64,000 nucleotides of DNA from Romanomermis culicivorax (lineage: Eukaryota > Nematoda > Enoplea > Mermithida > Mermithidae): contig CAWUHX010000086.1 in the NCBI GenBank assembly GCA_963922205.1, positions 186,001 through 250,000 of the forward strand, given 5' to 3'. Positions 1-64,000 of this stretch are shown piece after piece. Within the stretch, counting starts at the first letter, position 1, and every line of letters starts with the position of its first letter. The notes under the pieces were generated by a model that saw only the letters and a program-made list of their open reading frames with translations, ran no database searches and had not been told where the DNA came from. A program made the position numbers and the translations under genes.

Positions 1-2838
1 AAAATATTTGATTTGTCCAACTTCAAGTCGGTCCGATCGCTATTAATAATATCAGAAGTTGTTCTACTTTGCTGAAATGTTTGCTGTTGTTGTTCATTTA
101 ACGTTTGCTGTTGTCGGAAGAAGTCCACATTTTTTGGCGTTTGTGGAGGCGCGCCAAAAAATTGCATGTCTAGGAGGAAGATTTTTACTAAAATTTATAA
201 TACCTAAAAGCGCTAAACAACAATGATACAATGGAAATCCGTGCAATGTATGTAATGTGACGGCGTTTCAAGAATAGTCATTTTTCAAAATCAGATAAAA
301 AACAAAATTGTTAAGTTTACATAATTAGAGGTTTACTTCTTCGAGGTGGAATAAAAAACTTTTAATGGTCGTACAATATCATCGGTCGTACACATACCTG
401 TAAGAGGTCCGACCAGTAGAGAGGGGTAAGCCCAAAGTTTTGGAATAGGGATCCCAAAATTTCCAAAATTTTGGGGGTCCCAAAGATTCAAAAAAGTCGA
501 AAATATTGCGAAAATTTTCCCAAAAAAGCTTTTTTTCAAATTTTTCCGAGTTGGCTGGGGTTCCGACATTTGGGTATAGGGTTCGACCAAGTTGGAGGGT
601 CCCAATCACACACGTATGATCGTACATACATATTTATAGTTTCCAGCTCTTTTTTTGTATAACTTTCATACATGCACGTGAGGAGGGGGCTTGGGGGGGG
701 GGGGGGTTTGACCGCCAGCAGACTTTGATCGACCTCCAGCAGATTCTTGCTGACCTCCAGCAGATTTGACTACCCCAGCAATGATTGAGAAGATGATGAA
801 GGAAAATGAGCAAGAGAGACGAGAAAGTCGTCATAAAAATGTGAATGATGCTGTAGTTTAACAATTTTTCTAAACAAATCACACTTGAAGTCCGAAAAAA
901 TAACATTGAAACTTTGAAAAGTGCAGTCTAGGCAAATAATTTCACATATCTGACTAATATAAGATGAAGAATCGGGCGAATGTCGCTGGAAAAATATTAA
1001 ATTTCTGACATTCTTAATTGCTGAAAAATCAATTTTTTGATAACTTATCTAAGAAACATAAGGTTCAAAGGTTCAAAATTTCCGTTCAAAAAAAATGTCT
1101 TTATCGTTTTACAAATAGAAAAATATACTCATATTTTTATAAGCTTTAAAGAGATCAAGTTAAACTGCAATGTCCGAAAATTACTCCCACGACACTTTTG
1201 AATTTGAAATCGGCTTTACATTCAAAAGTCTAGTGACAGGAAAGTTGGAAAAAGTGATTATTTTTCATGTCGAATCCGTTTTTTGAAAATTTTTTCTCCA
1301 AAAGACACGATTTGGGACAAAACAGTGGGTGGATCAATCCGAAATATTATAAAATAGAATCCCGCGCGGAGTGCTGGAAAATTTTTCGCTGTTTTCTGAT
1401 TTTAGAGCCTACGGAAGCGTTTTCTAACCGTGTAATGTCGACAAAATCTTTTTTCACTTTGAACAAAGATGTTAAAAAATCGTATTACGGGGGCCAAAAA
1501 CGTTTTGTCTAGTACAAAAAAAACCTTGACAAAATAGCTGCATTTTAGTGCAGGATTGAACATTCTGTATAGTGGTAAACCAGAACAGTGGCACAGAAAC
1601 CATGTAAGACCAATAAACCTTAGAAATCCTGTCCTTAACTCCGAAGCAAAACCTTTACTTCTTCTCTTACGTTTTTTAGCTACTTCGCTTAGCATACTTT
1701 CGGTAATGTTGCTGTCGGGGAACATACCGGGCGGCGTGGGTGGTTTAGATTGTTGATTGGGCAAAACGGGGCACGTAGCTATACGTTTATAATGATTATA
1801 AACGGCGACGGATAAAACTTTTTTCGCTTCGTCTTGACCAATAACGTACCTGTCTAAGTATTCTTTGATCTGGAATATAAGCAAAATACGTTGGAATTCC
1901 GAGACTTCCAGCCAAAAGAATGAAAAATAACGCTAAGTCGTTTGAAAAACCGTTTTGTACCTTTTTGGGCGTAGGGAATTGTTTTTTGACCGTCTGGCTG
2001 TAAACTGAAGCAGCGGAGTTGGCGTAGCTTCTCGCCGAGGTTGTTTCCGCTATTACGTGGAGTAAGATGCGACATTGTTCGCATTGTAGAAACCGGGTTG
2101 ACACTAAAATATTGAGATCATACCGTTTGTGAATAGTGCTTCAATTTCAGTTTAATTCAACACTAAATAGAAATAAATATGGAACAACATACAGTGGAAT
2201 ATAAAAATCGACAACAATAGAAATGAACAGGCAAAACAAAAAGTGAGTTTTTAAATTTTAGCCAAGAAAGCTAATTCAAAATTTTAGGTCGTAAATAAGC
2301 AAGCGAACATTTGTTGAGAATCCTACATTTTTCTGAAATAATATTTATATTCACACATAAGTATTCATTTCTTACGAATAAAAGTGTCCACTCTGGAACA
2401 TACATTGCCGCATGAGGGGCACGTCAGCGGACTTTGACCACCACCCATGTTCCCGGAACCCCCACCGCCTCGTCCCCCACCACCCGTTTCGAATAGTCGT
2501 TTTACGCCGTTTAAATCGTAGGTAGCAAAATCGCCGCCACCGCCGTTATTACCGCCGCCGCTGGGGCATCCTCTGACAGCGGTGGGATTGTCTTCGGTGG
2601 GTGACGCCCAAAATACTTCGACGTCTTTTAAATTGTGATGAAAATCGTCGAAGGCGCACCTTTCCAAAGACTTGTGGTGACGAAGGCGGTGGTAAGAACG
2701 CGAGTTTTGGTGAAAATTGGCGCATTTGGCCAAGTCGAGTCCAGAAAGTCGACGTAGTGTTGAAATTTGACCAACATTTCTAACCGTTGTCAATATAAAA
2801 TGCTTTCTCATGCTAATATTACATATAGCAAAGATCAT
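1..2838 (-). CDS. CLPX: Mitochondrial ClpX, ATP-binding unfoldase subunit of ClpXP protease (5' part, runs off left edge)
   Basis: ClpX is the AAA+ unfoldase that feeds proteins to ClpP in the mitochondrial matrix. Exons read on the minus strand: 2838-2376, 2103-1961, 1869-1671, 169-1 (continues off the window). All have GT-AG junctions with consistent phase. Exon 1 opens with a basic, acid-poor leader typical of a mitochondrial presequence (the Met ten codons in, MRKHF, is an equally good start), then a Gly-rich stretch, then CPSCGNVC; exon 2 gives [10 protein letters not shown], so exons 1 and 2 together form the C4 zinc finger. Exon 3 carries [20 protein letters not shown], the hallmark start of the AAA+ core. 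Exon 4 is Gln-rich and reaches DLKLDKSNI just before Walker A, which lies outside the window. The exon 3 donor could instead be ten bases downstream (about 1661), same phase. Exon 1 upstream of the Gly-rich part is not recognisable by family, so its start is less certain. Confidence 0.9.
393..618. mobile_element. MITE M1, CATACCTG family
   Basis: Left end reads CATACCTGTAAGAGGTCCGA. The right end (ACACGTATG) is an eroded version of the usual TTACAGGTATG. Flanks GTCGTACA (385-392) and ATCGTACA (619-626) match at 7 of 8 bases, as expected for an old 8-bp target duplication of hAT type. No coding capacity; the short reading frames across it are compositional. Confidence 0.75.
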
Positions 2839-3223
2839 TTATCTAAAATTATAAGTAATCAAATGATTGAATTTTGACACAAAATCGCCGAGCATGGAAT
2901 CTCAGAAACAGATGCCACCAGAGCACCCCATGGGGGGGTATAGGGGGGGGTATTACCCCCGTCTTAGATTTGGAAATTCATTTACTACCCCCATAAAAAC
3001 AGCTCACTATAGCAAAAAATTTTGGTTGACTTCATCCTCTCCCCAGTAGGTTATACTAATTCGAGAAAAACTGCAGAATGTGTGATTCTGAGGAATTACT
3101 CACTGCTCTTTTTGACACATTTACTGAGCAAATGATAATGGGAAAGTATACAACTTCTGTGCCATATAGCGATTTTTAGGAAAGGATATCAGCACATTAA
3201 TATATACTACTTGTAGGAAATCA
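2839..3223. other. ClpX upstream flank, no gene seen
   Basis: This holds the presumed 5' flank of ClpX. It contains two short G runs near 2930-2950 and a (TA)7 microsatellite at about 3227. I see no coding exon or recognisable repeat end. Confidence 0.5.
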
Positions 3224-3679
3224 TTATATATATATATATAATTGGGAGATGAAATAATGACTTATGTTTATGTGATTCATCAAAAAATCGCACCTTGGGA
3301 AGAAAAACATTATGTTCTTAAAATTCTTCCTCTTCATGCTCTCCTTTCCTTTTCCCCGCTTCTGCGTTGGGTCTTCTGTGCGCATATGGTTACCCAAGCT
3401 GTGGCATACTTTCCTGCTATGAGTTGAGAGATGTGAGGTCTGTTGATGTGGATCAGGAGTGGTACTTGGTTTCAAACTCGTAGTTCACAGTCTAATGGGA
3501 TTAATAATACTAAAGCCACATTCAGCATCAGGACTTTCAATTGGAAGCACTGTTCCAAGCCTAATCAGTGATGGGATAAGCCCATACTGCTGAAGAGGCT
3601 GGTTGAAACAATGTTTCCAAACGTATGTTGTGCCCGATTCTTGAAATGTGCAGGAATCAGTTGGCACAACAGTCTTCAA
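3224..3679 (-). pseudogene. Decayed hAT transposase C-terminal fragment
   Basis: Two minus-strand frames in series (3679-3485, then 3475-3224) resemble the hAT dimerisation end. The first holds AECGFSIINPIR, a variant of the family motif ERGFS-MN-I. The second ends with HSRKVCHSLGNHMRTEDP, which lines up with the in-frame copy at the right edge of this window (HMRTDDP, followed by a basic tail). A stop and frame change between the two parts, and loss of the expected middle, show it is dead. No terminal inverted repeat was located. Related to the KIAA1586/ZNF862-like branch of hAT transposases by motif only. Confidence 0.6.
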
Positions 3680-4492
3680 AGTGTGACTATTCTGTACGTA
3701 TAATTAGTGCATTAAAGTTGCAGCTGGAAGTAGTAAATGTTTTTTGAGTGTAAAAAGGATAAAGTAGGGGTACTATCCATTTTTGTAAGTTCTATGTGGT
3801 TAGAGTACTACAACCCCCCTCCTTCGCAAAATGTTGGGAGCAAAAAAAAAAAGGTCACGGCATATTTCAAGTACTACCCTTAAAATTTACGATTTTACCC
3901 CTACCTAAATTTTTGACCTTGGGGACCTCTGGATGCCACAATTAATACATTGAAGAGCACCGACCCAAAGCAACCATTTTTCAAAATACATTCGTGTTTT
4001 AAAAAAGGCTATAGGATTGAGACGACGGTGGGCACGAACGAAAAGCGTTATAAATGTCATGTCACTCGATTCGCCATGAAGCGGGCGGTTAGAAAACCAA
4101 CCAAACCAACCAAGCACAAAACAACCATATCAAAAGGAATGTCGGATCATTCGGATTTCTTGATCTAATAAGCCTTTAGCCCTAGGTTTTCGAAAGGTGC
4201 CAACTGCTAGATCAATGAAGCTGACTTAGGCGCGCTTTTGCAGAAAATGTTGACACGACAGGCAGATCTAGAGGTAGCGATTGAGCACAAATTAGCGTTG
4301 CATGTACAGCACGTGCAATTAATAGAGAAGAATTAATCGGAGGTAATGATGGAAGGATTTCCTCATTTTTTAAATTGGCATACGAGAACTAAAGTAATAT
4401 TTCTTAAAATTTTTATTTCGTGGCCGACACAAATTTATGGTATTTTCTGCCAGCTTACAAGTCGAGTCGAATAACCCGGATGACGTTTGAAC
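3680..4492. other. No gene seen
   Basis: Short open frames at 3905-4168 overlap on opposite strands and match no family I know. No splice-linked coding signal or repeat end is visible up to the target duplication at 4485-4492. Confidence 0.4.
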
Positions 4493-4596
4493 AACTGTTC
4501 TTTCCCAGATCGTGCTTTTTAGGGGAAAAAATGCGGAAAAGGAAAAAATTTTTTACGATCTTTCCTCATTTGGGTATCGGATAGAGAAAAGATGTA

Positions 4597-5448
4597 CAGT
4601 CGAACACGGTTAATGAACACTCTGGATATTGAGCATTTACGCTTAATAAACACACTGTAGCACAGTCCCAACTCAATTCCTATAGTTTCTTATATGTTGA
4701 TAATACGGTTAATGAGCACACGGTTAACGGATAATGAACACGCCTGGTAGTATCTCTGCATATCTTGATACACGTTAAATTCTACGTTTAATGAACAGGT
4801 GTTGACGGATATTGAACATGCTTTAATCTACGCTTAGTAAACACAATGTGTACAGATAATATGTACACTTTATCGATTACAGAAACTTCCAGAAACTTCT
4901 AGAAACATCTTAATGCAACACAACGTCTTGTCTTGTTGTCTTGGTGCTATTGTACATTGCTTTTTTTTCTTGTGTCAAGTGTGTCATGCCGCCTGTCAAA
5001 AAGAATGTTGTTTGGCTTGAAACAAAAAAAAGTTACTTCCGGCGATATGAATGAACAATCAATTGTTGATTTAGTGAGAAAACCGGACGAACCAGAAATT
5101 GAAACCACTGAAATCGATAGTGACTGTGATGATCAAGGCGCTGTTCAAAAAATAGATACGTTTGAAGACGCCAAACGAGCTATTTCGGTTGTCAGAAATT
5201 TTTTGTTTTCAAAGGAATCCTCTGATGAAATACTTGCCTCAGTAAATTCTATTGATGATTTTATGGATACAAGTCATATTGCTCTGTTGAAACAGTCTAA
5301 AATAACGTCATTTTTTGAATGATGATAAGTGATTCATGTTGAAGTAAAATTTATGTTGAATTTGACGGAGTTCTGATAATGAACACTTACGGATAGTGAA
5401 CACTTTTATTTCGGTCCACTCGGGGTGTTCATTAACCGTGTTCGACTG
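4597..5448 (+). mobile_element. Tigger/pogo-like DNA transposon, internally deleted
   Basis: The element begins CAGTCGAACACGGTTAATGA and ends with the exact reverse complement; the inverted repeat is 24 bp without mismatch. It is flanked by TA on both sides (4595-4596 and 5449-5450), the target duplication of the Tc1/mariner/pogo group. Next to each end are further degenerate copies of the word ACGGTTAATGAACA in the same orientation as the nearer tip, which look like extra transposase binding sites. Only the C-terminal part of the transposase remains, so it is non-autonomous. It inserted into the C0 MITE and is therefore younger. Confidence 0.88.
4933..5322 (+). pseudogene. C-terminal remnant of a Tigger/pogo transposase
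   Basis: A 129-codon open frame lies inside the TA-flanked element. Its last part reads FEDAKRAISVVRNFLFS, then LLKQSKITSFFE and stop. An alternating acidic/helical stretch closed by K-Q-x-x-I-T-x-FF is the usual tail of Tigger/jerky transposases. The DNA-binding CENP-B-like region and the DDE catalytic core are missing, so it cannot catalyse transposition. The hydrophobic first 18 residues are probably read-through of deleted sequence rather than real protein. Confidence 0.7.
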
Positions 5449-6329
5449 TATTTTAGAAGGTAAGAATCTAAAATTTTTCCGACGCTTCGCGCCGGATGTA
5501 TTTCCTAGCTCAGGCACGGCTTTTAACATGTCCACCTTCACTCATCATTATATAATAGTTTTCATCATCTTAAACGTATTATATCATGTTTTAAGTGCTA
5601 ATCTTCAATATTTTATATTGATATTTAAGGAAGATCCGCATTTTTTCCTTGACACATTTTTTTTAAAGATCAATGATGTCAACTCTCTAAACTTTCTGAA
5701 GCGATTATTCCTTTCTTAACGTAAAATCAATTGAAAAGTTTCATGAAAATAGTTTTGGGACATTTCTACTCTTCTTACTCGCATCTTTTTTGGTCAAGTT
5801 CATGAAAGTTTACGAATAAATTATAAATTTTTCAAATTCTAGAAATTAAGAATTTCTGACAGAAAATTCGAATTCAATTTTTGAAATTACGTGTCAGAAA
5901 ATTGATTTTCCAGCGTCCCAGAATGTCAATACAAAAAAAAAATTCCGGCGCTTCGCGCAGGCAACATTAACATGTTTTTCGGGCTCTCAATTGTCATCAT
6001 AGAACACGTAACCGTCGATTTATCATCTAATGTTAAGTTATTATGCTCTTGGATAGTTATCTGGAAACTTTGTTCCACAATGCTTCTAAATTAGACTTCA
6101 AACTCAAGAATTTCATTTTTTCCTCAATTTCAATTAATTCACGGCTCCAACATATAGGAAGTTTGAAAAAGCTCAAAAACACTTAAACAAAGCGTCTATG
6201 AGTATTTTTAAGCGAAAAAACGACTAGGGAAAAATGAGGGAAAAAATTGTGACATCTTTCCCTATTTTCGAAAAGGCCTGGAGGAAAAACAGTGGTTTGA
6301 ACTTACGTTACGTCATACATGTGACGGGG

Positions 6330-7061
6330 CAGTGTTTTTTTGTGCACGGACATTTGTGCATATTGACACAGAGAGCCAAAAAAATTTGTCCCAATGGCAC
6401 AAAAATTTTTTTCCAGCCCAAAACATAACTGAAAACCTTTAAAAAGTTTTATGCCAAAAGTTTGATAAAACATAACTACGTATACTTTCACTGCACTAAT
6501 TCGCATAAAAATCGTGAGAACTTTATTTTATCTAAGCACGTCAGTGCGATAAGAGAGACTGATCGTGAAAACAGTTTATACGATTCGAAAAGAAATCGGA
6601 TGCTGCGAGAATGCAAACATATTTATAGAATTTGTCAGGAAATTTATACACTTCTCCAATTTTAGGCTACGAATTTCAACAACGTCGAAAGTCGCGCCGC
6701 GTAAATTTTTCGTTGAAAAATTGGGCCAACAATGTCAAATTTTTGTTTGAATCAAACACCAACACCATATAAAAATGTGGGTTCCCAATCTCACTGAATG
6801 AACACTGAACAGAGGAAATATACTATTCGAATACAATTCTCTCAGGTTCTAGACAAATAAAAGTCATTAATAAATACTTATTGACTCGGCGCGAAGCGCC
6901 CGGAAAAATTTTGCGTTTTCAGTCTCTAAAATGGTTAAAAATTAAGGAAATTCTTCGACCATTCAAAAAATTTGTCCCAATTCGCAAGAATGCCCAAACA
7001 TTTCTGTGCCATTCCAAATTTTTTTGTGTCAAAAACCATGTTTTGGCACAAAAAAACACTG
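6330..7061 (+). mobile_element. hAT-like MITE A1 (subterminal word GTGCCAA)
   Basis: Left tip CAGTGTTTTTTTGTGCACGG and right tip GGCACAAAAAAACACTG are inverted repeats. Internal words GGCACAA and TTGTGCC recur in both orientations near both ends. The GC hairpin (CGGCGC GAA GCGCC) lies at 6887-6902. No 8-bp target duplication is visible: flanks are TGACGGGG and GGGGGGTC. It may therefore be a recombinant of two copies or have lost a flank. No protein is encoded. Confidence 0.7.
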
Positions 7062-7309
7062 GGGGGGTCAGGCGACTCTTTTGGGGCCTGGGGTCAGATT
7101 CCACAAAATTTTACGGGAAGAGTCACTGAAGGAAAAATATCGATTTTTTCATCAAGAAATTCAAAAAAATGGATCAAAAAATTGTAATTTTTGTTTTATA
7201 AACCGTGTAAAATGTATTATTGGTGCAGAGCGCCGAGAAAATTGACGTTTTTGACCACTTTTAGTTCAAAAATTGACATTTTTCATCAAAAATTCAATTT
7301 TTTTCAGTA

Positions 7310-7445
7310 TTTTTCCGATAAAAAGCATGGGGGTCTCTATGACTAGCACATGGCTAGCCATAGGATTGGAAAATCTTGGGGAGGCGCCCAGCCATATGGC
7401 CGACGATTTCTGGAGGGGGGTTCCTTCCTATAGCACTTCCCCCCA
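7310..7445. repeat. Dispersed repeat H, copy 1
   Basis: Contains TAGCCATAGGATTGGAAAA and a run of conserved words (GGCG, CCATATGGCC, GCACTTC) that recur in the same order at 14386-14515. The ends were not defined. The stretch 7062-7862 otherwise holds only G-rich and AT-rich sequence without a gene. Confidence 0.5.
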
Positions 7446-7862
7446 ATGTATCCGTGTGGTATGCATGGGTGTAGCGGCATGGGGTGTAGTGGGTGCAATT
7501 GCACCCCATAGGCTGAATCAAAGTTCTGAAAAAATTTTGCCAAGCTATCAAGTCAGAGTCACCATTGCAATTTGCAACGCGTGAAGGAACATTCACTATG
7601 CCATTGCTGGCTCGGCCTCGGATCTTTTGTGAAAAAAACAACAAAGCGAGTGTCAGAATTTGCTGTTATTTCAAACTACTTCAAGGAAGCCAGTAAGATT
7701 GACTCTTCTGATATATATGGAACATTTTTGCAGAAGTGTCTCGTCGCATTAAACTGTAATAAAACATTGTAAATTACAATCTGACAACAGCTTAATCGCT
7801 GCCTAATTTACTTGACAGTTTGTTGCAACATTGCTACTATAAGTGAGTAAAACGTTTTCAGT

Positions 7863-8438
7863 CACTGTTTTTTTCACATTTGCACTATAATGTGGAAAAA
7901 AAATTTCAGGTCTTTCCACGATTGTGAAGGAAAAATTTGGGGTTTTCATACTGAAAAGATGCATTTTGGTGCATTCCTCATTATTTATTACCAAGCTCAG
8001 GCGCGGCTTTTAGCATGTCTACCTTCACTTACCATTTAATCTTTAATAGTTTTCATCATCTTAAACGTATCATTTCATGTTCAATTGGCAATCTTAAATA
8101 TTATATCTTTATACATTTACTGACGATATCCGCATTTTTTCCTTCATATATTTTTTGAGAAAGATCAACACGTCAACTTTCTAAACTTTTTGAAGCGTTT
8201 GTTCCTTTCTTTACGTAAATTGAATTCAAAAGCTTCATGGAATTATTTTTGGAAAATTTCTACGCTTCTGACTGATAGCTTTTCGGCCAAATTTATGAAA
8301 GGTTACGAACAAATTAAAGGTTTCAAAAATGGCTCAAAAACGAGGATTTTAAGACGGAAAAAAAATTTTTCACATGTGGAAAAAATTTTGACCTTTTTCC
8401 ACATTTGTGGAAAAAATTTTTTGTAGAAAAAAACAGTG
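7863..8438 (+). mobile_element. hAT-like MITE C1 (subterminal word TTTCCACA)
   Basis: Starts CACTGTTTTTTTCACATTTG and ends GTAGAAAAAAACAGTG. The flanks are TTTTCAGT (7855-7862) and TTTACAGT (8439-8446), 7 of 8 identical. The right part repeats CCACATTTGTGG-type palindromes. The interior aligns with C0 and C2 but has lost the hairpin segment, explaining its shorter length (576 bp). Confidence 0.8.
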
Positions 8439-8446
8439 TTTACAGT

Positions 8447-8925
8447 GCACCCCATAGGGTAAAATCCTGGCTACGGCGCCTTTCCGACTTGAAAATCCTA
8501 ACTTTTTTGCCATTTGACAAAAGAACCCAAATTTTTTCGCCAGAAAGGCACGGATTCGGCGGGAAAAACAGCGGCTCCCCCACAGTGTTTTTTTGCTCAA
8601 AACTTTTTGCCCCATTTGAGGAAAAACCTCAATCAATACCCCGAAAACTTCCAGTTTTACCCCTACCCGAAAAATCTGACCTTGGGGACCTCCGCCGCCA
8701 ATAAACCAACATTTTTTTCAAAAAGACTCGAGCTATGACCTGTTTGTAGATGAATATTTAAGTGAGTTTACATGAGCAAGAGAATAATTCAACAGCATAA
8801 ATTTTATATATATTACTTTGACGACATGAAACAACCTAATTTTGACATAACAGGTTGAATCAAACAGTAAACTTTGATAAAAAGATACCAATGAAAAAAA
8901 GAATTTTAAAACTGAATCTGAATAG
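8447..8925. other. Repeat debris, no gene
   Basis: Contains a further transposon-type tip, ACAGTGTTTTTTTGCTC at about 8580, followed by TTTTTGCCCCATTTGAGG. Its partner end was not identified. The remainder is AT-rich and without coding signal. Confidence 0.4.
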
Positions 8926-8933
8926 CTGACAAT

Positions 8934-9843
8934 CACCGTTTTTTCCCTCAAATGGGGTCTTTTGAGAAAAAAAAATTTCGGGAATTCAAAGCCGAAAAGA
9001 TGCGTTTTGGTGGACTTGAAAAGGTCAAAATCCCAAAATTTTCTGGCGCCTCGCGCCGGTCATGGGTATAATAATAACTATTTTGTATCAGGCGCGGCCG
9101 TTAGCATATCTACTTCGACTTACTATTTAATGCTCAACAGTTCCTATCAAACAACTTAGCTCGTTTCATTTTCTAATCGTTAAAAGTCAGTCGCCGAAAA
9201 CAGAGACATTTTTCATCAATTGTCAATTTTTTCTCTCGATGCTTGGAATTTTTTAAACGTTTGCAACCTAAACTTTTGCTTTTATTGAAAATGGAAATTG
9301 AAGACATCATTCTAGGCTGTAATTTTAAAACTTCTTTTCACGAATATGTTAGAGGGATTTATTTTCCAGCGTAAAAACCCGGAAAATTTTTCCGGCGCTC
9401 CGCGCCGGAATGGGGAACAAATTACACTTCATCAATCTGATTTTAATTTATTTTCCAACGTTTTGAAGGATCATTTTTCAGCGTTTCAGAAAGTGAAAAT
9501 CCAAGTAGATAAAATTAGATGATCCTAATCCGAACCACAGAAATGTTGATAGCGGATAAATTCATGAGAACTCCATCGTTAACATGCTTTGTCCGCTCCT
9601 GTAGAACACCAATATATTCTTCATGCCCTCATTTTGACTAACATGACCAGAATTTTCACTTTCCTCATTTTTGCGGGTTTCTGACTCCAAATACAACAAA
9701 ATGCTTCGGTATGCTCTTAAAATGCATAAAAAAGCATCCGTTTTAAACGTTTTTACAAATGTGGAAAATTTTTGCAAAATGAGGAAAAAAATTTTGGGTC
9801 CGGTTCTCATGTGGAAAAAATCTTCGAAGAAAAAAAAACGGTG
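8934..9843 (+). mobile_element. hAT-like MITE F1 (subterminal word TTTCCTCA), unoccupied copy
   Basis: Starts CACCGTTTTTTCCCTCAAAT and ends TCGAAGAAAAAAAAACGGTG. Flanks CTGACAAT (8926-8933) and CCGACAAT (9844-9851) agree at 7 of 8 bases. Two GC hairpins are present: CTGGCGC CTC GCGCCGG at 9043-9059 and CCGGCGC TCC GCGCCGG at 9392-9408. It is homologous along its length to F2 (11635-13954) but lacks the two insertions found there, so it shows their empty sites at about 9066-9073 and 9516-9523. Confidence 0.85.
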
Positions 9844-9869
9844 CCGACAATCTGACATAAAGGTATGAA

Positions 9870-10130
9870 CTGAACCACAAGGCTTTTTTCTGCAAAAGCC
9901 AGGTTCCAATGTGCAACTTGGGAAAAAATTTAGGTTGCACAGTTAAATTTTTGGTTGTTCACTCTAAAATCAATAAATCAGCTTAATTTTATCGGAAAAA
10001 ATACCAAAAGCTGGTTCCTTCTATTTCATTCGATTTGCGTCGGTTTCAGGCTTTTGAAACCAAATTTTTTGAGTTTTGAAGAGAAAATTGAGAGATTGGT
10101 ATGAGTAACTTGTTCGGCGCCTAGTGCCAA
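9870..10130 (+). repeat. Dispersed repeat G, copy 1 (word TTGCA / TGCAAC)
   Basis: Shares its whole length with 61568-61830 and 63279-63515: a T-run followed by TGCA, then CAATGTGCAACTTGGG, then TTCATTCGAT and a final GC hairpin remnant near 10113. The outer ends were not defined; by analogy with the neighbouring MITEs it is probably one end of a related element. No coding capacity. Confidence 0.65.
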
Positions 10131-10492
10131 AACGCTGGAATGAACCTTTACAGCTTTTACTTCCCAGACATAAGGTTTAATTTTTCAGTGAATTCATATT
10201 CAATGAATTTTCAGTCGGGCAGGCTACAATTCAAAAACTAGGAAAGCAACCAAGAATTTTGATTCTTCAATCAGCAAGAATTTCTACTTGGACTCGAAAG
10301 GTTTTAATCACACAAATGTTAAAATCTTTTTAAAGACCGCAAAAAGACTTTTGGAAAATAAACCGAGAAAATCTTGCTTTTCGTCAAATTCTCAAAAAAA
10401 CGACACAGGATCAAACATTTATTCATAATATATTGATAATTAAAAGCTATATGCACTAGCTGGAATGAAATTTTCTAACCGCGACTTGGAAT

Positions 10493-11277
10493 CAGTGTTT
10501 TTTGTGCACGGACATTTGTGCCAATTGGCACAAAGGGCCAAAAAAATTTGTGCCAATGGCACAAAAAAAATTTTCAGCCTTAAAACATACTGAAAACCTT
10601 TAAACAGTTTTATACCAAAAGTTTGATAAAAACATAAGGATTAACTTAAGATAAGACACTTCAAACGCACTAATTTGCAAAAAATCTGTGCCTGCCTCAT
10701 TTTATCTGACACGTCAGTGAGATAAGAGAAACTGATCAGTAAAACGGTTTATATGATTCAGAAAGAAATCAAATGCTGAGAGAATTCGGATATTTTATTT
10801 ATATTAATATAAGTAAGGTAAGGTGAAGTAATTGTCTTCAACATAGCGTTGCGATATTTGAATATCACTTGCATGATAGTTACGAAACTTTTAAGGGCGG
10901 GTTTACTCATTTGGTGTGAATTATTTCACGTCCTACTGAACTCTACCACACGAAACTTTGATTTTCGGGTCGGAAAAAGAATGCTGATTCTAAATCTAAC
11001 TTTGTTTTTTGCTATATGTAGTTTTTTTAGAGCCATCTGTTCCGGAATAAGAACTATCCAACTATCATCTGAATCGAAGTAAATTATACCCCGCGATTCG
11101 GCGCGCAGCGCCGAAAAAATTTTGCGTTTTCGGCCCCTAAAATCACTAAAAATCGTGGAAATTTAGTCTTAAACCAGTCAAAAAATTTGTGCCAATTTGC
11201 ACAAACGCTCAAAAAATTTTGTGTCAATCCAAATTTTTTTGTGCCAAAAACCATGTTTTGGCACAAAAAAAACACAG
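10493..11277 (+). mobile_element. hAT-like MITE A2 (subterminal word GTGCCAA)
   Basis: Left tip CAGTGTTTTTTGTGCACGGA, right tip GGCACAAAAAAAACACAG. Flanks CTTGGAAT (10485-10492) and ATTGGAAT (11278-11285) match at 7 of 8 bases. Carries the A-family palindrome TTGTGCCAATTGGCACAA and a perfect hairpin TCGGCGC GCA GCGCCGA at 11098-11114. The small open frame at 10849-11082 has no family resemblance and is not conserved in the other A copies. Confidence 0.85.
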
Positions 11278-11354
11278 ATTGGAATAATGAAGAAAAAGTA
11301 TTAAATAATTAAAATTCAGCGCGAAGCGCCGGAAAATTTCGACAATTTTCGGTT

Positions 11355-11493
11355 TTATAACGCGTAAAATGCATCTCCAGACAGGAAACCATCAAAAAAT
11401 TTTTCCTCAAAGTGCTGCCTAAGCACAAAAAAATTTTCCTCAATTTCAAAAAAAGTTCCTCAAAAAGCATCGATTGAGGAAAAAAAACTGTGA
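11355..11493. repeat. Dispersed repeat E, copy 1
   Basis: From ATAACGCGTAAAATGCATCT to GAGGAAAAAAAACTGTG this matches 26363-26520. Its right tip, A-run then CTGTG, is of the same style as the neighbouring hAT-like MITEs, so it is probably the right half of a sixth family. A hairpin remnant (CAGCGC GAA GCGCCGG) lies just left of it at 11317-11332. Confidence 0.55.
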
Positions 11494-11824
11494 CGCCCAC
11501 AAAGCGCCAATTGCTACAAAGCATTGCGGAGCGAGATCTGTCATCAATTTAATTGGTGAAAAAATTTTATACCTTCAATTTGATTGGTCGAACATTGTAG
11601 TCTACTCCTTTTTAACGGCGAGTCCAAGCCTAAGCACTGTTTTTTTCCTCAAATGGGGTCTTTTGAAGAAAAAAATTTCGAAATGAGAAAAAAAATTTTG
11701 GGTATGGTTCTCATTGTGCAAAAAATTTTGGGGAATTCCAAACCGAAAAGATGCGTTTTGGTGGACTTAAAAGGGTCAAAATCTCAAAATTTGCCGGCGC
11801 TTCGCGCCGGTCACGGGTACAATC

Positions 11825-12036
11825 CATACCTGTACTTGGGGGGCTGGGGGGAACCCCCCCCCAACTTGGCCAACCCAGTACCCAAAATCATTTCCACCCC
11901 CAACCCCCCCCCCCCCCCAGTTGGGAAAAAATTAAAAAAATTTGCCAAAAAGTGTATGTTTTTTGGCCTTTTTTGGGAAAAATTTCGACTTTTTCCTACC
12001 CCATCCCCCAAACTGGTCGGAGGTCTTACAGGTATG
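11825..12036. mobile_element. MITE M6, CATACCTG family
   Basis: Begins CATACCTGTACTTGGGGGG and ends TCTTACAGGTATG. Flanks GTACAATC (11817-11824) and GTACAACC (12037-12044) match at 7 of 8. Its body is a long C-rich/G-rich strand asymmetry, which makes spurious proline- or glycine-rich reading frames. The site is empty in F1. Confidence 0.85.
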
Positions 12037-12546
12037 GTACAACCTTGACTATTTTCTATCAGGCGCGGCCATTAGCATATCTACTTCGACTTACTACTAA
12101 TTAATGCTCAACAGCTTCTATGAATCAAGTTAGCTCGTTTCATTTTCTAATCGTTAACATTCAATTATGTCGCCCAAAATTGAGATTTTTCATTAATTTT
12201 CTCAATTTTTTCTCTCGATGTTTGGAATTTTTTAAACGTCTGCAACCTGAACTTTTGCGTTTGATGAAGATGGAAATTAAAGACGTCATTTTAGACTGCG
12301 ATTTTAGAACTTATGTTTATGAATATCTGTTGGAGAGATTTATTTTCCAGCGTTTTAGAATATAAAAACTGAAAAATTTTTCCGGCGCTATGCGCCGGAA
12401 TGGAAAACAAATTATACTTCATCAGTCGGATTTTAATTTATTTCCCAACGCTGTGAAGGTTCAATTTCCAGCGTTTTAGAAAGTAAAAATCCAAAAATTT
12501 TTCCGGCGCTTCGCGCCGGACCAAAAACTAAATAACATTGGATGAT

Positions 12547-13604
12547 CAGGGTTGGCAAGACCTGGGTTTTTGGGTTTTTCTGGGTTTTTCTGGGTGCATT
12601 TTTTTGACAAAATTTGGGTTTTTGGGTTTTTCTCAATTCTTTTAAAATGAGGATTTCATCGTTAATTTGAGGATTTCATCGTTAATTTCCCTGTGGCAAA
12701 TCCAGAACGAGATTGAGGATTTCATCGTTAATTTCCCTGTGGCAAATCCAGAACTAGCTGACCAAAAAAGTGCTGTGTATCAAGAATTGACGCAATACAT
12801 GATTGAGGCAAAATTACAAAAACAAAATAACTCATTTCGCTACCAGACCAGATGCTCGTCAAAAAGAAAAAGTCTGTCCTTGAGTATTGGCTCACAGATG
12901 GAGCTGACTGGCCGCTGGTGCAACGAATCGCTCTGAAGGTACATAGATAACATGTTTTTTCTCAATGTATTACATGTATAAAAAATTAATTGAGGTTTTT
13001 TCGCTCGTTGTCTCTACCGCATCTTCGGAAAGAAACTTCTCTACGCTTGGCTATGGCTTCATACATTCCAAGCTGCGAAATCAATTGTCGACGGAAACAG
13101 TGCGCAAACTGGTATTCGTTAAGACAAACTTTGGGCTGCTAGAAAGTTCCCGTGACTGTGAATCTGATGAAGTGAGCGAAGCCGAAGCGTGAAATTTGAT
13201 TTCCGTAATTCTCAATTTTTTAAAGTGACATTTCAATTTTTAGTGTTTAGATCATGCAATAAAAAATTCAATAAACAGCCAATCGTTTTAATGAGCCAAA
13301 TCGATAAAATCGTTGTGCAATGTGCAGTCGCGTGACTCGTGTAAATATGTTACAACCAAATGTATAGTCAGTCTTGAACACTGTTCAGCAATTTAATACA
13401 CTTTATACGTTAAAAATAACATTCTCATATATATTTTAAGTAAAATGATCATTCATTAGTACAAAACTGGAACAAAAACCCTAGAAAAACCCACCAAAAA
13501 CCCAGAAAAACCCACCAAAAACCCAGAAAAACCCAGAAAAACCCACCCAAAAACCCAAAAACCCAAAAATGAAGATTTCAAAAACTGGGTTTTTGCCAAC
13601 CCTG
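12547..13604 (+). mobile_element. hAT transposon, internally deleted, with perfect ends
   Basis: The element starts CAGGGTTGGCAA and ends TTGCCAACCCTG, a perfect 12-bp inverted repeat. It is flanked by perfect 8-bp duplications TGGATGAT (12539-12546 and 13605-13612). Both subterminal regions are built of repeated CTGGGTTTTT words (left about 12557-12630) and the complementary AAAAACCCAG words (right about 13477-13590). It keeps only a decayed C-terminal third of the transposase. It sits inside F2, so it moved after F2 did. Confidence 0.93.
12667..13192 (+). pseudogene. hAT transposase C-terminal remnant (dimerisation region), frameshifted
   Basis: Three plus-strand pieces follow each other in different frames. 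First, 12667-12936 with ELADQKSAVYQELTQYMIEA. Next, another frame near 12850-12945 gives EYWLTDGADWPLVQRIAL. Then 12965-13192 gives STASSERNFSTLG and HSKLRNQLSTETVRKLVFVK, the classic hATC motif (ASSER-FS--G). The catalytic core is absent and frames shift between pieces, so no enzyme can be made. A roughly 40-bp internal direct repeat (12649-12754) precedes the first piece. Confidence 0.85.
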
Positions 13605-13954
13605 TGGATGATTCTAATGAGAGCCATAGAAATGTTAATAGCGGATAAATTCCTGAGAACTCTATCGTTATTCGTTAACATGCTTCACCCGCTCCTGTAG
13701 AACACCAATATTTTTTCATGAGCTCATTTAGGCTAATATAACTAGAATTTTCTCAATTTTTTTCTCATTTTTGCAGGCTTCTGACTCCAAATACAACAAA
13801 ATGCTTGGGTATGCTCCTAAAATGCATAAAAAAACATCCGTAGCCACATTATAAGCGTTTTTAAAAATGAGGAAATTTTTTGGAAAATGAGGAAAAAAAT
13901 TTTGGGTCCGGTTCTCATGTGGAAAAAATCTTCGAGGAAAAAAACGGTGAGGTG

Positions 13955-14008
13955 AGCCTAAGCCTAAGCAAGCCTAAACGTGTATAGACCTAAGCCTAAG
14001 TCTAAGCC
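13955..14008 (+). repeat. Degenerate GCCTAA hexamer array (telomere-like)
   Basis: The sequence reads as repeated CCTAAG units with a few interruptions; on the other strand this is TTAGGC, the nematode telomere hexamer. The F2 element inserted into it, so one unit (AGCCTAAG) also lies on the far side at 11627-11634. The array is too short and impure to be a telomere. Confidence 0.55.
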
Positions 14009-14385
14009 ATAAAATTTGCCAGAACAACTAAAAAACCAATAAATTTTTTTGACCAATCAAATTGATGACAGTCGCTGCGCAATGCTTTTTTCTCCAGTCG
14101 CTCTGCTCATTTCGTGGAAGTAAAATTACAACAGTAATAACGTGTCATGTAGAGCTTTTACAATGCCTGCCAAAACTTACTTGACAGAAGGTTTATGAAA
14201 CAAAAATCTAGGCGTCACATGCAATGGGGCTCTGGGAATCCGACAAACTCCTTCAAACTAGTTATTTTTGTCTAAAACGATGTGTATTTATGACCTGAAG
14301 TACCGGAAACATTGACATATTTTATAATTTTTGGTATAAATATGACCATTTTCTGTTAAAATATTGATTTTTTCCAGACAAAAGG

Positions 14386-14515
14386 ATGGGACTTCTTACG
14401 GCTACGGGCTAGTCCATTTTGGCCATAGGATTGGCAAAAGTTGAGGCGTCACCATAGGGCCAGCGAAGAGACAGACCAGTCCACGGTGGGATGAGTTTAT
14501 GGCACTTCGCCATAA
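14386..14515. repeat. Dispersed repeat H, copy 2
   Basis: Matches 7310-7445 in order, including TAGTCCA, GCCATAGGATTGGCAAAA and GCACTTCGCCA. Ends undefined and non-coding. Between 14009 and 14385 I see only MITE debris, including an inverted copy (14052-14087) of 11519-11557. Confidence 0.5.
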
Positions 14516-14567
14516 TTATATACACGTACACGGCTCATATCTTGAACGGATGATGATCGCGAAACAT

Positions 14568-14573
14568 TTTATT
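14568..14573 (-). promoter_or_regulatory. Possible PAM polyadenylation signal
   Basis: An AATAAA on the minus strand lies about 445 bases after the PAM stop codon. It is the first canonical hexamer I see in a plausible place. The assignment rests on position only. Confidence 0.3.
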
Positions 14574-15017
14574 CCCCCGTCAAAAAGAAGCACAACCGAC
14601 TAGAAATAATATCATATCAAGATCAGAAAATAAAAAATTATAAATGGATGGAATGACCTCAATGTAGCATGAAAGAACATAAATACATCTGCATTATGAA
14701 AAAATTTACATAAAAGACCTTGAAAAGGAAAAAAATCTAAGGAGTATAAAAGTTTAGTCAAAAACTTTTAGCATATTACGATTTGAACCAAGAACCTTAA
14801 CCTTGAAATAGAAATACATAATTCACGAGATTTTTGAACTGCTCGAAGCTTTCAAACTGAGATATTTGAGAATTTTTCGATTCAGAGCAAATGAAAATGG
14901 AGTAAGCTTGTCCTAGGAGGCATGAATTAGACACGGAAAGCCAGGATCCAAAAATCTGTGAATCTCTCAAACCACATAATTTACAAATGCCGGAAACTTT
15001 CGTCTACATTCAAGCAC

Positions 15018-18000
15018 TCAGGCTGTGGCATGCGACCTATTTTTGCCGTTGGATAAGGTTTTTGGCGCTTTGTGTGATAAAGACTGGCTCGTACTCCTAT
15101 TGTACACTGTGTCTTCGTCCTCGCTGTCTTCGGTTAGTTCGTCCAGAGCATCTACATCGTCAGTCCGCAAAGGTTGGAATCCCTAAGAAAGAAAAGTAGA
15201 TAAACTATATGTACTTTAAGACCAGTCAGTTCAAAAGAGTCCGCTTTGAAGGCAGATTTTGAAAGAAACTCATCCAAATCAGGAATGTTTCGTTTCCGCT
15301 TGTAAGAAAAAATAGGAATTTTGACTATAAGCAACAGTCAAAATCGAATAATCGCTTGGATTATTATTAGACTTTTTTATTTCAAATTTGGCCTCTTGAA
15401 TGAATCTTTCGTTTTATTGACTTTGTCACTGAAAAAAAACGAGAAAAATAATTGCAGATTTTGGTTTCATTCAGGAAAAAATTCGATGCATAAAAACAGA
15501 TTAACTTTGTCATCGAAGGTTTGTGAACTTTGTGCTTGTGGTACTAGACTATATCACACGATCTTCCAGTGCAAACAAGGCATCAAAGCTTACCTTATGA
15601 CTTCTACCGTAAAATGCATCAGTCAACAACGGCATTTTTCCATTCCTGCTGGAACCATTACGATAATGAAGACTTAGATTAACGCCCTTGAAGCCACCTG
15701 GAATAAAATTCAGCATAGTAACTTACTAATTGAAAAAATAAAAAAAATCTTGCCTCGTTTTTTGAAACGGCAGCAACAGCAGACTGCGATGATGGAGAGT
15801 ATAGGGATCAAGAGAGCTAAAACTGCGACCATAATTAATTGAGACCGTGAACTTTGATCGACGATGATCAAATTGTTCAAAGTATCAGTCAAAATTGGCT
15901 TCGTCACAGGTTTGATGTCATTTTGTTTCAAATGCGAGGGACCTGAAAATGTAAAAAATTGCGATTATATAACAAATCCGTTGTAATATGGCGGAAACAA
16001 AAGGTAATTAACGTTGTAAAATATTAGATTGGTATATAGTCCCGAATCTATCTATTGAACAGTTCGATTACGAAACTTTCTGAATCATGGATAATACAAA
16101 ATTTCCGAAAATATTCTACATGAATGCTTGATCATACTCTAGACCTGAAACACCCTACAATTAGATCGATACTTCCAATCAATAATTAAAAATATAAATG
16201 ACGTTAAGAACTTTTATGTTAGAATTAATATTTTTACCAAGAGACGAAACTTCAAATCGCCACAATTTATTTGGCCCGATCTCACCTGTAAAACTTTAAT
16301 AAAAAAATTTTATTCAAAGTTCGAAAATTTTTAAACTGACCAACAATAACCTTCAAACAATCGCTACTGGTTGATAATACGTGTGGCCTTTGAAAATGCT
16401 TAACAGTGAAAAAATAGGGAAGAAGAATAAAAACAAAGATAAGACAAAGCTCATACTTCATGGCCTGGACCGAAAGAAAACATCAAACGTCGAGTTTTTG
16501 CGTCGAAAGCAAAAACTTTCAATTCGATAGGTTTCGGTTCAGTCGAAGGTCCATTGACAATATAAACAATATCAGCTGAAAAATAAAAAATTAAGTTCGA
16601 GTTGAAAACTTGAAATTTGACAAAATTCTGCTTCAGTAAAATAGAAGAACTTTCCAGGGATCCAAAATTTTTCAACAATACAAGTCGATATAAGAAAAAG
16701 CTTAAGTTCCTATTAGGTACCATTTGCGCAGTAATGCACTCCATAAACCGACGTGCCAAATTCTTTGCTAGTTAGTTGATCGACGGGGTATCCATTGAAA
16801 TCGAAAATTTGAACTCTAAAATTCTCCCTATCCGCAACGTACAATATTCGATTAGCTTCGTCTAACGATAGAGCGTGCGGCAAAGTGAAGGTTCCCAATT
16901 TCGGGTAACCGTCTAAAGGAAAAAAATGGAATACCTACAAAAATAAGACAAAAATTGAAATACCTTGCAAGATATCCATGCTTTTTTCGCCGAATTGCGA
17001 CAAAAATTTTCCGTTAGCACCAAATTTCATGATACGATCGTTGCAATAACCGTCGGCTACGAAAATTGTACCGTCGGTAGCGACGGCGACGCCAGACGGT
17101 TTACAAAAATGCGTTTCGTCCGAACCGGGTTTAAATTCTTGTCCCAAGGTTAGCAAGGGTTTGGCGACTTCATTTTTTGGGTCGAATTTGAAAACTTGGT
17201 GCATGGCCACGTCGGTGAACCATAGAAAACCTTTAGGGTCAGAGAATATGCCATGCGGTAGGTAAAAGCTAAAAAGAGAAAAAATATACGTAAAAACTCA
17301 AAACAGCCCTGAGACCCCAAAGTCGCAAATGTAGTGATGAAAAACTAAAAAGTGATGAAACTATGGTGATGGAATTTTTCTATTAATAGCCGTAGCAGGC
17401 AAAATTTGACCGCGAGTCAGCAGATGAAACACGAACTGAAAATTTGTAAAATCAGAGAACATACGGTAAATATACTACTCTTTCTATGACTTGTCTTTGC
17501 AGAATCGTTGTAAGAAGAGATTTATTTGATAGCTGTCAAATGGACAAAAGTTTGAAAAATTCTTCTTGACTCCGAGATAATTACTAAGTTACACTTACAA
17601 TCCTCTTCCCCAACGTTTAATTATTGATCCGTTAGCATTCAAGGTCAGAACCGTATCATCCATTATAGGTCCGTTAGTTCGTTGCATGTAATAATTCGTT
17701 AAATTAAAGCTACTGGAAATGATGAATTATTATTGATGCATATAATTAAAAATGAGGACAAAATCGGTATAAAAACTTCATAATACTCGTTAGACTGAGG
17801 CCTAAAACGAAGAGTAATAGCATCATGTGTCGGCATTTTATCAATGTTGAAACATCATAGACTGAGGAAGGAATTTAAATTCTGATAAAGGTACTTTGAA
17901 TCACTGCGTAATGAGGTCCTTCTTACATGGAGCTATAAAAGATTCTTAAAAATTCCAAAAATGATAGTCCTTCGAAACGAGATTGTTTTCTACTATTATT

Positions 18001-21000
18001 TAATCGTGATATTTCACATGTTTGACTTTCCTTTAGCTCTGTGCTAGAAACAAAAAATGATTCCGAAAATCGAAATATTAAGTTGAAAATTTATTGGTCA
18101 AGCTTTCATAACACTTCAACAGTGCGAAGTCTAAAAACTTGTTGTTGACTTAATGATTTATACTTAACATAAATGACATGTGCTGCCTCGAAGCAAGTCT
18201 TGACTAGAAACATAGGGATAAACAATTAGAGCTGCTAAAGTTGCAATTTGGACTTCAACATGATGGAAGCAACACAATAGAAAGATTGTCTGAGAAACGA
18301 AATCTGACATATGAGACGAACTTGTGAATTTAACAAAGGCTTATCAATGAGCAAAGGCCGTCCTCACCACGTTAAGTGTGATAGAAATTTCACGTAGTTG
18401 CAAAATTTAGGTACCGTGTAAAACTATGCTAGAACGATGAAACTTACTTTTCGTCCCAAACTCTATCAGATCTGTGAAAAACGACCAAATTTCCATTCGA
18501 ATCGGTCGTGAGTCCAGATATTTGTCCAAAAGGTATATTCGAAATCGGCCAATCTTTGCTTTCAACGACGCCTAAAATGAAAAACGCTTTCGTGCTAGAT
18601 AAGAAATGGTGAGACACTTTGCATGCATAATTAATGTAGCACCAGAAAACTTGAAGGTAGCAGAGCATAATTTAAAAATTTGTGAAAATCTACACCACAC
18701 AGAAAAAGTGAGGACTTGGTGAAAATCTACAAAACTGAAAAAAAACCATATCGCATCGAATTATGACAGATCACAATACTCGTGCAAATCGCAAACTATC
18801 ATGCAAGCTCGACGAGCAACACGACATCTAAAAGTACTCGGTTGATTTTTCATAGATTCCGCCGCACCGTCACTATTATCATTATTATTGGCAACAACAC
18901 GTGCCGTTTCATCGGCCCCGTACCCCAAATTTTGCTGTTGTTGATATTCGTCAACTCTTGGCGGCCAAATGCCGCGATTACGGATGCTGAATGGGTAGCC
19001 GGGGCCAGGTTTCTTGATGACGTGTTGTTTAAATTGTTGCGCCGAAGGATCGACGACGAAAGAATCGTCGTTATTGGTATCGTATGATGGATAACCACCG
19101 CGATTCAAACCGCCGAATTGACGTTTTTCGCGCAAAATTTCATTTTCGTCATTCGAGAAGACCAGATTTTCATGATCAAAATATGAAAAGGAGTATGAAA
19201 GATGAAGAAAATATTTTTTCCAGTAAGAACGCCACTTTTCAACGAGGGGCCACTTGCTAAATAGAATAGCCGTCTTGTCCTTTCAAAAATTAATCGCCCA
19301 TCAGCAAGGAAAAAATTGACAACGTACATTTTGAACTTTAGATTATGAATACGAAAAGTGCGAACAATTTTTTGAATAAAAAACGAAAGATTGGAATGAA
19401 ACGAACTGAATCGTAGGAAAAATAAAGTTTTGTGAAGTCCGAAACAGAGTATTTTCGAGCTAAGACAAAAAACTTTGCTACTCAAATCCTGTTTAACGAT
19501 TCAAAAATTTATGCGACGCGAGAAACCGTTTTTTGACTTCGTGAAACTTTGAATGTCAAATTCATTCTTTTTCAATTTTCCGACTTAGAAAAACTTGCGC
19601 TCCTTTTATCAGCTTTTTTTATTTCGTTCTTTATTCCAGCAATCGGGAATGTAATCACTCCATTCAGAAATGTTACTTATTACTTATTGATGTAAAAGCT
19701 CCAAGAAGCGTTTTTAAGAAGAGCAAAAAATTCGTTAATCACAAGCTACACCATACAATTCGAGAATTAATGTAAATTTCAAATGTGAGTTATCGGAAAA
19801 TAATAAAATTCTAGAGTCTATTAGTTGAATCTAACCAAAGTTTTTTTGAGGCCTCCCAAAGCCACAAGAAAATTACCGAATCTATGATCAGCCGCGTGCG
19901 CCGTATGTAATAATTGTTGATTTTCGTCGAACGGACTGTAAGCTTCAGCCGGATATTTTCGGAACAAGTTACTGTCACCCGGCCACGAGCAGGCAGCGTC
20001 GCTGCTTCCGAAAGGATTGGGGTGATCGGCGTCCACATAATAATACATGTAGAAATTGCACATCTCGTCTTTCCCGAAAGATCTATAACAAAGATGCAGA
20101 GTTCGGATTAAACACATTTATTAAAGGTTCGAAACACAAATTACAGGGTTATAAGATCAGAATCAAAAAAATCGTGGATTCGGAGGCGACTTACCCGATA
20201 TTAGTCTCAGTTTTTCGACCAACCGAATTGTAAATACACTGCGCAGCCAATGTGTCGCCATTAAGTATTTCAACAGGTTTATCGACAGGATAAAAACGCT
20301 ACAAACAAAGAAGAAATAATGTGCAAGTAACATCATTCATAAACAAAGGGGGTTACTTGCGGCCACTGAGGATTACCCTTGCCGATTTTTGTCCATTTAT
20401 CGTCTTTATATTTGAAGGCGGATATGATTCTACCTAAAATTTATGAAGGAAAGTTTTAGCCACATTCTGTATGTGCCGATAAAACTTTGTCATTTCTTTT
20501 GTTCGCCATACCTGTGCATTAGGGGTATGGTAGAGGTATTAGCCCTACCAGGCATCATTTACCATTCGTAGATGTCGGACGGATAAGTATTCCCTTCCGA
20601 GTTTTTTAACCATGTCTTAGTTCCTACCAGTCTTCTTAATCCAGAACCCACTCTACTTAAACTTTTTCGACAGGAGCCCAGTTACTATTAAAAGATTTTG
20701 GCCGTTTAAGCTTTCTCTGCTTGGGTTTTCTTGGACAAAACCAGTTTACTAACCTGACAAAATCTCCTGTTTACCCCCTGAGGCTGACTGGCCATGCAAA
20801 GATATGTTGTTCACTATTAACATGTCGATTCATATTTGCAAAAAATTTGTCATTCAATCAAACAAACAACTGACTGAAAAAGATTATTGAGAGAAAAGCA
20901 GAATACGTCAGCCCAATTGCTACACAAGCCATAGGGAACAATTCAGCGTGTCAAAGTAATGGGGAAAAATTTTTTTAGTTCGAAATGACTAAATTCGTAC

Positions 21001-23096
21001 GACCCTTGAAACAAGTCTCTGTTGATTTATGATTTCACTTCTGGGCATTTATCTAGCACCTTTGAAACCAAAAGTACAAAAAATCCCAAATTTTACGTTT
21101 CCACAACGAAGAAATGACAAAACATTAGTCTTCAATGTATAAACTTTGTAACCTCCAGAATTTTAGATAGTACCTCAAAAAATTCTCACCTAATGAATGG
21201 GCATGGGTTCTATACGCGAAAGGATGCACAACTGCTTTTCCTTCGTATTTACACGATATGTTGATCGGAAATTCTGAAATAAAAGGAATAAAAAATTGAA
21301 CTTGTACCTATTAATCAGAAAACACAAAATATGAAAGATCTTTATATATGTAAGACCCAATAATAATAGTGAAACACAGTCTGGAAATCCCAGTGATCTG
21401 AACGTCTAGGATAAAGGAAGATATTTTCGATTTTTTATGCTTTCAAAAATCCCAATATTATTCTAACCTTTAGTTTCCGGTGGGATGGATGGATAACCAG
21501 CAACAAATAGATAAATACCGCCCAAATAGGGTGGCTTCTTCGTCGACATTTTCAGTTTGACGCCGGAATAATCATAAACGGACCCTAAATACTGCATAAA
21601 ATTAGAGAGGAAAATCACCGACGAGAAAATTTTTCAAGTTTAATTGAACATCAACTGGTCATGTTAACTTTTTTCGCTTTCAAATCAACATCATTTTTTG
21701 ATATTATTCGGCCGACATATAGCTTGAAAAATGAATATTATTTCAACTCAACATCTATAGAATTCAAATCGGAAGTCAGAAGCAAGAAATAAGACTTAAT
21801 ACTTACCGACAAAAGTAGTCGCGTAATGCACTTGCAAAACGTAATACGAAATTCCTACACTTTTTCCCACAGGAACACCAACTCCACCCGGCAAAGTTAG
21901 CGGCGGTGCGTTTCGCGCCCAAGCGTACAGTATGCTCTGCGATGAATGACAAATACTGTGATGGAGGCAATTCCACGGTTCGCCGGGAGTGTGCCCCGGT
22001 ACGTCGCAACCGTACAGGAGTAAGTGATGGACTCTGTCGGCGTTAGCCGTTGGAACGAATTGCACTGAAAAGTAAAGGTAATGTAAAACAAGGAGCAAAA
22101 AGAGTGATCTCACTCGAAATTTTTCGGGTTCCAGAAGAGTACACTTTTTCGTGTAACATAACATTAATAAAAAGATAAAAATTATAAATGAAAGATTGTA
22201 AACTCACATCTACTTTTTAGAGTGACCTCCATGCTGGGTAATAGCAGATGCTCTGGTCATAAATGTAATTGGGAGAAGTGTCAACTCAGATGATGATGAC
22301 CTCCAAAATTTGTAAATCATATGGCTGAAATAGGCTAGCCATAGAAACCTCATCACTTCGGCCGAATAAAATTGAAAATCCAACTTCGTGGTAGAAAACA
22401 GTCATTTTCAAACAAAAAGTAGTCAAAGAAGTCAATTTTACTGGCGCTGCGCGTTATAAATACATATTTTTATGGTCTTTTAGACAAAAAATAATATATT
22501 TGATCATTTTCCTGACTTTTTACGCGAATAAATCGAAATTTTTTTCTTCAACCCCTAAACCTTTGGGCGAACGATGACCCTCTACTCATAAAAATGTTCG
22601 CCTGACCGCACCCGGATCTACGAGCTCTGCCACATGTATATGATTGCAGCTAAGCCTGATTTCTGAATTGTTGCCAGTTTTCAGCTCAGAATCGATACCA
22701 TTTTTGTCATTTTGCTCGAACTAGTCCAAAACGGTTGATTTCTAACTGATATCTTTGTTTTCTGGCTAGTTGATGTCACTATCTACGAGTCTAACGGTGT
22801 TGTCCAGAATCGAGAAATACAGGTTTTAACTTACCAATATAACCAGGATCTGAAACTTCAACAGCGAAACACAGATATTCTTCATCCTAAAGCATAAAAA
22901 ATGTTTATAATGGTGTAAAATATATAAATTTAAAAAATACCTGTGACGGTTGAACACCTGGCATATTCAGATCGACACTGAAATTTGATCCCGCCGCGAC
23001 GATTGGCCGCTTCCTTGAACAGTGTACAAAATTGATGACCGACAAAATAATTAAAAGGAACAATTTTGAAGACATAATGATAATAATAAATGACAA
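15018..23096 (-). CDS. PAM: Bifunctional peptidylglycine alpha-amidating monooxygenase (PHM + PAL, membrane form)
   Basis: PAM makes C-terminally amidated neuropeptides in the secretory pathway: PHM hydroxylates the peptidyl-glycine alpha carbon (copper, ascorbate) and PAL cleaves it to amide and glyoxylate. Exons: 23096-22941, 22886-22835, 22064-21807, 21584-21468, 21273-21190, 20433-20357, 20298-20195, 20082-19877, about 19136-18838, 18571-18448, 17712-17599, 17268-16964, 16912-16721, 16575-16457, 16398-16341, 16285-16238, 15942-15727, 15697-15594, 15182-15018. Exon 1 encodes a signal peptide (start may be 23075). PHM copper ligands are visible: RVHHLLLYGC, LQVHY, HAH, DEMCNFYMYYY. PAL follows: FHRSDRVWDENSF, FYLPHGIF, HFCKPSGVAV, ADGYCNDR, FTLPHALS, HFQRPH. 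Exon 17 gives one membrane span followed by CCCCRFKKRG; the tail is acidic (ELTEDSEDEDTVYNRS). About 930 residues, close to mammalian PAM. The acceptor of exon 9 is unresolved; every other junction fits. Confidence 0.95.
15215..15298 (-). other. Possible in-frame cassette exon in the PAM cytosolic tail
   Basis: Between PAM exons 18 and 19 a polypyrimidine tract and ACAAG acceptor lead into an open stretch encoding RKRNIPDLDEFLSKSAFKAD and eight more residues, ending at AAA|GTACAT. It is 84 bases (28 codons), starts and ends in phase 0, and would keep exon 19 in frame. Skipping it gives SHKGFQPL, which matches the conserved KGFDRL of vertebrate tails, so the cassette is inferred to be optional at best. 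Confidence 0.4.
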
Positions 23097-23632
23097 TATT
23101 CAACGATTGTCGCAATCGAATGTTCCTGTTCCTGAAACATTATTGAATCAAACTTGGATAAGCTTTTATTATTCATCTGGAGAGAGCCGTTAATTCAAAA
23201 AACAAAACCGTTGAGAACAGACTAGAAAACTTTCTTAAAATACTAAATTAGATCGAATTGAAAATTATTTTAAATATATTGAAAATTTGGTCAGACTGTC
23301 TGTAACGAGCGAAAAATGCTTTCTCATTCAAACGGACAAGAAATGTCGAGAGAATACAATAAGCTCTATAGGAATTTCCAGGAATTCCATTTCTTCCCTG
23401 ATGAATTTCTCATCGCGAATTTCTTCTTAATAACGTAAATCAATAATGATAGTAAAAAAATTCAAAAAGAAGTGGTAAAAAATCAAAAAGGTTCGATGAA
23501 AGGTCATACGAGCCTAGACGCGAATAAATACCGCGCGTCATGACTAGGCAACATATTCCGTATATCGATTTATTTGTTGCAAAAATCTTTTTCAAATAAG
23601 CATGCTGGAAATTTCTTTTTAAATATTTTATG
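23097..23632. other. PAM upstream region
   Basis: Presumed promoter and 5' untranslated region of PAM on the minus strand. AT-rich, without a recognisable exon, repeat end or convincing core promoter motif. Confidence 0.4.
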
Positions 23633-23937
23633 CATACCTGTAAGAAGTCCGACCAGTTGGGGGGGTAAACCGAAAATTTTGGGGTGGGGGACCCGAAATT
23701 TCCAAAATTTTGGCGAGGGGGGTCCAAAAGACCCCAAAAAAAGTCGGAAAAATTTCGAAAATTTTCCCAAAAAGGTCAAAAAAGCCACTTTTTCCTATTT
23801 TTTCCAATTTTTCCTAGTTTGGGGGGTTGGGTATAGGGTTGACCAAGTTGGTGGTGAGGTTTCCAACATTTGGGTATACGTACAGGGTTCGAATATGTTG
23901 GGAGTGGGGGTCTCCCACCCCACCAATTACTGGTATG
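23633..23937. mobile_element. MITE M2, CATACCTG family
   Basis: Left tip CATACCTGTAAGAAGTCCGA, right tip AATTACTGGTATG. Perfect 8-bp target duplication ATTTTATG at 23625-23632 and 23938-23945. G-rich on the plus strand through its body. It lies just upstream of PAM exon 1 and could affect that promoter (inference). Confidence 0.9.
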
Positions 23938-24593
23938 ATTTTATGGTGTTTTCACACGATAATTTTATTTACAAGTATCTGGTCGCAATACCTGAGACTT
24001 GACTCGAGTTAGATTTTAGCTTCTATACATCAGATTCAGCTTAATTTACGTCGAAAGCATACAGGTGCTCGGAACCAGCTAACTCCAGGTTTAACTTTTT
24101 CAATCATTAAAACCGAACTTGGGTTTCAAAAAATGACGATTTTTAATTGCAACTTGAAGTGATGAGCTCGAGTTCAAATCAAGTCCGAGTTTATTTATTC
24201 CATTGAATTGTAAAATCTGAAGTTCGAGTTTCAATGCTCGAGTTAAAACCAAGCTCAAGTTTAACTGATGATATTGGAACCGGCTCCTGAACACAAAAAA
24301 ATTATCCGAGTCCAACTCATCGTTACGGATTATGGAATAATAAACGTAACATAAATCTGTTAAGTTCGTCTAAATTCGAAAGTGACCCAACTTTGAACTT
24401 TCTCTATCCTTTCTACTCTACTCAAAAGATCAGGATTTCACACACGACTACCATATTCGAGGATGGGGCGGACATTAGCTTTGAACGCCATAATTTTGAG
24501 TTCATTGGTGCTTAAATTGAAGCATTCGAAAATTGGATTATAGATGACCTCAGGAGCTTTATTGGTCAGTGTTTTTGCACGGTACAAATTTTT

Positions 24594-24848
24594 TTACCTC
24601 TTGATGTACTTGGCGTGTAAAAACTCAGGGGTGCAAAACGTTTCTGGCATTTTTACACGGTGCAATAAGAGTCGTGCCAAAGAAACACTATTATTGTTTA
24701 TATAATCTACAATGTAGAAAAAACTGAATTTTTCATCAACGTAGGCACCAAAATATTTCATTTCAGTGGCAGCAGCAAGATCATAACTTTCCATTTTTTG
24801 ATAATTGCATTTGAATGGGATATTTTTTTCAAGATGCTGAATGCGCAA
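24594..24848 (-). pseudogene. Fragment resembling the end of a non-LTR reverse transcriptase
   Basis: An 84-codon frame includes MKYFGAYVDEKFSFFYIVDY followed by INNNSVSLARLL. The pattern K-Y-x-G-x-x-x-D-E-K-x-S-F-x-x-x-I-D-Y-I is typical just after the catalytic fingers of LINE-type reverse transcriptases. The YADD-bearing part and everything upstream are missing, so this is at most a remnant. The match is by motif memory only. Confidence 0.45.
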
Positions 24849-24928
24849 TTAGGCGAAAAGAAGATTATATAAGATTTATAACAAAGAACAATTAGGACTG
24901 GCCAAGGTGAATCATTGCGATTCTGTGG

Positions 24929-25210
24929 CATACCTGTAAGAGGTCCGACCAGTTAGGGGGGGGTGGAGGTCCAGAAATTTCCAAAATTTTAGGGAGGGGA
25001 TCAAAAAGACCCAAAAAAGTCGAGAACATTTCGAAAATTTTCCAAAAAAAGGCCAAAAGCCACTTTTTTCCTAATTTTTTCCTAGTTTGGGGGGGGGGTT
25101 GGGTATAGGGTTGACCAAGTTGGGGGTGGGTATCCCAAAATTTGGGTATAGGTTTCGACCAAGTTGGGGGTGGGGGTTCCCCCAATCCCTCCCCCCAAAT
25201 TACAGGTATG
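24929..25210. mobile_element. MITE M3, CATACCTG family
   Basis: Left tip CATACCTGTAAGAGGTCCGA, right tip AAATTACAGGTATG. Perfect 8-bp duplication TTCTGTGG at 24921-24928 and 25211-25218. The best-preserved copy; a good reference for the family. No coding capacity. Confidence 0.93.
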
Positions 25211-25218
25211 TTCTGTGG

Positions 25219-26189
25219 TCATTAGCGTTATCAAAATCGTTCAAGTTAAGCTAATACAAACGAATAACTCAATCTATGACATGTGGATGGAAGTATTTGC
25301 TTCCCGACATCTTTGTCATAAGCATTTATGAAACAGACTGCAAATTCCATTATTTCTTTCAAATAAAGCTTGATTCTACATGCTAACAATTTTATTCAAT
25401 TGATCTCATTTCATTTTCATTTGATGGTTGACGCATATAGTGAAATGAATTATCCCCGGCTCCGACCCCGGCCGAGGCAAAAAAGCCTGCCCCGTCCGTT
25501 CCCTACAAAACGATATCTTTCAGTTTTTAGTTACGGACATATCGATTTTCGGGTGAGTTAAGAAAGTCGGTCTCTATGCATCCGGATTCACTTACATAAT
25601 TTATATGCAAAAATAGCATTTTTCGGCCTTTCGGAAAATTTTCGAAGTTTTTGGCGTTTCTTCAATTTTTCTGGGGAACCTCAGGATTTGGAAATAATGG
25701 GTACCCTGCCGCTGTTTTTCTTAGCCGACGTTTTTGCCAAATGGGAAAAAGGGTTTTCCCTTTCCCCTTGAGGAAAGGGGAAAGGGTCTTCCAAGTTTTT
25801 TTCCTAATTTCAAGTCGTTTTTCGCTTAAAAATGCTTATGGACGCTTTACTCAAGTGTTTGGAATTTTTTTACAAGTCGGTTCCCTTCCAAATTATGGTC
25901 CAAACTGGCATTTTTGGACTCCTCAAAATGTCAGCCATCCAGATCAGTTCGAAAATCCAGGCGCTGATGGCATTCAGGAACTCATTTGCCTAAAATCTGC
26001 ACGCATCTCACATAGTCCTTGTCACTACAGAAGAATCCTACCTACTTCAAGAATCGAACCTGGTCCACCAGCCTATGGACTTAATGCGTTTATCACTACA
26101 CAATTTCACCAGAAAGTATAAACACTATATTCCTTTAAGACCATTGATGCTATTTTAACTAACAACTTCATTTAGAAGAGCCTCAACAG
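25219..26189. other. No convincing gene; repeat-like
   Basis: A 157-codon frame at 25651-26121 has no family resemblance. Its start overlaps MITE-like text (GGGAAAAAGGGTTTTCCC and a complementary AGGAAAGGGGAAAGGG), so I do not call it a gene. Confidence 0.4.
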
Positions 26190-26362
26190 CGTTGCGCCCT
26201 TCGGGCGGGGTTGGGGAGACCCCCCCCCCTAACATGGCTAACCATATACCCAACCCCCCAGACTTGAAAAAAATTGGCAAAAAAATGCCTTTTTTGGAAA
26301 AGTTTCGACTTTTTTTTATCCCCCCCCCCCCCAACTGGTCGGACCTCTTATATACAGGTACG
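26190..26362. mobile_element. MITE M7, CATACCTG family, left end lost
   Basis: The body (GGTTGGGGAGACCC, then ACCATATACCCAACCCCCC, then AACTGGTCGGACCTCTTA) and the right tip TATACAGGTACG match the family, but the CATACCTG left tip is absent. To its right the DNA continues as repeat E, so the insertion went into an E copy whose left half was then deleted. Confidence 0.65.
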
Positions 26363-26520
26363 ATAACGCGTAAAATGCATCTCCGGACAGGAAACTCTAT
26401 AACCCAATCAAAAGAACCATCAAAAAAATTTTTCCTCCAAGTGATGCTTAAGCACAAAAAAAATTGCCTGAATTTCATGAAAAATTCCTCAAAATGGTCC
26501 ACTGAGGGAAAAAACTGTGA
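26363..26520. repeat. Dispersed repeat E, copy 2
   Basis: Begins ATAACGCGTAAAATGCATCT and ends GAGGGAAAAAACTGTGAAC. Nearly collinear with 11355-11493 apart from a short insertion (TCTATAACCCAATCAAAAGA). Confidence 0.6.
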
Positions 26521-27608
26521 ACACATCCCAAAATTTGCTACGAGAAAAACTGGGCTAAAACACTATTTTTTTCTACGAACTTTTTTCCACAAATGTGGGA
26601 AGAGGTCAATTTTTTTCCACATGTGGAAAATTTTTTGACAAATTTTATTTCCATATGTGAAAATTTTTTCCACGTGTGGAAAAAGTTTTCATCTTAAATC
26701 CTCGTTTTTCCGCTTGAAAATGCTCATAAACGCTTTATTTAAGTGTTTTTGAGCTTTTCAAAGCATTTTTATAATCATTCTGAACATATATCTCAAAAGT
26801 TAGATTTAAATTTTGTGTTCATGAATCGTAATTTCTAGAAATTTATCATATACAGAAAATTGTAAAACCACTAAGTTAATTTGTTCGTAACCTTTCATAA
26901 ATTTGGCCAAAAAGCTATGAGTCAAAAGCGCAGAAATTTTCCAAAAATACTTCCATGAAGCTTTTGAATTGAATTTACATTAAGAAAGGAACAAACGCTT
27001 CAAAAAGTTTAGATCGTGTCTCAAAAAATGTATGAATGAAAAAATGCGGATCGAAGAAAAAAAATGCGGATTAAACATGAAATAATACGTTCCAGACGAT
27101 GAAAACTATTAAAGATTAAATGGTAAGTAAAGGTAGGCATGCTAAAGGCACGCCTGAGCTTGGTAATAAATAATAATGATTATTAAAGTTATAGGGCGCG
27201 AGCGAAGCACCCAACGTTTTTTTTGCGCACGGACATTTGTGCCAATTGGCACAAGAGGCTAAAAAAATTTGTGCCAATGGCACAAAATTTTTTTTCCTGC
27301 TAGGAACATACTGAAAACTGCGGAAAAGTTTTAGGCTAAAATTTTGATAAAAAGTTAACTTTTAACGCATTTATTTTTTGTAAAAACCGTTCCCAACCTA
27401 TTTTTTAGCTAGCCATGTCAGTGAGATAAGAAAAAACTGTAAGTAGTTCACGACGACTCGAAAAGAAATGGAATGCTGAGAAAATTTAAATAACTCTTTC
27501 AGGAAGTTCAAATTTGATTCAATTTTCGACTAACGGACCTAAGAACAAGTAAAGACTAGTGAAAATAAAGTCGAAAATTGTGTAAATTCTTGCTCCGGGC
27601 AATGTACC

Positions 27609-28603
27609 CACTGTTTTTTTTCCGCATTAGCACTATAATGTGGAAAAAATTTTTGAGGTCTTTCCACAAATGTGGAAGAAAAATTTGGGGTTTTCATATT
27701 GAAAAGATGCAGTTTGGTGCATTTTGGGAGGTCCAAATCTCAAAATTTTCCGGCGCTTCGGGCCGGTTGTAACTTTAATAATCATCATTATTTATTCAGT
27801 AGCTCAGGTGCGGCTTTTATCATGTCTACCATCATTTATCACTTAATCTATAATGGTTTTCATCATCTTGAACGTATTATCTCATGTTTTAATTGGTAAT
27901 CTTCATGATATTTAAAGGAAGGTTCGCATTTTTTCCTTTTGAGAAAGATTAATACGTCAAGTCTCTATGCTTTTTGATGCGATTATTTTTTTGCTAACGC
28001 AAAATCAATTCAAAAGCTTCATGGAAATATCTTTCGGAAATTTATACTCTTCTCATTCATATATTTTCGACCAAGTTCATGAGAGTTTACAAATAAATTA
28101 CAGAATTTAAAATTTTTCAAGTAAAATTCTAGAAATTACGACTATTGAACACAAAATTGGAATCAATTCTTGAAATAAATGTTCGGAAAATTGATTTTCC
28201 AGCGTCCCAGAATGTCAATATACCCAAAAAAAATTTCCGGCGCTCAGCGCCGGAAAGATTACCATCTTTTTAGGGCTTTCACTTGTCATCATAGAGCACT
28301 TGACCATCGATTTCTTATGTAATTCAAAGTCAATTATGCTCTTGGATAGTTTACCAGAAAATTTGTTCCACAATGCTAGTAGGCTTTAAAGTCGAGCATT
28401 TCAATTTTTTTCAATTTTAATGAATTAACCTCTAAAAACACCGGAAGGCTTGAAAAAGCTCAAAAACAGTGCGATAAAGCGTCTGTGAGTATTTTTAAGC
28501 GAAAAAACGAGGATTTTAAGACGAAATAAATTTTTTCCACATGTGGAAAAAAATTTGACCCCTTTCCACATTTGTGGAAAGAAGTTCGTGGAAAAAAACA
28601 GCG
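27609..28603 (+). mobile_element. hAT-like MITE C2, inner layer of the nest
   Basis: Starts CACTGTTTTTTTTCCGCATT, ends GGAAAAAAACAGCG. Perfect 8-bp duplication AATGTACC at 27601-27608 and 28604-28611. Two hairpins: CCGGCGC TTC GGGCCGG (27750-27766) and CCGGCGC TCA GCGCCGG (28237-28253). CCACA/TGTGG words are iterated near both ends. Confidence 0.9.
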
Positions 28604-28613
28604 AATGTACCAC

Positions 28614-28837
28614 CATACCTGTAAGACCTCTGACCAGTTGGGGGGGGAGGTAAATCCGAAATTTTAGGGGGAGGGGTAGAAAAAAGTCGAAATTTTTCTC
28701 CAAAAAGGCCAAAAAACATACACTTTTTTGCAAATTTTTTTAATTTCTTCCAAACTGGGGGGGGGGGGGGGTTGGGGGAGGTTGGATGATTTTCGGTACA
28801 GGGCCCCCAACCCCCCCCCCCCCCAAGTACAGGTATG
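28614..28837. mobile_element. MITE M4, CATACCTG family, with very long G and C runs
   Basis: Left tip CATACCTGTAAGACC, right tip AAGTACAGGTATG. Perfect 8-bp duplication TGTACCAC at 28606-28613 and 28838-28845. The left copy overlaps the C2 target duplication, so M4 arrived after C2. It contains a G run of more than 15 bases near 28758 and a C run near 28810, good candidates for quadruplex structure. Confidence 0.92.
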
Positions 28838-29403
28838 TGTACCACCACCAACAATATCGCATTTTCTATTTGAATGAGTCAAGGACAAAAAGTAAGAATT
28901 TCAGTTTTATAAATCCGAATGTGACTGAAATTCAGAATTTATTTCGACTCATCATTCATTGACAACCTATAAACTTTGCTGCAACGATGTCGATACACTG
29001 TCCGAAGAGAACCCATTCGCGTTCGGGACAAATACGAGTAGATAAAATTATATTCATTGACTCGGCGCGAAGCGCCGAAAATTTGTTTGAATTTTCGGCC
29101 TCTAAATCGTCTAGAAATCAAGGAAATTTAATGTTTGAACAGCCAAAAATTTTGTGCCAATTGGCACAAACGCTTTTTTGTGCCAAAAAAAACATGTTTT
29201 GGCATTGGCACAAAAAAAACACTGGAAGCGCCGGAAAATTTTGAGATTTTGACCTCCTAAAATGCACCAACCAAAATGCATCTCTTCAATATGAAAACCC
29301 CAAATTTTTCGTCCACATTTGTGGAAAGACCTCAAAAACTTTTTCCGCACTCCAGATTTTTTTCCTACAAGTGCAAATGTGGGGAAAAAATAGTGGGCTG
29401 AAA

Positions 29404-32011
29404 AATATGAATTTTCGGGTATGTTTATACAGTACACATCGACGAATTCAATAAAAAATTTTAAAAGTAATAACTTGCACAGAAACCAACATTAAAGACA
29501 ATATGATGGATGACAATTTACCCCCGAACACTTTGTCAAGAAATTTTTTCAACTACCATACATAGTCATGATTGAGGCAATAAAAAATTTTTGATTGATT
29601 GTTAGGGGTACACATGTACGGTGAATGAACATACCAGACACCCCGTTCGCTTCATCCGCATTTGATGAAAATCTTCTTTCTTGCTTGAAGAAAGATGTCG
29701 TAAACTTTTGCCATATTCATTCCACCCTCTCAAAATGCTCTCCTATATACCATCATCATCATATGCCGAAATATGCCATAAAGTTCAATAATACCCAATT
29801 TATAATGTTGTCGCCGAAAAAATCATCGCTCGTTCCCTCGGGTCGTAAAAATTTCTCGTTCTCTGAAAAAATAATCTCCTTTTCCTTTAATCCATTAAAA
29901 ATTTTCGAGATATCCAAAAATTTATTATTATGTTTCACTTTTTATTCCGAAGCAAAAGGAATAAAATTCTTCTTAGAATTTCCTCTCCTGAAAATGTTTT
30001 TGTGCATTTCTGTTTGCTGTCATTTTACTTTTTTTGCGTTTCGCTTTTTGTACTTTTTAATGACCGAGTGCGTTATTTAGTGCATGATAAATTTTTAGTG
30101 TACATAGGCATTTTGTCCGAAAAGCTTAAATTTTAATTGATAGTGGTAAAATGTGACCGGTTTCGGGATTATATCGGTTTTTTTCGATATCGCATCAATT
30201 ACTTTTTTATCATTTTTCGTTATTACTGTAAAAGAGTTCTTCAATGTACGTTGCGACACGATTTTGTAACGCGCTTTCCTACTGAGATTTCTTTTGCACA
30301 GGAAGTCGTTGAATATTTTTGATACAAATTAATTTTACTATTCTGTTCATCTTGCATGTATTAGTATTCGAAGACGAATTAAGTAAGATTTTCAACATTT
30401 GATGACATCTTTCTAGAGATCTTTGTGAACTGTATAGCACAAAAATTCCGTTCTCAAATTTATTATTTACAATTAGGGTCAGGAAAACGGATAGCTGAAC
30501 GTTAGACTAAGATCTACAGTATGCAGCCTGAAAAAATAGAATTCCGGTTACTGAGCTATATAATAGTAGTAAATTCTCTATGGAATATTGAATTTCAGTT
30601 GTAAGAAAGTTTACAGTAAAACACTTGCCGACTTCAAACTTTCTGATCCCGTTTATCTGGCGCAAAAATCTGAATCATTTTAGTAAATCGCGCAGAATAC
30701 TGAGGTACAGTAATGAGATCGTTTCAGATTCTGTTCGATCACCGCTGAAAAATGGTCAGAGATTGTGTTTTTACGTTTTTTTTCACCTGATATTTTAGTA
30801 GCTTAGAGAAAACAATGAAATCTGATGGATAATTTTCGAGTGCATTTTTAATTGGTTCAATACAATTTTTAAAAAAGTCTCTGTTGTAGAAGTCTGTGAA
30901 TTCCAAATCCAATTATTCCCGAAAGTACATTGCGGATATATTCATTTTTCAACATAATGGCACGGATATCAAGTAGTGCAAATTCTTTTTCATCCATTTT
31001 TGTGCCTATTCCAGGTTTATCACACTAAAAATATTTTTCACACTAATTAATGACTCACGCATTTCTATAAATTACATGTTTACGTAATTAGAATTTTTTG
31101 TTGAAACTCCCCGGGCTATATTTTATGCTCGAACTTTTTCATCGTTTTTTTGGAAAAATATTTTAGTTTTTTGTTGCTTGCTTTCTCCAACACTTATAAT
31201 TATTTCTAATTAATTAAAGTCAAATTATAAAATTGTTTTTTCCATAACGTCCATTATACGAATTCGACGAATGATAAACACGTTTCAAGGTCGTAGTTTA
31301 TAGCACATATTGTGTTGTTGGATGGAGAAAAAAATTTCAACTAACAAAAATGGCTTCTGGCTAAATTAAACACTAAATCCGGACCTATCAATTCGATATT
31401 TCATAACAATATAATAATTAATAATGCGCGATTCGGTTTACTGTAGGGGAAGCACACTACCTACCATATAAAAAGCTTTTAATTTAGGAAATGCGCCTGC
31501 GCATCACGCGTGTACTGTATACAGTATACAATTACGGTTGCATATAACCAAAGAGGAAAACTTTTTAATATATTCCGGATTTGAAATATAATTATTTTTG
31601 TGATGAAGCAACAGGCCGTGTATTATTCTCGGTAAATTTATTCATGAAATTCGTCATCATCATCATCATCTATAAATCAGGGGTGCATGCCATCCAATAT
31701 AATTTATAATTACAATAGGATGCAACCAGATATAAATGTATGGGATGTGGACAGGTACATTATAATATACATGTTGTGCCGTATATGTATGTGATGTTGT
31801 TCATTTCATATCAGCTTCATGTGCATTGGCACAATTTTTTTTAGTAGTCCAGCCGGTTGTTGCGTCGTAGTCGTTAAGTTTGATGGGACCTGTAAAATGA
31901 GATATATATGCTTTTAATCCTGTTCCGTATGCGTACATCGGCGTGTCGGGGTACGACCTTTCCCACTGTTGACCATTTTTTTCGATGAGAGCAGACTTTC
32001 TTCGGTTGGGA
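29404..32011. other. AT-rich spacer, no gene recognised
   Basis: Open frames such as 29625-30080 (151 codons) are Phe- and Lys-rich in step with base composition and match nothing I know. A (CAT)n run lies near 31660. The 31801-32011 part contains a short open frame noted under rejected items. Confidence 0.45.
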
Positions 32012-32881
32012 GTCAAAAACGCAGCCGGTTCAAAAGCGCAGTCTGATTCAAAAGAGCAGTGTTTCAAAAGCGCAGCCAAAAGTTTCATAAGCGCAGCCAA
32101 AAGTTTCATAAGCGCAGCAAGTGTATGTTCAGCCTCTATTGTCCTCTGTTCGTTTTGAACTTATTAGTTCATGAAACTGGGTTAAATGACGTCATTAAGC
32201 ATAGCTTATGAAATTCTAATTTTTGTACATCTCTCTCTACACTGAACTGTAAGGGATGTCCCGGGGCCGCCTTTTTGAATGATATTTTTTCATTATTTTT
32301 TTACAGGCTTTAAAAACGTGATTTTTGCATGGAATGTCACAAAATTTTGACCAAATCAATGTTTATATTTGTTCAGAAACACATGGAGAATAATGAGAGG
32401 CTAAAGAAAGGGCAGAGAGACGGTGATATGAAACAATTGATTTGCATAAGAAATCAGACGCGCTTTTAGAGAATGATTTTAAGCATAATGCGCTTCGTCG
32501 AAATTCATTTTGACGTGTTTACAGTAGTACTTCCACAACATTTTAGCGACTGAGTTTCCAGAAATTCAGATCAAAAAGGCAGTCTGATGGACGCCGAAAA
32601 ATTTTTTTATGTTAATGAGATTGCGTTCATTTCTGTTTCATATTTAAAATGAGTATATATATATTATACATGTACGTGTATCATTGACCAGGTTACTTCG
32701 TCAAATCAACGAAAATTCAATAACATATTTTTATGAAGCACATAGCACACGAAAATTTATAACTGGCTGCGTTTTCGAAACACTTTTCCACCATTGGCTG
32801 CGCTCTTGAACCTTATAGCATAAGGGTATATACAGCATTGCTGCGCTTTTCAACTTTTTGCGTGTGCTGCGCTTTTGAACC
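32012..32881. mobile_element. Foldback-type element with iterated inverted ends
   Basis: The left side has about six copies of a word like TTCAAAAGCGCAGCC (32012-32120). The right side has its reverse complement, CTGCGCTTTTGAACC, in about four copies (32760-32881). The outermost pair GGTTCAAAAGCGCAG (32027-32041 and 32867-32881) is a perfect 15-bp inverted repeat. No clear target duplication is seen. The middle encodes nothing recognisable. Confidence 0.65.
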
Positions 32882-35384
32882 ATATCCTTTTCTTCCTTCC
32901 AAAATGCGGCACATTGTACATCTATGGATAGAATTCAACAGAAATAAAGCTTTGAATCATTTACGTCCATTTCTGACAGAGTTATGGGCGATTGAAGTTT
33001 GGTTCAAATCTCAGACATGACTGAAGACCACAACTTACAGTTACTAAATTTTAAAAATTCGGGTACTGCTCCTTTGACTTGAAAGAAATCGTTCTGAGCC
33101 CACGCCATTGTCCAAATGATCCATCCCTGACCATTATGTGGCCATTGCACACATGAACAAGTGGGGTATGGTTCAAGCCCATCCATTGCAAATACTTGTA
33201 AATACAACCATTTCATATTTTTACGTTTTTTTCTGCTGAACACCATGTGTCACATAGGACTGGAAATTGTTGTGCATACTCAGCTTATCTTCAAGAATTG
33301 AGTGAAAAATTGTACTGAAAAAAGCTTTATAGAAAGAATTTTAATGACGTCAGTGATTTTTGTCGTTTTTTAATGTGAAAGCATGACTGTGTCGCAACTT
33401 GGCACCCGTCTCACTTTGGCGCTCTTGGCGCTCGTCTCACTTTGTACGAGATGCATGACGCTATAAAAATCTACTGTACCTTCCTGTAAAAAAATTATGT
33501 ACGTTGCTGGAAGCACTACTTTTTAGTAAACTGCTACTTTTTGTGCTAATCATGTTTATATTAATTTCAATCATAAAATCAATAGTACGTAGTGGGACAA
33601 TAGTATGAAAATCTTACATTATGGAGACGACGTGGACAGAACAAAATCATTTGAATCCTGTTCTTTTATTTTCTGTATATCATTTCTTCACTGTTTCCCT
33701 TTCATTCTTCCCTCTGTTTCAGTTTCTTCCTTTCTATTCTGATCATTTTGAGTCACACAATTCTTGTCCCACTGCTTTTCTGTTTTATCTTCCTATTGTG
33801 TTGTTTCTGATAGTTTATCCATTTTTGTTTCCATACGTTTCTTTTCCGTTTCATTTTATCCACCGTTTCCTTATTATCTTATATTCGTATTTCAGTTCTC
33901 ATTTCTTTCTCCAATTGTCTGTCCATATATTCTTTTTTCTCTTCCCGTTCTCTATTCTTTTCACCTTCTACTTTTGTTCTATTTTGTTTTATCTTTTGAT
34001 TTTCATCTACTCCCTCATTTACCACTCTGTTAATTTTCTCAAATTTTGCAAAATATTTATTTCATGTTCCCGTTCTTTGTTTCCACTTTCTCTTTACGTT
34101 TCAGTTTTCAGTTATCGTTTTTTTGCATTTCAGTTTCTGTTGTGAACTATTTTCTTTTCATATAGTTTCTTTTAATTCTCTGTCTTCCTTCCTCTTTTCC
34201 TTTTTTTCAAAAATTAGCACGTTAGGGGCCTGATCTTTCGCGTTACTGTAATATTTCTTTCATGGTCTGCTAATTTCTGAGCCATTTTCAATTTGTTGCA
34301 AATCTTTATGTGACATTACGAGCTATAGCAGAGGCACAACTCCTACCGATCAACGATCTTGCAAATTTGGTAATCGCTTCTTACCTGAATAAATGATCAG
34401 CATGAATGCTGAAAAGCGGGCTTAGACGGGCCACCAAAGTGAGAAGGGCGCCAAGTCAAGACTGTACCAATAGCATGTCTTATAAAAAAACAGACTATTC
34501 ATTTTCAGTCGAATTCCACCCCACTTTTTCGTGATCATTCAAAAATCGACTGCTGACTGGTCCTCTGAATATGCAAATTAGACGTCACAGGTTGTTGCAT
34601 TCACTTCACCCAACAGTATCGTCAGAATTGGAAGCTGAACTTGAATATAATTTACTGCACCCACAATTTATACGTGAATGTGTTTTTGGGATACCCTTTA
34701 CCACGTTTTTATTTTCCAAAATTTTTTTCGTCGGTTAATTCCTTTGATTTCGAATTTTTTCAGCAACATTGAACATGTAATTATTCCTCTGCTATTATGT
34801 GAGTCAGATGAAATTTTTTGGGTGGAAAAAGAATTAGGCTTGTCAACGAGGGTATCTGGACGAACTCCTCAAAATTTTTGAACAAAAATCACAAGCTCGT
34901 AGATCTCAGGATCTCGTATTTGAGAATATGACTCTGTGAAGCTGAAGATTATATAGGGCATCTAAAAAAGCATAATTATCTTTTATCGAACTCCATGTAA
35001 ATTTTACGGTGGTTTTTTTGCAGCCCTGAAACTGTTTTTCGACTTGGCTTACGTGGAAAGATAGCGAGTGTGTAAATTCTCAAAAGTCATGGTGAATTGA
35101 AAAACGTTGCACTAACCTTCTTCGTGGGGCTTCCTTGCACAGAAATTTGCATAAATTTATTAAAAACGATAGAAACTTACGTCAGCATTTACTAGAAACA
35201 ACAAAAGATACGAAATGTAATTAGTGGCATTTGCTGGAAATGGCTAATGGGACTATTAGAAAAGTTATGATTAAAAACGTATCATACACTGCAACGGAGT
35301 TATGTATTCAAACGTCACCAAAATTCAGAATTTCGTATTTCTATAACTATATGAGACGGGAGATTAAATGTCATTTTCCATGTT
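32882..35384. other. No gene recognised
   Basis: Holds the polypyrimidine tract described separately and a short repeated phrase near 33400 (GGCGCT, CTCACTTTG). Frames at 33004-33246 and 35231-35509 show no family motif and no splice-linked neighbours. Confidence 0.4.
33640..34200 (+). repeat. Long polypyrimidine (C/T-rich) tract
   Basis: Over roughly 560 bases the plus strand is overwhelmingly T and C. The resulting 174-codon open frame (33621-34145) is a Phe/Leu/Ser-rich string created by the composition, not a membrane protein I can recognise. Confidence 0.7.
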
Positions 35385-36541
35385 CCACTGAATGCTCATT
35401 ACATGTCGCTGCGATTGGGTATAGTGAAAGTTTTTATTGCTCACAATATTTATGCAAGTTTTTGTGTAGACGGTGCTTGGGGTCTAAAGCTTACTGTAGT
35501 TTTTTGTAATGATTCCAAGTTGAAAAACGCCAAAAATCAGTACTATCGTCAAAATCGTTCACAAAAAGCACATACAGTAAAATTTTTTATCCAAAAAAAT
35601 GATAAGGGTTAGTTGAGAGTGCTATTAAGTTTGCAGTTCGAAAGAAAGCCGTAAATTTTTTTCACTTTTCTTATTCTGTAGCACTTCAAGGAAAATAGAC
35701 TTATTTTGGAATTTACACCTGTAGGCCTTTTCCTCGTGACACCAATTTATCCATGAATCCTCTTGAAACATACGCACCACTCGTTCATAATGGCTATAGA
35801 AAGGTCAGAGATAATGCGATCAGAAAGTTTTCATTGAAACCAAGATTAATTTCCTTGAAACAAAATTAATCAGACTTCATATCATTGTTATGGGTGCTAA
35901 ACTCATTTTAATCGATATAATAAACTGTAATCTCTGGTTCTGTAAAAACAAAGATTAAACCAGTGAAGCTCTGACCGTGCTCCACCGAATGCTCATTACA
36001 TGTTGCTGCGATTGGGTACAGTGAAAGTTTTTATTGCACACAATATTTATGCAAGTTTTTGTGTAGACGGTGCCTGGGGTCTAGAGCTTAAACGCCAAAA
36101 ATAAGTACTATCGTCAAAATCGTTCACAAAAAGCACTACAGTAAGATTTTTTATCCAAAAAAATGATAAGGGTTAGTTGGGAGTGCTATCAAGTTTGCAG
36201 TTGGGAAGAAAACCGTAATTTTTTTTCACTTTTAATATTCTGTAGCACTTCAAGGAAAATAGACTTATTTTGGAATTTACACCTGTAGGCCTTTTCCTCG
36301 TGACACCAATTCATCCATGAATTCTTGAAACATACGCACCACTCGTTCATAATGGCTATAGAAAGGTCAGAGATAATGCGATCAGAAAGTTTTCATTGAA
36401 ACCAAGATTAATTTCCTTGAAACAAAATTAATCAGACTTCATATCACTGTTATGGGTGCTAAACTCATTTTAATCGATATAATAAACTGTAATCTCTGGT
36501 TCTGTAAAAACAAAGATTAAACCAGTGAAGCTCTGACCGTG
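35385..36541 (+). repeat. Tandem duplication, two units of about 595 and 560 bp
   Basis: Unit 1 (35385-35979) starts CCACTGAATGCTCATTACAT; unit 2 (35982-36541) starts CCACCGAATGCTCATTACAT. Both end AAGCTCTGACCGTG. Identity is very high apart from a deletion of about 35 bases in unit 2 (after AGAGCTTA at about 36090). Each unit contains a diverged K-family MITE (CAGTACTATCGTCAAAATCG). No coding. Confidence 0.85.
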
Positions 36542-36710
36542 ATCAGTGGTCTTCGGTCAGTGATAAAATCATGCTCGTGCACAAATCTGTAACCTTAACG
36601 TACGCTTACCGTCGGCGCAGTAAAAATCTAACCGAGACCATCCAGAGTTTTGGCAAACTTCAATCACTCATAACTATTTGAAAAATAGAGGTACGATACG
36701 TTAAGATATA

Positions 36711-36742
36711 TTTTTGAATAGATCTCAAGATCTATTCAAAAA
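36711..36742. repeat. Perfect 15-bp stem hairpin
   Basis: TTTTTGAATAGATCT, loop CA, then the exact reverse complement. It is isolated and not part of a repeat family I recognise here. Confidence 0.8.
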
Positions 36743-39667
36743 AAAATATTCAAAAAGATCAAGTCCACCTAGCGTATTTTGGAACAAAAGATTTTTGCTG
36801 CTCGAATCTACTTTTCCACATTCTGGACAGATCCCAGGCCAAGCTTCTAAAATTATTTTTATGTGACATCAATGCATTATGATGATCTGGTGCCGCACTG
36901 ATTTATTGTTTTTTTTCTGCAAGAAACCAACCCAAACCTAATGAAATCAAACGACCAACATACAATATGTGTATCACCATTCTGTCTCATCATCATTTTT
37001 CGGGTAATCTATTTTTATATCCCGTCCGATCCGTAAATTGCCCATAAAAATTGATCCCCGATCTCAAAAACAAACGCCGTGGCAAAAAATAGATCAAATC
37101 AAATTACTTTTATTTGCCACAAATCTTAGAAATTGACGCCTTTCCCGTTTTTTGACATTGTTTCGGGTTCTTGGTGTTCGGTTTTGATTGAATTTTTATA
37201 CACATAAATAACGTGATAATTTTTTCCTTCTAAAACGAAAATCTTTCATTAGCCTTCAAAGAAATATTTCATAATTTAGGTTACGAAAAGGCTTTTTCTA
37301 TTGCAATACTCTATTTATTTTCAAATGGCACATGCAGCGAAGCGTTGAAAGTAAGTTCAGTTGGAAAAAATTGTATGGTTATTACTGTAATCAATCAGAA
37401 AAAAACTTTCTCGTCTATTGGCGATAAACAAATCGACTGATAATTTTTTTTTTAAATCTGGCCAAATTCACTTAGCCACCGATACAGTTCTATCTAAATC
37501 AAAAATGAATAAGTATGAGTTTGTTTCTTTGACTTACTTTGTCACTAAGAAATTCGTTTCTTCTACAGTATAAGTTTTGAACCCCGCACATTATTGCATG
37601 TCAACATGAACATGCTTTTAGTTGTCCTGCATTATCAAATAAATGAACTATAATAATATTCATACAAAAATGATGTTGATTCACGATGTCAAAAGCGATG
37701 ATTTAGTGTACCTGAAATCTAAACGGATAATTGTTGTCAATTTTATGACTCATTCATACTTGATATGTTCTTTGAAACGAAAAGTGTACATTCTTGCTGA
37801 TTGGTTGAAGTTAATCAAGCTTTTCCGTTAATTAGTAAGCATACGTAAGGAGAATTTGAAGTCAAAAGCAGTCTGAAATACTGTCAAATATAAAAATAAG
37901 ATAATCAAGTGCAGCTCGACCTCGTTTAATGTGACTACTGTGGATCTTTTTTGGTCATTTACATAAATGTATTTGCATCATGATCAGCAAAAGTTCAAGC
38001 CCTGTGAATTATGAGAATGTTAATTTTGGATCGGACGATGAAAAAATTTCATTTTTTAATGCTTTGAGCCGGTTTTCATCCGATCATCTGATCATTGTCA
38101 ACTTTTTCTCATATGCGCATTCCCAAAACTTTTCCAACAAGCGAATGAATGTTCATTACAGCCAGTTATCAATAATTAGGAATAATTGAATTTTTCTCCC
38201 ATATCACTCCCACACCCGTAATTATTTTTAATTAAAAATTAATTATCGCCTTTGTTTTTTAAGATCGCCTAGTTTTCTTGCGTTCTTTTTACGTGACATC
38301 ACACAAATCTCATTTTTCGTAGGAGAAAGTTGATATCAAACGATTTTTTCTTCAACTCCTAGTTTTTATGCTACATACCGTTATTCGCCCAAGCAGTTGT
38401 TCATGCTGTAATTTCGAAGTTACCCACAACAATACTCTAATAGTGTATAATATGTAAATATGCGCAATTATCTACTGAAAATGAGAAATAAAACGTATTC
38501 CTTCAGGGTGTTATGCGAACGAACTCTAAACTTAATTTCCTCAGAAATAGGGAGTCAGGATTGGCAATGGATAAAAAATACTTTCGCTTCTTCTTCTCTT
38601 TTGCTTGCATCATCAACATCATCATCAAAAAGAGGAGAAATTTCTCTTTTCTATTTAACATGTTACGCAATTTTTTGGTAATATTCGAAAATAAAGATTG
38701 CAAAAAAGAGTGCGAGTTGCAGGCATAGTCAAAAAACTTTTTTTTTTTAATTTGGGCTCCCGTTCGTAAACGACAATATGTATCCTCTTTCTCTCTCTCA
38801 AAAAAAAATTATAATCTCTTGAAAGTTTTTTGGACGACATTCAAAAATAACTCGTTCTTTTCTGTTGTATTGCGCCGAATCGATGTGATATAAAGTTCAG
38901 AAAGGGATTATTAAAATTTAACCAGTTTTCGAATAGTTCATTCTTCATTGATATTAGCGAAATTACGGATATTCCAAATGATTGTGTACATAGATGAAGC
39001 TTGCCTTTATGAAATGAGTAACTTTGTGACGATTAATTTCTGCAGGTTATCATCTCAGGTACATTACATTACAAGATAGCCCGAAGCGCGTGGGTCTATA
39101 TTAGATAATTCGTTGACCTTATTTACATCAAAATTTTCACAAGAGTAGCCTATGAAGAAATCCGATTCCGATTCTGGATCATCAAATCACAACGAGACAT
39201 TGCCGATCATACCAACTATTCCGATGTAACTAGTTCCTGTATTTTATCCAACGAAAATGAAATCCAAATTGAGTCCGTTTTACTTCAAGTTTGAGAAATC
39301 TTTTATGATTAATCAAGTTGTTCAGAAACCGCTGCCAATTGCGAGATACTGTACTTTTCTTTTGTAAATCGTTCTCACCAAAAATCGAGTTGATCGCTAG
39401 AAACGATTTTTTTGAGCCGGCACTGGGACGTATCTTGACAAGGTATTCCCGTAATGAAGTAATCAAATCTGTTGGCTTTTGATTGAGTAGAGACTTGGGG
39501 TTTCGTAGACTCGACGGCGCGAAACGCCGAAAAATTTACGAATTTTAACGTTTTTAACGCACAAAAAAATTGCCGTTTTAATCGTCGCCCCACTAGCTAC
39601 TCCACTGCATTTGGTTGTTCATATAACTTAGCGAGGTATCTCCATCAAAAAGTAGATCCCTATCCCC
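36743..39667. other. AT-rich spacer, no gene recognised
   Basis: Small frames (37643-37831, 37980-38189, 38460-38728) have no motif. A lone degenerate GC hairpin (CGGCG CGAAA CGCCG) lies at 39515-39529, without clear MITE ends around it. Confidence 0.4.
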
Positions 39668-39757
39668 TGTTGTAGTGGTGCGTCTGGCTATTCATTACGC
39701 GGCATGCCCCGCACTCACCACCACCATTACAACCACAATTTTCGAACCATCCACGTG

Positions 39758-39826
39758 GCTCGGTTCAGTTGGATAGCGCGTCTGACTTGAATGCAGAAGG
39801 TCGAAGGTTCGAGCCCCTCACCGAGC
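39758..39826 (+). tRNA. tRNA-like sequence, probably a tRNA-derived pseudogene
   Basis: The ends GCTCGGT and ACCGAGC make a perfect 7-bp acceptor stem. GGTTCGAGCCC fits the internal B box. An anticodon arm TCTG ... CAGA with loop CTTGAAT would give anticodon TGA (serine), but the long variable arm of serine tRNA is missing. The D arm (TTCAGTTGGATAGCGC) does not pair properly and the T stem has one mismatch. It is therefore more likely a tRNA-derived repeat than a working tRNA. Confidence 0.4.
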
Positions 39827-40006
39827 GTTATTTTTCTGACGCGCCGGCCACGTGGATTTGGGCATACAACATTGGTGACCGTACCAGGGGCCCTGCGTCC
39901 TCGAAGGGGGGAGGGGTGTTGTAGTGGTGCGTCTGGCTATTCATTACGCGGCATACCCCGCACTTGCCACCACCACTACAACAGCAATTTTTGAACCATC
40001 CACGTG

Positions 40007-40059
40007 GCTCGGTTCAGTTGGATAGCGCGTCTGTCGAGGGTTCGAGCCCCTCACCGAGC
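40007..40059 (+). pseudogene. Deleted second copy of the tRNA-like core
   Basis: Same GCTCGGT ... ACCGAGC stem and a perfect T arm (GAGGG TTCGAGC CCCTC), but 16 bases covering the anticodon arm are lost (GTCTG joined directly to TCGAGGG). It cannot be a tRNA. Confidence 0.6.
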
Positions 40060-40351
40060 TTTATTTTTCTGACGCGCCGGCCACGTGGATTTGGGCATAT
40101 GACACCCCAACTTTCAAACCTAAAATATTTTCTCGCACCGCAGTAGGTCAAAAATCAATGACAAATATCGAATTTTGATCACAATTGACTTTTTTATTGC
40201 CCCATTTTGATTCGAGAGTGTGATCTTTCGGCGCTTTACGCCGAAATCAGCACGCTATACCAGTTTTAAAGCTAAAAATAATTTATTACAAGCGTGCTAT
40301 TTTTTGAGCACAAAACACCTAGAATGCAGAATTTGGTCCGCGAACAAAAAG

Positions 40352-40593
40352 AAGTCTGTTTTTTTATAAAATGCTCCCAAATAGAAAAGTGACCCAAATC
40401 AGTACTGTCGTCTAAATCGTTTACATAGAGCTCTTACTGTAAAATTTTTTACTCAAAAAATTGTTGAAGGTGAGGTCATTAAGCTCACAAATTTCCAGTC
40501 CTATATGACATATTATCAGCAAATGGGGAAAATCTGAAACAATACTTGCTTTCCACTTTCATTATTTAGATGCATTTCAAGAAAAACAGACTA
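40352..40593. mobile_element. MITE K2, TA-flanked family
   Basis: Left AAGTCTGTTTTTTTATAAAA, right AAGAAAAACAGACTA followed by TA. About 245 bp, matching K3 and K6 throughout. The family tip TAGTCTGTTTTT with TA flanks points to the Tc1/mariner group. No coding. Confidence 0.75.
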
Positions 40594-41132
40594 TAGAATA
40601 GAAGTAGTTATTGAGCATTATACCTAAATGTATGTTAGATAGCTTGAAAAGTAAAATTTAACTGTCGGGTGCCAGTACGGGAATTCTAAAAAAAATTCCG
40701 AGTGGAACACCTGGAAAGGACAAGAAATTTGAATTAGGATGATACTTTTAATTCAAGAAAGCTACAGTATTTGCACGTTTATTTGTATATTGGTGAATCT
40801 AAACCGAATACTTGCAAAATACTCCGATAGAAATACACTTATGCTATGCCTTACACTTAGGGGCGAAGAGAAGCGCCCGAAGGGTCCGATCGAAGCCGCG
40901 TTGGCGTGCGCTAGGCACTCGTCGTGCCAATTTAGTCACAAATTGTCAATTTCGCTTCAGGCAGTTCATCAGCTGTCGATATTTGGAAATTTAGTTTACA
41001 CTCAGAAGCGTAAAGTTTTCTGGTGGGGTGGGTAATGACTAACGTTGTTTTCGGATACGCTTGTTAAGTATATGTTATGTGCTAGACCATATACTGCAAT
41101 TATTTCCACAAAACGTTTGCTTTTCAGTACCT

Positions 41133-41378
41133 ATAGTCTGTTTTTTATAAAATGCTTCCAAATAGAAAGGTGACACGAATCAGTATCGTCGTCAACATCG
41201 CTTACATAGAGCTCTAACTGTAAAATTTTTCACTCGAAAAATTGTTAAAGGTTAGTTCAGTATGGTCGCAAATTTCCATTGCTCTATAATATACTGTTTG
41301 TCAGAAAATCGTAAAAATCTGAAATACTACTTGCTTTCCACGTTCATAATTTGGAGACATTTCAAGAAAAACAGACAA
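41133..41378. mobile_element. MITE K3, TA-flanked family
   Basis: Left TAGTCTGTTTTTTATAAAAT, right CAAGAAAAACAGACAA, flanked by TA at 41131-41132 and 41379-41380. A good full-length copy (246 bp). Confidence 0.8.
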
Positions 41379-41380
41379 TA

Positions 41381-43321
41381 GCTGGGGCCATTCTTCTCGA
41401 AGTTTAGGAGAATCAGCTATTCTCTTCACCTTAAAATTGACTACCCATGCCCAACTGGTCGGAGCTGCTTAAGGGTATGCAATCGTCGGCGAAAGATTGT
41501 GTGAAGTGTTTTTAAAATGAAAAAATTATTTACCTGCATTGTTAAATATTATTCCGTTTAATAACGTTGTGACGCACGAGAATCTGTTTTTTCAAGCATG
41601 AGATTTTTCAATCAAGCTGCCCTAACATTAAACGCCTACTAAACTAGCTCCGCCTATTTCCAACCGTATTCCTTTATTGGGAAGCTTCCTTCCACTGCAC
41701 TATAAGCTTATTGCCATATCTTACATTGGCTAGAACGCGTTTTAATTTACTTTCCTCCACCGACCGACCTGGCTCGACCCGTATACAACAAAATTTTTGT
41801 TTTGTGTGTCGCCTCCCAGACGCTTTCGATTTTGTTGCTCCATTTTATTTTTATACATGTCACCGCAATTGTGTTGTCATTAATTATATTTCTGACCAAT
41901 AAGAAAAAAAGAGAATGAGCGAAAGAAAGCACGTTGGTATATTTTTCATAAAAATTCTCTCCCCGGGCCTGCCTACCCCGCGCCATTTGTTCTTTTCATT
42001 GCTTCCTTTTTGATATCAGCTTTGTTTTAATAAGCTACAGTATAATAATAGACTGCCTCCAAATTTGCGCACATCTTCCATTGCATGAGATATAAACATA
42101 AAAGCACAACTGTTCTCCCGACATTCTTCTTTCTTTCTTCTTTTGATATAATTTGAGGAATGGCGCGCTCTATTCTCCCTCAGCTATTTTATATGTAATT
42201 TTTTACTAAATATCAAAGCAAACAATTTTTATGTGTATACTATACGTCCAACCATAGCACGGGTTCATTTTTCGAAAAATTTTATTTATAAATTTCGGAT
42301 ATACCGCGCCTCTTCTCGCTCTCTTTCTCCCGGAAAATTTTCAGACGCGTCGCGCAAAAGGCCATTAGAAGTTTTTTGTTGCTTTCAAGTCTATTTTCGA
42401 TCATCATGATGATAATGTCCACTGTGTTGTAATATTTATTATATATTCTTAATGCTAAGATTGTTTAAAAAATTGCAGTTTAAGTTTGTTAAATCTGGCG
42501 AGAGCTTTTATTCTAGTCGGTTGGACTTTTGACTCGCTGTTTTTTCTACCAAAGGAAAAAAACGGGAGAACTATTTCTTATGTAAACTTATAATTTCTAT
42601 GAAAAGGTCACAAAAGTTTACAACTATAGATAACGCGGTAAATATTTTTTTATCTAGGTTCAAATTACGATGACTTGATCACATTGACATTGTCCTGAGT
42701 TGTACAGCTATCTTTACAAAAACGCTTCTAGTGTAAAATGACCGTTCGTTTTTTTGTTCTCGTTTCAATTTATAAAAAGCCATTTGGACTTTTTAATCAA
42801 AAAAAAACAATTCACTTCGACGAATTAGAGCGCGATTTTTAACTTTGTGCATGTTTAATAATTCAACGTCGGAAACTACATTAGTTATTTAGAAAGCTTT
42901 CAGTTTCAAGAGTATTCACATAGGCCGGGCAGTCACATGATCATTCAGTTCTAATAATAGATTAAAATTTAATTAACCAATTTGTTTTTAGATCATTTTT
43001 CTCATGAAATTGGTCGATTCTTAGTCTTATCATGTGCAAATGTTTAATGTAAAGCGGTTCAGATCAAAGCATGTGTTAGCGTAATCAAGAACTGGTCTTT
43101 TGAATATGAGTTATACAGGTGATTGATAATAATCATTTCGACATGCAAACGTATGATAAAATGGTATTTTCGTTGAAAATAAACATATGGATTCAGTAGC
43201 CATGAAGTACATATTCATTGTACGAATTGGTATTGTCTTTAAAAACGTGCTTATTCATTATCAAAATTTTCAGCTAAAACCATTTTACACTTAGCTTTAA
43301 TTTTCCATCATCTCATTTATA
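41381..43321. other. ARID3 upstream region
   Basis: Presumed promoter and 5' untranslated region of the ARID3 gene. A remnant of the CATACCTG family right end (AACTGGTCGGAGCTGCTTAA, GGGTATG) lies at about 41451-41480. No further exon or core promoter could be assigned. Confidence 0.4.
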
Positions 43322-46300
43322 ATGCCCGATCACAAAATGCTCCTCGGCCCGAATAGCCCAATATCGAGCAACGGCGGAGAAAATATGATCGAAGACGATC
43401 CCGAACTTGACACCGCCAACAACGCCCATCTAAACAACAACGATAAAATGTCTTGCGATCAAAACAATAATAACAACGACGATAAACGATTGATTATCGA
43501 CGAAAATTTGAATAACAGAATTTTTGCCAAGAATGATGCTGATAAAAATGAAGATTGCGATTCGGTGACCAACAAAAATAACCGATTATACGATCACGTA
43601 AGTTGTAAATATAATTTGCTAGACAAATTTTGGAGTCACGAAAATTTTGCAGTGTTACATAGTGCTGCTAGTTCCACGTTGTACAAAACTCAAAATTTTA
43701 GTGGCCTCAAAGTGCATGGGTTCTAATTACTGTAGCCGTATATTGTGTTGTTAATCTCCTCTTGTATCTTTTCGCGACGAAAATCTGCTACGTAATTATT
43801 AATTACTTATTGACGAATCAATTAACCCTTTATTTAACCAACGGTCATTTTTATATGTAATTACGCACGTTGACCAAGCAACCTTTTACGATTGGCCTCT
43901 TTTTGTTCCATTTTCGCCCCTTTTCCAGAATATTTAATTACCTGCGAGATCAAAATACACTCGCAGAATGAATAATTTTTGCGCTATAAATCTGAATCTT
44001 TTGACAATCCTCTTACGACAAAAATACAGTTTTTGGTAAATGAAGCAAAAAAATCTGGACGTAAATTACGTTGACATCCGAATTGTTTTGCATTTTCTGT
44101 AAAAAACACTGCTCGATTTTTCTTTCTCTAGACGCTGGACAAAAGCCAAAAAATGAATTTGTTATTGGCTCATCATCAACAAAATTTCGACTACGACGAA
44201 CGCGATATTGAGCAGGATTTAATGCAAGTTCGACGATTAACTTTAGAAAAAGCGCAATCAGATTTGTTGGCCGGTTTCGGATTGGGATTCCCGCGTAAGT
44301 TTGCATATTTTCGATTTTTCCTCAATTGCGACCCAATTTTTAAAACTTCGATGTTCAGTATTAGGCGGTTTACATTATTTACCGAACGGACACTCATTTC
44401 TGCCGGCTGCTGGTCTAAATCCGAAGACAATGGCTCCCGCTGACCTTATGAATTTATCAACATTGATTCAACATCAGGTATGCCATTTTTGTTCTAGAAT
44501 TTCTGAATCATGAATTCTGCTCCTTTCTGCATGTCAATTTTGTCTTGGAGAATGATTTGGTTTTCGGTATCAGTTCTCATTCAACATTGAAAATTAAACT
44601 TTTTTCTCAAGAAAATTGTGATAGATTCTAGCCTGTAAATTTTCCGCCTAAAAATCAATAAATAGTCGAATCAAGTTTAATGAGTAAATAATTCCAAAAT
44701 TAAATTTCCACCTCTTCTGAACTAATAATTTAATTTGTCCAATAGCTATTTGATTCATGTGGTTATTTTTACCGAATATATGGTATTTTAAGTTATTTTT
44801 GTTTTAACAATCAAAATGGTCTTGTGGTGTTCTACTCGCGGCACACTGTTTACACAATTCTTTTTTCCCTCTAGAATCTTTTAACCTCTCCACCGCCAGT
44901 CATCGGTCATAAAACTCATTCGTTCGAAAATTTGCGCCGAAAATCCTCGCCGATCAACGGTGGATCTCCTGAACCGGAAGATTTGTCGATGAATCGAAAT
45001 TCGAACGTTTTAGATCGACAAAAACGTCTATTGCCGGCAATGCCCAACGACGCGGCGACGACGGTCGTAACGGCCACCGTCCGTCGCACGCCTTCGTCCA
45101 TGATTGCCGTCGACGATTACGCCGATTTGCACAGTTTGTCGCCGGCTGATTCGTCGATCAATGCGGCTTCCGGTTCGTCGCACAATCAACAAAATTGGTC
45201 GTTTGAAGAACAATTTAAGCAGGTAAGTCAGCATTGGAACATTAGACAATGTTGTCTTTGATTTTTTTGGTTAGAGTTCTAAAATTTGGCATATCAAGTT
45301 AAAAATAATTTTAAAAAATAATTGCCTAACGTTTCCCGAAAAAGAATTATTTAATGAATCAAAAATGTAGAACGACAGATAAGACAAAGGAAAAATCTAT
45401 AAATAGTTGAATTTACCATTTCGGATTTAATTTAACTTCTTCGTGAATCTGTTATGCGAAAATGTCGATATGCTTTTTATCTTGACCAAATGTTGGGCAA
45501 AAAATCAACCAGAAAAACTCTAAAGAGGTGGCATTAAAATTTTTTCATCTGGGTCTTCCGAGTGATTTTCTGAAATTGATTTGCCTATTTGGCGTTTTAA
45601 ATTATCGCGATTTTAGCAGTTTCATCAGACTTTTGATCGTTGAAGCTAAAAAATAATCACTGGACCTATACATTCGAATGTTTAACTTTTGTTCCTCCTT
45701 TCTTATACCGTTGAATTTTTTGTAAATAATTTAGCATACTGTCTCTAAGCTTCATAATCATATTCACAGCTTTTTTGTTGCACATTAGTAATAACAAATC
45801 AGTTTTGTACATCTTGATTATTCTATGCGGCTTTGCATACTGTAATAATATATGCAAATTCAAAATATTTCCGGTTAGCTAGCTTATTTCATTATGAATG
45901 CTTTTATGCCAGTTTATTGAGCCTTGTGTAAGCTCATTTGTCATTCTATTGCCTTTGTTGAGCTTTAACATTTTATGATCATTTCGATGAGTTGACACGA
46001 TATTTATACATCATTTAAGCTTTTTCACTTTTCTGCCTACAGTAAGATCCCTGGAGGCGAGAAATGATTGGCCGGACTTTATTTAATTTCCTGGCTATAC
46101 GGCCATGTACAAATCGCTGGGGTGGAATCATTGTGCATAAAGCAGCAACACCAGCAGCTAACAGTTTATATAAAATTAATGCAAGCTTAGATACCCTTGT
46201 TATACGTTGCTCCAGTAGTTGATTGCCTTCTGTCTTTAAAACGTAATTATGTTCCGTTATACTGTAGCTTTGATAACAAGCAGCATTTTGTAAAGACAAT

Positions 46301-49300
46301 TTGCAAGCTTACTAAAATGGTGAAAATGTTGAAACATGCTCACCAAACCAACCTGTTTTCGACTATATGGTCTGCAGTTTTTTTATAATAGAACACGCTA
46401 TTTCACACGTTGCAAACTTCAAAGTTTTATAGTAAATGTCATTGGACGAGGAAGTCCAATCATACAGTAAAATATCAGAGTATGAAAGTCATTTGATCAG
46501 TAAACGAATTGATTCAAAATGAAGAACTTTTTACCTTGCCACCTCGTGTGAAGTGCGACTAGTACTTGAAACAAATAATTAGTTTAATTTTTGGCGTTTA
46601 CCATAGTTTATCACCGGGTATCATCTCATTCCTATGACACATTTATTTAAAGATTCCGATCGTAAACTTGGTTTTACAAACGATGCATATGTTATTCTAC
46701 ATAGGTCGCTCTGTTATAATTTCGTGTCAACGATTCTCTTACAGTATGCCAAGTTGCTTCCTGTGTAATCTCGATATTAGTGCGTATGAATCAGTATGCA
46801 ATATATATATCCGAGCTTAAAAAAATTTGCATGCTGTAAATATGCAAATACGATAAGAAGCTTATACGTTGAAGGAATTTTACGATCAGAATTTGTATTC
46901 GAAGTTCTGTTCGAAAAATATTTCCTTTTGAAAAATTTCTCTCAAAAAATTTTTTTCTGTGACTTGGAACAGAATGTTTTGAAGAAATGGTTTTTTTCGT
47001 CGATCAGAAGATGTCCCCAAGGTTAGATTTTCAGATAGGAGTAAAGTAAGAAGTTTTCGGAGATGGATACATCAACATTCAACAAATGAATCATTTCTTG
47101 AACAGCATACTCACCCAGAAAGTCCTTTTCCAATTGTAGCGGTAAAATGTGTTTGGAGGTGTTAAGTGGTATGGGGACACTCCTGGCGAAGGATCCTCAC
47201 ATCTCAGGATATTGGCGACCTTCCTAATGTGATCGACACATGAACTAACGGCAGATGTTCCAAACCTCACTATACATGTACAGCATAGAAATTCTGCTAG
47301 AGGTCAGCCAGGACAGGGGATGGAATAGAATTTTTTCTTTATTGCTAACAGAAGAAAAAGTCTTCTAACATCCAAGCAGCATATTCTTCCATGTATATTA
47401 ATCAAATATGTGAAACTATTCGCTTGGTCAGTACTTCTTAAAGCTTTAATGTCACTCTTTAAAATCAAGGATGTTGTGATTAGAATAATCGTTAGACGAG
47501 AGCATTATTTTCGTTCTTACGACGTCTTCCTCTTCTCTTTTTATCATTTTTCTTTATCATCTTCTTGATCAATGCTGGGGGTCAGCAAGAATCTGTTGAA
47601 GTTCAATGAAAATCTGTTAGGGGTTAAGACTCACCCGAGCCTTCTCATGTGCATTTATGAACCTAACCCTTATTAGACCAATAATGTTTAGTTTTGACCA
47701 AAAAGTATAATAAGATAAAAATGTCAATTTTTTTGCGGATCACGACATAATGAATCGTTTTTCGGACTAAAAGCCATATTTTTGAGAAATGTTAAGCAAA
47801 TTTTTGGGTAATTAGTTTTTTATCTCTCCGCACTCTCCCAGAAATGAAGCGCGTCTGCCGAACCCAACTCTGGAGATGCTCCTGAGCCATCCAACGTCAT
47901 GTAGCGCTTACATGTACCCATCATGCCATGCCAATCCCTTTGGCGCATACAGTTAATCGGGTTCCACCAGTTCATAGACTTGCTTCAATCCCATTTTTAT
48001 ACCCGGCGTCGCCCTTCATTTTATGAACGAGTTTCCATTAGTCTTAGTACTCGTAATTAATTTCAGAGTAGAAAATTCTAATTAAACTTTTGTTACAGTA
48101 AATTTGTCGGGGGAACTAAAATTTTATTACTTAAGAAACAACCTTTTCCATTGCCTCTACAACTCGAAGGCAATCAATTTACTTTTTTTGCTCTTCAAAA
48201 TTGTTCACTTTTCAATATTAAAGCTAAAATGTTACGATGATGATGATAGCTTTTTCGTTTTAAATGAGCTTCTTACTTTTTGCTAGGATAGAGTAAGCTC
48301 GAAAGTAATTTAGCTAAAAACAGGTTAAAATTTAGTCGCCGGTTTCAAAAGCCCTTCGAGACTTTAATTGATTCACAAACTGTGTACATTTGGATGTCTA
48401 TATAATCCGGATTATTAGAACCCGGCGTCTGTATAGGGGATGGTCGAAAAAGGGAAAAATGCTAATTGATGAAACTATAAAGCTTATAACGTACAGTAAT
48501 ACCGCAATATTAATCTGCTATTACTGTTTCGGTAAGCTTATAGCTGAGGCTGGATTTTAAGGAAAAAAGATTATCGGCCAAGTGCCAATATTAGCCAATA
48601 TTACTGTATAAATTGATATATGAGACAGCAATACATTTCTGGCACAAAGGTTACCTGATCTTCAGGAATTCTCAAATGCGAAAACTCAGAATTTCATCGA
48701 GTAAATGGCAGTATATTGAACTACGGTTTATTATTATATGAAAATTACATCCGAATCATAAAATTTAAATTTTCTAGATTCACATCTTTCATCGATCCTT
48801 TAAAAAGGTACAGCATTTTTGAAAAAAATGTTGTCCCTCATTAAACGTTTGATTCATCATCTGATTTTTGCGCGAATTTTCGTATTTGCAATTTTATATT
48901 TCAGCTGTACGATCTCGGCAGTGATCAAAAACGCAAAGAATTCTTAGACGATTTATTTAGCTTCATGCAGAAACGAGGTAAGTTGTTATTTTTTTGGAAA
49001 CACCGCGTTTACCTCAGGACGATATACAAAAATCTGCTTTTATTTATCCTGGCGTTAAGACGATAGGGAATTTTATAGATATTGTCTGAAAATTTATATG
49101 TATTGTATTGTTTCCTTTAATACGTACTAGACTTACATATTTATCTTTCCATGTGAACTTTCTCCGGCCGAAAGTAGCAGATTTTGAGTTCAAATTTTCT
49201 GTCGGTTTTTGACTTTTCTTAGTAGGGTTATGTTTACCTACCTTATACACATATTGTATTACTGTAAATATAACGATTAGAGACTGCTATAAAAATGCCA

Positions 49301-52300
49301 TCAAAATTTCATATTTGCTTTAACTTTTAGCAAACAAAAAAGGAAGATTTATAATGCATTTCGAGGTCCCGAAATAGCAGCTTTTCAAAATTTTTCGCAC
49401 TTCCGAATATTTCTATGTATTTACTTTTTAAGTTGCTACGTTGAGGAAAATTTCCAAAAACGTAAAATCTACGGAGTAAATTAAGATGACGTCATACTGC
49501 AAAATATCGGGGACTTGTTTTTTTCGAAGAAAAAGTGAATTTTCGCTTTTCATAGGAACCCCTGTCACAAGGATCCCTATAATGGCCAAACAAGTATTGG
49601 ACTTGTACGAATTGTACAAATTGGTCGTTTCGCATGGCGGTTTGGTCGAAGTGATCAACAAAAAAATGTGGCGCGAAATAACCAAAGGTCTAAATTTGCC
49701 CTCGTCTATAACTTCGGCGGCATTCACCCTGAGGACACAGTGAGTTTGAGATTTTGGAGCTAAAGTTTGTGGTTTAAAAAATAATCACTTTTTTCAAAAT
49801 CTTCAATTGACAAAATTTTGAGTAGAATAAATCTTGTCTTAGATTTGATTGAGGTCTTGAGATTTACTGTAACTCGATTCCGATTAATGCATCGCGTCCG
49901 CTTTGGAAAATTAGAATTCAGTTCAACATTGAGAAAAAAAATTTATAATTTTTCACGCTTCTGTTTCCATGATAACTGCTGATAACCCAATTTCTAAATA
50001 TTTTGTGGTCTAGACATCCAGTGGAACGTCGTCAGATTTTTATCGACAAAATATCAAATTTTCTATAAATAAAATCCCAAGCATTTGTCGGTCATTTATA
50101 TATCAGCCTTTTAGCAAAAGATCGAATTGCTTCTCCATTTGTTGAATGGGAAGCAAGTAAATTTTATGGACCATCTGCAGCAATGCATTCTTAAGAATGC
50201 CCCGCATTGTCAGATTTCTTTCTTCTGCTACAACAACACCTCTCAGCTTTTGGTGCCCGTGTGTATAAAATTTATTTTTTCCGCCATCATTTACATATCA
50301 GGAGGCAAAAAGTTTTATATTTATCTAACAAACAGCTGTTTGCTTGTTTCCTCTCTTCCCCAGAAAATGTGTTAAATTAGTAGTATTCTTTAGTTTTTCT
50401 TGTCATAGATATTTCCTTTCTTCGATATTTTATTCTTTTTTTTCTGCTAGCGCATGGATGAACGAATCACATTGGTTGCATTACTGTGGGCATACGAAAA
50501 GTTTGCTTTCGAGAATGTTTTGCGATTTGGGCAAGAGAATGAGCTCCGAGATAATTGGAATGGAAAAAAATAAATTATATGAATAAGATGGAATTTTAAA
50601 AGCATTTCATTTAGGCTGTTTATGGAGTTTAGAAACGTTGAGAACATTCCTCATTTGCAAATAAGCAAGACGAAAAAAACTGATGAATCGGAACGCATTT
50701 AAATATTCAAAACGAAGAATGACCTATCAGGCAATTGATGGCTTTTCCTGGCACACTGATTTTTTGTCAATAGGCTCACTATATATCGCAATCGAAAAAA
50801 ATTTTTAAATCATTATAAACAAAATAAATAGTGAAATTAAACGAATGTTTTAAATGTTGTTCTTATCGTTGCTTATGTAGTTAGGCTTGATGCTGTGCTG
50901 CTATAGAATAACTAGAAAATCACAAAAGTCGGCTAGAAATCAACTATTTTCATAAAATCAAGTCAAACGACAAAAGCTTTACCAACTATAAATTAAAAAC
51001 ATACGACTGACATTAAAATATCATGTAACCAAAACCAACCAAGTAATTGAGTTTATTGACAGCGAGAACTTCTGCCGCTTCCCAGCACTGCTTGATTCGT
51101 TCTGATTTTACGCATTTGAATTTTAAAATTTTTCTAGTTTGGTACTTTTGACACTCGATTCTGAAAACTTCTGCGAATCATCATATCTAGTAAAAACTCT
51201 TGTAAAGAATAAAATTCGCGATTGTGCATTAACAAAAAGGTCATTTCGGCATAAATTCCGAAAAATGGCTTTTTTACTACTCTCGGTGTAGAATTCATTA
51301 AAGTTCTCAAAAAATAGATATACCTATTTCCTCCGTTCATAGAATCAAATTTCAAACTTCAATGCATGCGCTGAACTCCAAAATATATAGAATGAATTTT
51401 TTATGCTGCTGCTGTGACCTGTTTCGAAGTGTATCTTTTATGTTTCACATTCAACATCGAAAACCAACCTTTTAAATTGACAGATTTTTTTTTTAATTTT
51501 TGCGGGTACACCTACCCATTTTCCTATAGCCGGAAAGGCAGGCTTTACAGAACTAAACGGTCATACAAGTGCCCTCCTTATATGAGAGCCGCTCTTCGGG
51601 TGCTTTTTACCGCCTAGTGGAGGCCACATTACACAGGCTGGCGTCTGCCAGATTTACTATTTCATATACCTAAGTCCTTCATCTACTGATCTCCAATTCT
51701 CTTTGGTTTTAATTATGATGTTTTTTGAGGCAAAGGTTGAATAGATTTTCTTTTCAAAGGTATATGAAATATTTGTACCCGTACGAATGCGAAAAAGAAA
51801 AATTGAGCTCGCCGGCCGAATTACAATCGGCGATCGACGGAAATAGGCGCGAAGGGCGCCGCACAGGCTACCACCCTTACTCGCAAATTTCGCCAACTTT
51901 ACTGCCGGCAGTCAGTCGGCATCATTTGGGTAAGTTGACCTGATTTTTTTGATGAAAAATAGATGTTCAGTTATAAAATGCTAGCAAGTTGAAAAATGAC
52001 AAAAATCGTTACTGTTGTCGAAATCGTTTCGACGAAACTTCCACTGTAGAATTCAAAAAGTTGCTAAGAGGTAAATTGAATAAGCTCACGAATTTTCAGT
52101 CCAGTGTGATAGTTCAGCAAAGAATCATAAGTACTTGCTTTCCATTTTTATTCTTTTGGGGCATTTCAAAATAAACATAGAAAACTCATAAAGTTATTTA
52201 TTTCACAATCTGTATTTGCTTGAAAATTTACAATGAATTTGGAGCGATTTCTAACTCATTGCGTTTCCCCTGATGAAAAATTGAGTTTTCTTCTCATTTT

Positions 52301-54598
52301 TTCCTACTGTTGTTATTCTGACTTAGTTTTTCTATGATCTGTACTTTATGAAAAATTGATTCAAGTCGAAAATGAATGAGGAAAAATTTTGTAATTAAGC
52401 TTAATCTGTGCTACATCGGAAGAATGTTGTTAACGAAGTCAAGATTATTCCTAGGAAAAAATTCTGACCCTCTGTACTGCCCCTATAAAGTTCAGGTGTG
52501 AACTCTCAGAATACGTATTAATTCCGTTTGCTAGACATGCATGACTTCTGAATTTTATCAGAAAGTGAAATTCTTCGATTTTTTCTAGAAGACGATGGCA
52601 TAGTACCTCCGACGGCTTTGACGCAACAGGCTATAGCTGCTGCCTATAGGGAGCAAGCACTGGCCATAGAAGCTGCCCAAAGACATTTCGAACTTAGTCA
52701 AAGGTATAATACGCCTAATATCCATGCACATTTTTAAAAATTAGATTTTTCGGAACTCTAGTATCACCTGAAGCTTCCTTTTGGAAGCCTTACAACAAGC
52801 ACTAAATGTGAAATCTGTTCATGTTTCGTGCTGTACGATCCTGAGCTTGAAGGCTCATTTCTCAATTGATTTTTGTTTCATTTGTTGTCAATTTTCTGGT
52901 ACCTACTGTAGCTAACCCATTCTTTTTTATGCGCTTTTTTACTATTCTTTCGCTTTTATGCATTCATTACTCAACCATTAAAGCAGTTGCTTACTTTTTG
53001 AACCCAAAATCTTTTAGTGGTCGGAAGAGGCAATATACAGCTTCGTTCAAAAACAAAACTGAAGATTATCGCCCGCAATTTAGACGTCGTAGTTTATCCA
53101 TTAAAAATGTTTTTATAATTGGTAATGAAAGAATTTGAAAACGAAAAATGAAAGAGAGGAAGACAAAAAAAGTGAAATTTCACGGAAATATGGCGGCTGG
53201 CGTAAAAGTTGGATTCTTGGCCCGGTTCGCAAATAACAATAGGTTGGAAAAAGTCAGAAAAACTGCATTTTTTGGTTTTCTTTTTGTTGAACGAATAAAA
53301 TTTTATTTATTGGCTAAATGCGAAGTTCTTTTTTGAAAAAACGAAAATGTGACATGAAAATTCTTACGGTAGATAGTATTGTCATTACAGTATGTGGAAT
53401 ATGTGGCGGTTTTTTGTTAGAGCTTATTGATTATGCTGTACAATTTGGAATATTTAAAATGGAACAATGTTTCTAACGTAGGCAAAGATTTTGATTGGAG
53501 TTCGTTTGGCTTCATTCGCAAAAAAGTAGCCTAAACAATTTGAATCGCTACATTATTGACATTTCAATGTTGGGAATTGTTTACAAAAATTGCGGAATTC
53601 AGTAAAATATGAAATTATCTAGAATTCTGAATTAACAGCGTCTGGAAAGGAGTCAAAAATTCGGGCAGAATTCAAGATTTTCCAAGTTGAAAAATGATAT
53701 TCTAGATATAAAAACTTTTCATTTAGTTCAATACTGGCTTCATCACATGGAATTTGTTTCTTCCTTTCTTCCTCTCTTCGTTCCTTGAAAATAGTAATCT
53801 TGCTTAAAAAAGTATCCATCTTCAAGTTATTGTGCGCATTTTTTTGTTTCTCAGGGAAAATCAACGAAGGGCCGCCTCGGATGGAGCCAGTTCTTGTAGC
53901 AACGAATCTTTAATCAATGAGGACACTCCGATGACCCCCCTGGACGCCACAACTAGCCCGCAACGTCCCAGTCTATATCCGGGCGGCGTTTCGAAGCCCT
54001 CGATCAAAAATCAACCTATTCCCAGTAATTTTCGAAACTGTTTTTGAGAGTTGATCTCAAAATTTCGTAGTATGTAGGAACTTTAAATTTCAGACCACTC
54101 GATCGGGCATCCAATTAATGGCCACGTCGGCGAATCCCCTACCACCAAAACTACGACGATAAACGGACATTTGGCTTCCTCATTACCCGATTCTTTCCAA
54201 AAATCTACTGCTAATGGATTAGAGACGAATAATCAAAAAGCGGAGCTCAACGAGAGATCCACTCAGGAAGCATCGAGCACCCTGTTGCCCACTACACATA
54301 TTAAAGTGACCAGCAGAAGTGAGTGACATTGATTTTTGAAAAGTATGATTTTAAGAATAATTCATAAAAACTTGAAATGGTACCTTGTGATCACATTTGG
54401 GAAAAAATTGTACTAAGAAATCAAATACATCTAGCAAATCTGTGGCTTAATGCATATAGTATATATTTTTGAATAGTGTGCAGTTTCTGCCCTCTTTCAG
54501 ATGATGGTCAGTCGAAAGTGGACACTTCGCTTGTGGTCAGCATGGAGATCAACGGCGTCATGTATCAAGGCGTCCTGTTCGCCCAACCGAACGCGTAA
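43322..54598 (+). CDS. ARID3: ARID3 / dead ringer (retained) family transcription factor
   Basis: A nuclear AT-rich DNA-binding regulator of the ARID3A/dead ringer/CFI-1 family. Exons: 43322-43597, 44132-44294, 44365-44477, 44875-45222, 48905-48977, 49556-49739, 51760-51929, 52589-52703, 53855-54024, 54094-54318, 54501-54598; 1935 bases, 644 residues, all GT-AG and in phase. Residues 1-92 are Asn/Asp-rich. The extended ARID domain spans about 290-415: WSFEEQFKQ, LYDLGSDQKRKEFLDDLFSF, GGLVEVINKKMWREITKGLN, SITSAAFTLRTQYMKYLYPY, NRREGRR. The REKLES region is split: helical REQALAIEAAQRHFELSQRR in exons 8-9 and the beta part MEINGVMYQGVLFAQ at the very C terminus. The start ATG follows in-frame-free AT-rich leader and opens the first coding exon; upstream non-coding exons are possible. 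The 3.7-kb intron 4 and 2.0-kb intron 6 are the largest. No sign of decay. Confidence 0.96.
51968..52182. repeat. Diverged K-family MITE in ARID3 intron 7
   Basis: Retains the K order: TATAAAATGCT, CGTTACTGTTGTCGAAATCG, GCTCACGAATTTTCAGTCC, TACTTGCTTTCCA, GGGCATTTCAAAATAAACAT. Tips are eroded. Confidence 0.55.
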
Positions 54599-55473
54599 TT
54601 ACTCAACAACTCTGTAGTCTGAAAAATCGTATACGGCGCAAACTTTCGCGATCTATGTAAAATTTTACGATAGCATTGATTTGATTTCTATACAACAAAT
54701 TAACGCATCATCAGAATCCGGGCCCTGAACACGATAATCAACGGTAAAACGGATCATTTTTTTCACATAAATTTTATTTATGTTTTTCCGTTCTTTACTT
54801 TTTTATTACTTTTTTCGGTGTTGTGCGATTTGTATACTGAAATTTACTACACATAGTTTTAACTCGATGGATTTTACGTGTATCGTCTTCGACGCATAAT
54901 TTTACTTAAAATATTTTTTATCGTATATGGTATTTGAAGTAAGTTTAGGAATCTTTGTACATTGTATAGTTGTTTTTTATGTTTGGAACCTCTATGCAAA
55001 TTTATTGTTGTTTCGTCATCACTTTTCAACGTCGTTTTGAAAGACTATGCAGTGGAACTTTTTGTTGTAAATTGAAGAAAAATATGAGCTTCTTCCGGCG
55101 TCAATATATTATGCCAGTTTTGAAGATGAGAAATGTAGATGTTAATTTGTATACATTTTTGCGAGATTTTTTCTGAATTCGTATTTGCAAGTTATATGTG
55201 TGCCATCTAGTCTTCATCTAACATAAAAATGTTCAAAAAATCGACAATACTAGGACTTCAAAACTTACAATACGAAAAGCAGGTACATGTTTAAAAAATA
55301 ACAAAAGTTAGCGCTCGTGTTCAGGAGAAAAACAAAAATATGAAATCGCGATTGTTGCTTTTTACAGGATTGCAAGGAAAGCTAAACTACATAAACGTAG
55401 AATTTTCGAAATTTACAGAAACTGGAAAACAAGCTGCAAATGCTATCATGTATTCATAATTGATTTACCGACC

Positions 55474-55712
55474 TATTGTCTGTTTTTCTTGAAATGCTTT
55501 CAAATCATGGTAGTGGAAAGCAAGACACAATCGCATATTGTTATGAGTTTCTGCTGAACTATATGTCACATCAGAATGTAAATTTTTGAGCGAACTCCGT
55601 ATTAGTCTTTAATAAATTTTCGATTAGAAAATCCGGATGTCAAGGCTTTGTGTGGTGGAGTTTTCCGACAGTTACTGATTTTCGCTATTTTTCAATTTAG
55701 AAGCGTATAAAA
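55474..55712 (-). mobile_element. MITE K5, TA-flanked family, reversed and diverged
   Basis: Begins (after TA at 55474-55475) TTGTCTGTTTTTCTTGAAAT and reads as the reverse complement of K3. The far end is eroded near 55712, next to a separate small palindrome TTCCACCA/TGGTGGAA. It lies in or just past the ARID3 3' untranslated region, and an AATAAA at 55611-55616 falls inside it. Confidence 0.55.
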
Positions 55713-55822
55713 TTCCACCACTATATTGGTGGAAGCCGTTGCTAATATTTTTTTGATCGATGTCCATAATGCACAGCATAGAAACCTGCTGGGGTTAGCT
55801 AGGACAGCGTATGGGGGCTCTA

Positions 55823-57450
55823 GGACAATTCGCCCCCAGCAATTCGTTCCCCACAATTCGCCATCACTGCACTTCGCCCCCCGGACAATGCGCCCCAACA
55901 CAATTCGCCCCCAGTAATTCGTCCCTGGTACTATTACTTACCAATAGTCCGTTTTTTATAAAATGCTTCCAAATAGAAACGTGACACAAATGAGTACTGG
56001 CGCCAAAATCGTGTATATAAAGTTCTTTTTGTAAAATTTTTCACTCGAAAAATTGCTAAAGGTTAGTTCAGTACGCTTGCAAATTTTCAGTCCTACATAA
56101 TATTTTGTTTCTCAGATAATCGCAAAAATCTGAAATACTACTTGCTTTCCACTTTCATTATTTGGAAGCATTTTAAGAAAAACAGACTATAGGTTTTAGG
56201 TTAAGCAACTCCATGATACGTTATGTAATATATCTCCAGACATTTCCCCTATTAGGTAAACATATTTTATGTGAAACATAAAGGAGATGAAAAGATGATT
56301 TTTCACTTCGCCCTGTCACCTCTGTTTTCTTTTTTACTCTTTTTTTACATTGTCTTTTTTCTTTTCTTTTCTAGTTGCAGACATATTTTCTTTTTTCAAC
56401 TTCATTTCTTGTAACTTTTTATCGGGATCTATGGAGAGCAATTAAGATTATGATAAAGTATCACAATTATTCTACGTGTGAATCTATTGTGTTCTTCACT
56501 ATCTTTTTTTGTGACAACGTTGCGGTGTACCAAAAACAAAAAAAGAATAAAAATAGAAAAAACAGAAGAAAAATATAAAGGAAAAAAATAAGAAAAGCAG
56601 AATGCGTAAAAAGTAATCAAAAAAAAATATAGAAGAATAAACTATATAAGAAAGATGAAAGACAAAAAAAGAGGAATACAAGAAAGTAAATTAAACGAAA
56701 AAAGGAACAAAAAACGTAAAAAAACAAATCCAGATCGGAGAACATAAATGACACGCAATTCTGCTTATGATATCCGTGTTACACATTAATATTCTGCCTA
56801 AATTTTCTCGGGTATTCACGCCATCAGACTGAAATTTGGCATGGTTTCTGGGGATTAGGACACCATCATTACAAACTTGAAAAAATATTTTGGTCAAAAT
56901 TGATCATTTTCAGTCAGTTAAACTTTAGCTGCAAGCCTTCGTTTTAAACTCGAAGCCACACATTTTGTTTCAAGTAGAAAAAACAACTGTTTACTTCATT
57001 TCCAGGGAACTACTGCTCATACGCCTGTATTGCTGACCGTACGAGTAAAAAAGGTACTGACTTAGCACTAACCGCACCAGTAAAAAAATCTTATATTCAA
57101 AGAAAAAAGATTATTTGTGGACCTTTATTTGGAACATTGCTGTAAATATTTTTCTTCTTGTACATAATACTTGCACTCTGCATGCAGAATTCATAAATAA
57201 ACATGCTATTCCGGCTAGGAAAAATCTCCAGGTTTTGTGTATGGACGTGTAGAAATTACATAACTGCTAACAACCTGGTGGAGTTATTTTTAAATCTGAA
57301 TTTTTTAAATTAAAAAAAAAACAGTGTATTGGGAGCCAGTTACTGGGGGAAAATTGTGGGGGGGGGAGCGAATTGCTCAGGGGCGAATTGTCCGGGGGCG
57401 AATTACCAGGGGCGAATTGTGGGGGGCGAATTACTGGGGGCGAATTGTCC
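55823..57450. mobile_element. Element with about 105-bp inverted ends made of GGGGCGAATT words
   Basis: The left end (55823-55928) opens GGACAATTCGCCCCCAGCAA and repeats AATTCGCCCCC-type words about seven times. The right end (57344-57450) is the mirror array closing CTGGGGGCGAATTGTCC. Between them lie MITE K6, a C/T-rich then A/G-rich pair of tracts (56290-56400 and 56520-56720), and no coding sequence. No target duplication was recognised, so the true outer limits are provisional. Confidence 0.65.
55945..56189. mobile_element. MITE K6, TA-flanked family, inside the iterated-end element
   Basis: Left TAGTCCGTTTTTTATAAAAT, right TTAAGAAAAACAGACTA then TA. 245 bp and collinear with K3. Inserted just inside the left array of the host element. 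Confidence 0.78.
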
Positions 57451-59967
57451 GTATCCCGCGTAAGGGATAGACAACTTTTGTTCCTTCTTGATAACGACAA
57501 GTTACGATAGATCTGGTTCACCAAAAGAATAATTAACCATCACCTGGTGATTCAGACATGTAGCAATAAATGAGTGATATAAGCGAGGCGGGTACTGCAC
57601 CAACAAAAGAATACTGATCAAATCGCAGCATGATTGAACTTTGAAGATGAGATAGAAATCAACGTTGTCCAGATGAAGAATGTGTCGAGTCTTCCCTCGA
57701 AGATTGTAATGCACTCTGACATCTACTTATCAGTAATCACCACCTGATACCACAAAGAATCAATTGGAGGGACACAGCTTTGAATGCAAATAGGGAAACA
57801 CTGGTGCAATTACCTGTAAGGTAGAACGAATATCGATGAAGAGTCTGCACTGTAGATAACTGCAGCTCAGAGATTGTTGGGTGCATTTAACTATGAAACA
57901 GGAAAATACCACAGATTAACTTGGTGATGATCACTCTACTCAAATACTCTAGCTTGCAGATGCATTATTTATGTTAATACAGTATGATATCGATGGGAAA
58001 CCATCACTGTCCTCCTAATCCTAATCTGAACTCGATATCGTCGTATTTTGGAACGGATCTTTTCTATTTCTAGTTAAAGACCAACTTGATATTCTTCCCA
58101 ATCTTCACCCATCACTCGTCTAGGAGTGATGGATGAAGATTCCAGTAAATCTGTCAATTTGTTCCCGAAACAATATTTTTTTGTATCTTAGCCAACCACC
58201 ATTCAGGGCTATTTCGTGGGTTATGTTTTCACCGAAAAATGCCACAACGCAACCTAGGCCACCTTTCGTCATACGGCGGCGGGCTGCCCTTTGTTTAGCT
58301 CGCCATTTAGCCCCAATTTGGCCCGCGTTCCCGTGACTTTATCCTGGCTTAGCCCGCCATTCAGCCCGAGATTTGCCTCAAGATTTAGCCCGCAGTTTGC
58401 CCCAAGTTTATCCCGTCAAATAGCCCACGATTTGCCCCGTTCTTGTATTCCTCTTTTTTGAAAAAAAAGAAAAAAAGGCCCAACCACCTTTCGTCATTCC
58501 GCCCTAAAAGTATATTTACTTCGGTCATTTCTTGTAGGCTCGTGGTCTATCCATGGCATAATAAAATTTTCGATCTTTTTTAGCTCTAGCAGTATATACA
58601 GTGTTTTTTTTTAATATTCCTTTTACACCATTTTACCGTCTCATTTTAGACATTTTAAAACTTCCTAAAAGTGTAAAATTAGAAATAAATTTTTATGCCA
58701 CATTATAGAGCATTGTATTCCGCATCTAATGAATAGCCAATGACAGTTACTGCCTGTCTAGGTTCTAAAAAATGTGAAAATTCCAAACTTTGGGGTGTTG
58801 TAGCCTTGCGAATTTGATTTCTCATGCAATTTGACAATCGTATTAATATTCAGCATACGAAACTTATTGAGTTCTTATTTTCAAAATTTATCAAACTGTG
58901 ATTTTTCCGCAATGGGGATCGCAATTATCAAAAACTTTTTATTTACATTTTTAGTAATAATTTCATACTCCAAGTCTTGCTACCCCCTGGCAATACGTGA
59001 ATTTCCGTAATTTTTTGTCAGCACGTAGAAGACATCGTATTGCGTGGAAATTTTCGATGCTTCTGAGCTTAATGATGATTTCTTGGAAAACAATTGCAAT
59101 TTTAGCACTCAAAATTTAATGTTTCGAGCATTGCTGTTGAAATTTACACTTAAAAATCCTATAATAAATTGTAGCGCATTCATTCGCCTAATATGGAATA
59201 CATTTACAGAAAACAATGTCAACCCGAAAAATTCGAAAATTTTAATTTTTTGTCTTACTGTAGCTGTGCAAGTTTTGATTTTTAGACGAAATGAATATCA
59301 TTTTCGCTCTTAACGCATTAACTTACACTGTGACGATGCGCAAAGGGTGCCATCATGCATTTTCATTTGAACCCGTAGACTTGATGTTGCTCATCCAAGT
59401 CAAGGGCACAGACCTGGATATTTGTGACGGGCACTGCTGCAGTCGCAACAGACGAGACAGGGTTGTTCAATAGATTGTGGAGAAGATGCTACTCGGTGAG
59501 CGAGAACTGTTACAACAGCAAACATGTGATTTTCAGGTGGGGTTTTTTTCCTATTACAGCTCTCTGTATAAAAGGCTAGATTTCTCCTGACATTGTATCT
59601 TAACACTCTTTCTGAATAAAATCATCAGATATTCTGTTTCCTTTCACGGTCGAGAAAACTTTTTTTATTGATTACAGTAATAAGTTTACTATATATATAT
59701 ATAGTTCTTTGCAGTTGCACCTATTGGTATCGTATTGCTGCATAATTCATATATATTTTTATGATCTGGATTTTGTGATTCGTTAGTCGGATTTGTTTTG
59801 AAAACAGCTCCTTGCGTTAGTGAGCTTAATTCTGGTATTATTATTCCGAGTTGGTTTGCAAGTTGATACCTTCAGATTTAGGGACTCTGATTTTCAATAT
59901 CAAACCTGTAGGAAGTAGTAGCAGATTAAATTACGGAGTTCGTTCGTCGTCTAGTATTAGTTCGTTC
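57451..59967. other. No gene recognised
   Basis: Frames at 57502-57714, 58133-58336, 59044-59313 and 59400-59606 show no motif. The stretch contains the GCCC minisatellite described separately and a short (TA)n run near 59692. Confidence 0.4.
58250..58440 (+). repeat. Degenerate GC-rich minisatellite
   Basis: About ten imperfect units of the type TTAGCCCGCCATT / TTTGCCCCAAG, roughly 14-20 bases each, in an otherwise AT-rich area. On the other strand the repeated core is GGGC(T/A)AA. Confidence 0.6.
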
Positions 59968-60329
59968 CGGCGTTTTTTTTGTACGCGGACATTTGTGCCA
60001 ACTGGCACAAGAGCCTGAAAAAATTTGTGCGAATGGCACAAAAACATTTTTTTACTACAAACATATGCTGAAAACTGCGGAAAAGTTTTATGCCGAAGTT
60101 TGATAAAAAGTTAGCGTTTAACGCATTAATTTTTTGTAAAAATCATGCCCAACCTATTTTTCAGATAAACCATGTCAGTGAGGTAAGAAAAAACTGTGTA
60201 AGAAAATAGCCCACCACGACTCTAAAAGAAATGGAATGCTGACAAAATTGACTGTAGAATTTTTCAGGAAGTTCAAACCGATTCAATTTTCGACTCGAGT
60301 ACGAATATGAATTATACTATCTAAAGATA

Positions 60330-60851
60330 AAGTGGGGTGACTTTGATCAGGGGCGACTTTGATCAGAGTATCGCATTTGATAACTATATGAGATCCATAC
60401 CTGTACTTGGGGGGAGGTTGGGGGGGACCCCCCCCCAACTTGGCCAACCCTGTAAGTAACCCAAAATCATTTTCCCCCCAACCCCCCCAGTTTGGAAAAA
60501 ATTAAAAAAATTTTCAAAAAAGTGTAGTTTTTTGGCCTTTTTTGGGAAAAATTTCGACTTTTTCCTACCCCCCCCCAAAATTTCGGATTTACCCCTCCCC
60601 CCCAACTGGTCGGAGGTCTTACAGGTATGAGGGTGGGTTGGGGGGGGGGGGGGCGATCCCCCTAACTTCGCCAACCATATACCCAACCCCCTCAGTTTGG
60701 AAAAAATTAAAAAAATTTGCAAAAAAGTGTATGTTTTTTGGCCTTTTTGGGAAAAATTTCGACTTTTTTCGACCCCCCCCAAATTTCCGATTTACCCACC
60801 CCCCCCAAATGGTCGGACCTCTTACAGGTATGGATCAAAGTCACCTCACTT
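60330..60851. mobile_element. TA-flanked foldback element inside A4
   Basis: Left AAGTGGGGTGACTTTGATC, right GATCAAAGTCACCTCACTT: a 19-bp inverted repeat with one mismatch, flanked by TA at 60328-60329 and 60852-60853. A second GGCGACTTTGATC follows the left tip. Nearly all of its interior is occupied by CATACCTG-family MITE sequence. Confidence 0.7.
60396..60832. mobile_element. MITE M5, CATACCTG family, head-to-tail dimer
   Basis: Starts CATACCTGTACTTGGGG; an internal right tip TCTTACAGGTATG closes a first unit at 60629; a second unit, lacking the left tip, runs on to TCTTACAGGTATG at 60832. Flanks (ATGAGATC and GATCAAAG) do not match over 8 bases and share only GATC, so the dimer may have arisen by unequal exchange or repair rather than clean insertion. 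Confidence 0.75.
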
Positions 60852-61567
60852 TACCTTATATAATATATTTAACAACAATGTAAAGACTAGAGAGAATAAA
60901 GTCGAAAATTGAATAAATTTTTGGTCGAAACATTGTACCATTACCAGCAATATCGATTTTCCCATTCGAATCAATCAAACACAAAAAGTAAGAATTTCAG
61001 TTTTGAATCCGAATCTGACTGAATTAACAGAGAATATTCAGAATTTCTTCCCATTCATCAGTCATTGACAGCCTCTTATAAAGTTTGCTGCAACGATAGG
61101 AAGTTCGAAAAGAAATCGTTCGCGTTCGGGTCTAATATACGAATAGTAAATATTATATTTATTAACTCGGCGCGTAGCGCCTAAAATTTTTTGCGTTTGC
61201 AGCCCCCTAAAACGTCTAAAAATTAATGAAATTTAATGTCTGACCAACCAAAAATTTTGTGCCAATTGGCACAAACGTTCAAAATTTTTTGTGCCATTCC
61301 AGATTTTTTGTGCCAAAAACCGTGTTTTGGCACAAAAAAACACTGGTTCGTTCCGTGGGGCGTGAACCAATCAGCGTTTTCCTTCGTGCCAAAAAACATG
61401 GTTTTGGCATGATAAAATTTGAATGGCACAAAATTTTTTGAGTGTTTATGCCAATTAGGACAAGCTTTTTGAGTGGTCGAAGATTAAATTTCTGAAAATG
61501 CACAATTTTTTCGGCCCAGTCGGCTATCGACTTGGCGCCAGGCGCCGAGTCATTAGTCAATGGCAGC

Positions 61568-61830
61568 AGGGTTTTTTTGCACTGGCCAGGTTGCAATGTG
61601 CAACTTGAGGAAAAATTTTGGTTGCAAAGATACATTTTTGGTTTCCCACTCTAAAATCAATAAATTTGCCTAACTTGATCGGAAAAAACCATCGTAAACT
61701 AGTTTTATTGTAATTTCATTCGATGCGCGTCGGGTTTAGGCTTTTCAAACCCAATTTTCTGAGTTTTAGAGAGAAAATGAAAAGATTAATACGACTAGAC
61801 TAGAGTAATTTGTTCGGCGCGTAGCGCTTA
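61568..61830 (+). repeat. Dispersed repeat G, copy 2
   Basis: Reads GGGTTTTTTTGCACTGGCCA, GCAATGTGCAACTTGAGG, TTTCATTCGATGCGCGTCGG and ends at a hairpin remnant TCGGCGC GTA GCGCTTA (61814-61830). Another hairpin (TTGGCGCCAGGCGCCGA) precedes it near 61532. Confidence 0.65.
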
Positions 61831-63278
61831 GCCACTGCCTGGAGTCTTAGCTACTGCCCCAAGTCAATGAGTTATAATACTCACTGCTTTTATTTTCCTC
61901 GAATTTGCCTTTTATTTGTCTGTCAATGACTGATGAATGAATAGAAATCTTCTTCATCTGTTCATTCAGTGGGATAGGGAACTATAATGTTCATTTTTGG
62001 TGTTTGATTTGCTTCCACGGACATATGTGCCAATTGGTACAAATGGCACAAAAATTAGTTCAAAAAAATTTTTACTCCTTAAAAACAGAACCCCAACTTC
62101 GAACACATTTGTGTTGTAATTCAATTCTAAAGATTTCCACGTTCTGATTTTTTCCAATAAGGAGGCTGATTAACATCTTATAATATTATACAGTTTATTG
62201 TAGCCGTCAAATTTTGAAAATTTCGTCACACCTGATTACGGCGGTGATTTTCGAAAAATCGTTTTTTCGACAGTATAAATGATGTCAATGACATCCATAA
62301 GTAGGATCTGATTTCATGTGGTCCAGCTAAATTTGGAGTGTAGAATCTAAATACCATTATTATTTTAAACTATTTTGAAAAGGTAAGTGATTTTTTCGAT
62401 TATTCAATTCACTTTTCCCCTAACTTCGAATACCCTGTTCGAAGTTAGGTAACATTTAGTTTCGTACAAATATCCGCAATTTTTCAACGAAAATTGACCA
62501 TGAAAGAAGGAAAAAAACAAAGTAAAAGCAAAGAAAAGTATAAAGCGAACGTCTGAATCGCAAACACGGGAAGCTTTAATTGCTGATGAAACAATTGATC
62601 GGTTAAAGAATTTAGGTGAAATCTGCAGGAGATAGGAGCGAAGCCAAACATCTGTCTGAAAGCTCTTCATGTGAGGAAGAATTTGTGATAGAAACCGATG
62701 CTATTTGTGATAAACAGAGAAAGAACATTATCTAAAAAACGTGGACTTGACGGGATTCGCGTCAATTTGAGATTTTTCAAGACTGCTTGCTTGACAACTT
62801 AGACAAGGATATTTATTACCATTGTGACAGCTGCACAACTACAGTCGTTTTTTCAAATCTTTAAAATATTCTTTCAAAGAAGCCTTAGAAGCCCATAATC
62901 TCCAGATTTCCGCCTCTCATCATTGTTAAATTTCATTTCCTTCCGCCTGTGCTGTTGAACTTAGATAATATCGCTTTGTAATATGATTGCCCATAACGGT
63001 TTTTTGTCATTTAGTTGATTGTTATACTCGTATCAGGTTTTTTTTGGTTTTTTCTCGACAGGCCATTACAGGCCAGGCCAATAGGAATTTTGACAAGCCA
63101 AAACTAAAAAGTTTGTAAACAAATGTTGTAGTTTTTTTCAACAAATTTACTCAACGACACTTTTCAAAATCACAGTAGAGGCCCGCATAACAGATGAATC
63201 ATTTTGAATACATTCTTAATCACACACAGAATAATAAGGCTCACAAATTAGGTCAGTCATTATTCAAATCAATCATCA
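61831..63278. other. No intact gene; possible old ORF debris
   Basis: A short fragment of the A-family left end (GGACATATGTGCCAATTGG) lies at about 62019-62037. Between 62513 and 62850 the plus strand has several stop-broken frames rich in Lys, Glu and Ser, ending DNLDKDIYYHCDSC. That is perhaps a dead transposase or zinc-binding protein, but I cannot name it. Confidence 0.35.
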
Positions 63279-63515
63279 GAGTTTTTTTGCACAAGCCAGG
63301 CTGATCTGTAACTTGGGGAAAAATTTGGTTGCACATATAGATTTTGAGTTGCTCAATCTAAAAGTGATAAATTCGCCAAATGATCAGAAAATGATTAAAA
63401 GTTACATCCCTTGTATTTCATTCAGTTCAAGCCAGTTTCAGACTTTTAAAACTGAATTTCCAGAGTTTTGAAGAAAAAATCAAAAGGCTGACTAGAGTGA
63501 CCTGTTCGGCACCTT
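63279..63515 (+). repeat. Dispersed repeat G, copy 3
   Basis: Collinear with copies 1 and 2: GTTTTTTTGCACAAGCCAGG, TAACTTGGGGAAAAATTTGG, TTTCATTCAGTTCAAG, ending near TTCGGCACC. Most diverged of the three. Confidence 0.6.
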
Positions 63516-63731
63516 TGTGATTTCGAGGCTTTTGAAATGTTTCAGCACATTCATACATGGCCACAGGGTATACATAGGGTATACATTATCCCTACCCTAA
63601 ACTTTAGAGTAACCATTTGCTATCTGGCGATTTTTGGACAAAATTACAAAAATTACAAAGAAAAATACATTGACAAAAAATAACTGATGCAAGCAATGCA
63701 CAGTATATGGTTGACAATAAGTATGAGAACA

Positions 63732-64000
63732 TCAAAATAAGTTACTGGTTGGCAAATACACATCATGTTCCATTTCAGTATCATCCAATTTCATTTCCTT
63801 TCTTGTTTTCTTTTTTCGATTATGAGGGTCATCAGTGCGCATGTGGTTTTCTGCAACCCATGCCTTTGCATATTTTGATGCTTTGAACTGTTCCAAATCA
63901 TTTGGGCCATTTATTCTTAAGCGCATCAAAGCATCCAGGCTTATTCCTTCGAGTCTTGATCGCCTTGATGTGCGTATATGGTTCATTATTGAAAAGCCTC
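63732..64000 (-). pseudogene. hAT transposase C-terminal end, open to the window edge
   Basis: In one minus-strand frame, from the edge inward: GFSIMNHIRTS, then LEGISLDALMRLRINGPNDL, FKASKYAKAWVAENHMRTDD, then a basic tail and stop at 63732. The order (ER)GFS-MN-I, a leucine-rich helix, GP, F--KY---W is that of the dimerisation end of KIAA1586/ZNF862-like hAT transposases. No stop interrupts it here, so the element could be intact, but only this end is visible; it is listed as pseudogene provisionally. It is a better-preserved relative of 3224-3679. Confidence 0.65.

Follow-up and report, generated by a model that had tools for sequence, protein, structure and literature searches.

Hermes makes an 8-bp duplication, and hAT tips have the form nAnnG. 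As far as the accessible part of the Hermes work goes (PMC10368747), its site is described as needing an adjacent AT-rich stretch and as pairing quasi-palindromically, with phasing crucial. The ends described here are alike in having a short motif repeated in both ends, an AT-rich neighbour, a quasi-palindromic pair and a lack of symmetry between the two ends, and these same requirements (AT-rich neighbour, paired sites and phase) would explain their layout. They differ in that a single genome here has many words on a shared layout, and in that Hermes has a BED domain whereas the sole domain read here, that of the T family, resembles zf-C17orf113. For another hAT element, Herves, the accessible part of the account (PMC3143072) gives a subterminal motif, CG/AATTCAT, which occurs at both ends and is bound by the transposase. 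A short motif at both ends is thus common to Herves and the present elements, but the former is one element with one motif, for which that part of the account describes no exchange, whereas several words are found here. The CGGBPs, which are domesticated hAT zinc-finger proteins of diverse DNA specificity, are, on the portion of the source available (PMC8097297), mostly host genes compared across species, whereas the present material consists of element ends within one genome.

A literature search, made largely without the subscription journals, gave no description of such an exchange of words on one scaffold. How a transposase with many copies of its site changes its specificity is, to our knowledge, an open question; with many site copies per element, all of them would seem to need to change simultaneously. 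A single genome here holds matched pairs of families (C/K, A/T and P1/P2) along with the mixed family F and composites whose ends have been swapped, and since the matched pairs share this genome with zinc-finger relatives of 38-58% identity, a direct comparison of word with finger is possible. Such families offer a naturally kept history of the way in which a transposase might evolve jointly with its DNA address.

The window (the whole stretch of 64,000 nucleotides that was analysed) belongs to an assembly of 359 Mb in 595 contigs. The genes in it look like those of an animal (NHL and Cu2_monooxygen exons), the source being probably a nematode, and self-comparison shows nested repeats lying densely across it (Table 1). 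The nested element at 4595 has termini (4595-4620 and 5425-5450) that are 100% inverted, while the different hAT element at 12547 carries AACCCA 13 times in its ends (shuffle mean 1.5) together with a coding remnant at 13007-13189 that matches PF05699 (E 1.5e-5).

Table 1. Elements and repeats mapped in the window; positions are those of the window.
Position	Strand	Feature	Flanking duplication	Basis or remark
4485..6302 (body 4493-6294)	+	C/K-chassis element, TTTCCC-like words	GTTTGAAC both sides, 4485-4492 and 6295-6302	element and duplication by eye
4595..5450	.	Other element nested in 4493-6294		26-bp perfect terminal inverted repeat
6330..7061	+	Decayed A element with 3 GTGCC	no matching flanking duplication found	
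7863..8438	+	C element, 4 CCACA	TTTTCAGT/TTTACAGT	duplication with at most 1 difference
8934..9843	+	F element, 2 CCTCA and 2 CCACA	CTGACAAT/CCGACAAT	duplication with at most 1 difference
9878..10127	+	Repeat G (GTTGCA)	none seen by eye	further copies at about 61567-61827 and 63277-63514
10493..11277	+	A element (GTGCC)	CTTGGAAT/ATTGGAAT	duplication by eye; genome search; words counted on 10493-11276
11635..13949	+	F element into which the hAT at 12547-13604 is inserted	no exact adjacent duplication	
12547..13604	+	Different hAT element (CAGGG)	TGGATGAT both sides	tips CAGGGTTGGCAA
26561..29395	-	Outer C element	GGCTAAAA/GGCTGAAA	duplication with at most 1 difference
27212..29224	+	A element inside the outer C element, at its GC hairpin	GAAGCACC/GAAGCGCC	duplication with at most 1 difference
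27609..28603	+	C element inside A 27212-29224	AATGTACC both sides	duplication with at most 1 difference
59968..61345	+	A element, outside the range 4493-29403	GTTCGTTC both sides	duplication with at most 1 difference

The earlier note had described CASTG tips, T-runs, 8-bp duplications and family-specific words, and all of these are present. With pairing required at 10 or more of 14 tip bases and at most 1 base of difference allowed in the 8-bp duplication, the window and the collected loci (L001 and L010 left out) yielded 21 CASTG-like tip pairs with T-runs and duplications, against 0.17 per offset-flank control; when the paired-tip filter was dropped the figures became 23 and 2.0. CASTG or CACCG, conforming to the hAT tip form, stands in most ends, several being mutated. 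L001-L010 were left out of the tip census, and of the hairpin census below, as duplicates or foreign. The CASTG and T-run elements are therefore real insertions, with the target site duplication of hAT elements. Like MITEs they are short, mostly non-coding and present in many near-identical copies: 19 of the 21 are 326-1378 bp long, and the other two (2013 and 2835 bp) contain nested inserts. Other hAT elements in the same genome have tips TAGGGATG or TAGAGATG.

Each family iterates its own word in its ends, as judged by counts in the first 110 nt of each end set against 300 dinucleotide shuffles. GTGCC occurs 82 times in 11 A elements (shuffle mean 5.9, maximum 13), TAGCC 16 times in 2 T elements (mean 0.8), CCACA 33 times in 5 C elements (mean 1.75, maximum 5), CCCCA 14 times in 2 K elements (mean 3.2) and CCTCA 24 times in 6 F elements (mean 1.37, maximum 5); for the P1 and P2 ends the corresponding figures are 9 TTGCAC (mean 0.6) and 8 CTGCAC (mean 0.2). 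Per element, there are 7-9 own words in 10 of the 11 A elements (3 in 6330-7061), 8 in both T, 7 in both K, 7-8 in 4 of the 5 C (4 in 7863-8438) and 2-6 in F. The words of other families are rare, at 0-2 each, so that the matrix of words against families is near-diagonal, F excepted: its 6 elements hold 11 CCCCA and 16 CCACA besides their 24 CCTCA, the words of C, F and K being one base apart. The iteration of the words in most of the copies examined, on which the earlier note had staked its reading in advance, is thus borne out by the counts. Its assignment of the element at 4493 to F is not, as this element has just 2 CCTCA in its ends, carries TTTCCC-like words by eye and, without its nested insert, shows an identity of 0.80 to K and 0.77-0.78 to C as against 0.52 to F, which places it rather on the C/K chassis.

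When the ends of A, T, C, K and F are laid out from the tip, the words fall in register, with similar A- and T-tracts between them. A single representative stood for each family in the alignments, which began inside the tip and were compared with 500 shuffles of one partner. Among the hairpin-side ends, 8 pairs (all but T-F and C-F) gave z 3.4-8.9, and among the other-side ends, 7 pairs (all but T-K, T-F and K-F) gave z 3.6-7.8; on both sides at most 1 of the 500 shuffles was equally good. The ends of these families share a scaffold on which the words differ as sets, and to that extent the earlier picture of one chassis with swapped words holds; the GC hairpin is not its constant part.

The clearest case of set-wise difference is that of C and K. 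Representatives of the two (L048 and L045) are 0.839 identical over 971 columns, at full length, and at about 9 aligned sites, judged by eye, CCACA in C stands against CCCCA in K, 2 of the sites being mutated further in one K copy or other. Assuming independence at that divergence, the chance of so concerted a change would be about 2e-8 if 7 sites are taken and 7e-11 if 9 are. A genome pattern spanning two sites, blind to the variable base and allowing at most 1 mismatch, found 1207 places (reversed-pattern control 0), and among the 100 of these listed (no mismatch, in contig order, contigs C1 to C33) there were 81 with CCACA and TGTGG, 18 with CCCCA and TGGGG, 1 with CCCCA and TGCGG, and none mixed. 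Since MITE copies come from few founders, the absence of mixed places in this 100 indicates clean families and not 100 independent events. The ends of A and T differ in the same set-wise manner, GTGCC against TAGCC, with the word spacing kept; a two-site pattern that catches a subset of places gave 51 AC/AC, 1 TA/TA, 6 single-site deviations and no TA/AC mixture (n = 58). Finally, a pattern for the layout alone, in which the word was left free, matched at 167 places in the genome (control 0), and the 45 of these that were readable comprised 42 K-like, 2 F-like and 1 with a new word, CGCC, its reverse complement GGCG standing at the second site.

The earlier note had proposed that coding copies be sought for each word, and one such relative has been found, for TAGCC. 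The T elements (at least 29 full-length copies among 40 scored of 149 candidates) retain what is left of the coding sequence for a hAT-like protein. When entered separately, the pieces of this protein matched no Pfam family; joined by X they matched DUF4371 below the curated cut-off (E 0.031, 14.6 bits), and with a longer joined query this match was lost and only that to the finger kept. A longer T relative, L060, has in its first 651 bases a T end with 4 TAGCC words, a frame that starts 238 bp from the tip and, 382 bp from the tip, a zinc finger resembling zf-C17orf113 (E 2.4e-4; 21.3 bits, below the curated cut-off of 29.5). This was the sole Pfam family matched by the T N-terminus at E up to 1, zf-BED not being among the matches, so that for the one word whose domain has been read the expected BED-type domain gives way to a zf-C17orf113-like one. 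One word (TAGCC) is thus paired, by adjacency, with one zinc finger. Searching the genome with the L060 finger brought up 140 matches, of which many were short or were pieces of T; where most of the finger was covered, identity was 89-99% (for T), 57-58%, or between 52 and 38%. One 58% relative, on C425 (L061), was considered as a second pair of word and enzyme and set aside, no tip being found in the 481-base stretch examined; L055 was likewise set aside as the home of an autonomous parent, its tips being by eye of the TAGGGATG type, with T merely nested inside.

Our account, which we regard as probably correct, is that the elements are non-autonomous members of hAT, with ends that serve as landing pads, and that word sets in them have been replaced on a fixed scaffold or foreign ends captured. 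The pads would receive a transposase with an N-terminal zinc finger. Tip (CASTG and T-run) and pad spacing would be fixed, on this proposal because a multimeric enzyme needs its sites in phase, and each putative pad would consist of a short GC-containing word with an A-tract after it and would often face a second pad, the word serving as the specificity code. By one route the word set may be replaced stepwise through mixed states, tracking a changed zinc finger, and F looks like a possible mixed state of this kind; by another, a chassis may gain foreign outer ends through nested insertion or repair and then be moved by another enzyme, as P1 and P2 would illustrate. That the finger reads the word, that change ran in a given direction and that one enzyme lineage underlies all the words is what we infer; fixed spacing with a changeable word fits, by analogy, an enzyme whose finger changes and whose multimer does not. 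More tentatively, a single zf-C17orf113/DUF4371 hAT lineage may have rewritten its whole site set repeatedly on one architecture, giving at least eight codes, with bodies switching codes by end capture. The codes GTGCC, TAGCC, CCACA, CCCCA and CCTCA have a firm place on the scaffold; that of TTGCAC, CTGCAC and CGCC is less certain. Of the earlier proposal that one lineage diversified its specificity, the set-wise exchange of words and the fixed tips are retained, and the BED domain and the constant hairpin are not.

The second route is seen in two composites. One (L053:2198-3138, duplication GTATAAAC both sides) has, in order, a P1 end, a C body, an old C end and a P1 end: between outer ends bearing TTGCAC lie the C body, at 85-758 of the element (82% to C), and the old right C end, at 789-841. 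Of 6105 candidates 40 were scored, and these include at least 24 full-length copies of this type at 95-100%, with L053 counted; a 34-base segment from the P1 end occurs 513 times at up to 3 mismatches (control 0). In the other (L052:3734-4832, duplication GTTTTGAG/GTTTTGGG) a K body and its right K tip are wrapped in CTGCAC (P2) ends. The left end of the body is gone in both, for which nested insertion followed by deletion would do. The earlier alternative of different transposases using one chassis thus finds support in another form, with foreign ends taking over C and K bodies. Whether word exchange in general could have arisen mainly in this way, ends being grafted by nested insertion and gap repair and point-by-point co-change being rare, is a fair question in view of the two composites on two bodies, one highly amplified, and of the frequent nesting; we nevertheless think it rather unlikely, as the word spacing is kept over the whole end between C and K and between A and T, which an unrelated graft would not give.

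Replacement of word sets on an inherited scaffold must also be weighed against convergence, i.e. unrelated hAT transposases arriving at a similar end layout, with the likeness coming from T-runs, A-tracts and paired sites. The P ends align unevenly (z 5.3 for P2-P3, 4.4 for P1-A, 3.8 for P1-C, 2.7 for P3-A, 1.5 for P2-K and 1.4 for P2-A, with 41 of 500 shuffles equally good in each of the last two); the end of repeat G aligns with those of A, T and C within the shuffle range (z 1.1-1.6, 33-80 of 500 shuffles equally good, not significant); A and C bodies are alike in self-comparison only in the region of the hairpin; and the TAGGGATG- and TAGAGATG-tipped hAT elements share the genome, all of which would suit convergence. 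Against this, C and K agree at 84% over their whole length, A has the 45 nt that precede the hairpin in common with C, F and K (5 pairs, z 3.3-5.0), and a T end used as a blastn query against the collected loci finds A ends (best E 1.5e-7) as well as C (8e-5), F (3e-4) and K (3e-3), so that we consider convergence unlikely. That one transposase tolerates all the words (as CCNCA, for example), with drift and amplification from few founders leaving specificity unchanged, is improbable, for although the C, F and K words are one base apart, F holds two words and few founders are likely, unselected drift would hardly alter 7-9 sites of one founder alike.

Repeat G iterates GTTGCA by eye, and its suggested standing as a fourth family is, given the alignments above, unproven; it was rejected as a further member. 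The GC hairpin, which the earlier note had taken to be the same throughout, is indeed present in the form GGCGC-N3-GCGCC 11 times in the window (shuffles 0) and 72 times in 330,499 bases, where its loop is of 14 types and a further 27 stems have one mismatch, but it is not universal: in A it is confined to one side, and the 2 T copies have none that is their own. Loops vary more per base than stems, and the stem seems to be conserved, copies related by descent being counted in. The hairpin was considered as a preferred insertion site and this was rejected, 1 of 23 empty sites having it at up to 2 mismatches (bulk 1.5%); a second empty site with a hairpin, that at 27212, has 3 mismatches. A literature search for GCGAAGC hairpins in transposons gave, in the sources it reached, nothing relevant. 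Among viral contigs the A-family word had no match, and the C word matched in one contig.

The hAT dimer domain matches at the genomic loci L040-L045 and L051-L054 sit within elements of 1.5-4.7 kb that are flanked by 8-bp duplications and whose tips resemble TAGGGATGGGC, TAGAGATGAA or TAGAGATGTA; these elements are another hAT group, in which the tips vary. Several more dimer matches have the same score as that of the 864-aa frame found on two contigs (see table).

P-type elements are probably also present in the window, to judge from two stretches: 1434-1523 resembles a P3 end (75% identity, E 9e-9), and 24628-24689 resembles a P1 end (77%, E 4e-6). The open frame near the window end, which gave no match in a Pfam comparison and is repeated in the further locus L032 (98% over 61 aa), looks by eye as if it encoded the C-terminal part of a protein from a transposon.

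A further short repeat, whose ends resemble CATACCTGTA and which contains long runs of C or G, is in some cases inserted in members of the window's MITE families.

Features located in the window and the assembly (G000)
Feature	Position	Strand
C/G-run short repeat	11822-12047	
C/G-run short repeat	23632-23947	
C/G-run short repeat	24928-25219	
C/G-run short repeat	28612-28845	
C/G-run short repeat	60393-60833	
Open frame, repeated in L032	63735-63998	(-)
864-aa open frame, DUF4371 and hAT dimer matches	C77:1206770-1208641	(-)
864-aa open frame, DUF4371 and hAT dimer matches	C126:715789-717660	(+)
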